A stretch of DNA of 64,000 nt from Holothuria scabra. Its lineage: Eukaryota > Echinodermata > Holothuroidea > Aspidochirotida > Holothuriidae. The stretch spans positions 9,445,547 to 9,509,546 of the forward strand of contig CM074193.1 in the NCBI GenBank assembly GCA_037179385.1, read 5' to 3'. This document shows positions 1 through 64,000 of this stretch, in pieces. Each line of letters begins with the position of its first letter. Positions within the stretch are counted from its first letter, which is position 1. The position numbers and the translations under genes were made by a program. The notes beneath the pieces were generated by a model, which was not told where the DNA came from, did not search any database, and worked only from the letters and a program-made list of their open reading frames with translations.

Positions 1-1779
1 AACTTACGTGGGTTTTTCTCCAGGTACACTGACTCTCTCCCAATTGGCATTATGCTTGCCACTACAGTCAGTTGCCCAGTGGACAAAAGTCCTGCATTGC
101 ACTGAACCACCCTTGGATGGAGCAAGTAACTAACCAACTTTGCCCTGCAGGGCTGTTGTGGCTTTAAACCCCTCCCCCTGAACATTATGAGGACAAAAGT
201 TCCATAAAGTCCCCCACTACTGATGAAAAAAAATTCCTTCTTATTTCTCAGCAAAATTTTTCTCAATTTGCATCCATTTTAATTGCAGAAAATTCTGTCT
301 TTTCATATGCTAAAGTGCACCAAATTGCATTTCAAGAGTGTTGAAATTGCAAAACTGAGGTGGGCACCCCCTCCCCTCATTCCCCTTCCCCAAGCAGGTG
401 ATCATACTTCAGACCTCCTATGGAAAAAATTCTGGATCCACACCTCAAAATTTAAATAAAATTTGGGTACTTAATTTCAAAAGGAGAGAGGGCAAACCCC
501 CTCCTCCATGGGAGTGATCCACCACCAGACTGTAGATACTTCAAAGGTGGATCTAAAACTGGCTTCTCGGAACTTGATTGCTTAAAACTATTGGCTACGG
601 AATTATGTAGCTAACTAGGAGTAGTACAATAGCATGACAGCATCACTACAGCAGCTAGTTCTTACTCTCAGATCCAGTTGTTCCCAAACTTCTCATGGTA
701 TTTATTGATGATTAAGCTCTGCTACTGGCTAATGCTAATGGCAGACAGTAGGCACTAGGGTTGTCACCAGGCCATTTTGAGAGTTGGGTAATGGGGTTTA
801 AGGGGTAGGGAATGTCCTCTTCGGCTTCCCCACTGACAAATTTCTGCAGATTGAAGAAAGCTTAGATTAAAACATGAAACTATCACTCAATTCTTAAGAA
901 ATCTTAAAATTTTATTCAGTTAGGGTAAGAAGTGCAAGGCGGTGATGCTAAAACTGATGGTGAGTACTGGGCTGAGTTTTTTGAAAAGAAAAGAGAAGGT
1001 TTAATTTGAAAAGAGAATGTTTAATTTTTTGCCCACATTTGATGTGTGAACAGTTCCACATTCCAACAGGTCAAATTTTCTCATACTGAATGTATTGACC
1101 CTAATGTTTAATGTCTAAAAGGAAACAGCGTGTGCAAGGTTGTGGAAATTAACATTAAAATGTGTCTTCCTGGAAAAACTGTTGGAAATTTAAGGTGGGT
1201 TTACATTCTTTGACCATTATAGTGTCTAATAATCAAAAAAATAGCATGTACAGAGAAAAGTTTGTCTAAGCTACCTCTTAGAGTGCAGGAAATGGCACTA
1301 GTTCTCAGTCTCTCCTTATAGGTATACTGTACTAAAAATAAGTTTTGTTCAAAACACCCTAAAAATTTATATCCTCAAGGCAAATTTTTAAGTTTTGTTC
1401 AAAACACACTTTGCCTAATACATTTTTTACATTCAAATTTCATGTCCCAAAGGAGGTGCAAGCCGAGAGGGGTTGAAGGCATTTGACTGGGGGGGCTCTT
1501 TCCCCTGCCCCCCTTCTTACCACAACTTCTGCAGCAAAGTGACAATTGGTGTTTTGAATCATTCATGAGGGTCAGGCGATTATAAAAAGACATTGCAGGG
1601 TGCAGTACTCATGAAATTGCTGTATTTTCCTTTCATATCAAACCTGATACAGTAAACAATGTCACCCTTAACATTCACAATAAATCAGTCATGGTAGATT
1701 ATGTTGGATAATGATGTGAAGAAGTGTTGTTGTTCACTTTATATAATAACTAGGTGCTTATTGGGATGGTACTAATTCA
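1..1779. other. No gene recognised
   Basis: Only short frames are present. A 19-bp direct repeat (TAAGTTTTGTTCAAAACAC) occurs at about 1340 and 1389. C-rich stretches around 365-410 and 1490-1515 are low complexity. I see no coding or RNA feature. Confidence 0.5.
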
Positions 1780-2640
1780 GAAGTGGCATACCTATGCATA
1801 CACCTGTAGCCAGATTATGCACATGCATGTACGGTATCCCTACCCCTAACCCAGTATTACTAGGCATGTGCAACACTAACCCTATTTACTATACATGTGT
1901 ACGTACCTCTAACCTCATTAATGCATATATATAACCCTAACCCTATAACTGGTTACTTATTGGGTATGTAATCATTATGACAATTGATGGTGGGCCCAGG
2001 TGGTCTCAAAAATTTGAAAAAATGCTCCTGGAAGTGAAAAATTGCATTTTTGAAGAACCACATATCCAAAAATCAGCAAGTACTGCTAATCTGAAATCAG
2101 ATTATATTTATATTGCCACCAGACATCTCATTTACCAAATTTGGGCCTTATATCTCTTTCCTATGAAAAGCAATCAGCATTCAAATTCATGAAAAGACTC
2201 AAAAGCAACATTTGGCATGAAAATATGGTGTTGCACAATACTTTTTAGAAGGCTGTAACTCCCAAACTGCTTGAGCTACAGTATGGGCCGTAGAATTTCA
2301 GTGAGTTCTTGTTGAATATGCAGCAACATAATATATGAAAATCATCAAACTCTGAGACAGTCACCTGGGGACTTTCCTGAAAATTTGTTGATTTTGCAAG
2401 GAATGAGCATTACATAAACTTAAGTAGCCATATGCATACGTATGCATATACTTAAACGTACAATAGGGTAGGCCTATATATTCCCACGTGTGCATATACA
2501 GTACCTACACATAGCCCCCCTAACCTTGTACCTATCCATACACTGCATGTGTATTACAGTATATCCCTAACCCTAACCTTAACCCCAACTGTATTACTAT
2601 GCATACGTATCCACGTAAGAAGTATGATGTAGGTTCCGGG
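1780..2640. repeat. Degenerate CCCTAA-type and alternating purine-pyrimidine tracts
   Basis: Scattered short blocks such as ATAACCCTAACCCTATAAC and CCCTAACCCTAACCTTAACC alternate with ATGCATACGTATGCATATAC-like palindromic stretches. A similar mixture recurs at 53.44-53.72 kb. The CCCTAA copies are few and imperfect, so this is interstitial repeat DNA, not a telomere. Confidence 0.6.
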
Positions 2641-3464
2641 CACTGTTTCTAAATTGGAGCTAAGTTTTGATACATTTTTCTTAAAGAAATAACAGTTCAT
2701 AGGAAAGTCGTTCTCAAATGCTAATGATAGCACTGTTTAACATTGTTTTTAAAATTGTCTTAAAATATTTATTTAGAGAACGGCACATCACTAACCATAA
2801 AAATTGTAAAATTTTAAGTTATTTCCCCTCATTTACTATGGAATAGAACAACTGGACGTGCAGTAGCCATGAGCTCAGATTTGTTATGTAGCATTGTGTG
2901 TACACAGAAAATCCCCACCTACGATCACAAAAAAATTGGTGTACAGTACCTCTGGCAAGGGCTTTACTTGGAATGCTTCTGCTTCTGCTTGATACTGTGC
3001 AAACACCGTAGGCTGGTTATCACACACAGGTCAGTGTGGAAAGGGATATACCTAAATCTTAAAGTGCACCTTTGAAACAAGATTTTGGAGACTGACATCA
3101 GCTGGACGAGATTTGAAGGAACAAATGTCTGGTGACATGTACAGATGAAGGTAGGAGATTCCATTGTCATGAATTTCTTGGGTACATAGAGTACTGATAA
3201 CACTGCTCACTAAATGTTGGAGTAACAATAATGTGTGCGCCTTGATTACGTCTCTTGGTCCTGTTGGGATTGCTCTGGAGCTGGATGTTAGAGGGAGTAA
3301 TATTATGAACCTCTTGAATAATCAGGCCTTGAAGGGCAGTTGTTTTACGACGCTAAGGGACCACGAATGTGGGAGAAGCCATTTGCTTATGAATTACAAC
3401 TTCACGTTGGGTGGCAACCAATTCAACAATTTGGATCGAATTTGGTATTTTTTTTTCTTTCTGA

Positions 3465-3580
3465 AAGGCCAGTTCAGATGGGAAAACCGTAGATTGCTCT
3501 TGGATGAAAAACTCACCTTACTTTGACCCGGCCAGGAATCGAACTCCAGACCTCCCGGTTGCTAAGCTTTATCGCTTCAA
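3465..3580 (-). mobile_element. tRNA-derived SINE fragment
   Basis: On the minus strand this reads CCGGGAGGTCTGGAGTTCGA then TTCCTGGCCGGGTCAAAG. This is an RNA polymerase III B-box and downstream boundary like that of the fuller SINE at 57.2-57.4 kb. The A-box half is missing or degenerate. Confidence 0.65.
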
Positions 3581-3744
3581 ATGAACCTCCTTATATATAG
3601 AAATGAGACGAAGTCTAGAGCGTCATACTTCCAGGGGTTCCCATTTGAGATCTGCTAACATATTTGTGATGCCGTCTCTGTAGTTGTAGTAATTAAACAG
3701 CAAAGCGAGCTGCACATTGCTAGACATTTTCAAGCATCACCTAG

Positions 3745-5275
3745 TGCACCTTCAATATATAAGGATCCCATATGGTTCCACCATACTCCAGTATAGATTG
3801 GACCAGTGTTGTGTAGGCAGTTTCCTTTACACCTTTACTGCAGGAGTAGGTGTTTCTTTGCAGTAGACCAAGCAAATACTTGCCTTGTTGGTTATTTGCT
3901 TACAGTAATATGGGGGTCCAGGAAAGATCGTTACTAATTTCAACTCCCAGATAAGTCTGATGATTGACAGATTGTAAAACCCTCCCATTCATATAGTAGT
4001 CCTTAATTAGGGGTATAGATTTATGGGACACTTGCATAGTATAGCACTTAGAGACATTAAAGGACATTTGGCATGTAGAACCCCAAGTACTCAAAGAGTC
4101 AATGTCATGCTGAAAAGATCACTGTCGATAGTTGATTCAATTTCCCTATACATGATGCAGTCATCAGCAAATAATCTAACACTTGATTGTACCGTACTAG
4201 GGAGATCTTTTAAATATGAGAAAAAGCAAGGGACCCAGTACAGTTCCTTGGGGGACACCTGAGGTAACCGGGGACTGACTTGATGTAGCCCTCAAACAGG
4301 GCTGTGTGTTTGTTACATGGCCTAGGCTCATTCCTCTCACAACACAGCCCTTGCGCAGGCGGATAACTTTCGCAAACATAGTCACTAGCCAGGACACCCG
4401 CGGAACGTCATCTCTTGCGTCCCCAAATAAAAAAAATATTCTCACCAAACTTCACACAGATGATCTCTGACACTGCATTTCCCTTTTGGCAGAAGATGTT
4501 CACAAAGTTCTATCAAAGAATGGCCTAACTTTTACTCCCAATTTTGAGAGTAACAGCAAGTCAATGGGTCATGTTTTCGAGTTCCCAACAACTGTTCTCA
4601 TTAGAGGTCACAGGTCACGAGGGCGAAACGGGACACTTTACCTGCATACCTGTCTTATATTTTTATCTTTCATTCAGTAACAATAAGAAGTGAATGTTAT
4701 TGGAAATGCAGCGTAGACTATAAGCTTCTGTCACTTAGCAACTGCAATCCAATCCAATCATAACACCAAAAGAAAATGGCCGCTACTCGTGCAGAAGACG
4801 ACACGACGCAATGCTAGATTTTTCTTTATATCTTGTTCCAAATGATCCCTGTTTGCAGTTATTTTGGTCAGACCTCAACAATAATGCTTTTTCCGTTCAT
4901 TGTATGATACTTAAACTTGTAAAGGTATTAAACCAGGTTAGTTACAGTATTTCATATTTTGTGCATCCTGGTTAGTGACTACGTTTGTGAACGTTATCTG
5001 CGCAAGGGCGGTGTTGTGAGAGTAGTGAGCGTAGGCCATGTACAGTAACGAACACACAGCCCTGTTCTAGGGCTAGACTTGATGATGCTCAATCTATAAG
5101 AACTTTTTGGTGTCTCTTGGTAAGGAGAGTCTCAATCCAGTCCAGGAGGCTGCTGTCGATGCCCATATTCTTTAATTTACGTAATACAAGTCTTTGATGT
5201 TGGACAGTATCAAAAGCCTTGCTAAAATCCAAGATAACAACCCTGGGCTGCAACTGCAAGTGATGTGCAATGAAT
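3745..5275 (-). pseudogene. CR1/Jockey-group LINE reverse transcriptase fragment split by a DNA transposon
   Basis: Read on the minus strand, 5275-5085 encodes RT motif A (VVILDFSKAFDTVQHQRL) and 4270-3745 encodes SGVPQGTVLGPLLFLIF, then the thumb region (STWGSTCQMSFNVSKC, YLGVEISNDLSW, ILEYGGTIWDP). A 790-bp insert separates them. When the insert and one 9-bp duplication are removed, the two parts join in one frame, with one nonsense codon just upstream. The fragment lacks its 5' endonuclease region and 3' UTR. It is a dead remnant. Confidence 0.85.
4286..5075. mobile_element. Non-autonomous TIR transposon (Mutator-like by TSD), 790 bp
   Basis: The ends are TAGCCCTCAAACAGGGCTGT and the inverted counterpart TAGCCCTAGAACAGGGCTGT, with inverted similarity over about 105 bp. 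It is flanked by the 9-bp direct repeat GACTTGATG (4277-4285 and 5076-5084). Removing it restores the host LINE frame, which confirms the boundaries. A 9-bp TSD with long TIRs fits Mutator-like elements; no transposase is present. Related pieces lie at 5585-5655 and 13015-13297. Confidence 0.88.
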
Positions 5276-5584
5276 AAATTGTGTTAAAGCAAAGACTTCC
5301 TATAGTCTGGCATACAAGTACAGAAAAGGTTTTAATCTACCATGGCATGATTCTTTGGCGTATGGTTAACCTATTTTCCAGTATGGATTGGATTTCTACG
5401 CAAATTGAACAATTTTGGCTCCAACACCGGCAGACGTTGGTTTTTGTTACTATGAGCTCAACAAAAGACTTCGTCCGCTCCACGGGCAAAGCTTAGCTTA
5501 CCTAGGCTAGACCTAGCCTAGCTAGGCTAGCCTCAGTCTAGCCTAGGCGTAACTTTAGGCCTAACGTTAGGCCCAAGTCAGAAC

Positions 5585-5655
5585 TACTTAGGCCTAGCCC
5601 TCGAACAGGGCTGTACGTGTGTTCGTTCCTCTCACAACACAGCCCTTGCGCATGG
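5585..5655. mobile_element. Short copy of the TAGCCCT-ended TIR family
   Basis: This holds CTAGCCCTCGAACAGGGCTG near one side and CACAACACAGCCCTTGCGCA at the other, in the same order as the terminal region of the 4286-5075 element. It sits beside CTAGGC-rich low-complexity sequence. Confidence 0.7.
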
Positions 5656-5689
5656 CACGCCAAAAGGCTCACCAAATATGATGATGTTC

Positions 5690-6125
5690 TAAAAATACAC
5701 GTTCATGTACTAAAATTACACGTTCATGTACCAAAAATATAAGATGATGTACTAACTTCATATCATCATGATGTAAATTTACACCATCATGTACTAAAAC
5801 CATAAGTTCATCATGTTAAATGTTAGGTTGTACATGTAAAATCACACGATGTACATCTAAAAACACACATTGTACATGTAAAAACGTAAGATCATCATGT
5901 TATTATTGTCTCTTCCGCACGCCATACAGAATGAGCCTTTCGGCGTACCAGAAGTCCGCCAAAAGGCTCACCGAATGTGATGTAGTAAAAGTACAAGTTC
6001 ATGTACTAACTGCTTACGATCATGTACTGATTTCATACGTTCATGTACTGTATGCTTACGTACATGTACTGATTTCATACGATCATGTACTAAATGTCAG
6101 TACATGATCGTAAGAAATCAGTACG
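5690..6125. repeat. Degenerate tandem repeat with a 21-bp unit (CATGTACTAACTGCTTACGAT type)
   Basis: From about 5995 to 6095 the unit CATGTACT followed by a 13-bp variable part repeats at 21-bp spacing, alternating CTGCTTACGAT- and GATTTCATACG-type spacers. Looser copies fill 5690-5900. It ends in an inverted copy (AGTACATGATCGTAAG). Reading frames across it are artefacts. Confidence 0.7.
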
Positions 6126-6189
6126 AAGCTACTTGTTGATGATACCCCAGTTCACCTCTCTCTGACACTTTTCTTCGTAGCTTCAACTT

Positions 6190-7060
6190 AGAAGATACTA
6201 TCCTCATGTGTGGTCTTACATGCGGCCAAATTCTCATGTGTGTACCTCTACATTAATCAAAGCTTGTGATATAATTAAAAAGCTGTACAACTTGGAAAAT
6301 GATTTTGCGAATAATGTATTTAGAGTCAAAGATATTTATAAGAGGATGCACCCTTCTGACGTTCGAATTCTAGCTGTAAGGGACCATCCATCCTATCCCT
6401 GGAATGAGATCTGGAAATTGCCTTTTCACAATTTGCACCGCAACTGAAATGGTTTCCCACTTACTTTGGGAATGTCCAAAGATACAAACTTTTTTAGAAT
6501 GGGTTAAGAGAGTCTATGATGATGTGACCAACGGCTCCCTCATCCGCGCCTCGTGGAAAACTTCTTTTTATATGGTTTCTCCCACAACAGTATTGAAAAA
6601 TCAGTGTTTAGCAAAGTTTGGTATGTGTTTTGTACTACAAAGTTTATTCTATGGAAATCTAGGTGTCCTCAGGTGTTTGAATCTAAGTATCAATCTGCTC
6701 CAACAATTCTTTCTATAATTATTACAGAGATCAAGACAAGGGTCGCCGCTGATTACAAACGTTTCACTAAAACTACTATAAGTTCGATAAGGTTTGGGTG
6801 GGTAATAACTCTTTCGTCATCAGGAGGGACAAAAAGCTGGAATTTCTTCTGTAACATTTTGTTTGTAATTTGTGATTATTTGTATAAAGTTATTCTTCCT
6901 TGATACTCTGTGGGATTTAATTGGTACTGCGAAATGTGTGTAAAATTGTATAAACATGTAAATAATTTAGCACTGTAAAAATTAATTAATTAAGCTGTAA
7001 ATACTTGTAAATATTAAAGTTACTTTCCAAGGATGGAAATAAAGTTCTTTTTAAAAAAAA
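6190..7060 (+). pseudogene. 3' end of an L1/Tx1-like LINE (zf-RVT region, 3' UTR and poly-A)
   Basis: The frame from about 6208 encodes a C-terminal LINE region ending PWNEIWKLPFHNLHRN. After a frameshift near 6446 it continues TEMVSHLLWECPKIQTFLEW, the zinc-knuckle motif (HLLWECP) found after the RT of L1/Tx1-type elements. A 3' UTR follows with AATAAAG at about 7038 and a poly-A run ending at 7060. The element is 5' truncated and frame-broken. Confidence 0.75.
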
Positions 7061-7240
7061 GAAATGTTAATTTACCGTAATTGCATAATGAGTCAGGGTA
7101 TTATTGAAAGAGTGATGTATGATAAATTATTCAGCTGTAAATACTTGTATATATTATTATTTTTATCATTTAATTTGCTGTTTTGTATGTATATATGTTG
7201 AGAATGGAAATAAAGTTCTTCCAACAAAAAAAAAAAAAAT
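7061..7240 (+). mobile_element. Second, related LINE 3' terminus with poly-A tail
   Basis: This segment repeats the 3' tail of the element just upstream: GCTGTAAATACTTGTA, then GGAAATAAAGTTCTT, then a 13-A tail at about 7226-7238. Two 3' ends of one family lie head to tail, as expected if a 5'-truncated copy inserted into or beside the first tail. Confidence 0.75.
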
Positions 7241-8081
7241 GTGCATATTGGTAATGATCAAACAAAATGGGAGCAGTTGGAATATAAAAGGTTAAAAGAG
7301 GAGATTTTAAGGAGGACGCAAAATGGTGAAACTGATTTAGTAATTAGGGATATGCAAATTCGTGAGCATGTTCGAAAAGGGCCTGGGGGAGAGGCCTAGA
7401 TCTGGTATTGATGTAAGCTCTGGAAATGTAAATAGTGTAAATAGATTGAAAGTTTTGTATGCAAATTGTGACTCTCTCCCAAACAAACTGGAGGAGTTAA
7501 AAGTTTATACTGAGAAGTTAAAGCCACATATTTCTTTAACTGAGTGTATTCCAAAAAATGTTCAAAGAATCTCAGCAGCAAGAGATGAACTTATTTTTAG
7601 TTTGCAAATTGAGGGTTATGAGTTATATCATAATTGGTCAAGTGTAGGAAGGGGAGTGGCTCTTTATGTGGATAATAATATTAAATCTTCAGCTGTTCAG
7701 ACCTCCTTTTCTTCGGAGGCTTTGTTGGTAGAGGTGAATATGGGACAAGATAGTCCCCTATGTGTTGGTTGTATACAGGAGCCCCTCTAGCTCTGATAAG
7801 AATGACATTTTGTAAATGAATCCATGAAGGAATGGACAAATAGAAGATATAGAGATGGTTTAATAGTGGGTGATTTTAATTTTAAAGATATTGATTGGGG
7901 CACTGAAACTGCCTCATATATTAAGGCCAATTGTTTTCTCTCCTCAGTGAAAGACAATTTTTTATATCAACATCAGAGGAGTGAGACAAGGCATAGATAC
8001 GGCCAGGTTTCATCCTTATTAGATCTTGTTTTTACCCAAGATCCTGATATTGTGTTGTCTGTATCTCAGTTTCCTGGACTA

Positions 8082-8275
8082 CAATCTTGGACAAAACTCC
8101 TTGGGACACCCCGCTCCCCTTCGCAATGTTGACCACAGTTAGCCTATTCACGGCATACAGTCACTCTTTCAGCGCAACATTGAAGGGGGGGCGGGGGAGG
8201 GGTACTCATGCAAGCCTTTGAACTGGAATTCAAGAATATTATGGCAAAGTGTCCCAACAGTTTTGTCCAAGATTG
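8082..8275. repeat. MITE copy A with 17-bp terminal inverted repeats
   Basis: This is 194 bp with ends CAATCTTGGACAAAACT and its inverse. It is nearly identical to copy B at 9445-9640 and in the same orientation. The TA-flanked outer end suggests a Tc1/mariner-type origin. Confidence 0.9.
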
Positions 8276-9444
8276 TCTGAGAATTACGAGAAGTTAGAAC
8301 TTCTCGCGTCACACAGTAGAAAGTGTCACTTGGTCTTGATGAGTTGTTTAGCAAAAGGGAATAAGTTTAAGCGCCCCATCATTCAGGTAGTTGTTCTCAA
8401 CAGTGACCTGTTTTTGGTTTACACTGTCTTAGCAGGTAAAAATAAAAAAAATATTGAAAAGGTGTTCTTGTTTATATATTTATATTGTTCAAAACAGTGA
8501 CCTGTTACCTGATAAGTGCATTTTGGAGAACAGAGGCACTGTTGTATCCTGCCTATTACTCTATTTTAAAGTAATTTACCGCGTTCTCTCAAGAAAAAAA
8601 TATGCTGTACATGGGAACTTGACGAGACCGGCAGTGAAAGATAAGTTTAATCAAACGGTCTACCATTTATTTTGAAAGCAAATTTAGAAGCAAAAAGCAA
8701 TGAAATTGCTTCGGTTTAAGGAGGGAAAAAAGCATGCGTAACCAGTTTCATGTAACGTGAAAAATGGAGTCACAGGGGTGCAATTTGCTTCAAAATATGC
8801 CAAAAACCAGCCTTAACTAACGATCTACCATCGTTATAATTAAAAGCTTGGCTCTCAGATGTGCTTTTAACATTTCATGGTAGATTGTAGCGCTCTTTTA
8901 GTTAATATCTCGTCTCCTTACCACCAGTTTGCAATAGGAGTCAGACTTTTCTATCCATGGAAGATATTGTTTTGGTTATATGTACTGTATATATATATAT
9001 ATATAGTATCTATCGGAATAGAACATATTCTGGCGATTACCCGGGTCTGAAAAATATTCAAAAGTCTCCTTCTGTATTTCAAATGTTAAATCATTGGCTC
9101 TAAAATTGCCTCCTCCAAGTTTAAATTTGTATTTAATTGAGTTTGCATCTGGATTACGAGGTCGAATTGGTAGGCATTCTGCCAGTACCTCCGCCTATGG
9201 CTTACTAGCTGCAAATTCCACGCGAATACCTGCAACGGTCTTTTCTTTATTATCGTCCTGACTCTAAATAAATGTAAACAAATGAATCAAACAACACATT
9301 AAAACAACTCTTTATGCTACTTTCATTACCCTAAAATCCTCAGACCTATAAGCCTCCGAAAAAACTTTTCCGAAAAAGTCGGCCGAAAAATGTAACCATT
9401 ATCTATTGAATTTGTTCTCATAAATAATACACGTGGAGCTCAGA

Positions 9445-9640
9445 CAATCTTGGACAAAACTCCTTGGGACACCCCGCTCCCCTTCGCAATGTTGACCACA
9501 GTTAGCCTGTTCATGGTATACAGTCACTCTTTCAGCGCAACATTGAAAGGGGGGAACGGGGGAGGGGGACTCATGCAAGCCTTTGAACGGGAATTCAAGA
9601 ATATTATGGCAAAGTGTCCCAACAGTTTTGTCCAAGATTG
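9445..9640. repeat. MITE copy B with 17-bp terminal inverted repeats
   Basis: This is 196 bp and differs from copy A by scattered substitutions and a slightly different G-rich stretch in the middle. It forms the right end of the composite insertion. Confidence 0.9.
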
Positions 9641-11670
9641 TAGGTAACAGTGATCATGACATTTTATTAGTAGAAACTTCTGGGGAGCCAGTGACTGACA
9701 TTCATCAGACTACCAAATTTTTGTATAATTAGGGTGACTATCAGGGACTAAGGAAGTCTTTGGCTCTAAACGGGGAGTCTGAACTTAAAGACAAGTCTGT
9801 TGAGGAATCGTGGGCTATCTTTATTAAAGGACATCTTTTAGCTGCTATTAATGTCAATATTCCTTAGGCTACTGGCATTGATACAGGGATTAAGCATAGA
9901 AAGAAACCTGTTTGGATGAAAGGGCAGGCTACTGCTAAAGTTAAAGCAAAGGTTCTTTCTTAAGCCTGGAGGAATTACTTAAAAACTCAAAGTATGAATG
10001 ATTATAAGATTTATGCGAAGCTACGGATTCAGGCTACATGGGAAACAAGGAGGGCCATTTGTGAGTTTGAGAAAAAAATTGCAACTGAAATTAAGCAAAA
10101 TCCAAAGGCCTTCTGGAACTATACTCGTAGAAAAACAACAATTTGTCAGCCAGTTCAGGACACTGCAGTGGAGGGAGTTCTAGGTAAACTTAAAAATTCT
10201 AGTGTAAATGAATCTCAAGGGCCTGATCAGATCTATCCTAGAGTTCTTTTTGAAGCTTGTGATGAAATAGTGGCAGCCTTGGTGATTATTTTTCAGAGGA
10301 CTCTTAGTCATCACACCTTGCCTAGTGATTGGAAATCTGCTCATGTTACCCCCTTATTAAAGAAGGGAAGCAGATCTCTGCCTGCAAATTATCGACCGGT
10401 TAGCCTCATTTCTGTGGTGTGCAAAATTTGTGAGTCGCTTTTAAAAGATAGTATTATGAAGTATATGATGAGTAATGATTTACTGTCTGCCAATCAGTAT
10501 GGATTTGTTTCAGGTAGACCTTGTGTTTCACAACTTGTGGATGTATTTGATGATTGGACCAAAGCTTGGGATGCAGGCAATGGCATTCATGTTATTTATA
10601 CTGATTTCATGAAGGCTTTTGACAAGGCGCCACATGAAAGGTTGTTAGTGAAATTTAAGTCTTATGGTATTAAGGGTGATTTGTTGGAATGGATAAGGCA
10701 ATTTCTGATGAATCATAGCCAGAGGGTTTTTGTGGAAGGAAATAAAAAAAAGGAGATATTGCAAGTGGTATCCCTCAAGGTAGTGTGCTTGGGCCAGTTT
10801 TATTTCTCATATACAGTATATTAACGATTTGCCACTTGTATTACGGATTGTAGAGTGAAAATTTTTGCTGACGACACTAAACTATATAAGGAAATCCAAT
10901 CGCAGCGTGACTGTAGTGTTCTTCAGAGTAATATTGAGAATATCTACGAGTGGTCAAGGAAATGGCAACTTCGCTTTCATCCTGATAAGTGTCATGTTTT
11001 GAGAATTGGTTGCTCTCATCCTGAGTTTTGTTGTGGCATGTTAGATAACGAAGGAAAGTGTCATAGTCTAGAAGTTGTGACTTCAGAGAAAGATCTTGGA
11101 GTTATTGTCGATAGTGATCTTGTATTCAGGGAGCATATCGCTCAGATTGTCACAAAAGCAAACTGTATTCTTGGTGTAATTAGGAGGTCCTTTAGGTTTT
11201 TGGATATGGATTACCTGCTTGGTCACCATTTTACACACGTGAAGTAGAGGCTATTGAATCTGTGCAACGTAGAGCAACTAAGATAGTGCCTGGATGAAGT
11301 GAGTTGCCATATGAGGAGAGACTTAGAAATTTGAATTTGTTTTCACTTACTCATAGGCGTCTGAGAAAAGACATGTTTTTCATGTTTAAGTATTTTCATG
11401 GACTGATCACAACTGACCACAGGCTGTTTGAATTAGTACCAGTTTGTTCTGTTACAAGAGGGCATTCATATAAGATTGTTAAATCCAGGTTTTAAACTTT
11501 ATTGCAGCTAAAGTTCTTTACTCAGCGTTCAATTGATCATTGGAATACCTTACCAGATGATGTAGCAACCTCTAAAACTTTTGACATATTTAAATTGGGT
11601 TGTCGCACTAAAAATACCACTACACGAAAAATATCAAACTTCAAGAATTTGACTGATTCACATTGTTAAG

Positions 11671-13014
11671 TACCCTTTTCTAAGCAGCCATGCCAAATTT
11701 TATCAAAATCCAACCAATATTTTTCAAAATATAGCCAATTTTATGTCTCCATAATCCTTACGATTTCTCCAAATCACCGTATGCTTCAGTGTTACCATTT
11801 GCCTGCAAAAGTTGGTCAAAAACAACATCGTAACTGCTCACTCAGACGCTTTGATTATTCATCACTGTGTTACGTACACCAGATGTGCCGGCATGAGTAT
11901 GCAACGTTACTGGGCAAGACACCCACCCTGTGATCACACATCTGTGTCATGATAGCTTGCGTTCTGTGTACGTAACATGCTTCAACAGGGCGCACATAGC
12001 CTGCTTACACACAGTCTATGCTATAGCAATCCGTACACGTGCTTACGCAAACGTACACAAGTACGTAATTTACTAACCGTACTTCGGTATTGCACGTACA
12101 GGTATATACAATGCAGTACTGTATGTAAGCATATTGGCGGGAAACCCCTTGTTGCTAAGCTGAACAATGGGCTCACATATAAACATATCAATGTCGGCTC
12201 AGTACAAAAGATGTAGGAGGGGATCAATGGGCTGTTTCATTTAAATCGAGTGTGCATCGGGGCTGAGCAAAAAATCATTTTTTTTTTTTGGAAATGGAAA
12301 GATCATAAAAAACGCTACAAAATGATACCTGGAAGCAATTGCGGATTTTTCTGGAACCCATGGCCATTGTAATCATATCACCAATGGTTTAAGCCCAAAA
12401 ATGGTAAATAAATATTATTTTTGGCAATGGCTTCCCTCCATTATAATGTAGAGTTCCATTTCTTCTTTCTAATGATATATGGGTTATAGGGGGCAAAGGT
12501 TCAGCCCCAATTCACAATCAAGTCTAAGATGGCTGTGTGTAGCATTTTACGTGTGACCATAACACACTTTTGACTGTCACCGTTGCAACGATGCTTCAAA
12601 GGGATCGTTAGAAACTGTAACATATTTTTTCTTCTTTTTGTTTTAAAGCTTATTTGGTGAAATATTATAGTAGAAATATGTCTTTGGTGTACTAATTTTA
12701 TAGTGTAGGCAAAATTTTGACAATTTTGAGTGTCGTAAATTCAGTTTTTAAACACACTGTTTTAGCGACTTCGTGTTTGGGTGTGAGTAGTTCTGCAAGA
12801 ATTTTGGAGAAAAATTCTGTGTGCGTGTGACAACCCTAATTTAAAGGAAGGCCTAGATTGGATACTTATTGGATGAAATTGCCTGGATTGTTTAATTATA
12901 AGTATTACTTTCTGCGCAGTACTTATTGGCACTGTATGGATTGGTTTTCCTTTCTTTTGGAGCGATGAATTGGCCTTTGGCCATCAACATCGAAGTTGAT
13001 GTGATGTGACTTAG
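11671..13014. other. No gene recognised
   Basis: This is AT-rich repeat-like sequence without a convincing coding region. CGTAC-rich stretches at 11870-12140 and a T-run at 12272-12284 are low complexity. Confidence 0.5.
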
Positions 13015-13297
13015 CTACTGTTACTGTAAAAATTGGCCGTAAAAGTTTGGCCATTCTTTGAAAATTTGTGAACATCTTTTGTGGAAAGGTAAATGCGGTG
13101 CCAGAGATCATCTGTGTGAAGTTTGGTGAGAATATTTTGATATTTGGAGACGCAAGAGGTGACGTTCCGCGGGCGTTCTGGCTATTGACTACAGTTGTGA
13201 AGTGTATCCGCGCAAGGGCTGTGTTGTGAGAGGAATGAGCCTAGGCCTAGGCCTAACTTAGGCTATGTTACGAACACACAGCCCTGTTCGAGGGCTA
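13015..13297 (-). mobile_element. Truncated copy of the TAGCCCT-ended TIR family
   Basis: On the minus strand it begins CTAGCCCTCGAACAGGGCTG and follows the left half of the 4286-5075 element through CCCGCGGAACGTCA, ATATTCTCACCAAACTTC and AAAGAATGGCC. Similarity stops near 13015, and no opposite end was found. Confidence 0.8.
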
Positions 13298-13862
13298 GAA
13301 CTACTGTAACTTAGTGTAGGCCTTGGGTAAATTAGGATACTTAAGGTTACTGTAACACCAATAGTTACACTGTTAGTGTGAAAAGGCCGAATACGCTACA
13401 TTATCGCCGTTCTGATATATCCATTCCGCTCAGGTCAGACTCAAATCAAACTTCACTGGCTCCATCGCAGTCTCGCTGTACTTCGTAGTTGTGCGAAACG
13501 TCAGTAGTCGCGTTTGCGTACGTGTGCACGAACATGTGTACACTGTAAGTTAAAAATATCAGAACGGTAAATTAATGTTGCGCAATGTGGTGTAATTTTC
13601 CGTGCAGAACGCTAAAAGCTTAAAAACAAGTCACGCATGATCCGTTGGATCCGCAATGGATACCATTTTCGAAGAGTTGCATATTTGTTTTCAAGGAGTT
13701 GCATATCATTGGAACAAAAGTTATCTGAAAAGATAGAGTTCAGTACGTTCATTATAACGGTATGTCCTCAAATACATTTAATTGCAATGTAGTTGATTAT
13801 GACACTATGAGGTATGAAACCAGAAATTTCGCCACTGGTTACCTAAATGGCACACAAGATAG

Positions 13863-13956
13863 GGCCAGGTCGAAAACGCGGAAACCGCGAAAATCGAAAA
13901 ACCGCGAAGGTTGTCCAAAAAACTGTCCGCGGTTTCCGCGTTTTCGACCTGGCTAT
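13863..13956. repeat. Mini-element with CCAGGTCGAAAACGCGG ends (left copy)
   Basis: About 94 bp bounded by inverted GGCCAGGTCGAAAACGCGG motifs, with an internal CCGCGAAGGTTGTCC. An inverted copy of the same unit lies at 15419-15526, so this mini-unit caps both ends of the larger transposon. Confidence 0.75.
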
Positions 13957-14729
13957 ATGGCCAGGTCGAAAACGCGGAAAGTGCTTCTTGCAGTCCTGCA
14001 ATAGAACTAGAGTGTTATACAAACTGCGATACATGCTGTAATTCTACTATAGCTCATTGCTAAGAACGGAAATGTTATGGATGCACTGCCGATGCGGAGT
14101 CTTCCGACGTAACATAGTCTAGCCTGCATTACACGGCACAACATACCTAACTTGTGCGAGCGAATGCCAAAGCATACTGTGCCAATTAATTGACATCAGC
14201 TCACACCACAAACTGCATACTTAACATAATCCATATGACCTTGGTACTGCATGTGTGAATGGGATTTACCGTAGCGCACTGCTGGATACACCAAGGAGTT
14301 GTAGCTCCCTGGATACACACATGGAAACTGCATGGTCCATTGTTGAAACATGGAAGTACTACCTACTTCCATGGTTGAAACTGGTCCGTGCTATAGTGAC
14401 TGGAAGTTCTGATACGTGTTTCATTTTACGATATTGATAACGGCAGCTTTAACGCAAAGCGTACATGCAGTAAAGTGATGGATAACAACTAACTAAAAAT
14501 GCTCCAAACCTGATCGGGTTTGGTTCGGTTGGTTGGGTTTTGTTGGATTGGGTTTTGTTGGGTTTGGTTGGTAGGAATTGTTGTTCGGATTTTTGGGTAG
14601 TGTTGTTCAAATTACTACACAATAATTATCTTAAGATCGGAAAGATCGGTAACATGGCTTTTGTTACACTGAATAGGAGTGATACGAAAGTGATAAAGGG
14701 GCTTAGGCGTAACATGCATAAAACACTTT

Positions 14730-15450
14730 TCCGTGATTTCCGCGTTTTCGACCTGGCTATATGGCCAGGTCGAAAACGCGGAAATCGCGGAAAAAGTAAC
14801 CTCTTTAGGAATTACAGGAAACTTCTCCACGAGAGAGCCAAAAGTGTTGCAGAAATTAATAATATGTAATAATATCTGGGTTTAAGTAAAATGACAGAGA
14901 CTGATTAAGGACCGGACCTGCTCATAATTTGAGAGTTACAAACTGCCATGTAATTTTCATTTCAAGATACTAAAACGGGCCTCATGGCTTTTGTTGCACT
15001 GAATAGGAAATGCAGCGAGTGATAAAAGAGTTTTCGCTTAGGTCTACCATGTGTTAAACACTTTTCCGCGATTTCCGCGTTTTCGACCTGGCGAAAACGC
15101 GGAAATCGCGGAAAAGTGTTTAACACATGGTAGACCTAAGCGAAAACTCTTTTATCACTCGCTGCATTTCCTATTCAGTGCAACAAAAGCCATGAGACCC
15201 GTTTTAGTATCTTGGATTGAAAATTGCGTGGCAGTTTGTAACTCTGAAATTCTGAGTATCCCGGCCCTTCATCAGACTTTGTCATTTGACTTAAACGCAG
15301 TTATTGTTATATATTATCAATTTCCACAACACTTTTGGCTCTCTCGTGGAGAAGTTTCCTGTAATTCCTTAAAACAGACCTTTTTCCGCGTTTTCCGCGT
15401 TTTCGACCTGGCCATATGGCCAGGTCGAAAACGCGGAAACCGCGGACAGA
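14730..15450. repeat. Long inverted repeat (~350-bp arms, 6-bp spacer)
   Basis: The arms run about 14735-15085 and 15092-15440, centred on ACCTGG at 15086-15091. The inner 100 bp on each side are almost perfect complements; the outer parts differ by substitutions and small indels. Part of the left arm (14650-14760) is also a direct repeat of 14980-15085. Confidence 0.9.
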
Positions 15451-18087
15451 TATTTGGACAACCTTCGCGGTTTTTCGATTTCCGCGGTTTCCGCGATTTC
15501 CGCGTTTCCGCGTTTTCGACCTGGCCCACAAGATAGTCGTACTATTGAGGAAAACTGGTTCCTCATTAAGTCTTTTCTTGAGAGAACTGTGAAAAAAAAA
15601 CATCCCGTCCAAACTTTCTAGAACTAGGAAATCTCTTCCCTGGGTCACTGATTATATCTGTAGGATGATAAAGAGAAGGAACAGGCTTCATGCTTTGTAT
15701 AAGAAGACTAACAAATTATATTTTTACAATAAGTGGTTTGACCTTCGCGCTAGAATTAAGAAGGAGGTATTCAATTCTCATAGGAAATACATTAACGGCA
15801 TGATAGATGATATTACTCATGACTCCAAACCCTTTTGGAGGTATATTAATGGTCAGAGGAAAGATGATCATAGTATCCCCCCCCCCCCCCCCCCTTACAG
15901 GTCTGCTGTAAAATAGCTAATAGTGATAAGGATAAGGCTGAAGCCTTGAATAGCCAGTTCAGTAGTGTTTTTACCAGAGACTCCTTCGACTCTGTTCCTC
16001 TACAGAGAAGACCTATCGGTAGTAGAATGGCCGATATTTCCATCTCTACATTTGGGGTTGAAAAGTTGTTGCAAAACCTTAAGATTAGTAAAGCCATGGG
16101 TCCTGACAACATACACCCTTAGAGAGCTTGCTACTGATCTTGCTCCAATGATCAGTCATCTTTTCCAGCAATCAATCAGCAGTGGTCAAGTCCCCAAGGA
16201 CTGGAAAAAGGCAAATATCTGTCCTATTTTTAAGAAGAACGATAGCTCTCTCCCATCCAACTACCGCCCTGTCTCTCTTACTTGTATATGTTGTAAGCTA
16301 CTTGAGCATATTATCAGCTCAAATATGATGGATCACTATAAGGCGAATAACAGTCTTTCTTATAAACAGCATGCGTTTAGAAAAAAATCATAGTTGTGAT
16401 ACACAGTTACTGTCTGTTGTGGACGATTGGACCTCCGCCTTAGATAAAAATAAACAAGTTGATGTCTTCATCCTGGACTTTGAGAAGGCTTTTGATACAG
16501 TTCCTCATGAACTACTTAAGACGAAGTTATTCTCCTTGGGGGTGTCTAGGCAAGTCATAAATTGGATTGATAACTTTCTTACTGACCGTTCACAATCAGT
16601 TGTTGTTAATGGTACTAGTTCTGCTTCTGCTCCAGTCCTTTCCGGTGTTCCTCAAGGGTCTGTCCTTGGACCAGTACTTTTCTTGTCTTATATTAATGAT
16701 ATTGTTAGTGCTGCTTCTTCTGAAGTTAGGTTGTTTCCTGATGACTGTGTTTGCTATAGGGTCATCAATATCCCAGTGACTGCAGTGAGTTACAGAAGGA
16801 CATTATAAACTTGGGCCAGTGGGCCAAAACTTGGGGTATGAGTTTCCACCCGGCTAAGTGTAATGTTATGTCTGTTACTAGGAAGCGTAACCCAATAATC
16901 TATAATTATACTCTTAATGGGGCCAATCTGGCAAGGGTTGATTCAATTAAGTATCTGGGGGTGACTATCACTAAGAATCTCAGCTGGGGCAAACATATCC
17001 AACTTGTTTGTAGTAAGGGAAATAAGATCTTAGGCCTATTACGCAGGAACCTCTCATTTTGTTCCAAAGATGTTAAATTGGCGGCCTATAAAGGTTTACT
17101 AAGGCCCTTGTTGGAGTATGCTTGTTCCGTCTGGGATCCACATCAGATTTCACTCCAAGATAGATTGGAGGGAGTACAAAAAAGATCTGCTAGGTTTATA
17201 TCCGGCGAGTACTCCCGCGAAGTTGGCTCTTTGACCGCACTCCTCAAAGATCTAGGTCTACATACTTTGTCTGACCGCCGCAGACGTTGCAGACTCATAA
17301 TTTTTGCCAAAGGTATTTATGGCCAAGCTAACATCCCCCTGTCTAATCTGTGTAAACCTACTCGTTGTTCTCGTAACATGCATACTTTACACTTTCGCCC
17401 CCCCCCCCTCCGCTAGGACTAATTGTTTTCAGTACAGTTTTGTCCCTAATACTACTCGGGATTGGAATAACCTCCCAGAGAGTCTTATTGCGGGGGCCAT
17501 AAGTCACCCAAAGCCGGTCGATTTCATTATGAACTCTTTGAGGGCCTGACTGATCACACGGCACGTACGCGGTGTAAAATTGTCCTTTTGGATGTCTCAC
17601 CGTTTTGAAGAAGAAGAAGAAGTGTCCCCAAGGATCTATCCTTGGTCCAATACTTTTCCTTTTATATACATACAACATTCATTCTGCATCCGAAATATCA
17701 GTCAGCTTTTATTCTTTTCGCTGACGACCCAACAATTCTTTTACAGGATAAGAATTTGGACGATGTAATTTTAAAAGCAGAGAAGGAATTGCTTAATTGT
17801 ACAATGGCTCAATGCGAACAGATTTTATTTACGCCTTGAAGGCACCTCCGTCTGCCGTCGCCATACACAAAATTCTTAGGGAGCAGTCATCCCAAATTGA
17901 AGTAGTGTAGTACTGTCCAGTTTCATGATTGGCTGTTGGAAGTCATGTGACAATGTTTTTTCTCATCAAATGAATAAAAAATTTACTAGAAATAACAGCT
18001 TGGTTCACCTTGAATATGCAATAGTAGTGTCATAAAATGTAATGGAAGATACTTTGAAGAGAAATAAGATGAATATTGTGTTATTTA

Positions 18088-18375
18088 CATGGGCGTCCGC
18101 AGAAAAAAAAAGTCGGGGGGGGGGGCAAAATTTCTAGGGAGGGGCAAAACCTCCAAGTCACCATGAATTGACCCAAAGCATGCGAAAATTTCAGCCCAAA
18201 ATGCCTCCCAGATCGCCAGAAATGGCATTTCTAAAGCCTATTTTTCGCATAGAAACTTGGAAAACACGTTTTGTTCGGGTTTTTGCTTTAATTTTTATAC
18301 GTTTTTTCAATTTTTTGATTTTCCGGGGGGGGGGGGGGGCAAGTTTCCCCTTGCCCATACCTGCGGACGCCCATG
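18088..18375. mobile_element. hAT-type MITE, 288 bp, 8-bp TSD
   Basis: The termini are CATGGGCGTCCGCAG and CTGCGGACGCCCATG, with the duplication GTTATTTA at 18080-18087 and 18376-18383. An 8-bp TSD is the hAT signature. It contains two long G runs and no coding sequence. Confidence 0.9.
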
Positions 18376-18877
18376 GTTATTTACCTTTTTCTTCGAAATA
18401 AGTTTGTGGGACTGCTCTTCACCTTTTATTGACAATAAACTGACCTCGAAAGAACACATTTCTCATATTACTAAAACAATAGCTCGTGTAGGTGGTATTA
18501 TTTATAAAACCAAGAATTTTCTTCCTAAAAGTGTACTCATTTTGATTAATAATGCTTTATCCTTCCTCATCTAAATTATAGCTTGCCGGCTACTTTGGGG
18601 AAGCGCTCATAAGAACTTTTAAAATAATTTATATTCCTTACAAAAGAAAATTATTAGAAATATCCATAGTGTCCCATACAATACTTATTGTACTCCTTTG
18701 TTTACGGATTCTAATATTCTACAAATTTTCGATCTTTATAGCTATCAAGTTGGGATATTTATGTACAAATTTCAGAGTGGACTACTACCTGAAAGCTTTG
18801 ATTCGTTTTTTGCATACAATTGCGACTTCCACAGTTATAACACTCGGTCAAAAACTCTATACATGTAGATTATTCTA

Positions 18878-19430
18878 CACTGTAAAAAATGTTTGTAATG
18901 TTACAGATTTTTTGTACAATTACAGAAGAAAAAATAAAGAAATGCAAAAAGAATACATGAAAAGTGCTGTCAATGAGTTGACAGCACTACAGCACTTTTT
19001 ATCAGGGGCGCAAATCTCTGTTTGAGAGTGGGGGGGGGGGGGGCGAAAATGTGTCCATGCGTACCAAACTGTGCATGCTTGGCGGGCACCGCGAGCGCGA
19101 AGCCCCAAAGGACTCCTGGTGGGATCCAGGGGCAAAGCCCCTGCGGGGGTCCAGGGGGCGAAGCCCCCGGAAGCTCTTGTGTTCTGGCGTTTCCAAAGCT
19201 TCAGAAACACTGTTTTCGAATAAAAAAACGAAAAAAGGTGAACATATTTTTAGGTCTATTCAATTTTTTTTTTTGGGGGGGGGGGGGGCAAATTACGATT
19301 TGGCCCCCCACTTTTTCACTTGAGGGGGAAGGCCCCCCTTGTCCCCCCGGGATTTGCGCCCATGCTGTTTATGTATTCTTTTGTTTTTCTTTATTTTATT
19401 TTCTGTAAATGTACAGATTTTTTTACAGTG
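18878..19430. mobile_element. TIR element with CACTGTAAAAA ends, 553 bp
   Basis: The ends CACTGTAAAAAATGTTTG and its inverse diverge gradually over about 90 bp and are flanked by TA on both sides. The interior has a perfect 11-bp-arm hairpin (AGTGCTGTCAA, then TTGACAGCACT, about 18961-18988), long G runs and GGGGCGAAGCCCC palindromes. The superfamily is uncertain: the CACTG end suggests EnSpm-like, the TA flank a mariner or Harbinger type. Confidence 0.75.
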
Positions 19431-19524
19431 TAGGACAAAACTCAATCAATGTCATATTGCCGGGCAGTCGTGGAGCTCTCTCTGCGGAACTCACTTCCAA
19501 GTGTAATTAAAGACTCAAAATCAG

Positions 19525-21865
19525 GGGTCGCGCCAGGATTTCCCCTACAGGGGCCCCAAGCTTACCGACAGGGGGCCAGCATTTCAAGGCCCCGACAAAG
19601 ACTTTGAATTAGTCCCGGTATGGCGCAACTTAGTAGAGTTTGAGGAGCGCGTAGCGCGCGAAAAATTTGGCTTTCTTTTCAACAAATACTTAAAAATCTT
19701 GAGTTTATTTTGAAGACAAAATTTAAAATTTTTGAAAAAAGTTTGGCTTTTGTGAGGACCATTAAAAAGTTGGGATGTTTATTGAAGAGTCTGCCCTTTA
19801 CGTGGGCAAAGTAAAAAAACGTTATATAGGCGACAGCTAAAAATCTTTGGGGGTTACGCATTTAATCGTACTAGGCCTACATACTAAGGCTTCAACACGA
19901 CACTGGAAGTTTGCCCGAAAAGTTTTTTACTTTTTGGAACGAAGGTTTGAAAATTAAGAGCTTATTTTATTAGAGAAATTTTTTAATTTAATGTAAAAAA
20001 ATTAGTTTTTTTGGTACGGTTATAATGAAAAATTTAGGGGTTTTATCATAACATGGCTTTCAAGAGCAAAATTAGGTAGAATGTTGGAGTGATAAACAGA
20101 GTTGGCTTTGGTTATTTATTTTATGCAGTATTCATCAAAATTAGAAAATTATGCCACTTTTAACAATCTGAAGCCTATATTGGAGAAAAAATGTAATTTT
20201 AGGACAGATTTAGGGATTTACGAAAGGATCTAATCTTCTCATAAGAAAATTCAAGTAGGGGATGATCTGTGGTTTTGTTGGGGTTACCTAATATCATCAT
20301 GCAGATTAAAGCCCTCGGACCATGTTGGAAAATTTTCCAGCGGATCAATTTGGCTTCTGATATATTTGAAGTTTTATATTTTTGACACATACGTACGGGA
20401 ACGTTTCAGTTTGGAAATGATCGGAATTGTATTTTTTGTCCGAAAAATGTAATTCTACCCGAAAGACTATGAAAGTGCAGAGCACAGAAATTTTTTGAAA
20501 AATTGATCACCTCCAGACAGCAGGAAATGGCATTTCCCGGGCTCGTAACTAAAATCAAAGCAGTCATTATTTTGAGCATTCTTCCGCAATAAAATTTTCA
20601 CTTCATAATATTGCCTCAAAACGAAGAAAAATTTGCAAGCATGAATTGTTCTGTTAAATAATCTGTTCGACCAAAACACTATAAACCCAAGCGGAGCGCC
20701 ACCATCAGTTGGCGCGTAGCGTACAGAAAGTTGTTAAAAAATCTAACCCCACAGACAGCCGGATATGGCATTTCCCAGACTTGTAACTAGAAATGAAGCA
20801 GTCATTATTTTGAGCTTTCTTTTGAAATGAAAGTTTCACTTCAACAGAAAAAAAACCCAACTTGCTAGGTGATCAGAAAATCACCAGGTAAAAGGTACTG
20901 CTACAATTAGATGTAACGTTCTTGTCTCTTAAGGGGAAAAACTATACAACTGAATTGGAAACATACAAGTGTTTTTGTCTCTATTAAGAATCTTCTTTGT
21001 ATTCAATTGCAAGGTCCGCTAAATAGATGAGATTTTCCACGTGACTGCCCTAACCCCAGATTATAAATGATTTTACTTCCAACACATTTGGAAATATGTC
21101 ACGTTGCAAGGCTGCAAGGTGGCTTCAAATGAATTTTACTTTTTAGTCAGACATAATGGGAGAAATTCCCACACTACTTTTTATCATTACATGTAGCTGA
21201 AACGGCCTGGCCGATTTTCATTTGCTAGAATTCGGCTGTCGGGGCTGGCCAGATGGCAGACCATTGGGCCCTGCATGCGCATGAACAACCTCTCGTTCGT
21301 TTTTGTAAGGAAAATTCAGAACTGTGAGTTTCCTTGAAGAATTATAGGCTTCTACTGAACAAAATCAAGAAGATAGCCCGGGTGACTGAAATTTATCAGA
21401 TCCGCATCTTTTGTCAGTTTATTGGAGGCATGTAGATGAAATTGGATTGAAGACGGGATGAGGGATAGCTATAAGCTATAAAGAAGTGATTAAAACAGAT
21501 TCAGATATGCATTGAAATAGCGTTACAAAAGAAAAAAAATAGTTCATAAAAAAGTTCATGATCATCAATCCAGTAACTTCAGTCCTTTACGTTAATTTTT
21601 AAGCCTCCTCGAAGGAAATCGCCGTCCTTCCCCGACGGAGGAGGAGATAGGACAGGTACAAGGAAGGTACATGGAATGAAGTATAACGGAGCTAAGGAGA
21701 AGTGATTGAAAATCAATTTCGATATTTATCAAAAACGCATTTCAAAACAAAAAATATGTTGAAGATCACCAGTAACTTCAGTCCTTGTAGGTTTTTATCA
21801 TTTTTTAAAAATTTTTAGGCTTCCCCAACGAAACCGTCGACCTTCCCCGACGGGGCCAGTGCTTC
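19525..21865 (-). mobile_element. hAT-like repeat, family with CAGGGGTGGCGCCAG ends (copy 1)
   Basis: It begins CAGGGGTCGCGCCAGGATTT and runs in reverse order relative to the copy at 44.77-46.94 kb. Shared blocks include the CCCCCTGTCGGGG-type stretch, GGGGGTTACGCATT and CTTCCCCGACGG. The right end is eroded (GGGCCAGTGCTT). No transposase is recognisable. It lies inside a LINE. Confidence 0.72.
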
Positions 21866-22591
21866 TTCAAACCTGTTTCGGCCTATTGCTCGTATTCTAT
21901 ATATTTAAGGAATTATTATCGTAACTACATGACGTATTGCTTAGAAACATATATTAGGCTACTTGTAAATAAGTGCTTTCTTTCCGCTGAATCGAATGCA
22001 TATTCGTGCATAATTTGTTCCGCAATATCATCAATTTCATTTATGTCCTTTCTGTATCTACTCTGTGTTCCTTTGTTGATGTTTGTTTTGTTGTTATACC
22101 AGTTGTCTTATATTAAAAGCCCTGCTTTTTCTGATTCCTCTACCCTATCACATCTTAAAGTTTTAGTAAACTATATCATCTGTTTAAGTCAGCTTCAACT
22201 TCTACAATGGTAGAAATAAACTTGAAACTTGAAACCATGTGCAGACGGAGAAGGTTATAGACTCATGCATGGTGAATGCACTCCTCATCTCCGATCTTTT
22301 GACTTGCTAAAGGGAATTGCAGTAGTGTATTCAAAATTTACACTGCTAGCTGCATGCATGACGTGCTGCATGTTTAGATAACTACTCCAGGCGGTTTCAT
22401 GCAGTATAATTTTCTGAAGGTTCTGAAGGAAGACCAAGAACCAGTTTGCACTTATATAGGATTCGACGGATGGCGACTTATTTTCAGAGACCCCCTGCAT
22501 GCGGTCATCACTCCGGCATGTTAGTCGGGGGAATTCAACCGCATTCGCAATTCTTGTGCACCGTCCCTTTTACACACGCTGCTCAAACATT

Positions 22592-25065
22592 CAAGGGTGG
22601 CGCCAGCCGAGGAGGAGGTGCGGGGACCATGCCCTCGTTGGGGAAGGACGGCCGTTTTGTCGGGAGACCTAAAATATAATCTTCTCTTCTTCTTGCAAGG
22701 TACGGTGAAACATCCAGTTATGAGGACAATAGTACACCACGTATGCGCCGTGCATTCGGTCAAGCCCTCAGTGAATTGATGATAAAGTCCAAGGGCTTAG
22801 GGTGACAACTAACCCCCTCGATAAGGCTGCTAGTAAGGCCATTTCAATCCCGGATTGTGTTTGGGATAAAACTGTGTTTAAAGCAATTTGTCCTAGCATA
22901 GGAGGGGGGGGGGGGGCGGTAGTGCATAGCATGCATATTACGAGTTATACGGGTTGGTTTACGAAGACCAGACAAAGGGATATTTGCATGACCGTAGACA
23001 CCTATAGCTAGGATTTAAAGACTACAACGCCTACGGCTATCAGATAGAGTCCCAAGACCAAGATCTTTCAAGAGGGTAGATATCAAACCAACTTCACGGG
23101 AGTACTCATTGGCGCTAAACCGAGCAGATCTTGTTTGTACTCCCTCTAATTTATCTTGAAGTGACGCCTGATTTGGATCCCAAACGGAACAAGCATACTC
23201 TAACAAAGGCCTAAGCAAGACTTTGTAGGCTGCCAATTTAACTTCCTTAGAACAAAAAGAGAGGACGTACTGTAATAGACCTAGGACCTTGTTTCCTTTA
23301 TTACAAACAGACTGAATGTGATTACCCCAGTTGAGATTTTTAGTAATGGTCACCCCCAAATACTTAATAGAGTCCATCCTCGTCAGATTAGCCCCATGGC
23401 GAGTATACTTAAAAATTCTGGGATTATGCTTCGTAGTAACAGACATAACATTACACTTTGCCGGATGAAATCTCATGCCCCAGGTTTTGGCCCATTGCTG
23501 GGCCAGATGAGTAATGTCTCTCTGTAGCTCGTTGCATTCATCATGATTTTCAATGATTCTATAACAAACACAATCGTCCGCAAAAAGCCTAACTTCAGAA
23601 GAAGTAGCCTCGACAATATCGTTAATGTATGACAGAAAGAGAAGAGAAGTTACTGGATGGGTGATGTTGAACACTTTCCTTTTGTAACATTGTTTTAATA
23701 CATATCCCAGTCAGCCGGTCCACCTGGACCATTTTCGCCTTTCGTTCGGCCACTAAACCACCACCGTGGGGCCATCGTACGCGTAGGTCCACTGGCTACA
23801 TTTGGGTAAAATAAAACCAAAATTGAATGCTGGGTAAATTTTTTCAGCCAATCAGTTTCATCAGTTGGCAGGTATCGGAATGATCTAATTCCAAATCTCT
23901 TCTTCGTAGCTCTGTTATACCTCATTCCATCTCTTCCAATTTGGTTGGGTTTTGCTGAGCTCTGTTGGGTGGGTTTAGTTGGCTTTTGTTGGGAGCCTGG
24001 TTGGGTTTTGTCGGGTGGGTTTGTTTTCGTTTTGTTGGGTGGGCCGTCTGGGAAGGACGGTTATTTTTTCGGGAGGCATAAAAATACAAAGGAAGCTAAA
24101 GGACTAAAGTTATTAGATGGATGATCATGCCGTAAACTACTTGGAGGCCTAACACTATTTTTATACATTTCGGAATCGGTTTAAATCACTTCTTCCTAGC
24201 TCTGTTATCCATCTTTCTTTGTGCCATGTGTCACGTGTCACATCTCCAACCCTACGTGCTTGCAAGGTCCCTCATACCCAAGGCTTGTGTTGCAGACCAT
24301 AGGGTCTGGAAGTTCTATTTGCAGACGTATAACAAAGCTTGGTGGTACCCACGTGGGGGAGTCTTATCCCCTATCGTTGAGAAGATCCAATTTCATCGGG
24401 GAGCCTTGATATAGGCCAACGGTAATAGATGTATAGTAAGCCCGGTAAACTTCAGTCCCCGGGACAATCTTCTTGATTTCGCTTGCTAGAAGCCCATAAT
24501 CTTCAAGGAAACCATCACAATTCCTAATTTTCCTCACAAAAACGGACAGGAAGTTGTTCCAGGGTATGTAGTGTCCAATTGTTCACCATCTGTCCTGCCC
24601 GACAGCCGAATTTCGGGGGTACGGTGATGAAAATCAACGATGCCGTTCTCAGTTACACATGATAATAATAAAAGTAGTGTGAGAATGTCTTTCCTTAAGT
24701 CTGTTTTAAAATTCATTTGAAGCTACCTTGTAACGTGACACATTTTAAAGACGTTGGAAGTAAAATCATTTAAAGTCGGGAGCTCGGGTAGCTACATAGA
24801 AAATTTCTTTAATTCATTTCAGGGAAATGCCACTTCCGACTGTTTGGGGGAGGGGTCCAAATTTTCCAGTATGGTCCGAGAGCCTTAATCTAAATGATAT
24901 CCAGTAACCCCAACAAACGCGTCCTACAACTTGATTTTCTCATAAATAGGTCAGTTTCTTCAGTCCATAAAAAACAAAAATCTGCCATAAAATTCCCTTT
25001 TTCTTTAATATGAGCTTTAGTTCCTGCCAGAAATTTAGATTTTGCTAAAATTTGGGAGGGGGGAA
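22592..25065 (+). mobile_element. hAT-like repeat, CAGGGGTGGCGCCAG family (copy 2), interrupted
   Basis: It starts CAAGGGTGGCGCCAGCCGAGG and shares with the 44.77-kb copy the stretches GGGGAAGGACGGCCGTTTTG, GTGTTGCAGACC, GAGGATCCAATTTC-like and AAGCCCGGTAAAC. A LINE fragment occupies 22795-23670. GGTTGGGTTTTG low-complexity sequence lies at 23940-24050. The right end fades out at about 25065. Confidence 0.68.
22795..23670 (-). pseudogene. LINE reverse transcriptase fragment, same family as 13.7-17.6 kb
   Basis: The minus-strand frame from 23650 reads LLFLSYINDIVEATSSEVRL, FADDCVCYRI (intact motif C), AKTWGMRFHPAKCNVMSVTT, KYLGVTITKNLNWG and LLEYACSVWDPNQ, then TLLKDLGLGTLSDS. Past 23015 it continues frame-broken to 22800, where the same C-rich run seen at 17399 recurs (read as G on the plus strand). 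It lacks the fingers, motif A, endonuclease and 3' end. Confidence 0.88.
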
Positions 25066-25537
25066 CAGTCTACCCCCTGCCCCACCCCTTACGCCTAAGG
25101 CCAAAATAAGACTGATGCCGTCTACATTACTCTTTGATTGTGGCACTGCAAGTGTTCTTATGACAGTAACCTTTCATATCCGATTTGTTTTTTGGATATT
25201 ACAATTGGGCGGGGAGGGGGCTAGGCCTCATCAGGCTCCTTGTTATGGGTGGCTTCGTCACTGCAACTTTGTCACTGGGAGAATTTGCTAGGGGATTTTG
25301 CGAGGTGCAGCTTTGCTTGGGGAGACTTGATTAGGAACCATCACAAAATGTGTCTACATCAGTACAACGAGATTATAAATTGAGTTAATGATTTCATATT
25401 TATATTTCTACTTAAAGATTACAAATAAAGTTCATGATTGCAAATTTATATTTTTATCTTAATATTTTTGTTAAATTTGATTTTTAATTTCATATTTTTT
25501 GCCAGTGGGTCTGCTGCTGGGGTGTCTCGAAAGAGAC

Positions 25538-26410
25538 TTAATCGTGGACTCTAATTCGACACCGGAAGATACAACACAAATACAACAATAGTGTTACAAT
25601 AACAACCAAAAGCAATGTCGATACTATTGCAATGTACCACATTAAATAGTTGTCTTCGTTTTCAGAATTATTTTTAATGTCGATATTATTTGTGGCAACC
25701 ATGGCATTATGTTGTTTTAGCTGTCCTCTAGTAGTAAACTGACTTATACGGGTGTCGCCATCCTCATTATAAGCAGCGATGGTTGAAATGAAGTTTTTGG
25801 ATAGAGTGGATACTGTACTGGTATTGAGATAGGAGCAGAAAGGTTGTAAAGCTTTTCTTTTAGTTTGTTAACCCTTTACCGTTGTGCTCCAATCCGGGCA
25901 TATTTGCGCACCTCCGGAGTGGGTGGAAAAGCGGGCGTAGCACGCCCCGCATCAGCTTCCGTAGGCTATTGACCCCGTGACCTCAAACGATTGTCTCTCT
26001 CGTTGTTGTGGCCAAATTTTCGGGTAGCTACTCGCAGTTTCGAGCTCCGCATGAAACAGTAAAGATGGGCGACAGGGGCAATCACATATGAAGGGGTTGT
26101 CGTGTAGGAAAGTTACGTAATTTGTGTTCGAAAGGAATTACTACTAAGGTCTAGTTTAAACATATGAAGATGAAGACCTAGATTTCCTTGAGAATGAATA
26201 CGAATTAAATGATTTTTGGAAAGGTTGACCTCTTTCAATGCTTGGAGGCCATGAAACAAACCATGTGGTATTTTACAATGTTTGTTTCCTTGTAATGCCA
26301 AATTGGAAAGTTGGGGGAGAATAGGGGGAGCTTTTAAGCTAAGCCTTCCACTCTTTGTGACATGTCTGAATAATCTCGTCGGAAGGAGTTGCGTCGCAGA
26401 GAGTCGCATA
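25538..26410 (-). pseudogene. Leucine-rich-repeat single-pass membrane protein remnant
   Basis: The minus strand from about 26350 encodes LRR sequence: LSNLALQGNKHC, IPHGLFHGLQALKEVNLSKN and LDLSSNSF. A stop follows near 26113, and the LRR C-terminal cap motif NPFICDC appears in another frame at about 26095. The sequence from about 26075 to 25885 resembles a repeat also seen at 41.2-41.4 kb and looks inserted. After it the frame resumes with ALQPFCSYLN (a cap cysteine) and runs to a hydrophobic span WYIAIVSTLLLVVIVTLLLY, CCIFRCRIRVHD and a stop at 25538. The layout (LRRs, LRRCT, TM helix, very short tail) is that of a receptor-like surface protein. The 5' side is replaced by a TIR repeat at 26.4-26.7 kb. 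In-frame stops and the insertion make it a broken copy; introns could explain part of this. Confidence 0.62.
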
Positions 26411-26695
26411 GTGTGTAAAGCCCGGTACACACCGCCACGACTCCGAAGACTCTCCGTCGTGGACAGTTGCAAAAATCGTAGGCACTTCTGTGCTAGTCGT
26501 GGCCGTGTGATCCGGAATTAAAATGCACAGATTGCATCCAACTACGATTGAATATGTTCAATCGAACCGACTGCCCACGACACGATGGAATTCTAATGGT
26601 GATACTGGCCACACCGCCAGGACTACAGCCGACGCGACGTCTTATCGCTTGGTGAAGTTAGTTGTCGTGGCAGTGTGTACCAAGCTCGGTACATT
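26411..26695. mobile_element. TIR repeat with AGCCCGGTACACACCGCCACGAC-type ends
   Basis: The left end AAGCCCGGTACACACCGCC is mirrored at the right by GGCAGTGTGTACCAAGCTC, both next to CCACGAC/GTCGTGG. It is about 280 bp, noncoding, and abuts the broken LRR gene. Confidence 0.7.
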
Positions 26696-26716
26696 TAGGT
26701 CCTTTTACACAGTTTA

Positions 26717-27640
26717 AATTCAGGGTTTCGTGTAAAAAAAATTTGAATATTTTGGGGATCTTCGAAGAATTTGCGTTTCCTATTAGCATAGGCCTATATC
26801 TGACATAGCATGTCGACTAAAGATCGTTGTTGTTACATAATGTTATCTGCGGATTTCGGCTTCTCGGGGGCAATCAAGAAGCTTGTTGCTTTTTTAGACA
26901 AAAAAATTAAAAAGTAAAAGCCTATATTGAAGAAAATTTTAGGGAAACGGCACTCTAGCGGCTCGGAAAAGTTTACCACTGACTGCCTTATGAGCGACCC
27001 CTTACTGCATTAAAAGTTGCAATTTAGGGCTCGCGAAGCTTGGGGAAATTTTTGCATGTTTAAAACTAATAATTACAAATATGGAGCTTTTATTTTGAAG
27101 GATTGGAATTTTATGAAGGAAAGGATGAAAAAAAACCGCACTGTATTTGACTGGTGCATCTCAAAGGCAAACTTTCGAATTTTTCACTTTTGCGAGCCAG
27201 GGGGCAATCGTCCATCTCCCTCCTGTAGCTTCGTCACTGTTTTGCAGCGTTGAACAATTTGACACTTCAATAACTTACGAATCCATCTACAGACTTCGGT
27301 ACTAAACTGACAGGGTTGTAAGTTATATGATGATACTGTAGGTGTGTACGAGAGCATTTGAGTACGGTAGGCCAATGGTTCCCTGCCTGGAATATGAAGT
27401 CTTGCTCAAAAGACTACCTTTATAATTGGCGCGGAGCGTACAGAAATTTTTTGAAAAAAGGCCACCCATCGGGCAGCCGGAAATGGCCCGTCTCGGGCTT
27501 GTAACTAGTAGCTAAGTTATCCAATTTTTCTTTCAAGAGTGAACACTGCTGTATCAGGGACTTTCTTAAGGGCGCGCGAGGTGCGCCGAACTTTTTGCCC
27601 CTTTAAAACAAACAGGTTTATTAGAAGTTTAGAACTTTAT
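26717..27640 (+). repeat. Repeat family with GCGCG-rich motifs (copy at 26.7 kb)
   Basis: Blocks such as GGGTTTCCTGTAA-type sequence, ATAGCATGTCGACTAAAGAT, GTTACATAATGTTATCT and GAGCATTTGAGTACGGTA recur in the same order at 47.4-48.4 kb and partly inverted at 51.2-51.7 kb. GGCGCGGAGCG/GGCGCGCGAGGTGCGCC motifs are typical. It is probably an eroded DNA transposon; no coding sequence was seen. Confidence 0.7.
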
Positions 27641-29590
27641 TTCTTTCCCTGAAGTACTTGAGACCCCTTCTAGGGTATAAGAGAATTACATACAAATGAG
27701 TACCTGAATTAAAAATCAAAGCAGTAGACAGTTACTTCGACACAAGAATACTTAAGTGCTTCAAGAGCATAAATTAGTAAATAAATGAAACACAAAAACA
27801 TTGAGATTCGACGACACCACCATGTACATCACACGTTTCATTCAAGATAATTCATAATAAGGGACACAAATTTATCAAGCTTAGAGCGTTGATTAACCAC
27901 TTGTACACTCTAAAAAATAATTAAAAGATTTTGTTTAAAAATTAGGATACTCACGAAAATGAGTATTTCTACTCGAAATAAGTGAGTACTTCAACTCAAT
28001 TTGTGTAAAATTTTGCACAAATTCAGCAATTTGTGTAAAATTTTGCACAAATTCAGTAGTATCAGTGGATGTCGTGCAAAAATATATATATATATTTTTT
28101 TTGGGGGGGGGGTAGGGGCATGAGAAGTGATGACTAACTGCCCGAAAGACCATCTAAGCGGAGCGCCACCATCAGTTGGCGCGTAGAGTCCAGAAATTTT
28201 GAGAAATCGCGACTACTCAAGTAGCCGGAAATCGCATTTGCCAGGCTTGTAAGGGGAATTTAAGCAGTCGTTATTTTGGGCTTTCCTTTGCAATAAATTC
28301 TTCATTTTAATAAAAAGAAAATTAAATTGCAAAATGATCCTAAAATTACCAGATAAAACGTACTGGCTCCTTTACAGGACGATGTGACATTTTATCATTT
28401 TCTTTGTCGCAAAGTAAAATCTCCATTTAAAAGGACAGACCAAAACAATTTTTTTTTTGCAGACATATTTCACATTTTAAAAAAAGGGGTGGAAAACCTG
28501 TTCTTCAACCAAAATCCTGTTTTCTCTAAACAAAGCTTCTTTTTCACGTATGAAAAAGCCAAACATCCTTTCAATTTTTTGGCGCTACATATGAAACATT
28601 ATATTTTATAAATGTAAATTGGTAAAAAGCATACCAGAGGTGGATGCTTTCTTTCGTATATTTAAATTTAATGTTAAAGTGGAACAATATAAAAAAGTAA
28701 AAAATAAGAATGTGGTAAATATTTTCGATATCAGAGAAGCATTTGCTTCCTGTGGGAATTTATTTTCTGATTAGTTTTGCAAAACAGAAGATCTAGAACT
28801 CTGGCATTGTATATTAGATTCGTTGAGATATTTTCATTTGCATTTGAAAAGGGCATCATATTTTTGTTATTTGTATATCGATGTATGTATTATTTGTATC
28901 ACGATGGATGTACTGTATGCATATAATCTGAACACTAATAATGAAGAATAAAAGGAGAGAAAAAGAAAAGAACAAAAGTTTTGTTTAACATGTTAAAGAC
29001 GAACATATTCTAAACACTCTGGTGAAGTTTTCATTCATTTCCCATGTTCGGTTCTCGGGATATTAGCAACTGAAGTTGACACATTTTCTACAAAAGGTAA
29101 ACTTGAAACAAGCAGGTGCTATGTCATGTATTTATATTGATGGTCAATGTTTTGTTTTAGTTTTTTATTTATTTTTGATCCTGCTGTTTGATCTTGAATT
29201 GATTAGGGATGCTATCTTGCCCTTAAGACAAATTAAGTTTTTAACCTTCCATTGCTCGGGATGCACTTATGGTTACAACATATCACAGTTAAATTGTATA
29301 AATATGGTGTTAAATGTTAGAGATAAACAACTAAACATTTCCATCAATGTGAATACATGACATCACGTCTTGTTGCAAGTTCACTCTTTTTTAAAAATTT
29401 TAAAAATTTTCCCAGTAAGCTATGCCTAGAATATGTTCCTCTTCAAAATATCAAACATAAAATGGGTGGACTTTTTGTTTCAAGAAACTGCACACCGTTG
29501 GAAATAAATTGAAAACGTTACTTTTCGAACCATATTAACTCATATGACCAGTGGTCGAATGAGCCTGTGAACCTGAATCGGCCACACAGT
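27641..29590. other. No gene recognised; minor repeats
   Basis: A 29-bp unit (ATTTGTGTAAAATTTTGCAC...) is duplicated in tandem at about 27998-28056 and is itself palindromic around AAAATTTT. A TA tract and a G run follow at 28081-28112. The stretch 28385-28960 ends in an AATAAAAG-like tail and may be a LINE 3' end, but no RT motif is visible. Confidence 0.45.
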
Positions 29591-29591
29591 A

Positions 29592-29675
29592 GCATTGGTA
29601 GCGCTACCGTACCAGCACCAATATCAGTACTGATTCAGTGCTGGTATTGATGCTGGTAGCGCTATCAACGCTTCT
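29592..29675. repeat. Foldback hairpin (~80 nt)
   Basis: AGCATTGGTAGCGCTACCG and its near inverse ending GGTAGCGCTATCAACGCT enclose CAGTACTGATTCAGTGCTGG, so the whole stretch can fold into one imperfect hairpin. Confidence 0.7.
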
Positions 29676-30330
29676 GGGCGGCCGGTACTGGGCTAAAATT
29701 TTGATACAATTACGAACTATATCCTTGAAAATTACGCAGTAGTTTTTACTTTAAAAATAATATATGACATTTGTATGAGATGAAAGGCTGGGATACTTTG
29801 CCCAGATTAAGTAAAAGGCTACTTTTTATTCATGTCATATCGAATAACGTTATTTTTGGAAAATTGAAGACCATGCTTTGGAAATGTTAGAGGGGGGCAA
29901 GCTGCAGGGGGCCGGTGGTTCTAAATATGAAGAATTCGGAAATTTGCCATTGGAAACCAGTCCACGATGTGGTTTTGACAGCTCATGAACAGATAAAATT
30001 CCAAAATTCCGAATTCTTTCCAATAAAAGCTCCATATTCGTCATATTTGTTTCAAAAAAGCAAAGTTTTCGGCGCGCTTGGCCGCAAAATGCAATTCCTA
30101 AGGAGAAGTATGCTCGCTCATGCCTTCAGTTTGGTAAAATTTTCCGAGCTCTGCAAGATTCAAAGTCGGAAATTTGCTATATGAGACACCAGATTATCAA
30201 GTGACACCGGCAATCACAGTGCTGTTCTCATAAATTTTCTTTCATAAAATTCCAAATTTTCTCCAGTATAAGCTCTTGACTCAAAAAACTACGTCGGAGA
30301 GTCTCATTTCGTAGGCGTTGGATAACATTA

Positions 30331-32000
30331 TGTATCAACAACTAATGGTCACCGCTTAATTTCAGATTTGCCAATAGGAAAAGCAAATTCTTCAGTAACC
30401 CCCCCCCCCAACGTTTCAGTTTGAGACCTGGATTCTAGAAACTTAACATTCGACATTCTTTAATTCTCGCACCACATAATATATATAAATCATTGTATAT
30501 AGCGCACAATGACTTCTACACAGAATAACAATAAACAATGCAGTAAACAAGTAAATAAGGTAAATAATTACTTTATTACTTTTTCATCAATATAAATGCA
30601 GAACCTTAACCATTCAAAACAGCGTTTTAGAAAATCAGCATAAGAAGCGAAACAAAAAAAAAAAAAAAATATTGAAAAGCTTGACCTGAGTTTGTTCATG
30701 AAATTCAACAAATTTTCCCCAAAGTGTTAAATTTTCTTCACCTATCAATGACAAATGGTCAAACTAAGACAACCCCTATATCCCACATACGATGAAAAGC
30801 TTTATGAGTGAGTATTAGCTGCTCAATTCGGTTTTCAAAAATTCGTGACCAGACACTATTTCAAATTATGCACAAAACCGTTACAAGTCAGAACACCACA
30901 AAATTCGAAATTTTGACTTTTGTCGCACTTATGGAATGTAAAACTTGACTAACCATGTTTATCAAAAGCGTTTTCAAATGGTAGTTCCGTTAAACACTTT
31001 CACTAAGTAATCGATATCAACTCAATGAGCCCCTTTAAGTAATAAAACCGAAAATTTGATAAATTTTCAACTGTTAAAATTTATGTTACCCAATACGTTT
31101 TAATGATGAATTGTAGAAGCAATGTGTGTGCTAATTTTCCGTTAAAAGTGCTTTTTAATTAAATAAATAAAATCGTCATTTATACAGTCTTAGATACTAC
31201 AAACGTGTTGTCATATAACGAATAAAAACTCACCAAAGTAAGTTTCAAATAAGCACCAAAGAGCTTTTTAAGCAAAAGAGAATTACAGCAGTGAGTTAGC
31301 AGAACTTTGTCTAAATGATTGACATTTTCTAAAATAGCATTGTGCAAGTACTTAATTGGACAAAAGTGTGTTTTTAGCTTAAGGCGCATAGTTAATGTAT
31401 GTAACTTGTGCTATCCAAAAATGTGTGTCATTATACTGCCCATACTTAACAGATCTAACAAGAACCAGATATAAGCCATTTACGGATAGATAACGTTCTA
31501 TCCGAATCAAGTCTTTATATGGCACAAAAATGTTTTCCGGACCATATTTGCTTCAGTTATGGATTAGTTACCGCACTAGATAGTTAGGACGTTTAGTCCA
31601 CACTCCTTATAGAGACATTGAATGGCTGCTTTTTACGTGCTTGGAAACAGACGAGAGTGGAAAAAAGTTCTTAACAATGACGGGGCTGTCAAAAAGAAAG
31701 ACAGAACCCTATTTACACCAATTATTTACAGTGGGGAGGGCGATGGTTTCACCCCATAGAATAAATTTGACTTGTTTCATAACGGTTAACAAAAAAAGGC
31801 CTTGAATCTCACTATTTTAGGTATTCACAGTGTTATGAGCTTTTTTTGACCTTTATGGGTAGGAACCAGAAATGACCTAATTTTGATCTCCAAAACAATT
31901 TGGGATCTTTTATTTACAATACTGCATTCACATACCAACCATGAAACCCTTATTTTCAACTTGAAAATAACCTGTTAAAGACGTTTGTAACCCCTTGTGC
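30331..32000. other. No gene recognised
   Basis: AT-rich sequence without a supported coding region, RNA gene or clear repeat boundary. Confidence 0.45.
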
Positions 32001-32004
32001 GCTC

Positions 32005-32480
32005 ATATGACTTTTGAACTCTGCTGACCTGGCACATGACCTCTGGTGCCTGGTATTTGACCTTTGATGGTCTGGCATTTCACTTTTGGTGACCTGGAAT
32101 GTGACCTACCATGAACAGGTACGTGATCTCTGATGACCTGACACATAACCTCTGTTGACTTGGCATATGACCTCTGCTGACCTGACACATGACCTCTTGT
32201 GGCCTGGCATATGACTGCTAGGGACCTGACATTTGACTTCTGGTGATATGAAATATGACTCCTAATGACCTGGAATTTGACCTCTGATGACTCGGCACAT
32301 GAAATCTTGCGACCTGGCACATGACCTCTGGTGCCTTGTATTTGTCCTCTGATGACCTGACATTTTAACCTCTGGTGACCTGACACATCTGGTGACCTGA
32401 AGTTTGAACTCTGATAATCTGCCATTTACTTCTTTTGACGTGGTTTATGACCTCTGATGACCTGGCATAATGACTTCTAA
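32005..32480. repeat. 22-bp satellite of TGACCT half-sites
   Basis: Some twenty degenerate copies of a 22-bp unit (consensus TGACCTCTGGTGACCTGGCACA) follow one another. Each unit carries two TGACCT hexamers, spaced by 4 and then 6 bp. TGACCT is the reverse complement of AGGTCA, the nuclear-receptor half-site. The long minus-strand frame through it only reads the repeat. Confidence 0.85.
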
Positions 32481-32738
32481 TATGATGCATTTAACATCTT
32501 GTGGTCTTACAAACAATAAGGGAGATTTTTACAAAATTAGTGCATGTGAGGTCAAGTGACCCTTGACCTCCACCCAAGAGCAATAATAAATCTATGAACT
32601 TAATATAAAAATTGCCCTTCTTTGGTATCCTGATGTGCTGTAATAATAAGCCCTGCAGGCCTATGGCCAGACAAGACAATGGAGTTAGCAAACGTTTTTT
32701 TTTGTTAGGAGGGGGGGGGGGGGCAATAGGATATTAAT

Positions 32739-33060
32739 GGGATCCCATTAAATTGTATTGGATCCCATACAAAGCGTCCAAATTCCAGACCTTGGCTTTT
32801 GTTTTTTATGGGATCCCATAAGAATTTTAGGTCCCATTGTTTTTTTATTCCCAGTTCATTTTATGGGATCCCGTTAAATTGTATTGAATCTCACACAAAG
32901 TGTTCAAATTCCAGAACTTGGTTTTTGTTTTTTATGGGATCCCATGAGAATTTTAGGTCCCATTGTTTTTTCATTTCCAATGCATTTTATGGGATTCCGT
33001 TAAATTGTATTGAATCTCATACAAAGTGTTCAAATTCCAAACCTTAGCTTTGAATTTTAA
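32739..33060. repeat. 126-bp tandem repeat, about 2.6 units
   Basis: Units begin at 32739, 32865 and 32991 with GGGATCCCATTAAATTGTAT or close variants. Each contains TATGGGATCCCATAAGAATT-type palindromes. The 82-residue frame at 32799-33047 is a 42-residue duplication caused by the repeat. Confidence 0.9.
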
Positions 33061-33184
33061 CCGGTTTTAATGGGATCCCATTAATTTTTTTTTATGAGAT
33101 CCCACTACTATTTTATGGGATCCTATTTATTTTTTCCAATGGGATTATGGTAATTTTCTCCTAGGCAATTACTTGGTTTTGGCA

Positions 33185-33770
33185 CTGTAACCTCTGGTGA
33201 CCTGAAATGACCTTTGACCCCAAACGACAAACATTAGGTTTATTCTTCCTAACGTGAAAAATCCATATAAAACAATAGGGACATCTCACTCTACATGACA
33301 AACCTAACATCGTTCCCAACTTGAGATATCGTGTCTACGAGGTTTTCTGTTTAGATCCCTAGTGACTTCAAATGACCTTTAAACCCAATCATAAAAATTA
33401 TGTTTGTTCTTCCCAACATGAAAAATCTATATACATAAAAATACGAAACGGGTAAGTCATTCACAACTTGAGATATCGTGTTTACGAGGTTTGTCGTATT
33501 TTGACCACCGGTGACCGTGAATAATCTTCAACCTCTACCAATAACAGTAGGGTTCTTCTTAACATGACGAATCTATATACCAAATATGAAAAGTATCGGT
33601 ACATCCTGTGTTGAGATATCGCTTTTACAGAGTTTTTCGGCTCCGACCCCTGGTGACCTCAAATGATCTTTGACCTCCACCAAAAACAATAGGGTTGTTC
33701 TTCTCAACATGATAGATCCACGAGAAATTTTGTGCCGTGTAAATTCGTCACTCAAACTGGGCGATTCTTT
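33185..33770. repeat. TGACCTTTGACC-containing dispersed repeat array
   Basis: Four degenerate units carry TGACCTCAAATGACCTTTGACC, a CCAACAACAATAGGG-like segment, CTCAACATGAAAAATCTATA and GAGATATCGTGTTTACGAGG. The period is roughly 130-160 bp. Confidence 0.8.
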
Positions 33771-34289
33771 GACGTCATCCGACCGCAAGAAACTAAATGA
33801 TCTTGGCTGGTGTAAAGTCGTAAACTCTAGTAGAAGCAGACTGGAATCCACCGAATCACCACAATCGGTCTGAAAACATTACCTATTAGTCATTTACTAT
33901 GCAAATATGAAATCTCTGTAATTTGTAGTACCATTTTGATCTGTTTCTTGTCTTGATATGTACAAAAACGACAAAACGAGGAATTAAAATAAAAAGAATA
34001 AATCTCATCGAGATCTGTTGGCTTGCAAAATCTGGAAGATTTTGCTTTGAAATGTGATCGTCATTTTCTCTAAGTGTTGACCGATATTTTCGTTTCAAGG
34101 TTTAAATTAGTGTCAACATTTTACGAGATTTTTGTTTTTATAATTAAAAATGCAAAAAATTAATAAATTTTAGGTCAACTCTTTCAAGCGCAGTAACATA
34201 CGTTCGGATCATGTTAACCGCAAGAATTCACCAAGGTCAGGTTTTCATGTCGGTCTCATAACAAATTCGTGTCAGCGTTATTTCTAATG

Positions 34290-34600
34290 CTAATGCTATT
34301 TAAAAAGTATGAAATGTGTTTGACATTCCTATCATGAGATATAGTGCTTCCAAGCCATTTTGAGGTTTTCGCAGGTTTCACCGCCGGTGACCTCAAATGA
34401 CCTCTGACATTCACAATTAAAGCAACCTTTTTCTCAACATGCCAAGTCTTCATACCAAATATGAAAAGTTTCGATCATTCCTAACTTGAGATACCGTGTT
34501 CACAAGCAAAGTGTCAAAAACACGCGCACACTCACACAAGACATCACCGTCGCATATAGATTTCTTGCCTGCCTACGGCAAGGAACCAAAAGGCTTAATC
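34290..34600. repeat. TGACCT repeat with terminal GGCAAGGAACCAAAAGG end
   Basis: One to two TGACCT units are followed by a CA-rich stretch, AAGACATCACCGTCGCATAT and a short hairpin TTGCCTGCCTACGGCAAGGA. The same ending occurs at 44.38 and 58.2 kb, so it marks one end of the family. Confidence 0.75.
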
Positions 34601-36176
34601 CAAACATCAAATAGAAAAACAATTAACCACACCAAAGGAATACTCAATTTGCATAACTATGCAGAGCAGTTTATATCTGGCTTGATACGTAAATCTTCAC
34701 TTGCATACCTGATATTGATTATTTTATCAAGTCATATCCTACAGTAGTTCAAGACAATGTTATGTATCTGGCCTATCCTAACCTTCACACTCTAACGTTA
34801 GGCTTAACTTACCCTATACCTTTTTTGAAATTAGCATTTGAAATTTTTGTAGCCTGAAACTGAAAAGAGAGATTTGAAATAAAAGTGTTAGTGGCAAAAA
34901 AAAATTAAGATAATCCTATCCTGCTGTCTTTGGGTATATCATACTGAACCGTCGTTAATCCGTCTGCGGCCAGCCGCCAAATCTGAAATGAAGTACCAAG
35001 GCATGACACATTTGGAGCTAAGCGAGCCTGTATACTTGTATTTCTCACGTTAATACTAACCTGCTAACTTAATATTAAGAAGTGTACCTTCTTTAACTAT
35101 ATTATTCAATAGCGGCCGAGTTGTCCGGGGGCCGAGTTGTCTCGGTGGCCGAGGTGTCCTGGGGTCGAGATGACCGGACCGAGTTGTCCCAGGGGCCGAG
35201 TTGACCGTAAACCGTCGTGATATGGTCATATAAAATTTTATTTACACACTTGGAAAGGCAATTGCCCGTTGCATCTGGCTTGATATGCCCATATAAAAAT
35301 TGACATAATGTATCAAGGTATATCTTACTGTACATCTGTTTTGATATGACCATTGCAAGACAATATTTCCTCAGATACATCTGGATATCAATCCATATCG
35401 GGATTTGGTTAAGACACCATCGGTGGTAAGGTTGGATTGCCCGAAGGTATGGCATATCACAGTTTACTTTCAAGCCGCAAAAGATAGTTATGGTATTACT
35501 GACGGATGAGAAAAACTAAAGGTTAGTCGCTGTTTGAAAAAAAAAAACGAATGCGTTTTTATTCAGGGCTTGTTCTAGAACATATCTTTGCCTAAAGCAG
35601 TTGTTGAGGAGACCAATGCTCTTTCTTGAAATAACGCACTAGTTCCTACAACATCATTATATGCACAGTGTTGCTAGTAAAAAATAAACACAATGCCATG
35701 ATATTTCTGATATAGTCTGATTCACTTTGGAGCTAAGATTCATTGCTCATCCGACCACTTTTGATTGGTGTGACTATTCCCTCAGGAATATACTATTATT
35801 TTTTAATAGTTATTTGCAAAAAGTGGACCCATAACTGGTATCCTTAGTGATTATAAACGTTTTGAGAGGTAAACTGAAGTGTTGCTTGCAAATGTACGTT
35901 GATACTGTTAACAAAAGTCGGTTTTTCTACCAAATAAAGGTAAACTCTTATTTTAACCATATATTCAACCTTCTCATACAGATTTGTCGTTTTCTCTAGG
36001 AGCTAGCCGCCAGTAGCCAAAAGTTTCTGGATGTATCAAGGCGCTAAAAGGTCATTAACATAGTGTTATAACGCAATATTTATGCCACTGACTCAGTTTA
36101 CGGGCCATTCAGGCAAGTGACTTCTATTGTTGTTTTAAGTTGATTACTTTCACTTCGCCTTAATTTTCGTGAGTGA
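34601..36176. other. No gene recognised; 3' flank of the GIMAP-Hog gene
   Basis: CCGAGTTGTC-type motifs repeat at 35110-35210 (short tandem GC-rich repeat). TTTATT at 35558-35563 (AATAAA on the minus strand) is a possible polyadenylation signal of the upstream gene, 0.6 kb beyond its stop. Confidence 0.4.
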
Positions 36177-38489
36177 TTAGAAACATACATTTTTGTTCTT
36201 CCCTTTTGTCTTTTTACGATACATGATTCCTTTCCGTGTAATTAAAGATATAAATTGCATGTTTCTTGGGGACAAAAGCGATGTGTAGATTGAAAGAGGT
36301 GTGTATTTATAGATTAACCTAATCGGTGCTAGCACTGTATGAGCAAGGTTTGGAGCAAATGTCGTAGTAAAGCAAGAGGCTACAATATTGTCAACCACTA
36401 TAGTCCCACTAAGTGTATACGGGCAATACGCCCCCTGATGAAGTTCGTATCGAACTGAAGTAACGGTATCTGAAATTAAGTTTTTCCCTTCAGCCGTATA
36501 TACAATGTCATTTATGTTAATTTCCTTTGCAGCTTTCATTACCTTCAAGGGTCCGACAGGGAGGCAGTGGTTTGGGGACACGAAGAGTGTTTTTTGCCTG
36601 GCGGTTTCGATTCTAAGGTACATTACGTCCACATGTTTGTCTGAGTGAGCCACGAAAAATATTTCCTCGAACTCTAAAGAAGACTCGCTATTAAGTGAAA
36701 GAACCCTATCGCCTACCTTAATCAAAGAAATTGGAACTTTGCCAGACCTTTCTTTTGTCACAAATGACTTGCTAGGAAAGCAGTTGCCTGAATCTGAAAT
36801 AAGTTTCATGATCATTTCCTTCTTTGAGTTTATTACAGACATAGCAACTTCGCTAAGCTCTTCATCATTTAGCATATTTTCAGGAGATAACTTATCTTTG
36901 ATTGCCTTAACGAGTTCTGTGGGCAATTCATTTTTCTCCAGTTTTTCTTTGATTTCCTTTAATTGACGTTTGCGCAATTTACGTAAAAAATCCTTTGCGT
37001 CATTTTCAGCAAAGTGAATAACTTCTTCTTTTGCTCGATTTTTTTTCTTCTGATGTTCTATTTGTTCTCTAATTCGTTTTTCCAGCTCTTGCTTTGACTT
37101 AAGTTTATCGGAGTATTTAGTCTGAATGGCAGACTCATAATTTCTCAAAAAGGTAGTTACTATATCCCTGATATCGTTTTCATAGACTTCCTCTAACTGA
37201 ATCATACCCATTAATTCCGCAATATCGTTTTCAGTAGGATATAAAGCGTTTTGAAATGATTTTAATTCTTCTTCCGAAGCTTCTTCAATAAGATCAAACA
37301 AATGGTTATTAATTATATTTTCAGCCCGAAGGAGGTTTTCTTTTCGCCTTTGGAGTTTTTGCTCATGAATCTGAGACTCTTTGATGTTAATGAATTCTTC
37401 GATGTTCTCTCTTATGACTCTAGGAGCCATTTTTTTCAAGTCAGCGATTGTAAAATCATAATTGTTGTTTTGCAACTTTTCTTGCAACAATAGATATTGT
37501 TTCTGGTTCAAGTCATTGTTTTGTTTTGCGAAGTTTAATTCTCTTAGACTTAGTCTTCCCATTAAACTGTGCAGTTCTGTGGTGAAGGTTTCTTCCTGCT
37601 TCATTAAGCTTTGCATTCTCATGTTGATCATATCCCTCTTACTAGCTAAGGTTGCTTTTGACAAGTCGCTAAATAATTTAGGGGAGATAAATTTAAGCCT
37701 TTTCTCTTTAAAATCATCCCGAATGTCTACAGGAATGTCATTTGAATTAAGTAGACCAGCTAACTTATCCCCATAACTATTCCAAATGTAGTCATTAATT
37801 TTGTCATCTAGGAATGCATTTGTTTCCATTATTTGTTTTCGTTGGAGTTCGAGAAACATTTTCTCAAGAGACATCCAGTGCCTCTGAAAACTTAACTGCC
37901 CTTTAGTTTGCCTCTCAGCCTTCAGGCTGCTAAGTTTTTGATCAATAACTAAGTTATTTTGTATGATTACATTCTTGACAATAGATTGAATATTTGGACA
38001 AATGTATTTGTTCCATAGATCAGCTTTTCTCATGATGTCTTCCAAGCAATTCATTTCCACTTTATCAAACTTCTTTCCTTCTTTAAGCTTTTGTAATTCT
38101 GCTTCGTCTGTCTTCTTAATGAAGTCGTGAAGAAAGGTGGTAGTGAGATTTATCGCACAGGTGTGGTCCTTTATTTGTTTGGCGTTTTCTTTGATCATCT
38201 CCTGGACGGCTTCGAATTGCTCATTTGTATATTTTGCTGAGCCAGCCTTTTGTTTAACAAAACTGCAAATAGCGGCTATTACCCAGTGGTGTTGTAATTC
38301 TTTGAAGTAATCCTGTTTGGGCTTGTTTTCGACAACAATGACCCTTCCAGACAATTTTTTTATTAGTTTTACAAGGTATGGTGGAATATTGTCCGGACTT
38401 AAATGTTCTGATAATGTGTCTGATTCCATCTGTGATCCCCGTGTAAGGACCAGGATTGCGTGTTGAAAAATTTCAGACCCAAAACGTTC
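36177..38489 (-). CDS. GIMAP C-terminal half, long helical linker and Hedgehog-type Hint (Hog) domain; last exon
   Basis: This is an uninterrupted 770-codon exon. Upstream of the first ATG (38429) the frame runs back 20 codons to a TTTTTAATTTCTAG acceptor, and those codons read ERFGSEIF then ILVLTRG, the standard GIMAP continuation to G4. The usual aspartate after TRx is replaced (TRGSQ). PPYLVKLI and RVIVVENK follow, as in GIMAP G5. Numbering from ATG 58865: GTPase end about 146-210; a K/E/Q/L-rich, probably coiled-coil region about 215-710; Hog domain 712-870. Hog hallmarks are GNCFPSKS (Cys715, the predicted nucleophile), KVGDRVL, LFVSPNHCLPV (His786; Ser where Hedgehog has Thr), GAYCPYTLSGTIVVD, and ASCF (Cys851) followed by LAH and APIRL. 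The C-terminal tail is basic. No signal peptide is seen, so Hedgehog-like secretion is not implied. A possible AATAAA on this strand lies about 0.6 kb past the stop. Confidence 0.9.
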   Translation of the reverse strand, partial: ERFGSEIFQHAILVLTRGSQMESDTLSEHLSPDNIPPYLVKLIKKLSGRVIVVENKPKQDYFKELQHHWVIAAICSFVKQKAGSAKYTNEQFEAVQEMIKENAKQIKDHTCAINLTTTFLHDFIKKTDEAELQKLKEGKKFDKVEMNCLEDIMRKADLWNKYICPNIQSIVKNVIIQNNLVIDQKLSSLKAERQTKGQLSFQRHWMSLEKMFLELQRKQIMETNAFLDDKINDYIWNSYGDKLAGLLNSNDIPVDIRDDFKEKRLKFISPKLFSDLSKATLASKRDMINMRMQSLMKQEETFTTELHSLMGRLSLRELNFAKQNNDLNQKQYLLLQEKLQNNNYDFTIADLKKMAPRVIRENIEEFINIKESQIHEQKLQRRKENLLRAENIINNHLFDLIEEASEEELKSFQNALYPTENDIAELMGMIQLEEVYENDIRDIVTTFLRNYESAIQTKYSDKLKSKQELEKRIREQIEHQKKKNRAKEEVIHFAENDAKDFLRKLRKRQLKEIKEKLEKNELPTELVKAIKDKLSPENMLNDEELSEVAMSVINSKKEMIMKLISDSGNCFPSKSFVTKERSGKVPISLIKVGDRVLSLNSESSLEFEEIFFVAHSDKHVDVMYLRIETARQKTLFVSPNHCLPVGPLKVMKAAKEININDIVYTAEGKNLISDTVTSVRYELHQGAYCPYTLSGTIVVDNIVASCFTTTFAPNLAHTVLAPIRLIYKYTPLSIYTSLLSPRNMQFISLITRKGIMYRKKTKGKNKNVCF

Positions 38490-39952
38490 CTAGAAATTAA
38501 AAAGCATAAAAACTGAGAGTAAACCAAATTAACTGTTTGAGCATATATAATTACCTGCTTAATATCCGTTTTACATTAAGATGGACCCATTCTTCGAGTG
38601 ACAGTGACATTTCCAGATGCACTTGAAAATAGCAAGTAGACAGACTTCTCTCCAAATGAAATCATTATTTAAAAAACAATTACCGGTTTCAGTTTTATGA
38701 CAATTCATAACAACAAAGAGATAAAGGATGTTTCCCTTCGAAGTGAAAGATTGATAATGAAGTGAAGTAACCTGCCTGCGGATTTTGGGCAGATTTCCAA
38801 ATCATTGCACCCCTAAGATATCGTAACCCATACCTTGCAAACATTAAATGAACGTTGTGGTGTAGTGCTCCATAGAAGTGGTAAACAAAACTTTTAATTG
38901 TATTGTAATTGTAGGTGATAAAACTTAACAATAGTTTGTCTTCATCAAAGTAAGAGTAAAGGGAAAGTTCGCCACCGTGCCGGTCAGTGCAGCAAAAGTA
39001 ACCCAGATGTTAATGCAACTATATAGGAGTCAATATATAAGTGGTACAATGTTATGAAAGATTTTTCCCTCTTTGGCAAGCAAAGTAAGAATAACGGAAG
39101 GTATTGCAAAAATCATCCCTCCCAAATTATCTATAGCGTTAACAATACCTTGGGGGAAACAGATTTCTCAATTTACCGATAAGCAAAATTTGACCAGGGA
39201 GCTGAAAGAGTTCTTTGTCTTGACAAAGATCCCCTATGGATAAATTCATAAAAACCGTATAAAAATACCTAATTGGGCATAAATTTTGACCTTTGGTCTC
39301 TGAACTCTACCTTATGAAGTTATCAGTAACCATGTATAAGTTTTCGTTGTCAGGCTTACTCATCCATCAAGTGTAAACCTGTTCTGACAACTATCGACAC
39401 AAGTTTTGACAAAAGTGTTGAGCAACTTATTGGACCTTTTTCACTACAGTGTGGCCTTTGCTTAACACACCAAACAAATAGCACCTCCTAAAAAATATTA
39501 TTAGTACAATATTTCCTCTCCTTTCAGAATAATCCGAGCGGTCTGGTGTTGGATTCATTTGGGAGAGCCACGAACCTTTACTTAAACCTTTTAGATTCGT
39601 TTGCCACCTGAAATTCTAAATCCTCATCTATGATGTTCATGGATTATGAGGGAGTTGAAGTGCACGATAAAAGTTAACAAAAAAAATGTTAGAGCTGCCG
39701 CTCACTGCCAGCGATGGCCAATAAAATTTGATCATCATTAGATTGCTAGGATTAAGTTCACTGGTCTTCCTGACATGAAGGGAGAGGAGCTCCCCGGATA
39801 ATATATAATATACATTTGCGATATGTTCTTGTGATCTAATTGCTCCACGAAGGAAATGAAATAATGGAGTTGATTTGAGAGATCAACTAGTTTTACTCAG
39901 GTGAGATTTGTCATAGATTTTCCATTTAGGGTAAATAGGATTAAACTCACAT

Positions 39953-40064
39953 GGGGCCCATTCCACAAAGAGTTACGCACAATCTTAAGTTTAATTCCCC
40001 ATATTTAAGTCATCAGTAAATCATACTTAAAATCGTAACTCTTTGTGGAACGTTAACGGGCCCC
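39953..40064. mobile_element. Palindromic MITE, GGGGCCC...TTCCACAAAGAGTTACG ends (copy 1)
   Basis: About 112 bp: GGGGCCCATTCCACAAAGAG at one side and CTCTTTGTGGAACGTTAACG then GGCCCC at the other. It is nearly one hairpin. A second copy lies at 53982-54091. Confidence 0.85.
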
Positions 40065-40809
40065 TGATATCTCATTGACTGTAAATTTGTGAGTTATTTG
40101 GCTGATAGCTAGGGCCATCGCCGGAAAACGTACTGCATGCAGGGCAAGGACTAAGGACTGAACGTATTTCCGGGGGGGGGGGGGGATGAAACCTGTGGTA
40201 CGGGCGATAATTTTACGGGACCGGCTGAGAACGTCATCTCAAATTGTGCACTAGGAAACAAAATCACTTATAAGCTTGTACACTACATGTCCATTTATAC
40301 TATTACTGTATGATGTTATCATATATCTCAGCCCCTTTCCCTGATTTTCTAGTTTGTTATGCCCATTATAATAAAAGGAACATTGACGAAGAGAAGGGGC
40401 AGGTTCCAAAATTTCTATTCATATGCATTTGCGTATTCTTTTCTGAGCTTTCTGCATCGGACCAAGTGAACCACTTGTTATATGAATTATTTATTACGTG
40501 TTGTTTATATGCTGAATGTACTTTTTTAATTAGGCAACTTCCAGGGGGGGGGGGGGGGTGCTGGGATATACTGCATTAAGGTAGCTAACGTTAAGCTTAA
40601 CCAGAATAAAAATGCATTGAGGTTTCAATGATTGCAATATAGTGCCATGTTATCTCATTTCTTTCTGTCACTGGCCAATTGCTATATCTTAATGTATTGG
40701 CAAAATACAGTTCTGCTTGCATTTGATGATGGGAAGCCATCATGCTTCTGCTTGTATGACATTCATCCAAGCTTCCTTCTCCAAAATATTCTACATACAA
40801 GTTGTTCTG

Positions 40810-41150
40810 AGTTTGGTCCTGGTGACCCCAGATGACCTTTGACCCCCAACAAAACGACTGGGCTCTTTCCTTGACAATAATGCATCTACATACTTAATAT
40901 GAAATTCATCAAAGCTTTCTACCTCAAGATATCGTGTTGACCAGGTTTTTTACAGTTAGACCCCTGGTGACCCCATATGACATTTGCCCCACTTAAAACA
41001 ACAGGGTCCTTTTCTCTCACTATGGGGCATCTATGTAAGGAGTTTGAGAATATTTGGACTTTAATTTCTTATTTCGTGTTAACGAGTAAAGTGTCATAAA
41101 CACACACACACTCACACATGCGCAGCACATACCCTACTGAAAGCATTACG
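40810..41150. repeat. TGACCTTTGACCCCC repeat units
   Basis: Two units with GGTGACCCCAGATGACCTTT, GATATCGTGTTGACCAGG and a terminal CA-rich run (41090-41120). Confidence 0.75.
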
Positions 41151-41829
41151 GGGCACACAGAGAACGGTTTCCCTTAAGGAAACGATCGTGATTTTTCTCC
41201 AGCCGGTTAAGTCATGCAGCAAGTGAATGCCGCGAGCGAGGTCGGGCTCTTGCATATCACGTGACACACCTCGTTGCCGTGTCCGAATTTTCGGGAAGCT
41301 ACGCCAGTTAATCGCTTCGCGTGAGCGACGAAACATGCGCGAGGCTTAAGCTCTCGAGAGCGGCCTGCACCCACCAAGGAATCGCTTACAGGTGCACACA
41401 CCCACACCTACACACACGCGCACACAGTCGTGTTTTTACACACAACTGAGGACTTCATTGTTATCTCCATTGTGTCTGCTTACTTAACCCTAACCTTCAC
41501 AATAGACTGTCTATTGTTAGACAACCGAGGACTTGGGGAAATCTATTGAATTTACTACCGAGGACCTGGAAGTCTATTGTTTAGGTCCTCTGTTTTACAC
41601 AAAGACAAAGCCACCTACACACACACACACACACCCATACATACACATACGCCATCTTGTTGCATAGGTTTCTCTTTCATTGAAATAAAAAAATGTTAGT
41701 GCTGATGTTTAATGTTGTTGAAGATATGTTTTAACTAGAAAGTCAAAAGGCTTAGTGATTTCTTGTCGCTGGAATGTCAGTCTGTTTGTTTTTGTTTTTT
41801 TTTTGCAAATTGATCAAACAAAGTATGAA

Positions 41830-44420
41830 TTGCAAGCTTCCTACATTGAGATATCATGTAAATCGGGTTCAGAGATTCGGACCCTTCGAAACCCGAGATG
41901 ACCTTTGCCCACCTGGTACTAGGGTTATGCTCACTAAATCGCATCCGCATAATATGTGTGAAATTTTACAGTATCCAAGTCTCCAACCATGAGCAATTGA
42001 GGAAATATGCTATTGAGACTTGTGACCCTAAATATTTGACCTCCATGAAAAATAAGAGACATATGCTCCTCACCATGGTGCATTCACATAATATGTATGA
42101 AATCTATCCAATCAAGGATTTTAGATTTTGAAGGCTGTTGACCCTAAATGACCTCTGAGATCCACCTAAAACAATAGGTTTCTCCCCTTTAATAAAACTT
42201 ATCCACATAACATGTATTCAGTCCGTTCAAGCTTCCCAACTTCAGATATCCTGTTAACAAGTTTTTTCAGACTTTAACGACTAGTGACTCCACATGACCT
42301 TTGAACTATGCCGAAAACTGCAGGGATCATTTAACCAATATGCATTATCTACCTGCCAAGCATGACGACCCTTAAAGTTGCCTTCATTAAGATACTGTGT
42401 AAACAAGTTTGTCAGATTTTGATCTCTGCTGGCCCCATTGAACTCCACAAAAAACAATAGGGATCAAATTCTAAATATGAGCAACGCACAAACCATATAC
42501 AATATTGGTAACACTTCCTCTTCTTGAGATGTGTTCGCAAACAATTTCTAAGGAATTCACCATTTGACATTACCTGACCCCATATAACTTTTGACATAGG
42601 GGAAGGCGGGGTACTGGCGAAAGCGGGAAATGGCGAACGCGGGGCAATGGCGAACACCGCCATATCTCGTTCCTGAGAATAGACGGCTCTATTTCACTTA
42701 CCCCTCATATTAGCTCTCGGTCTATGAATACAACCAACACCCAATTCGGACAACATTTCTGCTTCAACTCGAAAAAAAAAGCAAAAAATGTGAGTTCTAC
42801 CCTGAATGTGAGTTGTCCCTTAAAGACGTACCTTCTTTTGGGAGCAGAACTCCTTCGGGGGTTTGGTTTCCCCCCTGGCTCTTTGCTAGAGAGTCGGGGG
42901 ACTTTTGAAAATAAAAAGAGTTCTACCCCTTTGACTTTTCAACATACGTGTTCTGAAATTAACATTAAGGGTACGTATACTGTGAAATATTTATTTACCG
43001 AAACATCTAAATAACGTCGATAGTGTTTGCTCTCAAATGGTATGCCTTCAAAACCCCACAAGCTGGTGTTAAAAACAAGTGTGATTAAACCATTAACATG
43101 TGTGAGGGGTAATGGCGAACGTGTGTTCGGCATTACCCCATACCTAAGAATTGTGTATTTTCAGTGTGAGTTTTCAGTGTCAATGAGAACCTCCAGTGGA
43201 AGATTGAGCGACGTGTATGAAGTGTAAAAGTTGGGCACACGAAAACTGCACCGATAAACAGGCTAGTTCGAAGACTACACGTGGGACTAGTGCATACAGT
43301 CACATCACATTTAGTTGTGGTGTTTTTGTGAGATTTGAATAAGCCCAACTCAAAAGTATGTTAACTTTGACATGCAGCTAACTTTAGTTGAATTTAAGTA
43401 GATTTGTTGTAAATAAACTGATCGCATATGTTTACCTTTTGCTCCGTTCGGAATTACCCGCAAAGCGAGGGGTAATGCCGAACGAGGTTCATTTTGCATT
43501 TTTAGTTGTTACGTAACATATGAAGTTGTTCCAAGAGCGGTTGCTGAAACAAAATTTGTATTTCATATAAGTTTTCTGTTAAGACATTTGTCTCATCTAA
43601 ATGTTTTTTTTTTCTCTTATTCCCGTTTAGTAAAATGTGTTCGCCATTACCCCACCTTCCTCTACACGAAAATCGAGAGAGATCATTTACTTAATACGGC
43701 AAACCAACACACCAAATACCAGCATAGTCACTGTCACCTTCTTTGAGATAACGTGTTTACAAGGTTTCAACATTTTGACCTCTCATGACCCCACATTACC
43801 TTTGACATCCCTCAAAACAATAGGCCCGCACACGAAATATGAATTAAGTCACACCTACCTTTCCTGAGATACTGTGTTTTACATGCAACATCCAAGAAAT
43901 TTACCATTTGACCTCTCGTGACCCCAAATGACCTTTGACCTCCACGAAAATCAAGAGGGACCATCTACTCAATGCGGCCAACCCACACACCAAATACAAG
44001 CATTGTCACTTTTACCTTCCTTGAGGTTACACGTTTAAAAAGATTTGACAATTTGCCTTCTCATGACCCAAATGACCTATGAATCTAACAAATCAGTAAA
44101 GATCAACTACTCAATGTGGGCAACCCATACACCCTCAGAATAGCATAGTCACATGTAAATTTCCTGAAATACCGTATTTACAAGGTTTTAACATTTTGAC
44201 CTCTCGTGACCCCATGTGGCCTTAGACCTCCACTAAAAACAAAGGGGATCATTCACTGAATATGCTCAACCCACCCACCAAATATGAAATTAGCCTTACT
44301 TACCCTTCTTGACATATTGTGTTTAAAAGGGAACGTCATGCACACACATACACCTGCACACAGGGTTCACCATCGTAGGATTCCTTGCCTTCCTTCGGCA
44401 AGGAGTAAAAAAAGTGCAGA
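41830..44420. repeat. TGACCT-type repeat array, split by a TIR transposon
   Basis: Ten or so degenerate units of about 120-160 bp carry GAGATACTGTGTTTACAAGG, TTGACCTCTCGTGACCCC, AAATGACCTTTGACCTCC, AACAATAGGG and ACCCACACACCAAATA. The array ends with a CA-rich stretch and TCCTTGCCTTCCTTCGGCAA. A 1,064-bp element interrupts it at 42599-43662. Confidence 0.82.
42599..43662. mobile_element. TIR transposon, 1,064 bp, TA target duplication
   Basis: The ends are GGGGAAGGCGGGGTACTGGC and its inverse GCCATTACCCCACCTTCCTC, about 23-bp TIRs. TA flanks both sides, and the surrounding TGACCT repeat unit is continuous without the insert. The GGTAATGCCGAACG motif recurs inside in both orientations. No transposase; mariner-like by TSD. 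Confidence 0.85.
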
Positions 44421-44769
44421 CACAGATACCAACAAAATACAAAACTGAGAAAAGATTGAACTAATTGGCACAGTATGAGGGATCAACTACTCAATGCGGG
44501 CAACCCGAGAAGACTAGAGTGTACATATAGGTCTGCAATGCGAATTGCACCCTTTTACTTTATATTTCCACAGAGAAAAATTTTGACAAAAGATGCCATA
44601 TTCTACACATTTTATGAAAGAATTAAGCACCGTGGTACCAGTAACGCCTATTGGTGGTATAGATCTGGAAAAACTGAATATAATCTTAACATCCTTTTCC
44701 CCCATTTCGGCAGCTCTTAATGGTAATTCAAATAGACGGGCCTTTTTCAATTGAGTTTATAGCGATAGA

Positions 44770-46936
44770 AGCAGGAGTTGCGCCAGCGAGGGGGGGGGGC
44801 ATGCCCCCCGTCGGGGAACACTGTCCCCCCCCCCCTCCCGTCGGGGAAGGTCGGCGGTTTCGTCGGGGAGACCTAAAAAATGAAAAAAGGATATAAAAAA
44901 CCTGCAAGGACTGAAATTACAGGATGGGTGATCTGGAAGGTATTTTTTCTCCTTTTGCAACGCTATTTTAATACATATCGGCATCGATTTTCAACTACTT
45001 CTCAAGTTCATAGCTCTGTTATACCTCATTCCATGTACCTCGTCCCATTTTCAATCAAAGCGCGCAAGATCGCCCATAACCGAGACTTGTGTTGCAGACC
45101 AGGGAACTGGAAGTTTCACATGCAGAGGTAACCAAGGGTGGCACCAGCGGGAGACAAGGGGTCATTACCCCGTCGGGGAAGGGAAGGGCCTTCCTCTATC
45201 CTTGAGAGGATCCAATTTCGTCGGGGAGCCTTCAACTATAGACCTACGATAAAAATGTAAGCCCGATAAACGTCAGATCTTCTTGATATGCTTTACCAGA
45301 TTTCCTTACAAAACGGACGAGAAGTTAGAAAATATAGTGCCCAAAGGTTTGCAATTTGGAATGCCTCTACAGCCGAATTCGAGCAACGGTAATGAAAATC
45401 GGCCAGACCATTTTCTGTTATACATAATGATAAACAGAAGTGTGAGAAATGTCTCCTGATAAGTCTGACTGAAAATACATTTGAAGCCACCTTGTTGTAA
45501 CGTGACATATTTTCAAAGACGTTGGAAGTAATATCATTTACTATCGGGGGTTCGACAGTCACATGGAAAATTATAGACCTCGCAGTTGGATACAACGAGA
45601 AGTCTCATAGAGTCAAAACATTGGTATTTTTTCAATTCGGTTGCAGAGTTTCCCCCGAAAAAAAGACAAGACCATTTCATCTAATTGTAGCAGTACTTTT
45701 TCTCTGGTAATTTTCTGACCACACAGCAAATTGATTTTTTCTATTGCCGGAATGTGAAACTTCCATAAATAAAGACTGCTTCATTTCTGGTTACAAGTCT
45801 TGGAAATGCCATTTCCGGTTGTCATAGGGATTACATTTTTTAATTTTTTCCCCTTTGCTCCGCGCCAACTCATGATGGCTCCCCGCTTTGATAGTGTTTT
45901 TGTCGCCGATTACTTAACAGCGCAATGCATGCTTGCAAATTATTTTTCGTTTGGGGGCAATACTATGAAGTGAAAATTTTATAGCGAAAGAAAGCTAAAA
46001 ATCAATTACGAGACCGGGAAATGGCATTTCCGGCTGTCTGGGGTCTTCAATTTTTCAAAAATTTCTGTGTTTATTTAGTCGTTCTGGCAGCATTACATTT
46101 TTTCAGACAAAGAAGGCAATTCTGCCTCTGTCAATTCCGTCAATATATAAAATATAAAATATATGGAAAACCAAACTTTTTCCGAGAGGAAAATTACGGG
46201 GGCATCAATCTCCATGATGTTATTTAGTAACCCTAACAAAAGTGCAAATCACCCCTACTTGATTTTTCTCTTAAGAAGGTCAGATTTTTCCATAAAATCT
46301 GTCATAAAATCAAAGTTCCGTCACTGTAAACTTCAGGTTTTCAAAAATGGCAAAATATTCCATTTTCGATGATTACTCCGAACAATAAAAAACCCAAGTC
46401 AACTCTCTTAATCATTCCGACAATTGCTCTTGACAGCAATTTTTCATTGCAACCCTACTCCCAAAACAATTTTTTTCGTAAAATTTTCAGCTTTATTCAA
46501 AATGATAAGCTCTTATCTTTCAAAAAAGGGAAAAACTTTTTTGGAAAATTTCAAGTTTCGTGTGAAGCTTTACTACCTAGGCCTAGTATGATGCAATGCG
46601 TAACCCCCAAAGAATTTCAGCTGCCAACTATGTAACGTTTTTGATTTTGCCCATATGAATTACAGATTCTTCAACAAACACCCCAACTTTTTTATTTGTC
46701 CCTACAAAAGCCAAATTTCGTTCAAAAATGTTTTCTTCTAAACAAACTCCAAATTTTTGAGTATTTGCTGAAAAAAAAGCCAAAAAATTTCGGTGCGCTA
46801 CGCACGCCTTGAATTTTGCAAAGTCATATCCTACCGGGACTAACTCATCGCCTTTGTTGGGGACTCGAAATGTTGGCCCCCCTGTCGGGGAGCTCGGCCC
46901 TCTTGTCGGGAAAATCCTGGCGCCACCCCTGTGTAG
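44770..46936 (+). mobile_element. hAT-like repeat, CAGGGGTGGCGCCAG family (copy 3), most complete
   Basis: The ends are CAGGAGTTGCGCCAGCGAGG and CCTGGCGCCACCCCTG. The flanks GATAGAAG and TGTAGAAA match at five consecutive positions, as an eroded 8-bp duplication would. About 2.17 kb, noncoding. It carries GTCGGGGAAGG motifs at both ends and an internal copy of the left end at 45.13 kb. Confidence 0.75.
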
Positions 46937-47389
46937 AAATGTTTAGTCAGTCGAGCAATTTCACTGTCATTATTTGATTCTCCTTATGATGTTAGCGAGG
47001 CTTACAGTGCGTTAACATTACGGTTAGACATCTTACATAATGTTTTACCTAAGGTTAGACGAAGAAGGCACAAACCACGCCTTAGATATATAAGGGTATC
47101 AGCACGGCTGTAGTCGAGTCCGGACTCAGACTCGTTATATCAAAATTTGAAGGACTCGGTTGAGGTCCCCTCAGTGGCGTGGGGAGCAATATGAAAATGT
47201 GTGTGTGTGGAGGGGGGGGGGGGGGCGGAACGATTTTGGACCGTGCACCTCAACCTACCCCATTGCCTTTAATTAAGGTACACCTTTGATGGCAAATCTT
47301 TTCCTTTTTCTACGAGCAAGGTTTTGTTTTTAACGTGAAGAATTCTGACTTCTTTCAAGTGTGAACACTGCTGCATTAGGAGCGTATTC

Positions 47390-48400
47390 TAATATGCTGC
47401 GCGCGGAGCGCGCCGAAAGTTTGGGTCCTTTTACACATTTGCAAATATTGAGCTTGTATTGCTGAAAATAATTTAGATCCAGGGTTTCCTGTAAAGAAAT
47501 TTGAATATTTGGGGGTGTATTGAAGAATCTGGGTTTCCTATTAACATATAGGCTATCTGAGGTAGCATGTCGACTGAAGATCGTTGTCGTTACATAATGT
47601 TATCTAAGGAGTGCAGATTGAGGCTTCTTGGCGACATTCAAAAAGCTCCCTAAACTTTGCTGCCTTTCTTAGACAAAATAGTTAAAAATTAAAAGCCTAT
47701 ATTAAAGAAAATTTAGGAGGGAAACGATATACTGTAGCGGCCCGGAAAGGTTTACCATTGACTGCTTTATTAGGGACCACTTACTGGATTAAGGGTTGCA
47801 ATTTAGGGGACGCGAAGCGCGCGAAAAATTTTGCCCTTTTAAAGCTAATAATTACAAATAAGGAACTTTTATTAAAAAGAATTCGGCACTTTATGAAGGA
47901 AAATTTGGGGAAACCGCACTGTATTTGCCTGGTGTGTCAAAATGGCTTATTCCGATTTGTTCACCTTTTCGAGCCAGGGGACAGTAGCTCCCTGCCTTTT
48001 GAAGCTACCGTCACTGCTCTGCAACATTGAACATTGATAACATTTTGGCACTTCAGTAACTTAAGAATCCATTTAAACAGATTACTCAGCTGACATGGTT
48101 GAAAGCTATCTGATGATAGGTGTGAATGAGAGCATTTGAGTACGGAATGGCAATGGTTCCCTGCCTGAAATCTTGTTCGAAAGACTATCTTTAGTTGGCG
48201 CGGAGAGTACAGAAAATTTTGTAAAATCACGACGTCCCAAACAGCCAAAAATAGCATGTCTCGGGCTTGTAAGTATTCGCTTAGTTTTCCGATTGTCCTT
48301 CAAGTGTGATCACTCCTGTATCAGGGACGTACTGCGGCGCGCGAAAGGCGCCGAAATTTTTGTTGCCCCTCTTAAACAAATATAATGTAGATATGGAGCT
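47390..48400 (+). repeat. Repeat family with GCGCG-rich motifs (copy at 47.4 kb)
   Basis: It matches the 26.7-kb copy over most of its length (GTAGCATGTCGACTGAAGAT, GTTACATAATGTTATCTA, GGACGCGAAGCGCGCGAAAA). It lies inside the intron of the GIMAP-Hog gene. Confidence 0.72.
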
Positions 48401-48512
48401 TGTATTGGAGACAGCTTTGGACTCTGGGTTTCCTGTAAGGAGATTTAAAGAGTTGGGGGATTACTGAAAAATGTGCACTTCCTTCAAATATTGGTGGTAA
48501 ATCTGAGAATGA

Positions 48513-48597
48513 TTGCTTTTTTTAAAGTTGTCCCGACTCTCTGGCAAAGAGCCGTTCGGCGAAAACAAACTATTAGCTCCTTCCCGAAGAAGCTAGA
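48513..48597 (-). repeat. Conserved SINE-like core, copy 3
   Basis: The minus strand reads AGCTTCTTCGGGAAGGAGCT (hairpin), then TTTTCGCCGAACGGC, then TCTTTGCCAGAGAGTCGGGA. It matches the cores at 59.7 and 61.9 kb over about 80 bp, but its upstream sequence is different. Confidence 0.8.
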
Positions 48598-49951
48598 TTG
48601 CACGACGAATGATTCGTTGTTGCTGCGAGCTGACCTACGAGCTGACACTCGACGATGAAATTTCAAAGTGTCCCAAACTTTGTTGTCATTTTTAGGCAAA
48701 ATATTTCAAAATCAAGGGCTTTCTTTGAAGAAATTGGTAACTCTGTGAAAGACATTTTACAAAAATATCGAAATAGCTGCCGGTGTCTCCTGATGATGTG
48801 GTTTCACATATGGTAAATATCCGATTTTCTCAGCTCTAGAGCTCGGAAAAGTTTACAATATGAGTGAGAACTAATGCATTTAATATCACACTTTGTACTT
48901 TTTGCGATTTGGAAACCTTGATTTGGCACGTTACTTGTAAAAATTTCGCTTTTTCACCTTATAGTTCAATTCGAGCACATGAATTTATGGTAATTGACGT
49001 GGAAATTAATCTGAAACCAAAACTCTCAATTGGCCTAGCTCTTTGACTAACAGCTAATTCAAAGAATTCAGAGTATCAAAGCTTATATCACACAACATGA
49101 ACTGATGAGGATAAATTTCAGACAATTGTAGGACTGGCCTTATGTAAGAAGGTTAGGAGAACTGGTACTGTTTTGGGTGAGAGAAATAGGGCCTTAAAGT
49201 GAAAAGGAGTTTTCTGACTCAGCCTGAACGGTAAATACAAATATTATGGAGAAAAGTAAATAGTACCGTGCCGTAGGAGAAAGAAACACAATGTTAGAAC
49301 AGGTATTCGCACCCTCGACCCTGTCACCCCTAGTGATACAGCCTAGTAGGCAGCGGGCCGTACCCGAAAAAGTGCTTTCGTTTTTAACTTTCGTGACGCA
49401 CATCTGAGGGTCGGCATAAAAATTACCCACGAAGGTCAATTTTAACCTTTTGAACATAATATCAATTACCACAAGCGAACGAATTGGCCTACGAAGAGAA
49501 ATTTGAGGTTAAATTGTTGGCTTTTTTTGGCCAACATTCATTGTAGATACTAGTTCCACGAATTTTCTGACACGTACAAAATCTGTACATGCCGGGTATA
49601 GTGCACAGTGCAGTGGTCAGTGAAATTGATAGGGATAAACTTTTATGTCAATTAATTGACGGGAGGGGGGAAAAGGGGAGTAGGACGACTTTCCCCTCAT
49701 CTGAGGAAAGGTTGAATAAATCAGGAACAGGAACGAGAGATGAAAGCGAAGGGATAGCGAAGAAGGAAAATGAAATAGGACAAAACAAGAATAAGAATTT
49801 GGAATAGAAAAGAGGAAGAAAATAAACACACATGACATGAAAAACCAAGAAACAGAGAGAAGAGATGCGTTCAGTAAGAAGACCAATAGATGATTCACAT
49901 GATATTGTTTAGCCAAGTGTGGTTTGCAGTTGAGTTATGAGAGAGTAAATA

Positions 49952-50440
49952 ACCGACGACATGGCCGTCAAGTGGTTAAAGCATCCGACTTCAGGCGCGG
50001 ATTAAGGGGTGGGGGCTTACGGCCCCAGCCCTCCCTTTTTCGCCACATCAACAATAAAACATATGAAAAATTAGCAGTGCAGCTCCCTCTCACCCCTTTT
50101 TTCTCTTAGGTCAGCCCCCTTTTTTGAATGTGCGGATCCGCGCCTGGACTAGCTTGCAGTTGGGAGGTCGGAAGTTCGAGTACTATTGGCCGGGTCATAC
50201 TGAAGACTGTAAAAAAACACCCACTGCCATTGTACCTGGTGCTCAGCATAAGGCAATTGAGTGGGAAAAACAAGCCAGTTAGTCACAAGTGGAAAAGCTA
50301 GTCCGTGGCGGCTTGACATAAACCAATTGGTTAGAAACTGGCCATATGGGTCGTCACGTAAAACTCCGTCCATCTTACTAACTTGAGAGGATAGGCCTAA
50401 ATGGACAGGCTTTACGACCAAGCAGAACTTAATTCCCATT
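49952..50440 (+). mobile_element. tRNA-derived SINE, interrupted by a small MITE
   Basis: A tRNA-like head (CATGGCCGTCAAGTGG A-box, AGCATCCGACT) is split and resumes at 50147 with GCAGTTGGGAGGTCGGAAG and a B-box-like GAAGTTCGAGTACT. The body (CATACTGAAGACTGTAAAAA, CATTGTACCTGGTGCTCAGC) matches the body of the 57.2-kb copy. Confidence 0.75.
49992..50146. mobile_element. Small MITE with CAGGCGCGGAT ends
   Basis: CAGGCGCGGATTAAGG on the left and CGGATCCGCGCCTG on the right give an 11-12-bp inverted repeat. The 155-bp insert divides the tRNA-like head of the SINE. The target duplication is not clear. Confidence 0.75.
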
Positions 50441-50454
50441 GAGATCTTTTGTCC

Positions 50455-51160
50455 AAATCAACAAAAGGTTTCAACGGTCTCCAAATGGTAAAGGGTTTTC
50501 AAAAGGGTTTGGTTTATGAAAAGGGTAATTTTGTAAATCCCTTTGAGTTTGGACCAATTTCCATCATCTACCAAAGGGACTGCCCAAATGCATAAGGTAT
50601 TTACAAAAGGTATCACTAATTGAAACCCTTTGGGTTCAAAGGGTCTAACCCAAAAGGGTTCCAAATGGAATTTTCAGCTGGGCTGCCAAAAAACTTTGAC
50701 TATACCTAAAGCTGTAAAGTATAACCTTTTCTAGTGAGCACGCCTGCATGATTTGAACCAGCGTCGAATCTCCATGAAGCCTTGGTCGTTCACTCCAAGT
50801 ATAAGTTCAAACTATATGATCGATCATCAAAGAACCAATCTCAATTTCCTGCGAGTAACTTAGCATCATGTAGTACGTAGAACTGATCGCCAGCATCTCT
50901 ACCAGGAAAAAAGGGAACCGGATCGTGGGCTAAAGTTTACAAAATTTGAAAATCCGACCGGGGTGAGAGCTGTATGAATATATTATCTTCTGTCAGGTGG
51001 AGAGGGGCACAAGATTCCTGGAGATATTATCACAACAACCAGTGGTTCGAACCTGCCACTCATTCATATGCTTGATATTTTGCATGTATTTTATAGGTAA
51101 CCATTCCATTTGGAACCCTTTGAGCACAATTGTTTTGAAATGGTAGGCCTACCTTTCGAA
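50455..51160. repeat. CCCTTTGG/AAAGGGTT-rich inverted repeat region
   Basis: CCAAATGG, AAAGGGTT and their inverses occur repeatedly at 50455-50670. An inverted CCATTTGGAACCCTTTGAG recurs at 51105. These may be the two ends of an eroded TIR element; boundaries are not resolved. Confidence 0.45.
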
Positions 51161-51179
51161 AAGTAAAAAGAAAAATACT

Positions 51180-51735
51180 TTTTTAAGCATAGGGGTAGGA
51201 AGCGGGGCTGGGGAAGAAAGCCTCCCCGGCCCCCAGTGAAAAATGAGGGGCGGAAGCAAGATTCCGCTCCCCCACTTCCCGTGTCAGAAACCCCTTCAAA
51301 ATCTCAAAAAACCGCGAAATTTCCAGCGCGCTTTGCTCGCCGCATTATGCAGCATAAGTACACTAGTTCTCCCTGATAGACCAGTTTGGTAAACTTTCCT
51401 GAGCTCTGGACATATCAAAATCGGATATTTACCATTTGTGTGACACCACATCATTAAGAAACCCCGGCAGCTATATTGCTATTTTTGTGACCTGTCTTTC
51501 ATAAAATTCCAATTTTTCTACAATTAAAATTCTTGATTTTGAAATATTTTGTCTAAAAGGACAACAAATTTGGGAAACTTTTGAAATGTCATCGGGGTCT
51601 GCGGGGTCTCGATTTTTCAAAATTTTGTATACGCTCCGCGCCAATTGAAGATAGTCTTTCGAGAAAGACTTCTTATTCCAGGCAGGGAAGCTTTGGCCTA
51701 CCGTAGTCAAATGTTCTCATACACACCGCATGCGG
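51180..51735 (-). repeat. Repeat family with GCGCG-rich motifs (inverted fragment)
   Basis: TACGCTCCGCGCCAATTGAAG, TTCCAGGCAGGGAAGC and TACCGTAGTCAAATGTTCTC are reverse complements of sequence in the 26.7-kb copy (27345-27440). Confidence 0.68.
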
Positions 51736-53439
51736 GACATCGAATCCAGAGTAGCGCTTGCAGTGACCTTCCGTACATCTTTGTCGCACCCGCACCAAGT
51801 TCAAACGAGTTTCAAGGATTGATTTGTATCTGACTATTGACGGAATCCAATTCAGTCATAATTAGATACCAAATGATCATCGGTCCAACTCTAGTAAAGT
51901 TATGCTCAACTGAGACTAAGATTAAAAATGCGGAAATAAAATTAAATTTTTTTCAAGTTGATATGTTTAAAAAAAAACATATCAGGTACCGTCATTTCAA
52001 AAAAAAAAAAAAAAAAGGCGTACGGGAAGAGGCGGATCCTGTTTGCGCGAACTGAATATTTTTCAAGTCCTATTTTGCCCGGCCGCATGTCAACACGGTC
52101 CGCTGCAGGCCGAACTGACTAGCTACTACATATACTACCCCCTTGCCCTAAAATACATGTAAGTGTCACTGCCCTGAAATAAGCACTTCCCCTGATCTGG
52201 GAGGAGTGCAGTCCCCCTATCCCCACCTGAAAGGTCTACGCGCCTAATAGCATGAAAGATGCCAAGGTCTGCTTGCGATTTTCTATTGAAAAACCAGCCC
52301 CTGTCTAAAGCTATCGGCCATGTCATGACACCAAGTCTCCAGGAGCAGGAATTTCTGATGCGATTTTCTGCCAGAAAGATCAAAATTTTAATACATGGCT
52401 ACTTTGTCGAGTGTCGCAACAAGCATTTCATTGGGAAAGGGCTGATCGCTTTTACAAAATGTGGTCAGTGTACCATATTCAGTTTGGCACTAGTACTGAA
52501 CTCGGGGGCTGATATTGGGACCAGAAAATTTAGTACACGAATTCCGATATTTTTCGGAAGGGAAACCGTTCCCAGCCGCTAATAACAGTTCGACCACCAA
52601 ATTTTAAGTAAGTTTTTAGCGGTTTAGGATTTTTAGATAGCATGTGAGTTATGGCTAAGCCGAATGAAAGCTACAACTATTCCCTAATAACTTGAGAACC
52701 AACACACCCCAGATGCCGGTGCCTATTAGAACCTATTACACGAAATACAGCTTGGTGACATTCTCGCCCGTATTCGTATTGTTAACCTTTCAGATTTCGT
52801 CGTTCCTCGATACAAAAATGATACTAGATGGGTTGAAGGGTATTATTCTTTTTTCAGAGATCACAGTGACGCAGATTATACAATTTGGATCGGTATCCAG
52901 CTCGAGTTACTCATTCGCAGTTAACGTTACGCGTGAAACCGACGTAGCAGGGACATATACAGCTCCTCGTTCGCGAAAAAGTGTCCTTTTTCTTTCCACA
53001 TCTTTTTACCGTTTTTTATCCCACGTACCCAAAAAAAGCATTAAAATTTGTTTAATTTTTCAAAAATTTACCATTAAAGCCCATTTCAGATAATTAAAGT
53101 GCCTTAAGAACATGATTAGAGGCTGCAGCTGTAGTTTTAGTACTGTTAGAGGAAAAGTTTACTTAAAACGTGGAAGTTGTGTGTCTTTCTCACCTTCGCC
53201 AGATTTTGAATTTAAAGGGATATTTTTACTTATTTTTTCTTGATCCATAGGCCAAACGGATCGCTTGTGGTAATTGCATGGGTTATTACTTCATCTTTAA
53301 TCATCGATTCGTATTTTTCCAATCAGACCCGCCGAAGTGCGTCACGAAGTAACACGAAAAAGCAGGACAGATTTTGGTCTATAGCTAGCATGAAGATCAG
53401 CGCGCTTGTCGGTCGACTGATTTGAAATAATATAAATAG

Positions 53440-53720
53440 GCCTACTGTCTAATAGCACAATCGTGTTAAATATAGATGTAGGTATACGTAGATACGTAAA
53501 CCAACAGCCAAGTTTTCACACATACATATAAATGAACGCTTGCATACGCATAGTATGCTTTTTTTTCGTAAAGGCTTATACCCGTACGTATACACTCCTG
53601 TGTACACGTATACATACATATAGAGCACCCTAATCTTATACTTTCAAATAGGTATGTACGCGCGTGCTTATATGGGCATCCTTAACTCTAACCGTAACCT
53701 TAACCCTACTACTTTGCTTG
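53440..53720. repeat. ACGTATAC-type and CCCTAA-like low-complexity sequence
   Basis: Alternating CGTATACACTCC, ACACGTATACATACATA and CTAACCGTAACCTTAACCC blocks resemble the 1.8-2.6-kb region and look like another copy of that repeat. Confidence 0.55.
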
Positions 53721-53981
53721 TGTATTCACGTATGACATAAGTTCTGGTCACGTAAACGAAATTAGAGCCCAATATGTTTCCTATTTATGTTCAAAAGAAG
53801 CATAAGAAACGTAAATATGGTACTGGCCCACAACGCACTGGAAAGGCCTAGGTTGACATGCCTTTTGTGATCCAAAAGTAAACTGAAGAATTTTTGGTAT
53901 TTCCCATTCACGGGTAACAAAAGTCGCCGTGAGCGGCGTGAATCAATGTGCTTGTCCGCTAAGCGGACGTGTACTTCTCCT

Positions 53982-54091
53982 GGGGCACGTTCCACAAAGA
54001 GCTACGCACAATCTTAAGTATGATTTACTGTTGACATAAGTATGGGGAATCAAACTTAAGATTGTGCGTAACTCTTCGTGGAACGGGCCCC
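53982..54091. mobile_element. Palindromic MITE, same family (copy 2)
   Basis: GGGGCACGTTCCACAAAGAG on the left and CTCTTCGTGGAACGGGCCCC on the right; the middle is also self-complementary (ATCTTAAGTATGATTTACTG region). It lies in the GIMAP-Hog intron. Confidence 0.85.
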
Positions 54092-54099
54092 TGTACCTC

Positions 54100-57000
54100 A
54101 AGCAAGTTGGGTGCGGCACTCCTAATACCAACCCATATAGTAGGCGTTCTTGTGTTGTTTCCCTGTGATGCCCACCCATCACACCATTGCATTATAGCTT
54201 CCACTGTAGCTAATATGTCGTTGAGATTATACGGATTGGCGTGGTGTAGGGGGAGGGGAGGGAGAGGGGGATGATTTCGTAGATTTATCATTCAGGAAAG
54301 GTGTTCGCGAAAAATTTTTTATTTTCTAAGACCAGCAGACCCGATTTTTGGGGTATCAATATTCAAACAATACAAAATTAACGATAAGTTGACCAATCTT
54401 TTAAGAGTCTGGGCAATGGTTATGAGGGACATGCCCCCTTTCCAAAAAGTGTTGTGATATATCCTCCCTTCCCCCAGGATTTCCCACCTATGCCTGCAGG
54501 AGTCGCCTAGACTTCTGTTGATGCCAAGAATTAACCAGAAAGCACAAAGACCTATTGATTTCTTGTCGATCTTGGGAATTATTAGGTTAGTTAGTTAGCT
54601 AGATGAGGTTCTCTGTTTCTTACCATCTGCTTTAATTTCCGATAATTGCATGATGGCATCCGAGTCGTGCAAACGCACTCGATATTTTAAAAAAATAATT
54701 ACTCTATCATGGATCATTCTACAGACTTCATTTTACCACCAAAAAATGTTTGTTTATATTCAAAAATATCAAAAAAATGCGACCACAAAATGCAAAAATG
54801 TCCCAAAATTTTCAAAAAATAAAAAAGGATAGGTAGAAATGGCCCACCCTACTCAAATTTTATTTGTAGTTATTTTACGACCTCTTAAAACAATATTAGG
54901 TGTCGAAACTTGAGTAGAGTTAGACTTTTCAGAAATATTTAGCGATATTTGTGCAAAAATAGGTCAATAATCGGCAAAAATAGACATTTTCGGGTCAAAA
55001 AACATGCTATCAGGAAAAATATTTACTCGGCAACCCTTGATGCCATTTGATCCGAATAAACGCCAAAGAGTTTGTGTAAAGCATCCTTATAAATTATCAA
55101 TTTGCGCCCCAAACGCCCCTTTCAGCCACCAGTTCAGCCCCAAAACACCGCATTAGCTATCAATTACAACGCTTATACCACTCCAAATCCTATTCCACTT
55201 ACGGCACCTAAAAGCTACCATCCCAAAACAGGCTGAGTCATAGCAGCTCACAGACAAGCCTGCTGTGAGCCAGCTATTGTGTTTGCGTATCAACTACTAC
55301 ATTCAAATATAAAAAAATCTTTCTTTCGCTACTATAAATAATAGTTAATACTATTAGTCTTTCAACGGCTTCACTGTTGAACAGCCCACGTTTCCAACTA
55401 AGTTACATGGCATATACCTACGGTATGCAATAGCCTGCCAACTTTCTTGCGAATCTCATTTACGACCACCAAATATGACGTCACGACAAAAATTAAAATA
55501 CTAAATTATATCTCGCGTAATAGGTAATATTTATGCATCGAACGTATGGCCTGGTACAAATTTTCCACCTACAAAAGCTAATTAGGTTGTTCACCGTTCG
55601 TTGTATCAGTTGCATGTACCAAAATACACTATTCATACTTGTTTCGTGCACCACGTGACCATCTCATGTTTACTAATTCGTCCCTCAAGATGTGGGATTC
55701 CTGTAAATGGAAGCTGGACGATGGTTTGCAGACTCTCTATATTATACTGTTTAGAGAGGTGTTTTATTGAATTGAGAGAGCGCAATCTTTCGGCTACTAC
55801 AGAGTCTGCTCCGCAGGCTACTCACAGACGGAGAGAGCAGTTCAACCCAAGGTCAAATGACGCTAATCTCCAAGGGAGTACATGTGCCCTCAAGCGTGCA
55901 GTCAAATGAAAAAAAAAAGATTTTAAATGTTAACAAAGATAATCAAAACTTAATTATGAAACGTTTTCCCCGAAAGGATAATTAAAGGCACATTCTCGGA
56001 CACAAAATTCATTAACTTCAAGATATGCAGATAGGTTTCTTTAAATGAGGAGAAAACTTCATCTCAATAGCATGCAGCGTTTCGAAGATACATATTTATA
56101 AAGTAATGCAACTTTTTCTTTTGATTTGGTGCATCATGTAAATCTGTGACGTCATTGGGGCTCATTAATTTGACGTAACATTAAATTTATTTTTAATTTT
56201 GATGTCACTGCAGGGACTATAAACCAACAGTGATAGTTGTACTCTACGCATGGTGAAGGGTAATGCTTGATCTACAGGCAAAGATATTTAAGCATCCCTA
56301 CATTATAAAAATCAAGGAAAAAAGGACCACATTACATAACTTTTTTGTGGCTTTGTTGTAGAGCAGCGGTATTTTTTAACAAAAGTAACCAATGTTTAAA
56401 ATGAGATATGTTAAGTTAGGAAAAGTAATTGCTACAAGGTTTCAAGGACACGGTGAGGAATATTTTTTCTCTGGCTAAAAAACCACCAGAAGGCCTTTTA
56501 ACCACTGCCGAGGGAATGATGCCTTCCCCCAAAGTGCTAGTGCATATGGCTTTCTTTTGTAAGCTTTCTATCAAACAGAATAAAAAGTTTTCAGGGTTTT
56601 TTCTTCAATTGCAAGCAATACTATTTTTCCAGAAACAGAGCACACAATTGCCCACGTCATCGGTAATCTCATCTGGCTGAGTCATCAAAACCAATTTTCG
56701 ATGAAGCCGGTCTTTGGCTTCAGACAGTGAACAATATGTTGTCGCGTAGTACTTGTGCACCAATGTTAAGAAAGTCGATGAGTCACAGTGTACGCCAACA
56801 CTAAAATGCACGATCCTACACATGTTTTTCAAAAGTCTTGTCTGCATGAGTACATAGGTTTTCCCTTTCGGGAAACCAAAAAGTGCCATAGCTCAGCCAT
56901 TTTCCAGCCGATTTCAAAACAACTTTGTGTCAAATGAAAAACAAAAGTGTCTTGAACAATAAAATGCACAAAAATAAGAAATAAAAATAGAAACTGGTAG

Positions 57001-57190
57001 TGTTTTTTTAAAAAAGGAAAAAAAAAATCAATTTTCATCTACTTTGCATATTTGCATACATAATGAGCTCAAAAATTCCACAAAAAATAAATCAAAATCT
57101 CCTATCTGTGCTTTTTGTTTTCGATGTAGGGTTTTTACAGAGATTATTCTTTTAATTCTAGCAAAATTAAGATATTGAAAGTATTTACTC
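54100..57190. other. No gene recognised (intronic)
   Basis: AT-rich sequence within the inferred GIMAP-Hog intron. Short frames at 55601-55909 and 56605-56889 (minus) have no recognisable domain and no supporting splice structure. Confidence 0.4.
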
Positions 57191-57194
57191 TCAT

Positions 57195-57420
57195 TTAAAA
57201 ATTTACTGTAAGCGGATAAGCGTTAAGAAAATCAGACTTGGGCCCTTTTCCAGTTGTTCTCACTGGCTGGCTTCCCCTATTCCATTGATTATGCCGAACA
57301 CCAAGCACAATGACAGTAGGTACAATTTTTAAAGTCGTCGGTGTGGCCCGGCCCGGAGTCGAACTCCAGACCTTCCGGCTGCAAGTCGGATGCTTTAGCC
57401 ACCTGACCATGCAGTCGGGC
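57195..57420 (-). mobile_element. tRNA-derived SINE (tRNA-Cys-like head)
   Basis: The minus strand holds ACTGCATGGTCAGGTGGCTA (A-box), AGCATCCGACTTGCAGCCGG (anticodon-arm-like, loop TTGCAGC with a possible GCA anticodon) and TGGAGTTCGACTCCGG (B-box). A body of about 140 nt follows (CATTGTGCTTGGTGTTCGGC). The head is not a foldable complete tRNA, and the body is shared with 50.15-50.44 kb, so it is a SINE. Confidence 0.8.
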
Positions 57421-57539
57421 GCATTAGTTTGATAGCACTCAACAACACACCAATATGAATGGGTTAAACAGTGTACAGCTAAAAACCCAAAGAGCCAAAA
57501 GGCTTAGTGGTTCATTGCCAATCCTAAGAATTTTTTGGA

Positions 57540-58240
57540 AATTTGCTCTTTGACAACTGGTGATCTCAAATGAAGATCTTGAAAATTCTAAGGAAATTCG
57601 CTCTCCCCAAACTGGTGACCGCAGATGACGATCTTAGGAATTGTTGGGAGAGTTTGCAATCGGGTTTTGTTATTCCAGATGGACGATGTTTGACCTCTCG
57701 TGACCTGGCATTACCTCTGATCTCTACTAGAACAATGAGGTCTCCCTGGTGTGTGCGTACAATCCATAAAAGTTTATGCACTTTTACCACCGGTGACTTC
57801 ACATGACCTTTGGCCTCCACCAGAAACGGTACGAAGGTAGGAATTTTTGTGACATTTCTTAAATTGTAAGTGGCTTTCCAAATTTTGTGCAAATATTTGC
57901 TAAATTGTTCCCAATAAATTACTGAATTTTCCTCAAATTCTTATCAAAATCTTAGATTTTGAGGAGGATTTTGAGGTCAGTGTGAACCTGCTCCCGCCTC
58001 GTACACCACTCTTTGCAGTAAAACCTTTGGTTACCTCAAATAATCTTTGACCACCACCAGCAACAATACGGCTCCTTATGCTAAAATGAAAAATCTACAT
58101 ACCAAATATATAAAGTGTCGAACCAATCTATCTTGAGTTGCCGTGTTTAGAGCGAGTGTCACAATATCACAAACAGATATCCAAGACATCACCATCTCAT
58201 AGATTCTATGCCTGTTATAGGCAAGGAATCAGAAATAATA
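57540..58240. repeat. TGACCT-type repeat array just downstream of the GIMAP exon
   Basis: CTGGTGATCTCAAATGA, GACCTCTCGTGACCTGGC, CGGTGACTTCACATGACCTT and ACATCACCATCTCATAGATT with GGCAAGGAATCAG belong to the same family as the 33-, 34- and 42-44-kb arrays, including its characteristic end. Confidence 0.75.
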
Positions 58241-58430
58241 TTGCACTCTCTGCTATGTGACATCATACGCATGAAGTCTATAGATGAAACTGTCTACCAC
58301 ATTTGCGTATTGATCTTTTTATACCGACTCAATGTTCTACCCAAGAGTCGGCCGATTTTGGAACTTCTTAACATTTCGATGTTTCGATAATGGAATCAGA
58401 AAAAAAAAACTCTCGGAAGTTAAAATTTAC

Positions 58431-58865
58431 CTCTATTTTGTCGATAGATTCACAATCCTCTTTAGTAAAGGGCGCATCAATGCGGGAAACGATAACGAAT
58501 ACGTCAATTCCATCAGGAAAGTCTATTACAGCTTTTGCAATTTCCAGTAAGACGCTTTGATTGTCCATTAACTTGCCTTCGGTGTCGAATAATCCAGGGG
58601 TATCCATGACATGCAACACCAATTGTCCAATGTACACCCTTTCTAGGTGATTCGTTTTAGTGCACGATTTTAGGAGGTTAGTGGACGTTGTAAAAGCTTT
58701 ACTTCGCCCTAGAATCGTATTTCCGGTTGAACTCTTACCGCTCCCCGTTTTACCTACTAGCACTATGGATATATCCATGCTATTACTCGCACACCCTTCA
58801 ATGGAGTCTTCTTGTATTGAAAAAGTCGCACGTTTCTTCAAACGTCTTAATTTTGTTGACATCAT
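58431..58865 (-). CDS. GIMAP/AIG1-type GTPase, N-terminal exon of a GIMAP-coiled coil-Hog gene
   Basis: This exon encodes the first 145 residues of an AIG1/GIMAP GTPase. GIMAPs are septin-related, membrane-associated GTPases, best known from lymphocyte survival and invertebrate immune expansions. Visible motifs are the P-loop GKTGSGKS (residues 38-45), a switch-I threonine stretch AFTTST, and G3 DTPG (88-91) followed by LFDTEG. The conserved GIMAP helix ending in CESIDKIE stops exactly at GAG|GTAAAT, a good splice donor; the 20 codons read past it are intronic and not GIMAP-like. I chose the ATG at 58865 (a second ATG follows directly). However, the frame stays open to 58901, where a pyrimidine-rich TTTTTTTTTAG acceptor lies, so an upstream exon is possible. 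The G4 and G5 half is absent here and is found at 38.5 kb. GIMAP identity is near certain; the exact 5' end is not. Confidence 0.9.
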
Positions 58866-59724
58866 TATCTTCCAATAGGGGGAGGACCTTGCCAAACGCA
58901 CCTAAAAAAAAAATCAGAAAGTTATCATCGTTTTGTTAGGGTTTTGTATTCCACAAAAATTATTGGGAAAGTTGGGACATGGCCAATCCCTCCTTCATTA
59001 TCACGGTTATAACCTAAGCAAGCAAGCGTTGTCTATGTTTGAATGGACCCAACTATTCAATCGTTGTTGGAAGACCGGCATAAACTAGCTTAGCCAAATT
59101 GTAGCGGTGGATCCAGCAGGGTCGTCGATGCAGGACCTGTTGTTTTGATCTGTAGACCTCCTAAAATTTCCCAAATTGCCCTTCTTGAAAGTTTTTTTTT
59201 TCACACTAGCATGAAAAACGAGACGCTGTCACAGGGTAATGATAGTTGTCGAATTTTGAGAAGTTTTTGGTTACTCAACTAACCAGAGTTCAGCATCGAT
59301 CAATACTCTAACTATAGCCTTTATCGAAGAAGCTTTGACTACGGTAAATTGCCCAACTCAAGATATAAATAGGCCAATCGTTTTACAGGAAATGTGAATT
59401 CAGAAATTATTGCTTTAACGTGAAAGTATGTGGAACAACAATCTCCTCTACCACCCTTACTTTCCCAGTCGATGCATGTACGTGGTGGATAATACACTGG
59501 TGTAATTTTGAAGAATTTTGTACTCACGAACTAACATAAAGTATCGTCTACTTAAAACAGTAACGACGAAGCTTTGAGCATAGGCCGAAATATATATCCT
59601 CACGAGTTTTGACGAAATGGGGTTCCCCTGGTCCGGGTTTTGACAATGGAGGCTAGCTACACAAATAATCCAGATTATGCAAGAACCCCACGGAGGTTTT
59701 AATACATGCATACATGCATGTTTA

Positions 59725-59807
59725 TAGTTTTTCATAAGTCCTCCCGATCCTCTGGCAAATGGCCGTTCGGCGAAACCAACTTTTAACTGCTTCCCTAAGA
59801 AGCTTTA
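59725..59807 (-). repeat. Conserved SINE-like core, copy 2
   Basis: The minus strand reads AGCTTCTTAGGGAAGCAGTT (hairpin), then GGTTTCGCCGAACGGCC, then ATTTGCCAGAGGATCGGGAG and GACTTATGAAAAA. Its upstream 150 bp has no U2 head. Confidence 0.82.
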
Positions 59808-61910
59808 TACTTTTCCCATTGGGTTTCAATGTGAATTCCAAAAGGTCATTGCATGCTACAATATTCTCTTCTTGTAAAATACTGATCTTATATTTGCGCT
59901 GCCTCTGTGAAGCCTTTGCTCTATCAGGTGGTATCTCTCCTCTTAAAACCAACAGAAGGAATTTCGATAGAGAATCATCAAATGGGTTCTGCTATGATAT
60001 TCATTGCCTGGAATAAATCTTTCCCTTAATAATGTGGCAAACGGTATTGGAATAAAAGTGAATTTTAAGTTAATGTCCATATTCAAAGTTGACCTTCAGT
60101 CTAGTAGACTATTACTGGAATGAACCATTTCTCTCCAAGGGGGAAAGACGTTTGAACCCTGCAGTTACAGCCAACAAGTCGGGACAAGACCGTTTATTAT
60201 ATTTAATCGTTCTAATTCCACGTATCTATTAAATGCCTTTAAGGAGCTGAGTAGCTGCAAAGTGGAAGAAATTCTCGGACCCACCGACTTCGTTACGACA
60301 CCTCCATTTATGCGTTTTGTTTTATCCATTCGACTCGATCCCAATTCTTATCGAAGTCATGTATGCAGTGTGTTTGGCGTAACAGTGTACTTGCTTGTTG
60401 TTACTGTCGTTAACGGTGCTAATGTTATAGCCTTACTCAGTATAGCGTTAGGGCCTATGTCTAACACTAAAGACAAAAACATTGTTTGGAAAAACAGTTT
60501 TAATATCTGCAAATTCGGCAGCGTTGTTTACGAATCTCCTGCAGATGATGCGCAAAAAAGCGTATGTCTTGTAATGTTTTTCGCACTGAAACATACAGCG
60601 TTAATTACGTTTGAAGTTGTGTTTCCTACTCCCTGGGTAAATGCTTCGATCGGAACCGATACAAGTGGGAACGATTAAAAGTTGCCGGGACCAGAAGAAG
60701 AAAGTAATGAGATAGAAATTAAAAAGGAAAAAAAAATATATACAATAACTTGCAAGTGTACAGTCGAATAACCCAAGAAATAACATAAGGACCCTATTCA
60801 CCCAGTATTATAGATTGGGCGGCGAAATCGATGTACAGCTACCTAAGCTGAACACCATTCTTCACTTGGTTTGGAGCATGATAGAACGTTTTTAATAAAT
60901 GTTGTCCCCAATTAACGGAATTCACCTTTTTTCCCCAGTATATTCTACAGCAGAAACCCTTTTTCTTAAAATTATTGTCCGTGGAGACCTTTCTTGATCT
61001 TAAGGTTTTGCCAAACAAAAGTCTGATAAAACATGCATTTTTAAAAATTGTTATTTAGTTATGAACTAAAGCAAAACCATTTCGTCTTTTTTCCCCTTGC
61101 CACAGGTCGATGAAAAGTATATAGCCTATGTACTTTACCTTTGAGCTGTCCTCTTGGGTGCGCATTGACGTTATTGCAAAATTACGGTGTAAAATAATTT
61201 TAAATGAGAGTGTAAAACGTATCAGGACTAATATTTCCAAAAATTCCTGCACACAGATCATCTCGTTTGGTATGACGTATTCATTTTGGAAGTACGCTAC
61301 TGCTAATCTCTTTTTAGTGTCAAGAAAAAAATATTCCGTTGTTTTCGTCGGCTTGTAGTTGACATTGACCATCTTTCTTTCGCTATTTAAATATTAATTC
61401 CGATAGCAGATTCAAGGGCAGTTAAGGTTGGGCGCCTTCTAATGGGTACAATGCGTTTGAAATATGATAATAAAGATATCAAACTTTTCCAAACCCTACC
61501 TTTACCTCAGGCAAGCAATCAATCAATACTTTCACCGACTCTATTTAAATTCCCTGAGTGCGCTGCTGTAGGACAACATGCCAAGTAAGTCAAAAAGGGC
61601 TTCCTATTTAGCGTCTAGTGCATTTAAGTATGCATCAAAATGTGTCAATAGGCCTAAAAAGTTTGACATCGGGACCCTTTTCAAAATGTGAAAATTTTCT
61701 GGAGGAGAAGGATGATCCAGTCCACTTTAACCCTCCCTCAGCCAAGCGGTGTTTGAAAACTCCATGGATACTATCTTGGCAGACGCGTATAAAAAGCCGC
61801 AGCAGAGAGAAGTCGAAGTCCCTCAGTTGGATTACTGTGCAAGATTCACTTTGTAACCTCTGAAATATTGTTACAGAAAATCTAAAAGGTCTTCCTCTCT
61901 CAATGAAATG
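59808..61910. other. No gene recognised; one 138-codon frame of unknown nature
   Basis: The plus-strand frame at 60262-60678 includes a hydrophobic stretch (VTVYLLVVTVVNGANVIALL) that could span a membrane. I recognise no family and see no splice sites that would support it, so I do not call it a gene. Confidence 0.4.
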
Positions 61911-61912
61911 AG

Positions 61913-62132
61913 TGCTTTTTCTAAAGTCCTCCCGACCCTCTGGCAAAGGGTCGTTCGGCGAAACCAAAACTTTTAATTCTTTCAGAATAAGTTATTACGT
62001 CCGCCGAAGGACAATACGTGACCAACCTCACGACCCATTTACATTATTGGTCTGTTATGTATGGCTCCATTCTAGACTGGATGAAAAGAACAGATACTAC
62101 ACATGATCTTAGCCAAAAGACTGAGAAGCGAT
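61913..62132 (-). mobile_element. SINE-like element with a U2 snRNA-derived 5' head
   Basis: Reading from 62132 on the minus strand, the first 47 nt begin ATCGCTTCTC and continue TTTTGGCTAAGATCATGTGT and AGTATCTGTTCTT. This is the 5' end of U2 snRNA including the GTGTAGTA branch-site-pairing stretch, with about three differences from the human sequence as I know it. After that it leaves U2: the Sm site and stem-loops III and IV are absent. It ends in the conserved core (ATTCTGAAAGAAT hairpin, GGTTTCGCCGAACGACCC, TTTGCCAGAGGGTCGGGAGG) shared with 59.7 and 48.5 kb. So it is a chimera, not a U2 gene. Confidence 0.8.
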
Positions 62133-62349
62133 CAGTGATTACCACATGATGGCACTTCTGAATACAAACACAATGAAATTGGTACTTGGCTGATTCAAAG
62201 GATGGGTAAGGCAAAACAACTATTGACTTTTGTGAGAATCGTTAAGTTAAAGGTCCCGTGTTTCTCAATTTTCTTTTTTTAACAATAAGGGTGTATCACT
62301 TCCAAATAAATTCTGTTGTTTACTTAGATCAAAAGGTAGGAAGCGGGGT

Positions 62350-63418
62350 ATTTGTAAACGATGGTGCTGAGACAGAATGAGAAGCAAGGCTTGCTCTAAA
62401 TGGCGGAGAAATTCTAAGAAGCTGTTTTTCAACATTCTGCAGGTTCAGTAAGAGTTGAGTTTAGTAACCTAGTTCACGAAATCAGTGCCGTCTGGGTAGG
62501 TCCCAGCCAATCAGAAAAGTTTAATATCACCATAACCAATGAATGAGTAATGTGTTTCTCCGTGTATAAGAGTGTGGCCGAGGAAAGAAGTTGTAAAGTT
62601 GAGAAGTCAGAAATTTAGGAGGATGCATTCGATATCCATACTTCGGAAAGTGAGAAAACTAATAGACGGAAGTGCTTGATTACTGTCGATCCTTGCTGAC
62701 GATGTGAGCTTATTTTCAAGAGGGAAAGTCTGTTGAATTTTAGGGAGGAGGATTCTTTGGTGGGCATATTTTCATTGTAGTACACCAGGAGAATATGGCA
62801 TAGGGACTAGCATGTTTTATTCTTGCCTGGTAAGATTTAATTTTATAGCTCTTAGTTAGAAACAGATTTGTGAAACACAGCATAATAGAAAAATGCTCAG
62901 TTTTTTCACTTTTAAATGGGGAAAACCGGTTTTTGAAACGTAGGCTAATTTGGGGTCCAAAACCAGTTACCAACTTTCGTAATGGCGAAGCTTTTAATTA
63001 TGACGGCAAGAATAATTCTGAGTTTATCTGAAACTCTAAGAATATAATTAAGGACGCAATTTTTAGGCAACAGAGTGAGAGGAACTAGATTTACTGGGTT
63101 TTCTGTAATCAAGAAGAGGTTTTGAGAGATCATTTTTATGTTCTTTATGTATCCAGAAGAAGGAGAAGCTGGTGAAAATTTTGATTCTTGAACGCAAGCT
63201 TGAATAAAAGAAGTAGTACCTTAAAATATCTGGTTCCTGTTAGTTTAGTCACAATTTGTCATGGTTAATTTTAATTTTGGCCACGGCAAGGGGTAACCAG
63301 GCTACCTCCACATCCCCACCATAACTCTACTACCCAATCCCAGGACTTGCCCAGAAGATCCTTTACCCCCTACATTCGTCGAAAACGGAAGGAAGACTTG
63401 GAGGCTTGTAACGCAACA
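62350..63418 (+). mobile_element. 5' LTR of an LTR retrotransposon (left edge uncertain)
   Basis: CCAAT at 62507, TATAAG at 62565 and AATAAA at 63203 are ordered as in an LTR with U3, R and U5. The likely end ...CAACA lies 2 nt before the primer-binding site. The left TG edge and the partner LTR are not identifiable because the element runs beyond the window. Confidence 0.65.
62565..62570 (+). promoter_or_regulatory. TATA box of the LTR promoter
   Basis: TATAAG lies 58 bp downstream of CCAAT and about 640 bp upstream of AATAAA. The order fits U3/R organisation; it is inferred from position only. Confidence 0.5.
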
Positions 63419-63420
63419 AC

Positions 63421-63438
63421 TGGTGGCAGCGGTGGGAT
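63421..63438 (+). other. Primer-binding site complementary to tRNA-Leu
   Basis: TGGTGGCAGCGGTGGGAT is complementary, over 18 nt including CCA, to the 3' end of animal tRNA-Leu (AAG/TAG type), as I know that sequence. It sits 2 nt after a CA and defines the LTR boundary. Confidence 0.85.
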
Positions 63439-64000
63439 CAAGCAGTACTGAGGTTAAAAAAAAAAACAAGTCGACAAATGCTATGCGGGTTTTACGAAGC
63501 AGGCCCATGCATGAGAGAAGGCCGTCTTCAAATCCAGTCCAGTTCCTGAGTTCCGGTTTGGTCGAGGTATTCCCGATCTTTTCCGAAGTTGTGTCTTGTT
63601 TTTCCAGTGTCTCATGGTTCGTGTGTTTCAGTGTCCCCGTGTTCCAGAACTCCTGTGTTTCTACTAATTCAGTGTACGGCAGACCAGATACATCATTCCA
63701 GAGAGGCTTCCAGCAACAAGGATAATGACAGATTTAGCGGGAGAAGCAGAAACACCGATTGATTTTGGAGCCGAGGCTAGCAAGATGCATCAGGAACAAT
63801 TGGCAGTTCTCAGCTCCGTAGGTACAGAAACAAGTAGATTGGAGCCAGGTTATGAAGCTGAAGGTGGTTTACATACTGATACTCACAGACAAAAACCTAA
63901 TGTAATCCCCCTTTTCGAATACAGGGCAGACACATGAGATTCCAGATCCCCAGGTAGGGATTAGCAGCGTGACAGCTACTTTTCATGGGAGAAACCCTTT
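63439..64000 (+). mobile_element. Leader and start of the LTR retrotransposon body
   Basis: This follows the primer-binding site. A frame opens at 63725 (MTDLAGEAETPIDFGAEASK) and ends at 63937; it could be the start of a gag-like frame or spurious. No protease, RT or integrase is in the window. Superfamily (Gypsy or BEL) cannot be told. Confidence 0.55.

What the first reader, a model, noticed from the sequence alone, without database searches (positions are those of the whole stretch)
36177..58865. A GIMAP GTPase fused to a Hedgehog-type autoprocessing (Hog) domain
Two minus-strand exons join in phase into a ~915-residue protein: complete AIG1/GIMAP GTPase, ~500 residues of charged helix, then a Hint domain with the specific Hedgehog signature (GNCFP, SPNH, GAYxPxTxxGTIVVD, ASCF...LAHxxxAPIRL). 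Hedgehog Hint domains cleave themselves from the N-terminal partner and transfer cholesterol. Here the partner is an immune-type GTPase without a signal peptide. This suggests an intracellular GTPase-coiled coil module released, or lipid-modified, by self-cleavage before Cys715. I do not know of a well-described system of this kind.
Basis: partly seen in the sequence, partly recalled or inferred. Interest (0 to 1): 0.93.

Follow-up and report, generated by a model that had tools for sequence, protein, structure and literature searches.

The report
CARD–GIMAP GTPase with Hedgehog self-processing domain
A gene from an animal that is probably a sea cucumber joins an immune-type GTPase, and likely a caspase-recruitment domain encoded just outside the window, to a Hedgehog-like domain that is predicted to cut the protein and would attach a sterol to the released part; it belongs to a family of related genes in the same genome that all carry histidine where Hedgehog uses aspartate.

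Summary
Two minus-strand exons join in phase 0 into a 915-residue AIG1 GTPase–helical region–Hint protein. The junction is conserved in three paralogues, whose introns are only 0.2–3.4 kb, and two full-length Holothuria leucospilota proteins have the same domain order. The genome search found nine Hint exons of this type (AIG1 seen with eight), one Hedgehog-like gene and a five-copy cluster of other Hog domains.

A compact paralogue has CARD, AIG1 and Hint within 8.5 kb.

All 11 sequences compared keep the Hint cysteine, SxxH motif and distal cysteine, and carry His at the position of Hedgehog's general base Asp46. Engineered D46H in fly Hedgehog retains cholesterol transfer and accepts more sterols. 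I therefore expect self-cleavage before Cys715 and probable sterol attachment, anchoring an intracellular CARD–GIMAP. No activity was tested.

The architecture is not new: AIG1–Hint is in print for a mycorrhizal fungus, a coral and a snail, and CARD–AIG1–HINT for amphioxus. New here are the probable echinoderm family and its invariant His46.

The parts
58431..58901 (-).
   Evidence: (AIG1 8e-22)
38490..58430 (-). Intron of 19,941 bp, phase 0, GT..AG; same site as in paralogues L017, L019, L022
36177..38489 (-). Long last exon, 770 codons plus stop: AIG1 C-half, helical region, Hint, C-terminal tail
38187..38486 (-). C-terminal half of AIG1 (contains LTRG and VIVVEN)
   Evidence: (1.6e-12)
36783..38186 (-). 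Charged helical region, residues 247-714; 24% identical to P0001, against 49-60% for the AIG1 parts and the Hint domain
   Evidence: helical in the low-confidence P0001 model
36366..36782 (-). [not shown]
36780..36782 (-). Cys715, predicted nucleophile (Hint position 1)
36645..36647 (-). His760, at Hint position 46, where Hedgehog has the general base Asp (Drosophila D303)
36567..36578 (-). Ser783-Pro-Asn-His786, counterpart of the Hedgehog TxxH motif (positions 69 and 72)
36372..36374 (-). Cys851, counterpart of Drosophila C400 (ASCF)
36180..36365 (-). C-terminal tail in the place of the sterol/adduct recognition region; contains LAPIRL, as LAPMRL in fly Hedgehog; predicted helices, low confidence
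58902..64000 (-). Part inside the window of a predicted 10.6-kb intron leading to an upstream CARD exon at L029:5520-5789 (-), i.e. 5,520-5,789 bases past the window end
   Evidence: (CARD 6.4e-6)

Best explanation
The gene encodes an AIG1 (GIMAP) GTPase, a long helical region and a C-terminal Hedgehog-type Hint domain, likely preceded by a CARD, and the Hint domain is predicted to cleave the protein before Cys715 and would likely pass a sterol to the new C-terminus, which would anchor the CARD-GIMAP part to membranes inside the cell. Shown by sequence: domain order, splice phases, full conservation of the Hint active-site residues in the 11 sequences compared, and His at the general-base position 46. 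Inferred: (1) Cys715 attacks the Asn714 carbonyl to form a thioester, with Ser783/His786 in the role of TxxH; (2) His760 replaces the Hedgehog Asp as general base, as the engineered D46H variant of fly Hedgehog does, and would accept a wider range of sterols; (3) a sterol resolves the thioester and tethers the GTPase, doing the job of the C-terminal hydrophobic anchors of many GIMAPs (recalled); (4) the CARD and the helical region allow assembly and death-domain-type immune signalling.
For: Joined AIG1 and Hint; conserved junction in L017, L019, L022; full-length homologues P0001 and P0002. In all 11 GIMAP-type Hints aligned, C1, H46, S69, H72 and the distal Cys are invariant, among 21 invariant of 183 gapless columns; His makes up 2.4% of residues there. 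C715-H760-S783-H786 have the same spacing (0, 45, 68, 71) as C258-D303-T326-H329. Hint and AIG1 are far more conserved than the helical region. Codon-position differences 0.47/0.34/0.66 over 36 paralogue pairs indicate protein-level constraint. D303H keeps structure and cholesterol transfer and widens substrates (PMC9163320, passages). CARD exons: window gene and L017. Sea cucumbers make lathosterol and a 14alpha-methyl sterol rather than cholesterol (PMC9236903, passages).
Against: No assay, transcript or protein evidence. The tail is modelled at pLDDT about 31-51 and lacks the HWY of the Hedgehog sterol-recognition region (named in PMC9163320; present in L001). The residue before the Cys is Asn here and variable in the family (N, S, K, G, E, Q), not the Hedgehog Gly. 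His46 also occurs in an unrelated metagenomic Hog (P0017) and in all five C4 copies, so it may be the general Hog state and not a special adaptation. Asp-to-His in fly Hh was tested in the fly protein, not with this tail. No signal peptide means no access to the route Hedgehog uses. Species is inferred.
Confidence: 0.5

Rival explanations
1. The Hint domain cleaves, but no sterol is attached: water or a small thiol resolves the thioester, so the domain works as a self-protease that frees the CARD-GIMAP part, perhaps on a signal.
For: Active-site residues are conserved but the Hedgehog Asp46 is absent and the tail differs from the Hedgehog SRR; the scissile flank is variable; D303 mutants of fly Hh cleave more efficiently with DTT (PMC9163320).
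Against: His46 is invariant in 11 of 11 rows, and D46H keeps cholesterol transfer in fly Hh; the LxPxR stretch of the tail, LAPMR in fly Hedgehog, is kept in 9 of 11 rows (L020 and L023 differ).
Confidence: 0.25
2. The Hint domain is no longer catalytic and serves as a folded module for binding or assembly.
For: No activity has been shown; some paralogues are altered around the domain (L023 tail; L022 with AIG1 and Hint in separate pieces).
Against: Catalytic residues are invariant in 11 of 11 while only 21 of 183 columns are.
Confidence: 0.12
3. The two exons belong to different genes and the fusion is an artefact of reading.
For: The intron is 19.9 kb long and no transcript was examined.
Against: The AIG1 profile continues at 112/110 across the junction; no other AIG1 copy in the window; the same junction with a 195-bp intron in L019, which matches the annotated protein P0002 at 49% over its full length.
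Confidence: 0.03

Closest known systems
CARD+AIG1+HINT proteins of amphioxus (PMC12373286, passages)
   Same: Same three domains (N-terminal CARD, AIG1, C-terminal HINT), in a deuterostome; several genes
   Different: The paper calls the recurrent CARD/HINT architectures unique to amphioxus among animals and does not discuss Hint chemistry in the passages seen; here an animal that is probably a sea cucumber has them. Amphioxus sequences were not compared.
AIG1-Hint proteins of Acropora millepora (PMC3723955) and Biomphalaria glabrata (PMC7053062)
   Same: AIG1 with C-terminal Hint; no signal peptide in the snail genes
   Different: The passages seen name no CARD in the same protein and no active-site analysis
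Glomus mosseae GmGIN1 (PMC2362128, passages)
   Same: AIG1-like GTPase plus bona fide Hog domain, no signal peptide
   Different: Fungus; no CARD mentioned in the passages seen
Hedgehog C-terminal domain (1AT0; D46H variant 6TYY)
   Same: Fold, C1, TxxH-type motif, distal Cys, spacing
   Different: No Hedge domain found and no obvious signal peptide; His46 for Asp46, Ser69 for Thr69; different tail
Holothuria leucospilota proteins P0001 and P0002 (named GTPase IMAP family member 7 and 4)
   Same: Full-length homologues, 35% over 97% and 29% over 95%
   Different: Names do not mention Hint; P0001's N-terminal stretch matches CARD only weakly (E 0.11, below cut-off)

Membership tests
GIMAP/AIG1 GTPase | AIG1 domain over its length with P-loop and DTPG | tested here: met
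   profile 2-112 and 110-207; GKTGSGKSS, DTPG, LTRG
Hog (Hint + SRR/ARR) domain | Hint fold with catalytic Cys and TxxH-type motif | tested here: met
   Ser replaces Thr in the motif
Hog (Hint + SRR/ARR) domain | Sterol/adduct recognition region after Hint | tested here: inconclusive
   LAPIRL stretch and predicted helices at low confidence
Hedgehog protein | Asp at Hint position 46 as general base | tested here: not met
   His760
Hedgehog protein | N-terminal Hedge signalling domain | tested here: not met
   Pfam scans of the three coding exons list AIG1, Hint and CARD, no Hedge domain; exons further upstream were not read
Hedgehog protein | Signal peptide | tested here: inconclusive
   No strongly hydrophobic N-terminal stretch in the AIG1 exon by Kyte-Doolittle; no signal-peptide predictor was at hand, the CARD exon was not scored and exons upstream of it are not excluded
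CARD+AIG1+HINT protein | CARD spliced to the AIG1 exon | tested here: inconclusive
   CARD above cut-off in an exon with matching splice phase and in L017; no transcript
CARD+AIG1+HINT protein | Autoprocessing activity | not testable with these tools
   needs recombinant protein
Intein | C-terminal splice junction followed by a C-extein | not tested
   No specific test; the protein ends 62 residues after the Hint core, and 6TYY/1AT0 rank above inteins

The most novel reading that the evidence does not exclude
A cytosolic immune GTPase that is covalently sterolated by its own Hog domain: CARD-GIMAP-Hog proteins use a natural His46, the change that chemists engineered into fly Hedgehog and that widened its sterol range, and so can couple release and membrane tethering of a CARD-GIMAP signalling module to whatever sterols the animal has, here one that likely makes little or no cholesterol.
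Probability: 0.3. Interest if true: 0.88.

Novelty: new member of a known kind. Interest (0 to 1): 0.6.

Why it matters
Covalent ligation to cholesterol is described as singular to Hedgehog (abstract of PMC7242414, seen in the listing). A family of intracellular immune GTPases with an apparently intact Hog domain would extend that chemistry to the cytosol and to innate immunity. The invariant His46 links to an existing enzymology result (D46H) and gives a direct test with non-cholesterol sterols. It also puts the CARD–AIG1–HINT architecture in an animal that is probably an echinoderm, against the statement that such architectures are unique to amphioxus among animals (PMC12373286).

Tried and rejected
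Chance or artefact of joining: rejected. A second GIMAP exon inside the intron: none found by tblastn. Pfam scans of 10 larger open frames, five in the intron and five upstream of the AIG1 exon, gave nothing above cut-off. Ten other open frames gave reverse transcriptase in 4 of 10, two of them above cut-off, and one TAFA match below cut-off.

Whole-protein model of P0001: mean pLDDT 52, and its fold search gave no match at E <= 0.001; not used. IMG/VR and GTDB genome scans with the Hint alignment: 34 and 9 pattern matches, none confirmed. Two later protein searches listed only P0017 and P0002 itself and missed P0001, so the absence of further homologues there means little; the first scored only the 7987 candidates sharing most words. 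Amphioxus, coral, snail and Glomus sequences were not fetched, so whether they share His46 is untested. In a preprint on the Holothuria glaberrima genome a search of the text gave no occurrence of GIMAP or AIG1. A tree with P0017 put that long branch next to P0001; it was rebuilt without it (the 11 GIMAP-type Hints on one side of a branch, support 86/90, which is moderate).

Results against or missing: the AIG1 C-half in L016 is below Pfam's cut-off (23.7 against 27 bits), and L023 showed no AIG1 in the stretch fetched. AIG1 N-half exons were found for 4 of 9 genes (window, L017, L019, L022) and CARD exons for 2 of 9 (window, L017); for the other five (L016, L018, L020, L021, L023) about 7 kb upstream was read without an AIG1 N-half, and nothing further. 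The local CARD profile listed nothing at E <= 1 in 7 of the 8 paralogue loci searched, and in L017 only a weak hit (0.035) that Pfam then confirmed. The genome search scores only its best candidates, so 15 Hint matches is a lower bound.
Full report
Observation. The minus-strand exons 58865..58431 and 38489..36177 join in phase 0 with GT..AG ends into 915 residues. AIG1 is split across the junction at profile 112/110, and a Hint domain lies in the last exon. The longest frame in 500 base shuffles of the last exon is 225 codons against 770. No other AIG1 or Hint copy was found in the window.

Independent support for the fusion. Holothuria leucospilota P0001 (996 aa, 35% identity over 97%) and P0002 (878 aa, 29% over 95%) are single proteins with AIG1 and Hint. 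In the window's own genome (G000, 1.19 Gb, 31 contigs, unnamed) a Pfam Hint search gave 15 matches, a lower bound: one best match with Hedgehog features (L001), nine of GIMAP type including the window's, and five in a cluster on contig C4 (types assigned by me; L001's N-terminal part was not examined). Of the nine GIMAP-type genes, seven carry the AIG1 C-half and Hint in one exon (window; L016, below cut-off; L017–L021), L022 has AIG1 in separate pieces, and L023 showed Hint only. Where the AIG1 N-half exon was found (window, L017, L019, L022), the intron sits at the same phase-0 place after a Glu codon, with 19,941, 3402, 195 and 618 bp. L019 is 49% identical to P0002 over its full length.

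The gene is longer than reported. The AIG1-N exon is open to a stop that coincides with a T-rich acceptor, 58902/58901. About 5.5 kb beyond the window end, on the same strand, L029:5520-5789 encodes 90 residues that match CARD at 6.4e-6, 26.5 bits over a 23.9 cut-off, ending in a phase-0 donor. It was found with a profile of the N-terminus of P0001 and the matching part of P0008. Paralogue L017 has CARD (9.8e-9), AIG1-N (8.8e-32), AIG1-C and Hint on one strand within 8.5 kb, with the same phase between CARD and AIG1 exons. The predicted window protein is then 1017 residues if the first Met of the CARD exon is used; further upstream exons are not excluded.

What this predicts. In fly Hedgehog D303 is the general base; D303H keeps structure, pKa and cholesterol transfer, with more than 200-fold better use of coprostanol (PMC9163320, passages; the primary paper was not read). 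Sea cucumbers make lathosterol and a 14α-methyl sterol, lack a cholesterol-biosynthetic pathway and take cholesterol from food (PMC9236903, passages). That the window comes from a sea cucumber is inferred from its nearest homologues. Self-cleavage is the best-supported step, sterol attachment the next, and anchoring and CARD signalling are inference.

Known art. AIG1–Hog in Glomus GmGIN1 (PMC2362128, passages), four AIG1–Hint sequences in the Acropora transcriptome (PMC3723955, passage), AIG1 with C-terminal Hint in Biomphalaria (PMC7053062, passages), and CARD+AIG1+HINT in amphioxus, where the recurrent architectures with CARD and HINT are called unique among animals and the triple is otherwise found in a few fungi (PMC12373286, passages). 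None of the passages seen on AIG1–Hint proteins tests processing or reports the residue at position 46; paper searches were made, limited to open PMC papers. D46H itself is in print as an engineered variant.

Noticed in passing
G000 contig C4, L011-L015 / L024-L028 (about 31.09-31.58 Mb): Five similar ~220-aa Hint exons in a half-megabase cluster with C1, His46, an HxxH-type motif and no distal Cys; a separate Hog family whose N-terminal partner was not identified.
   Followed up: partly
L001:1501-2157: The genome's best Hint match looks like true Hedgehog (Asp46, Thr69) but has Ala where fly Hedgehog has the distal Cys400.
   Followed up: partly
61945-62132: U2 snRNA match on the minus strand (55.6 bits, over cut-off 46), inside the predicted CARD-to-AIG1 intron.
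   Followed up: no
9964-10821, 10825-11244, 16760-17413, 23018-23710: Reverse transcriptase fragments of retroelements; the first and last are above Pfam's cut-off, the middle two below.
   Followed up: no
P0008: Holothuria leucospilota protein with CARD, a DED just under cut-off, and the AIG1 N-half, ending two residues past the exon boundary where the window's intron lies: probably a gene model cut short at that intron.
   Followed up: partly
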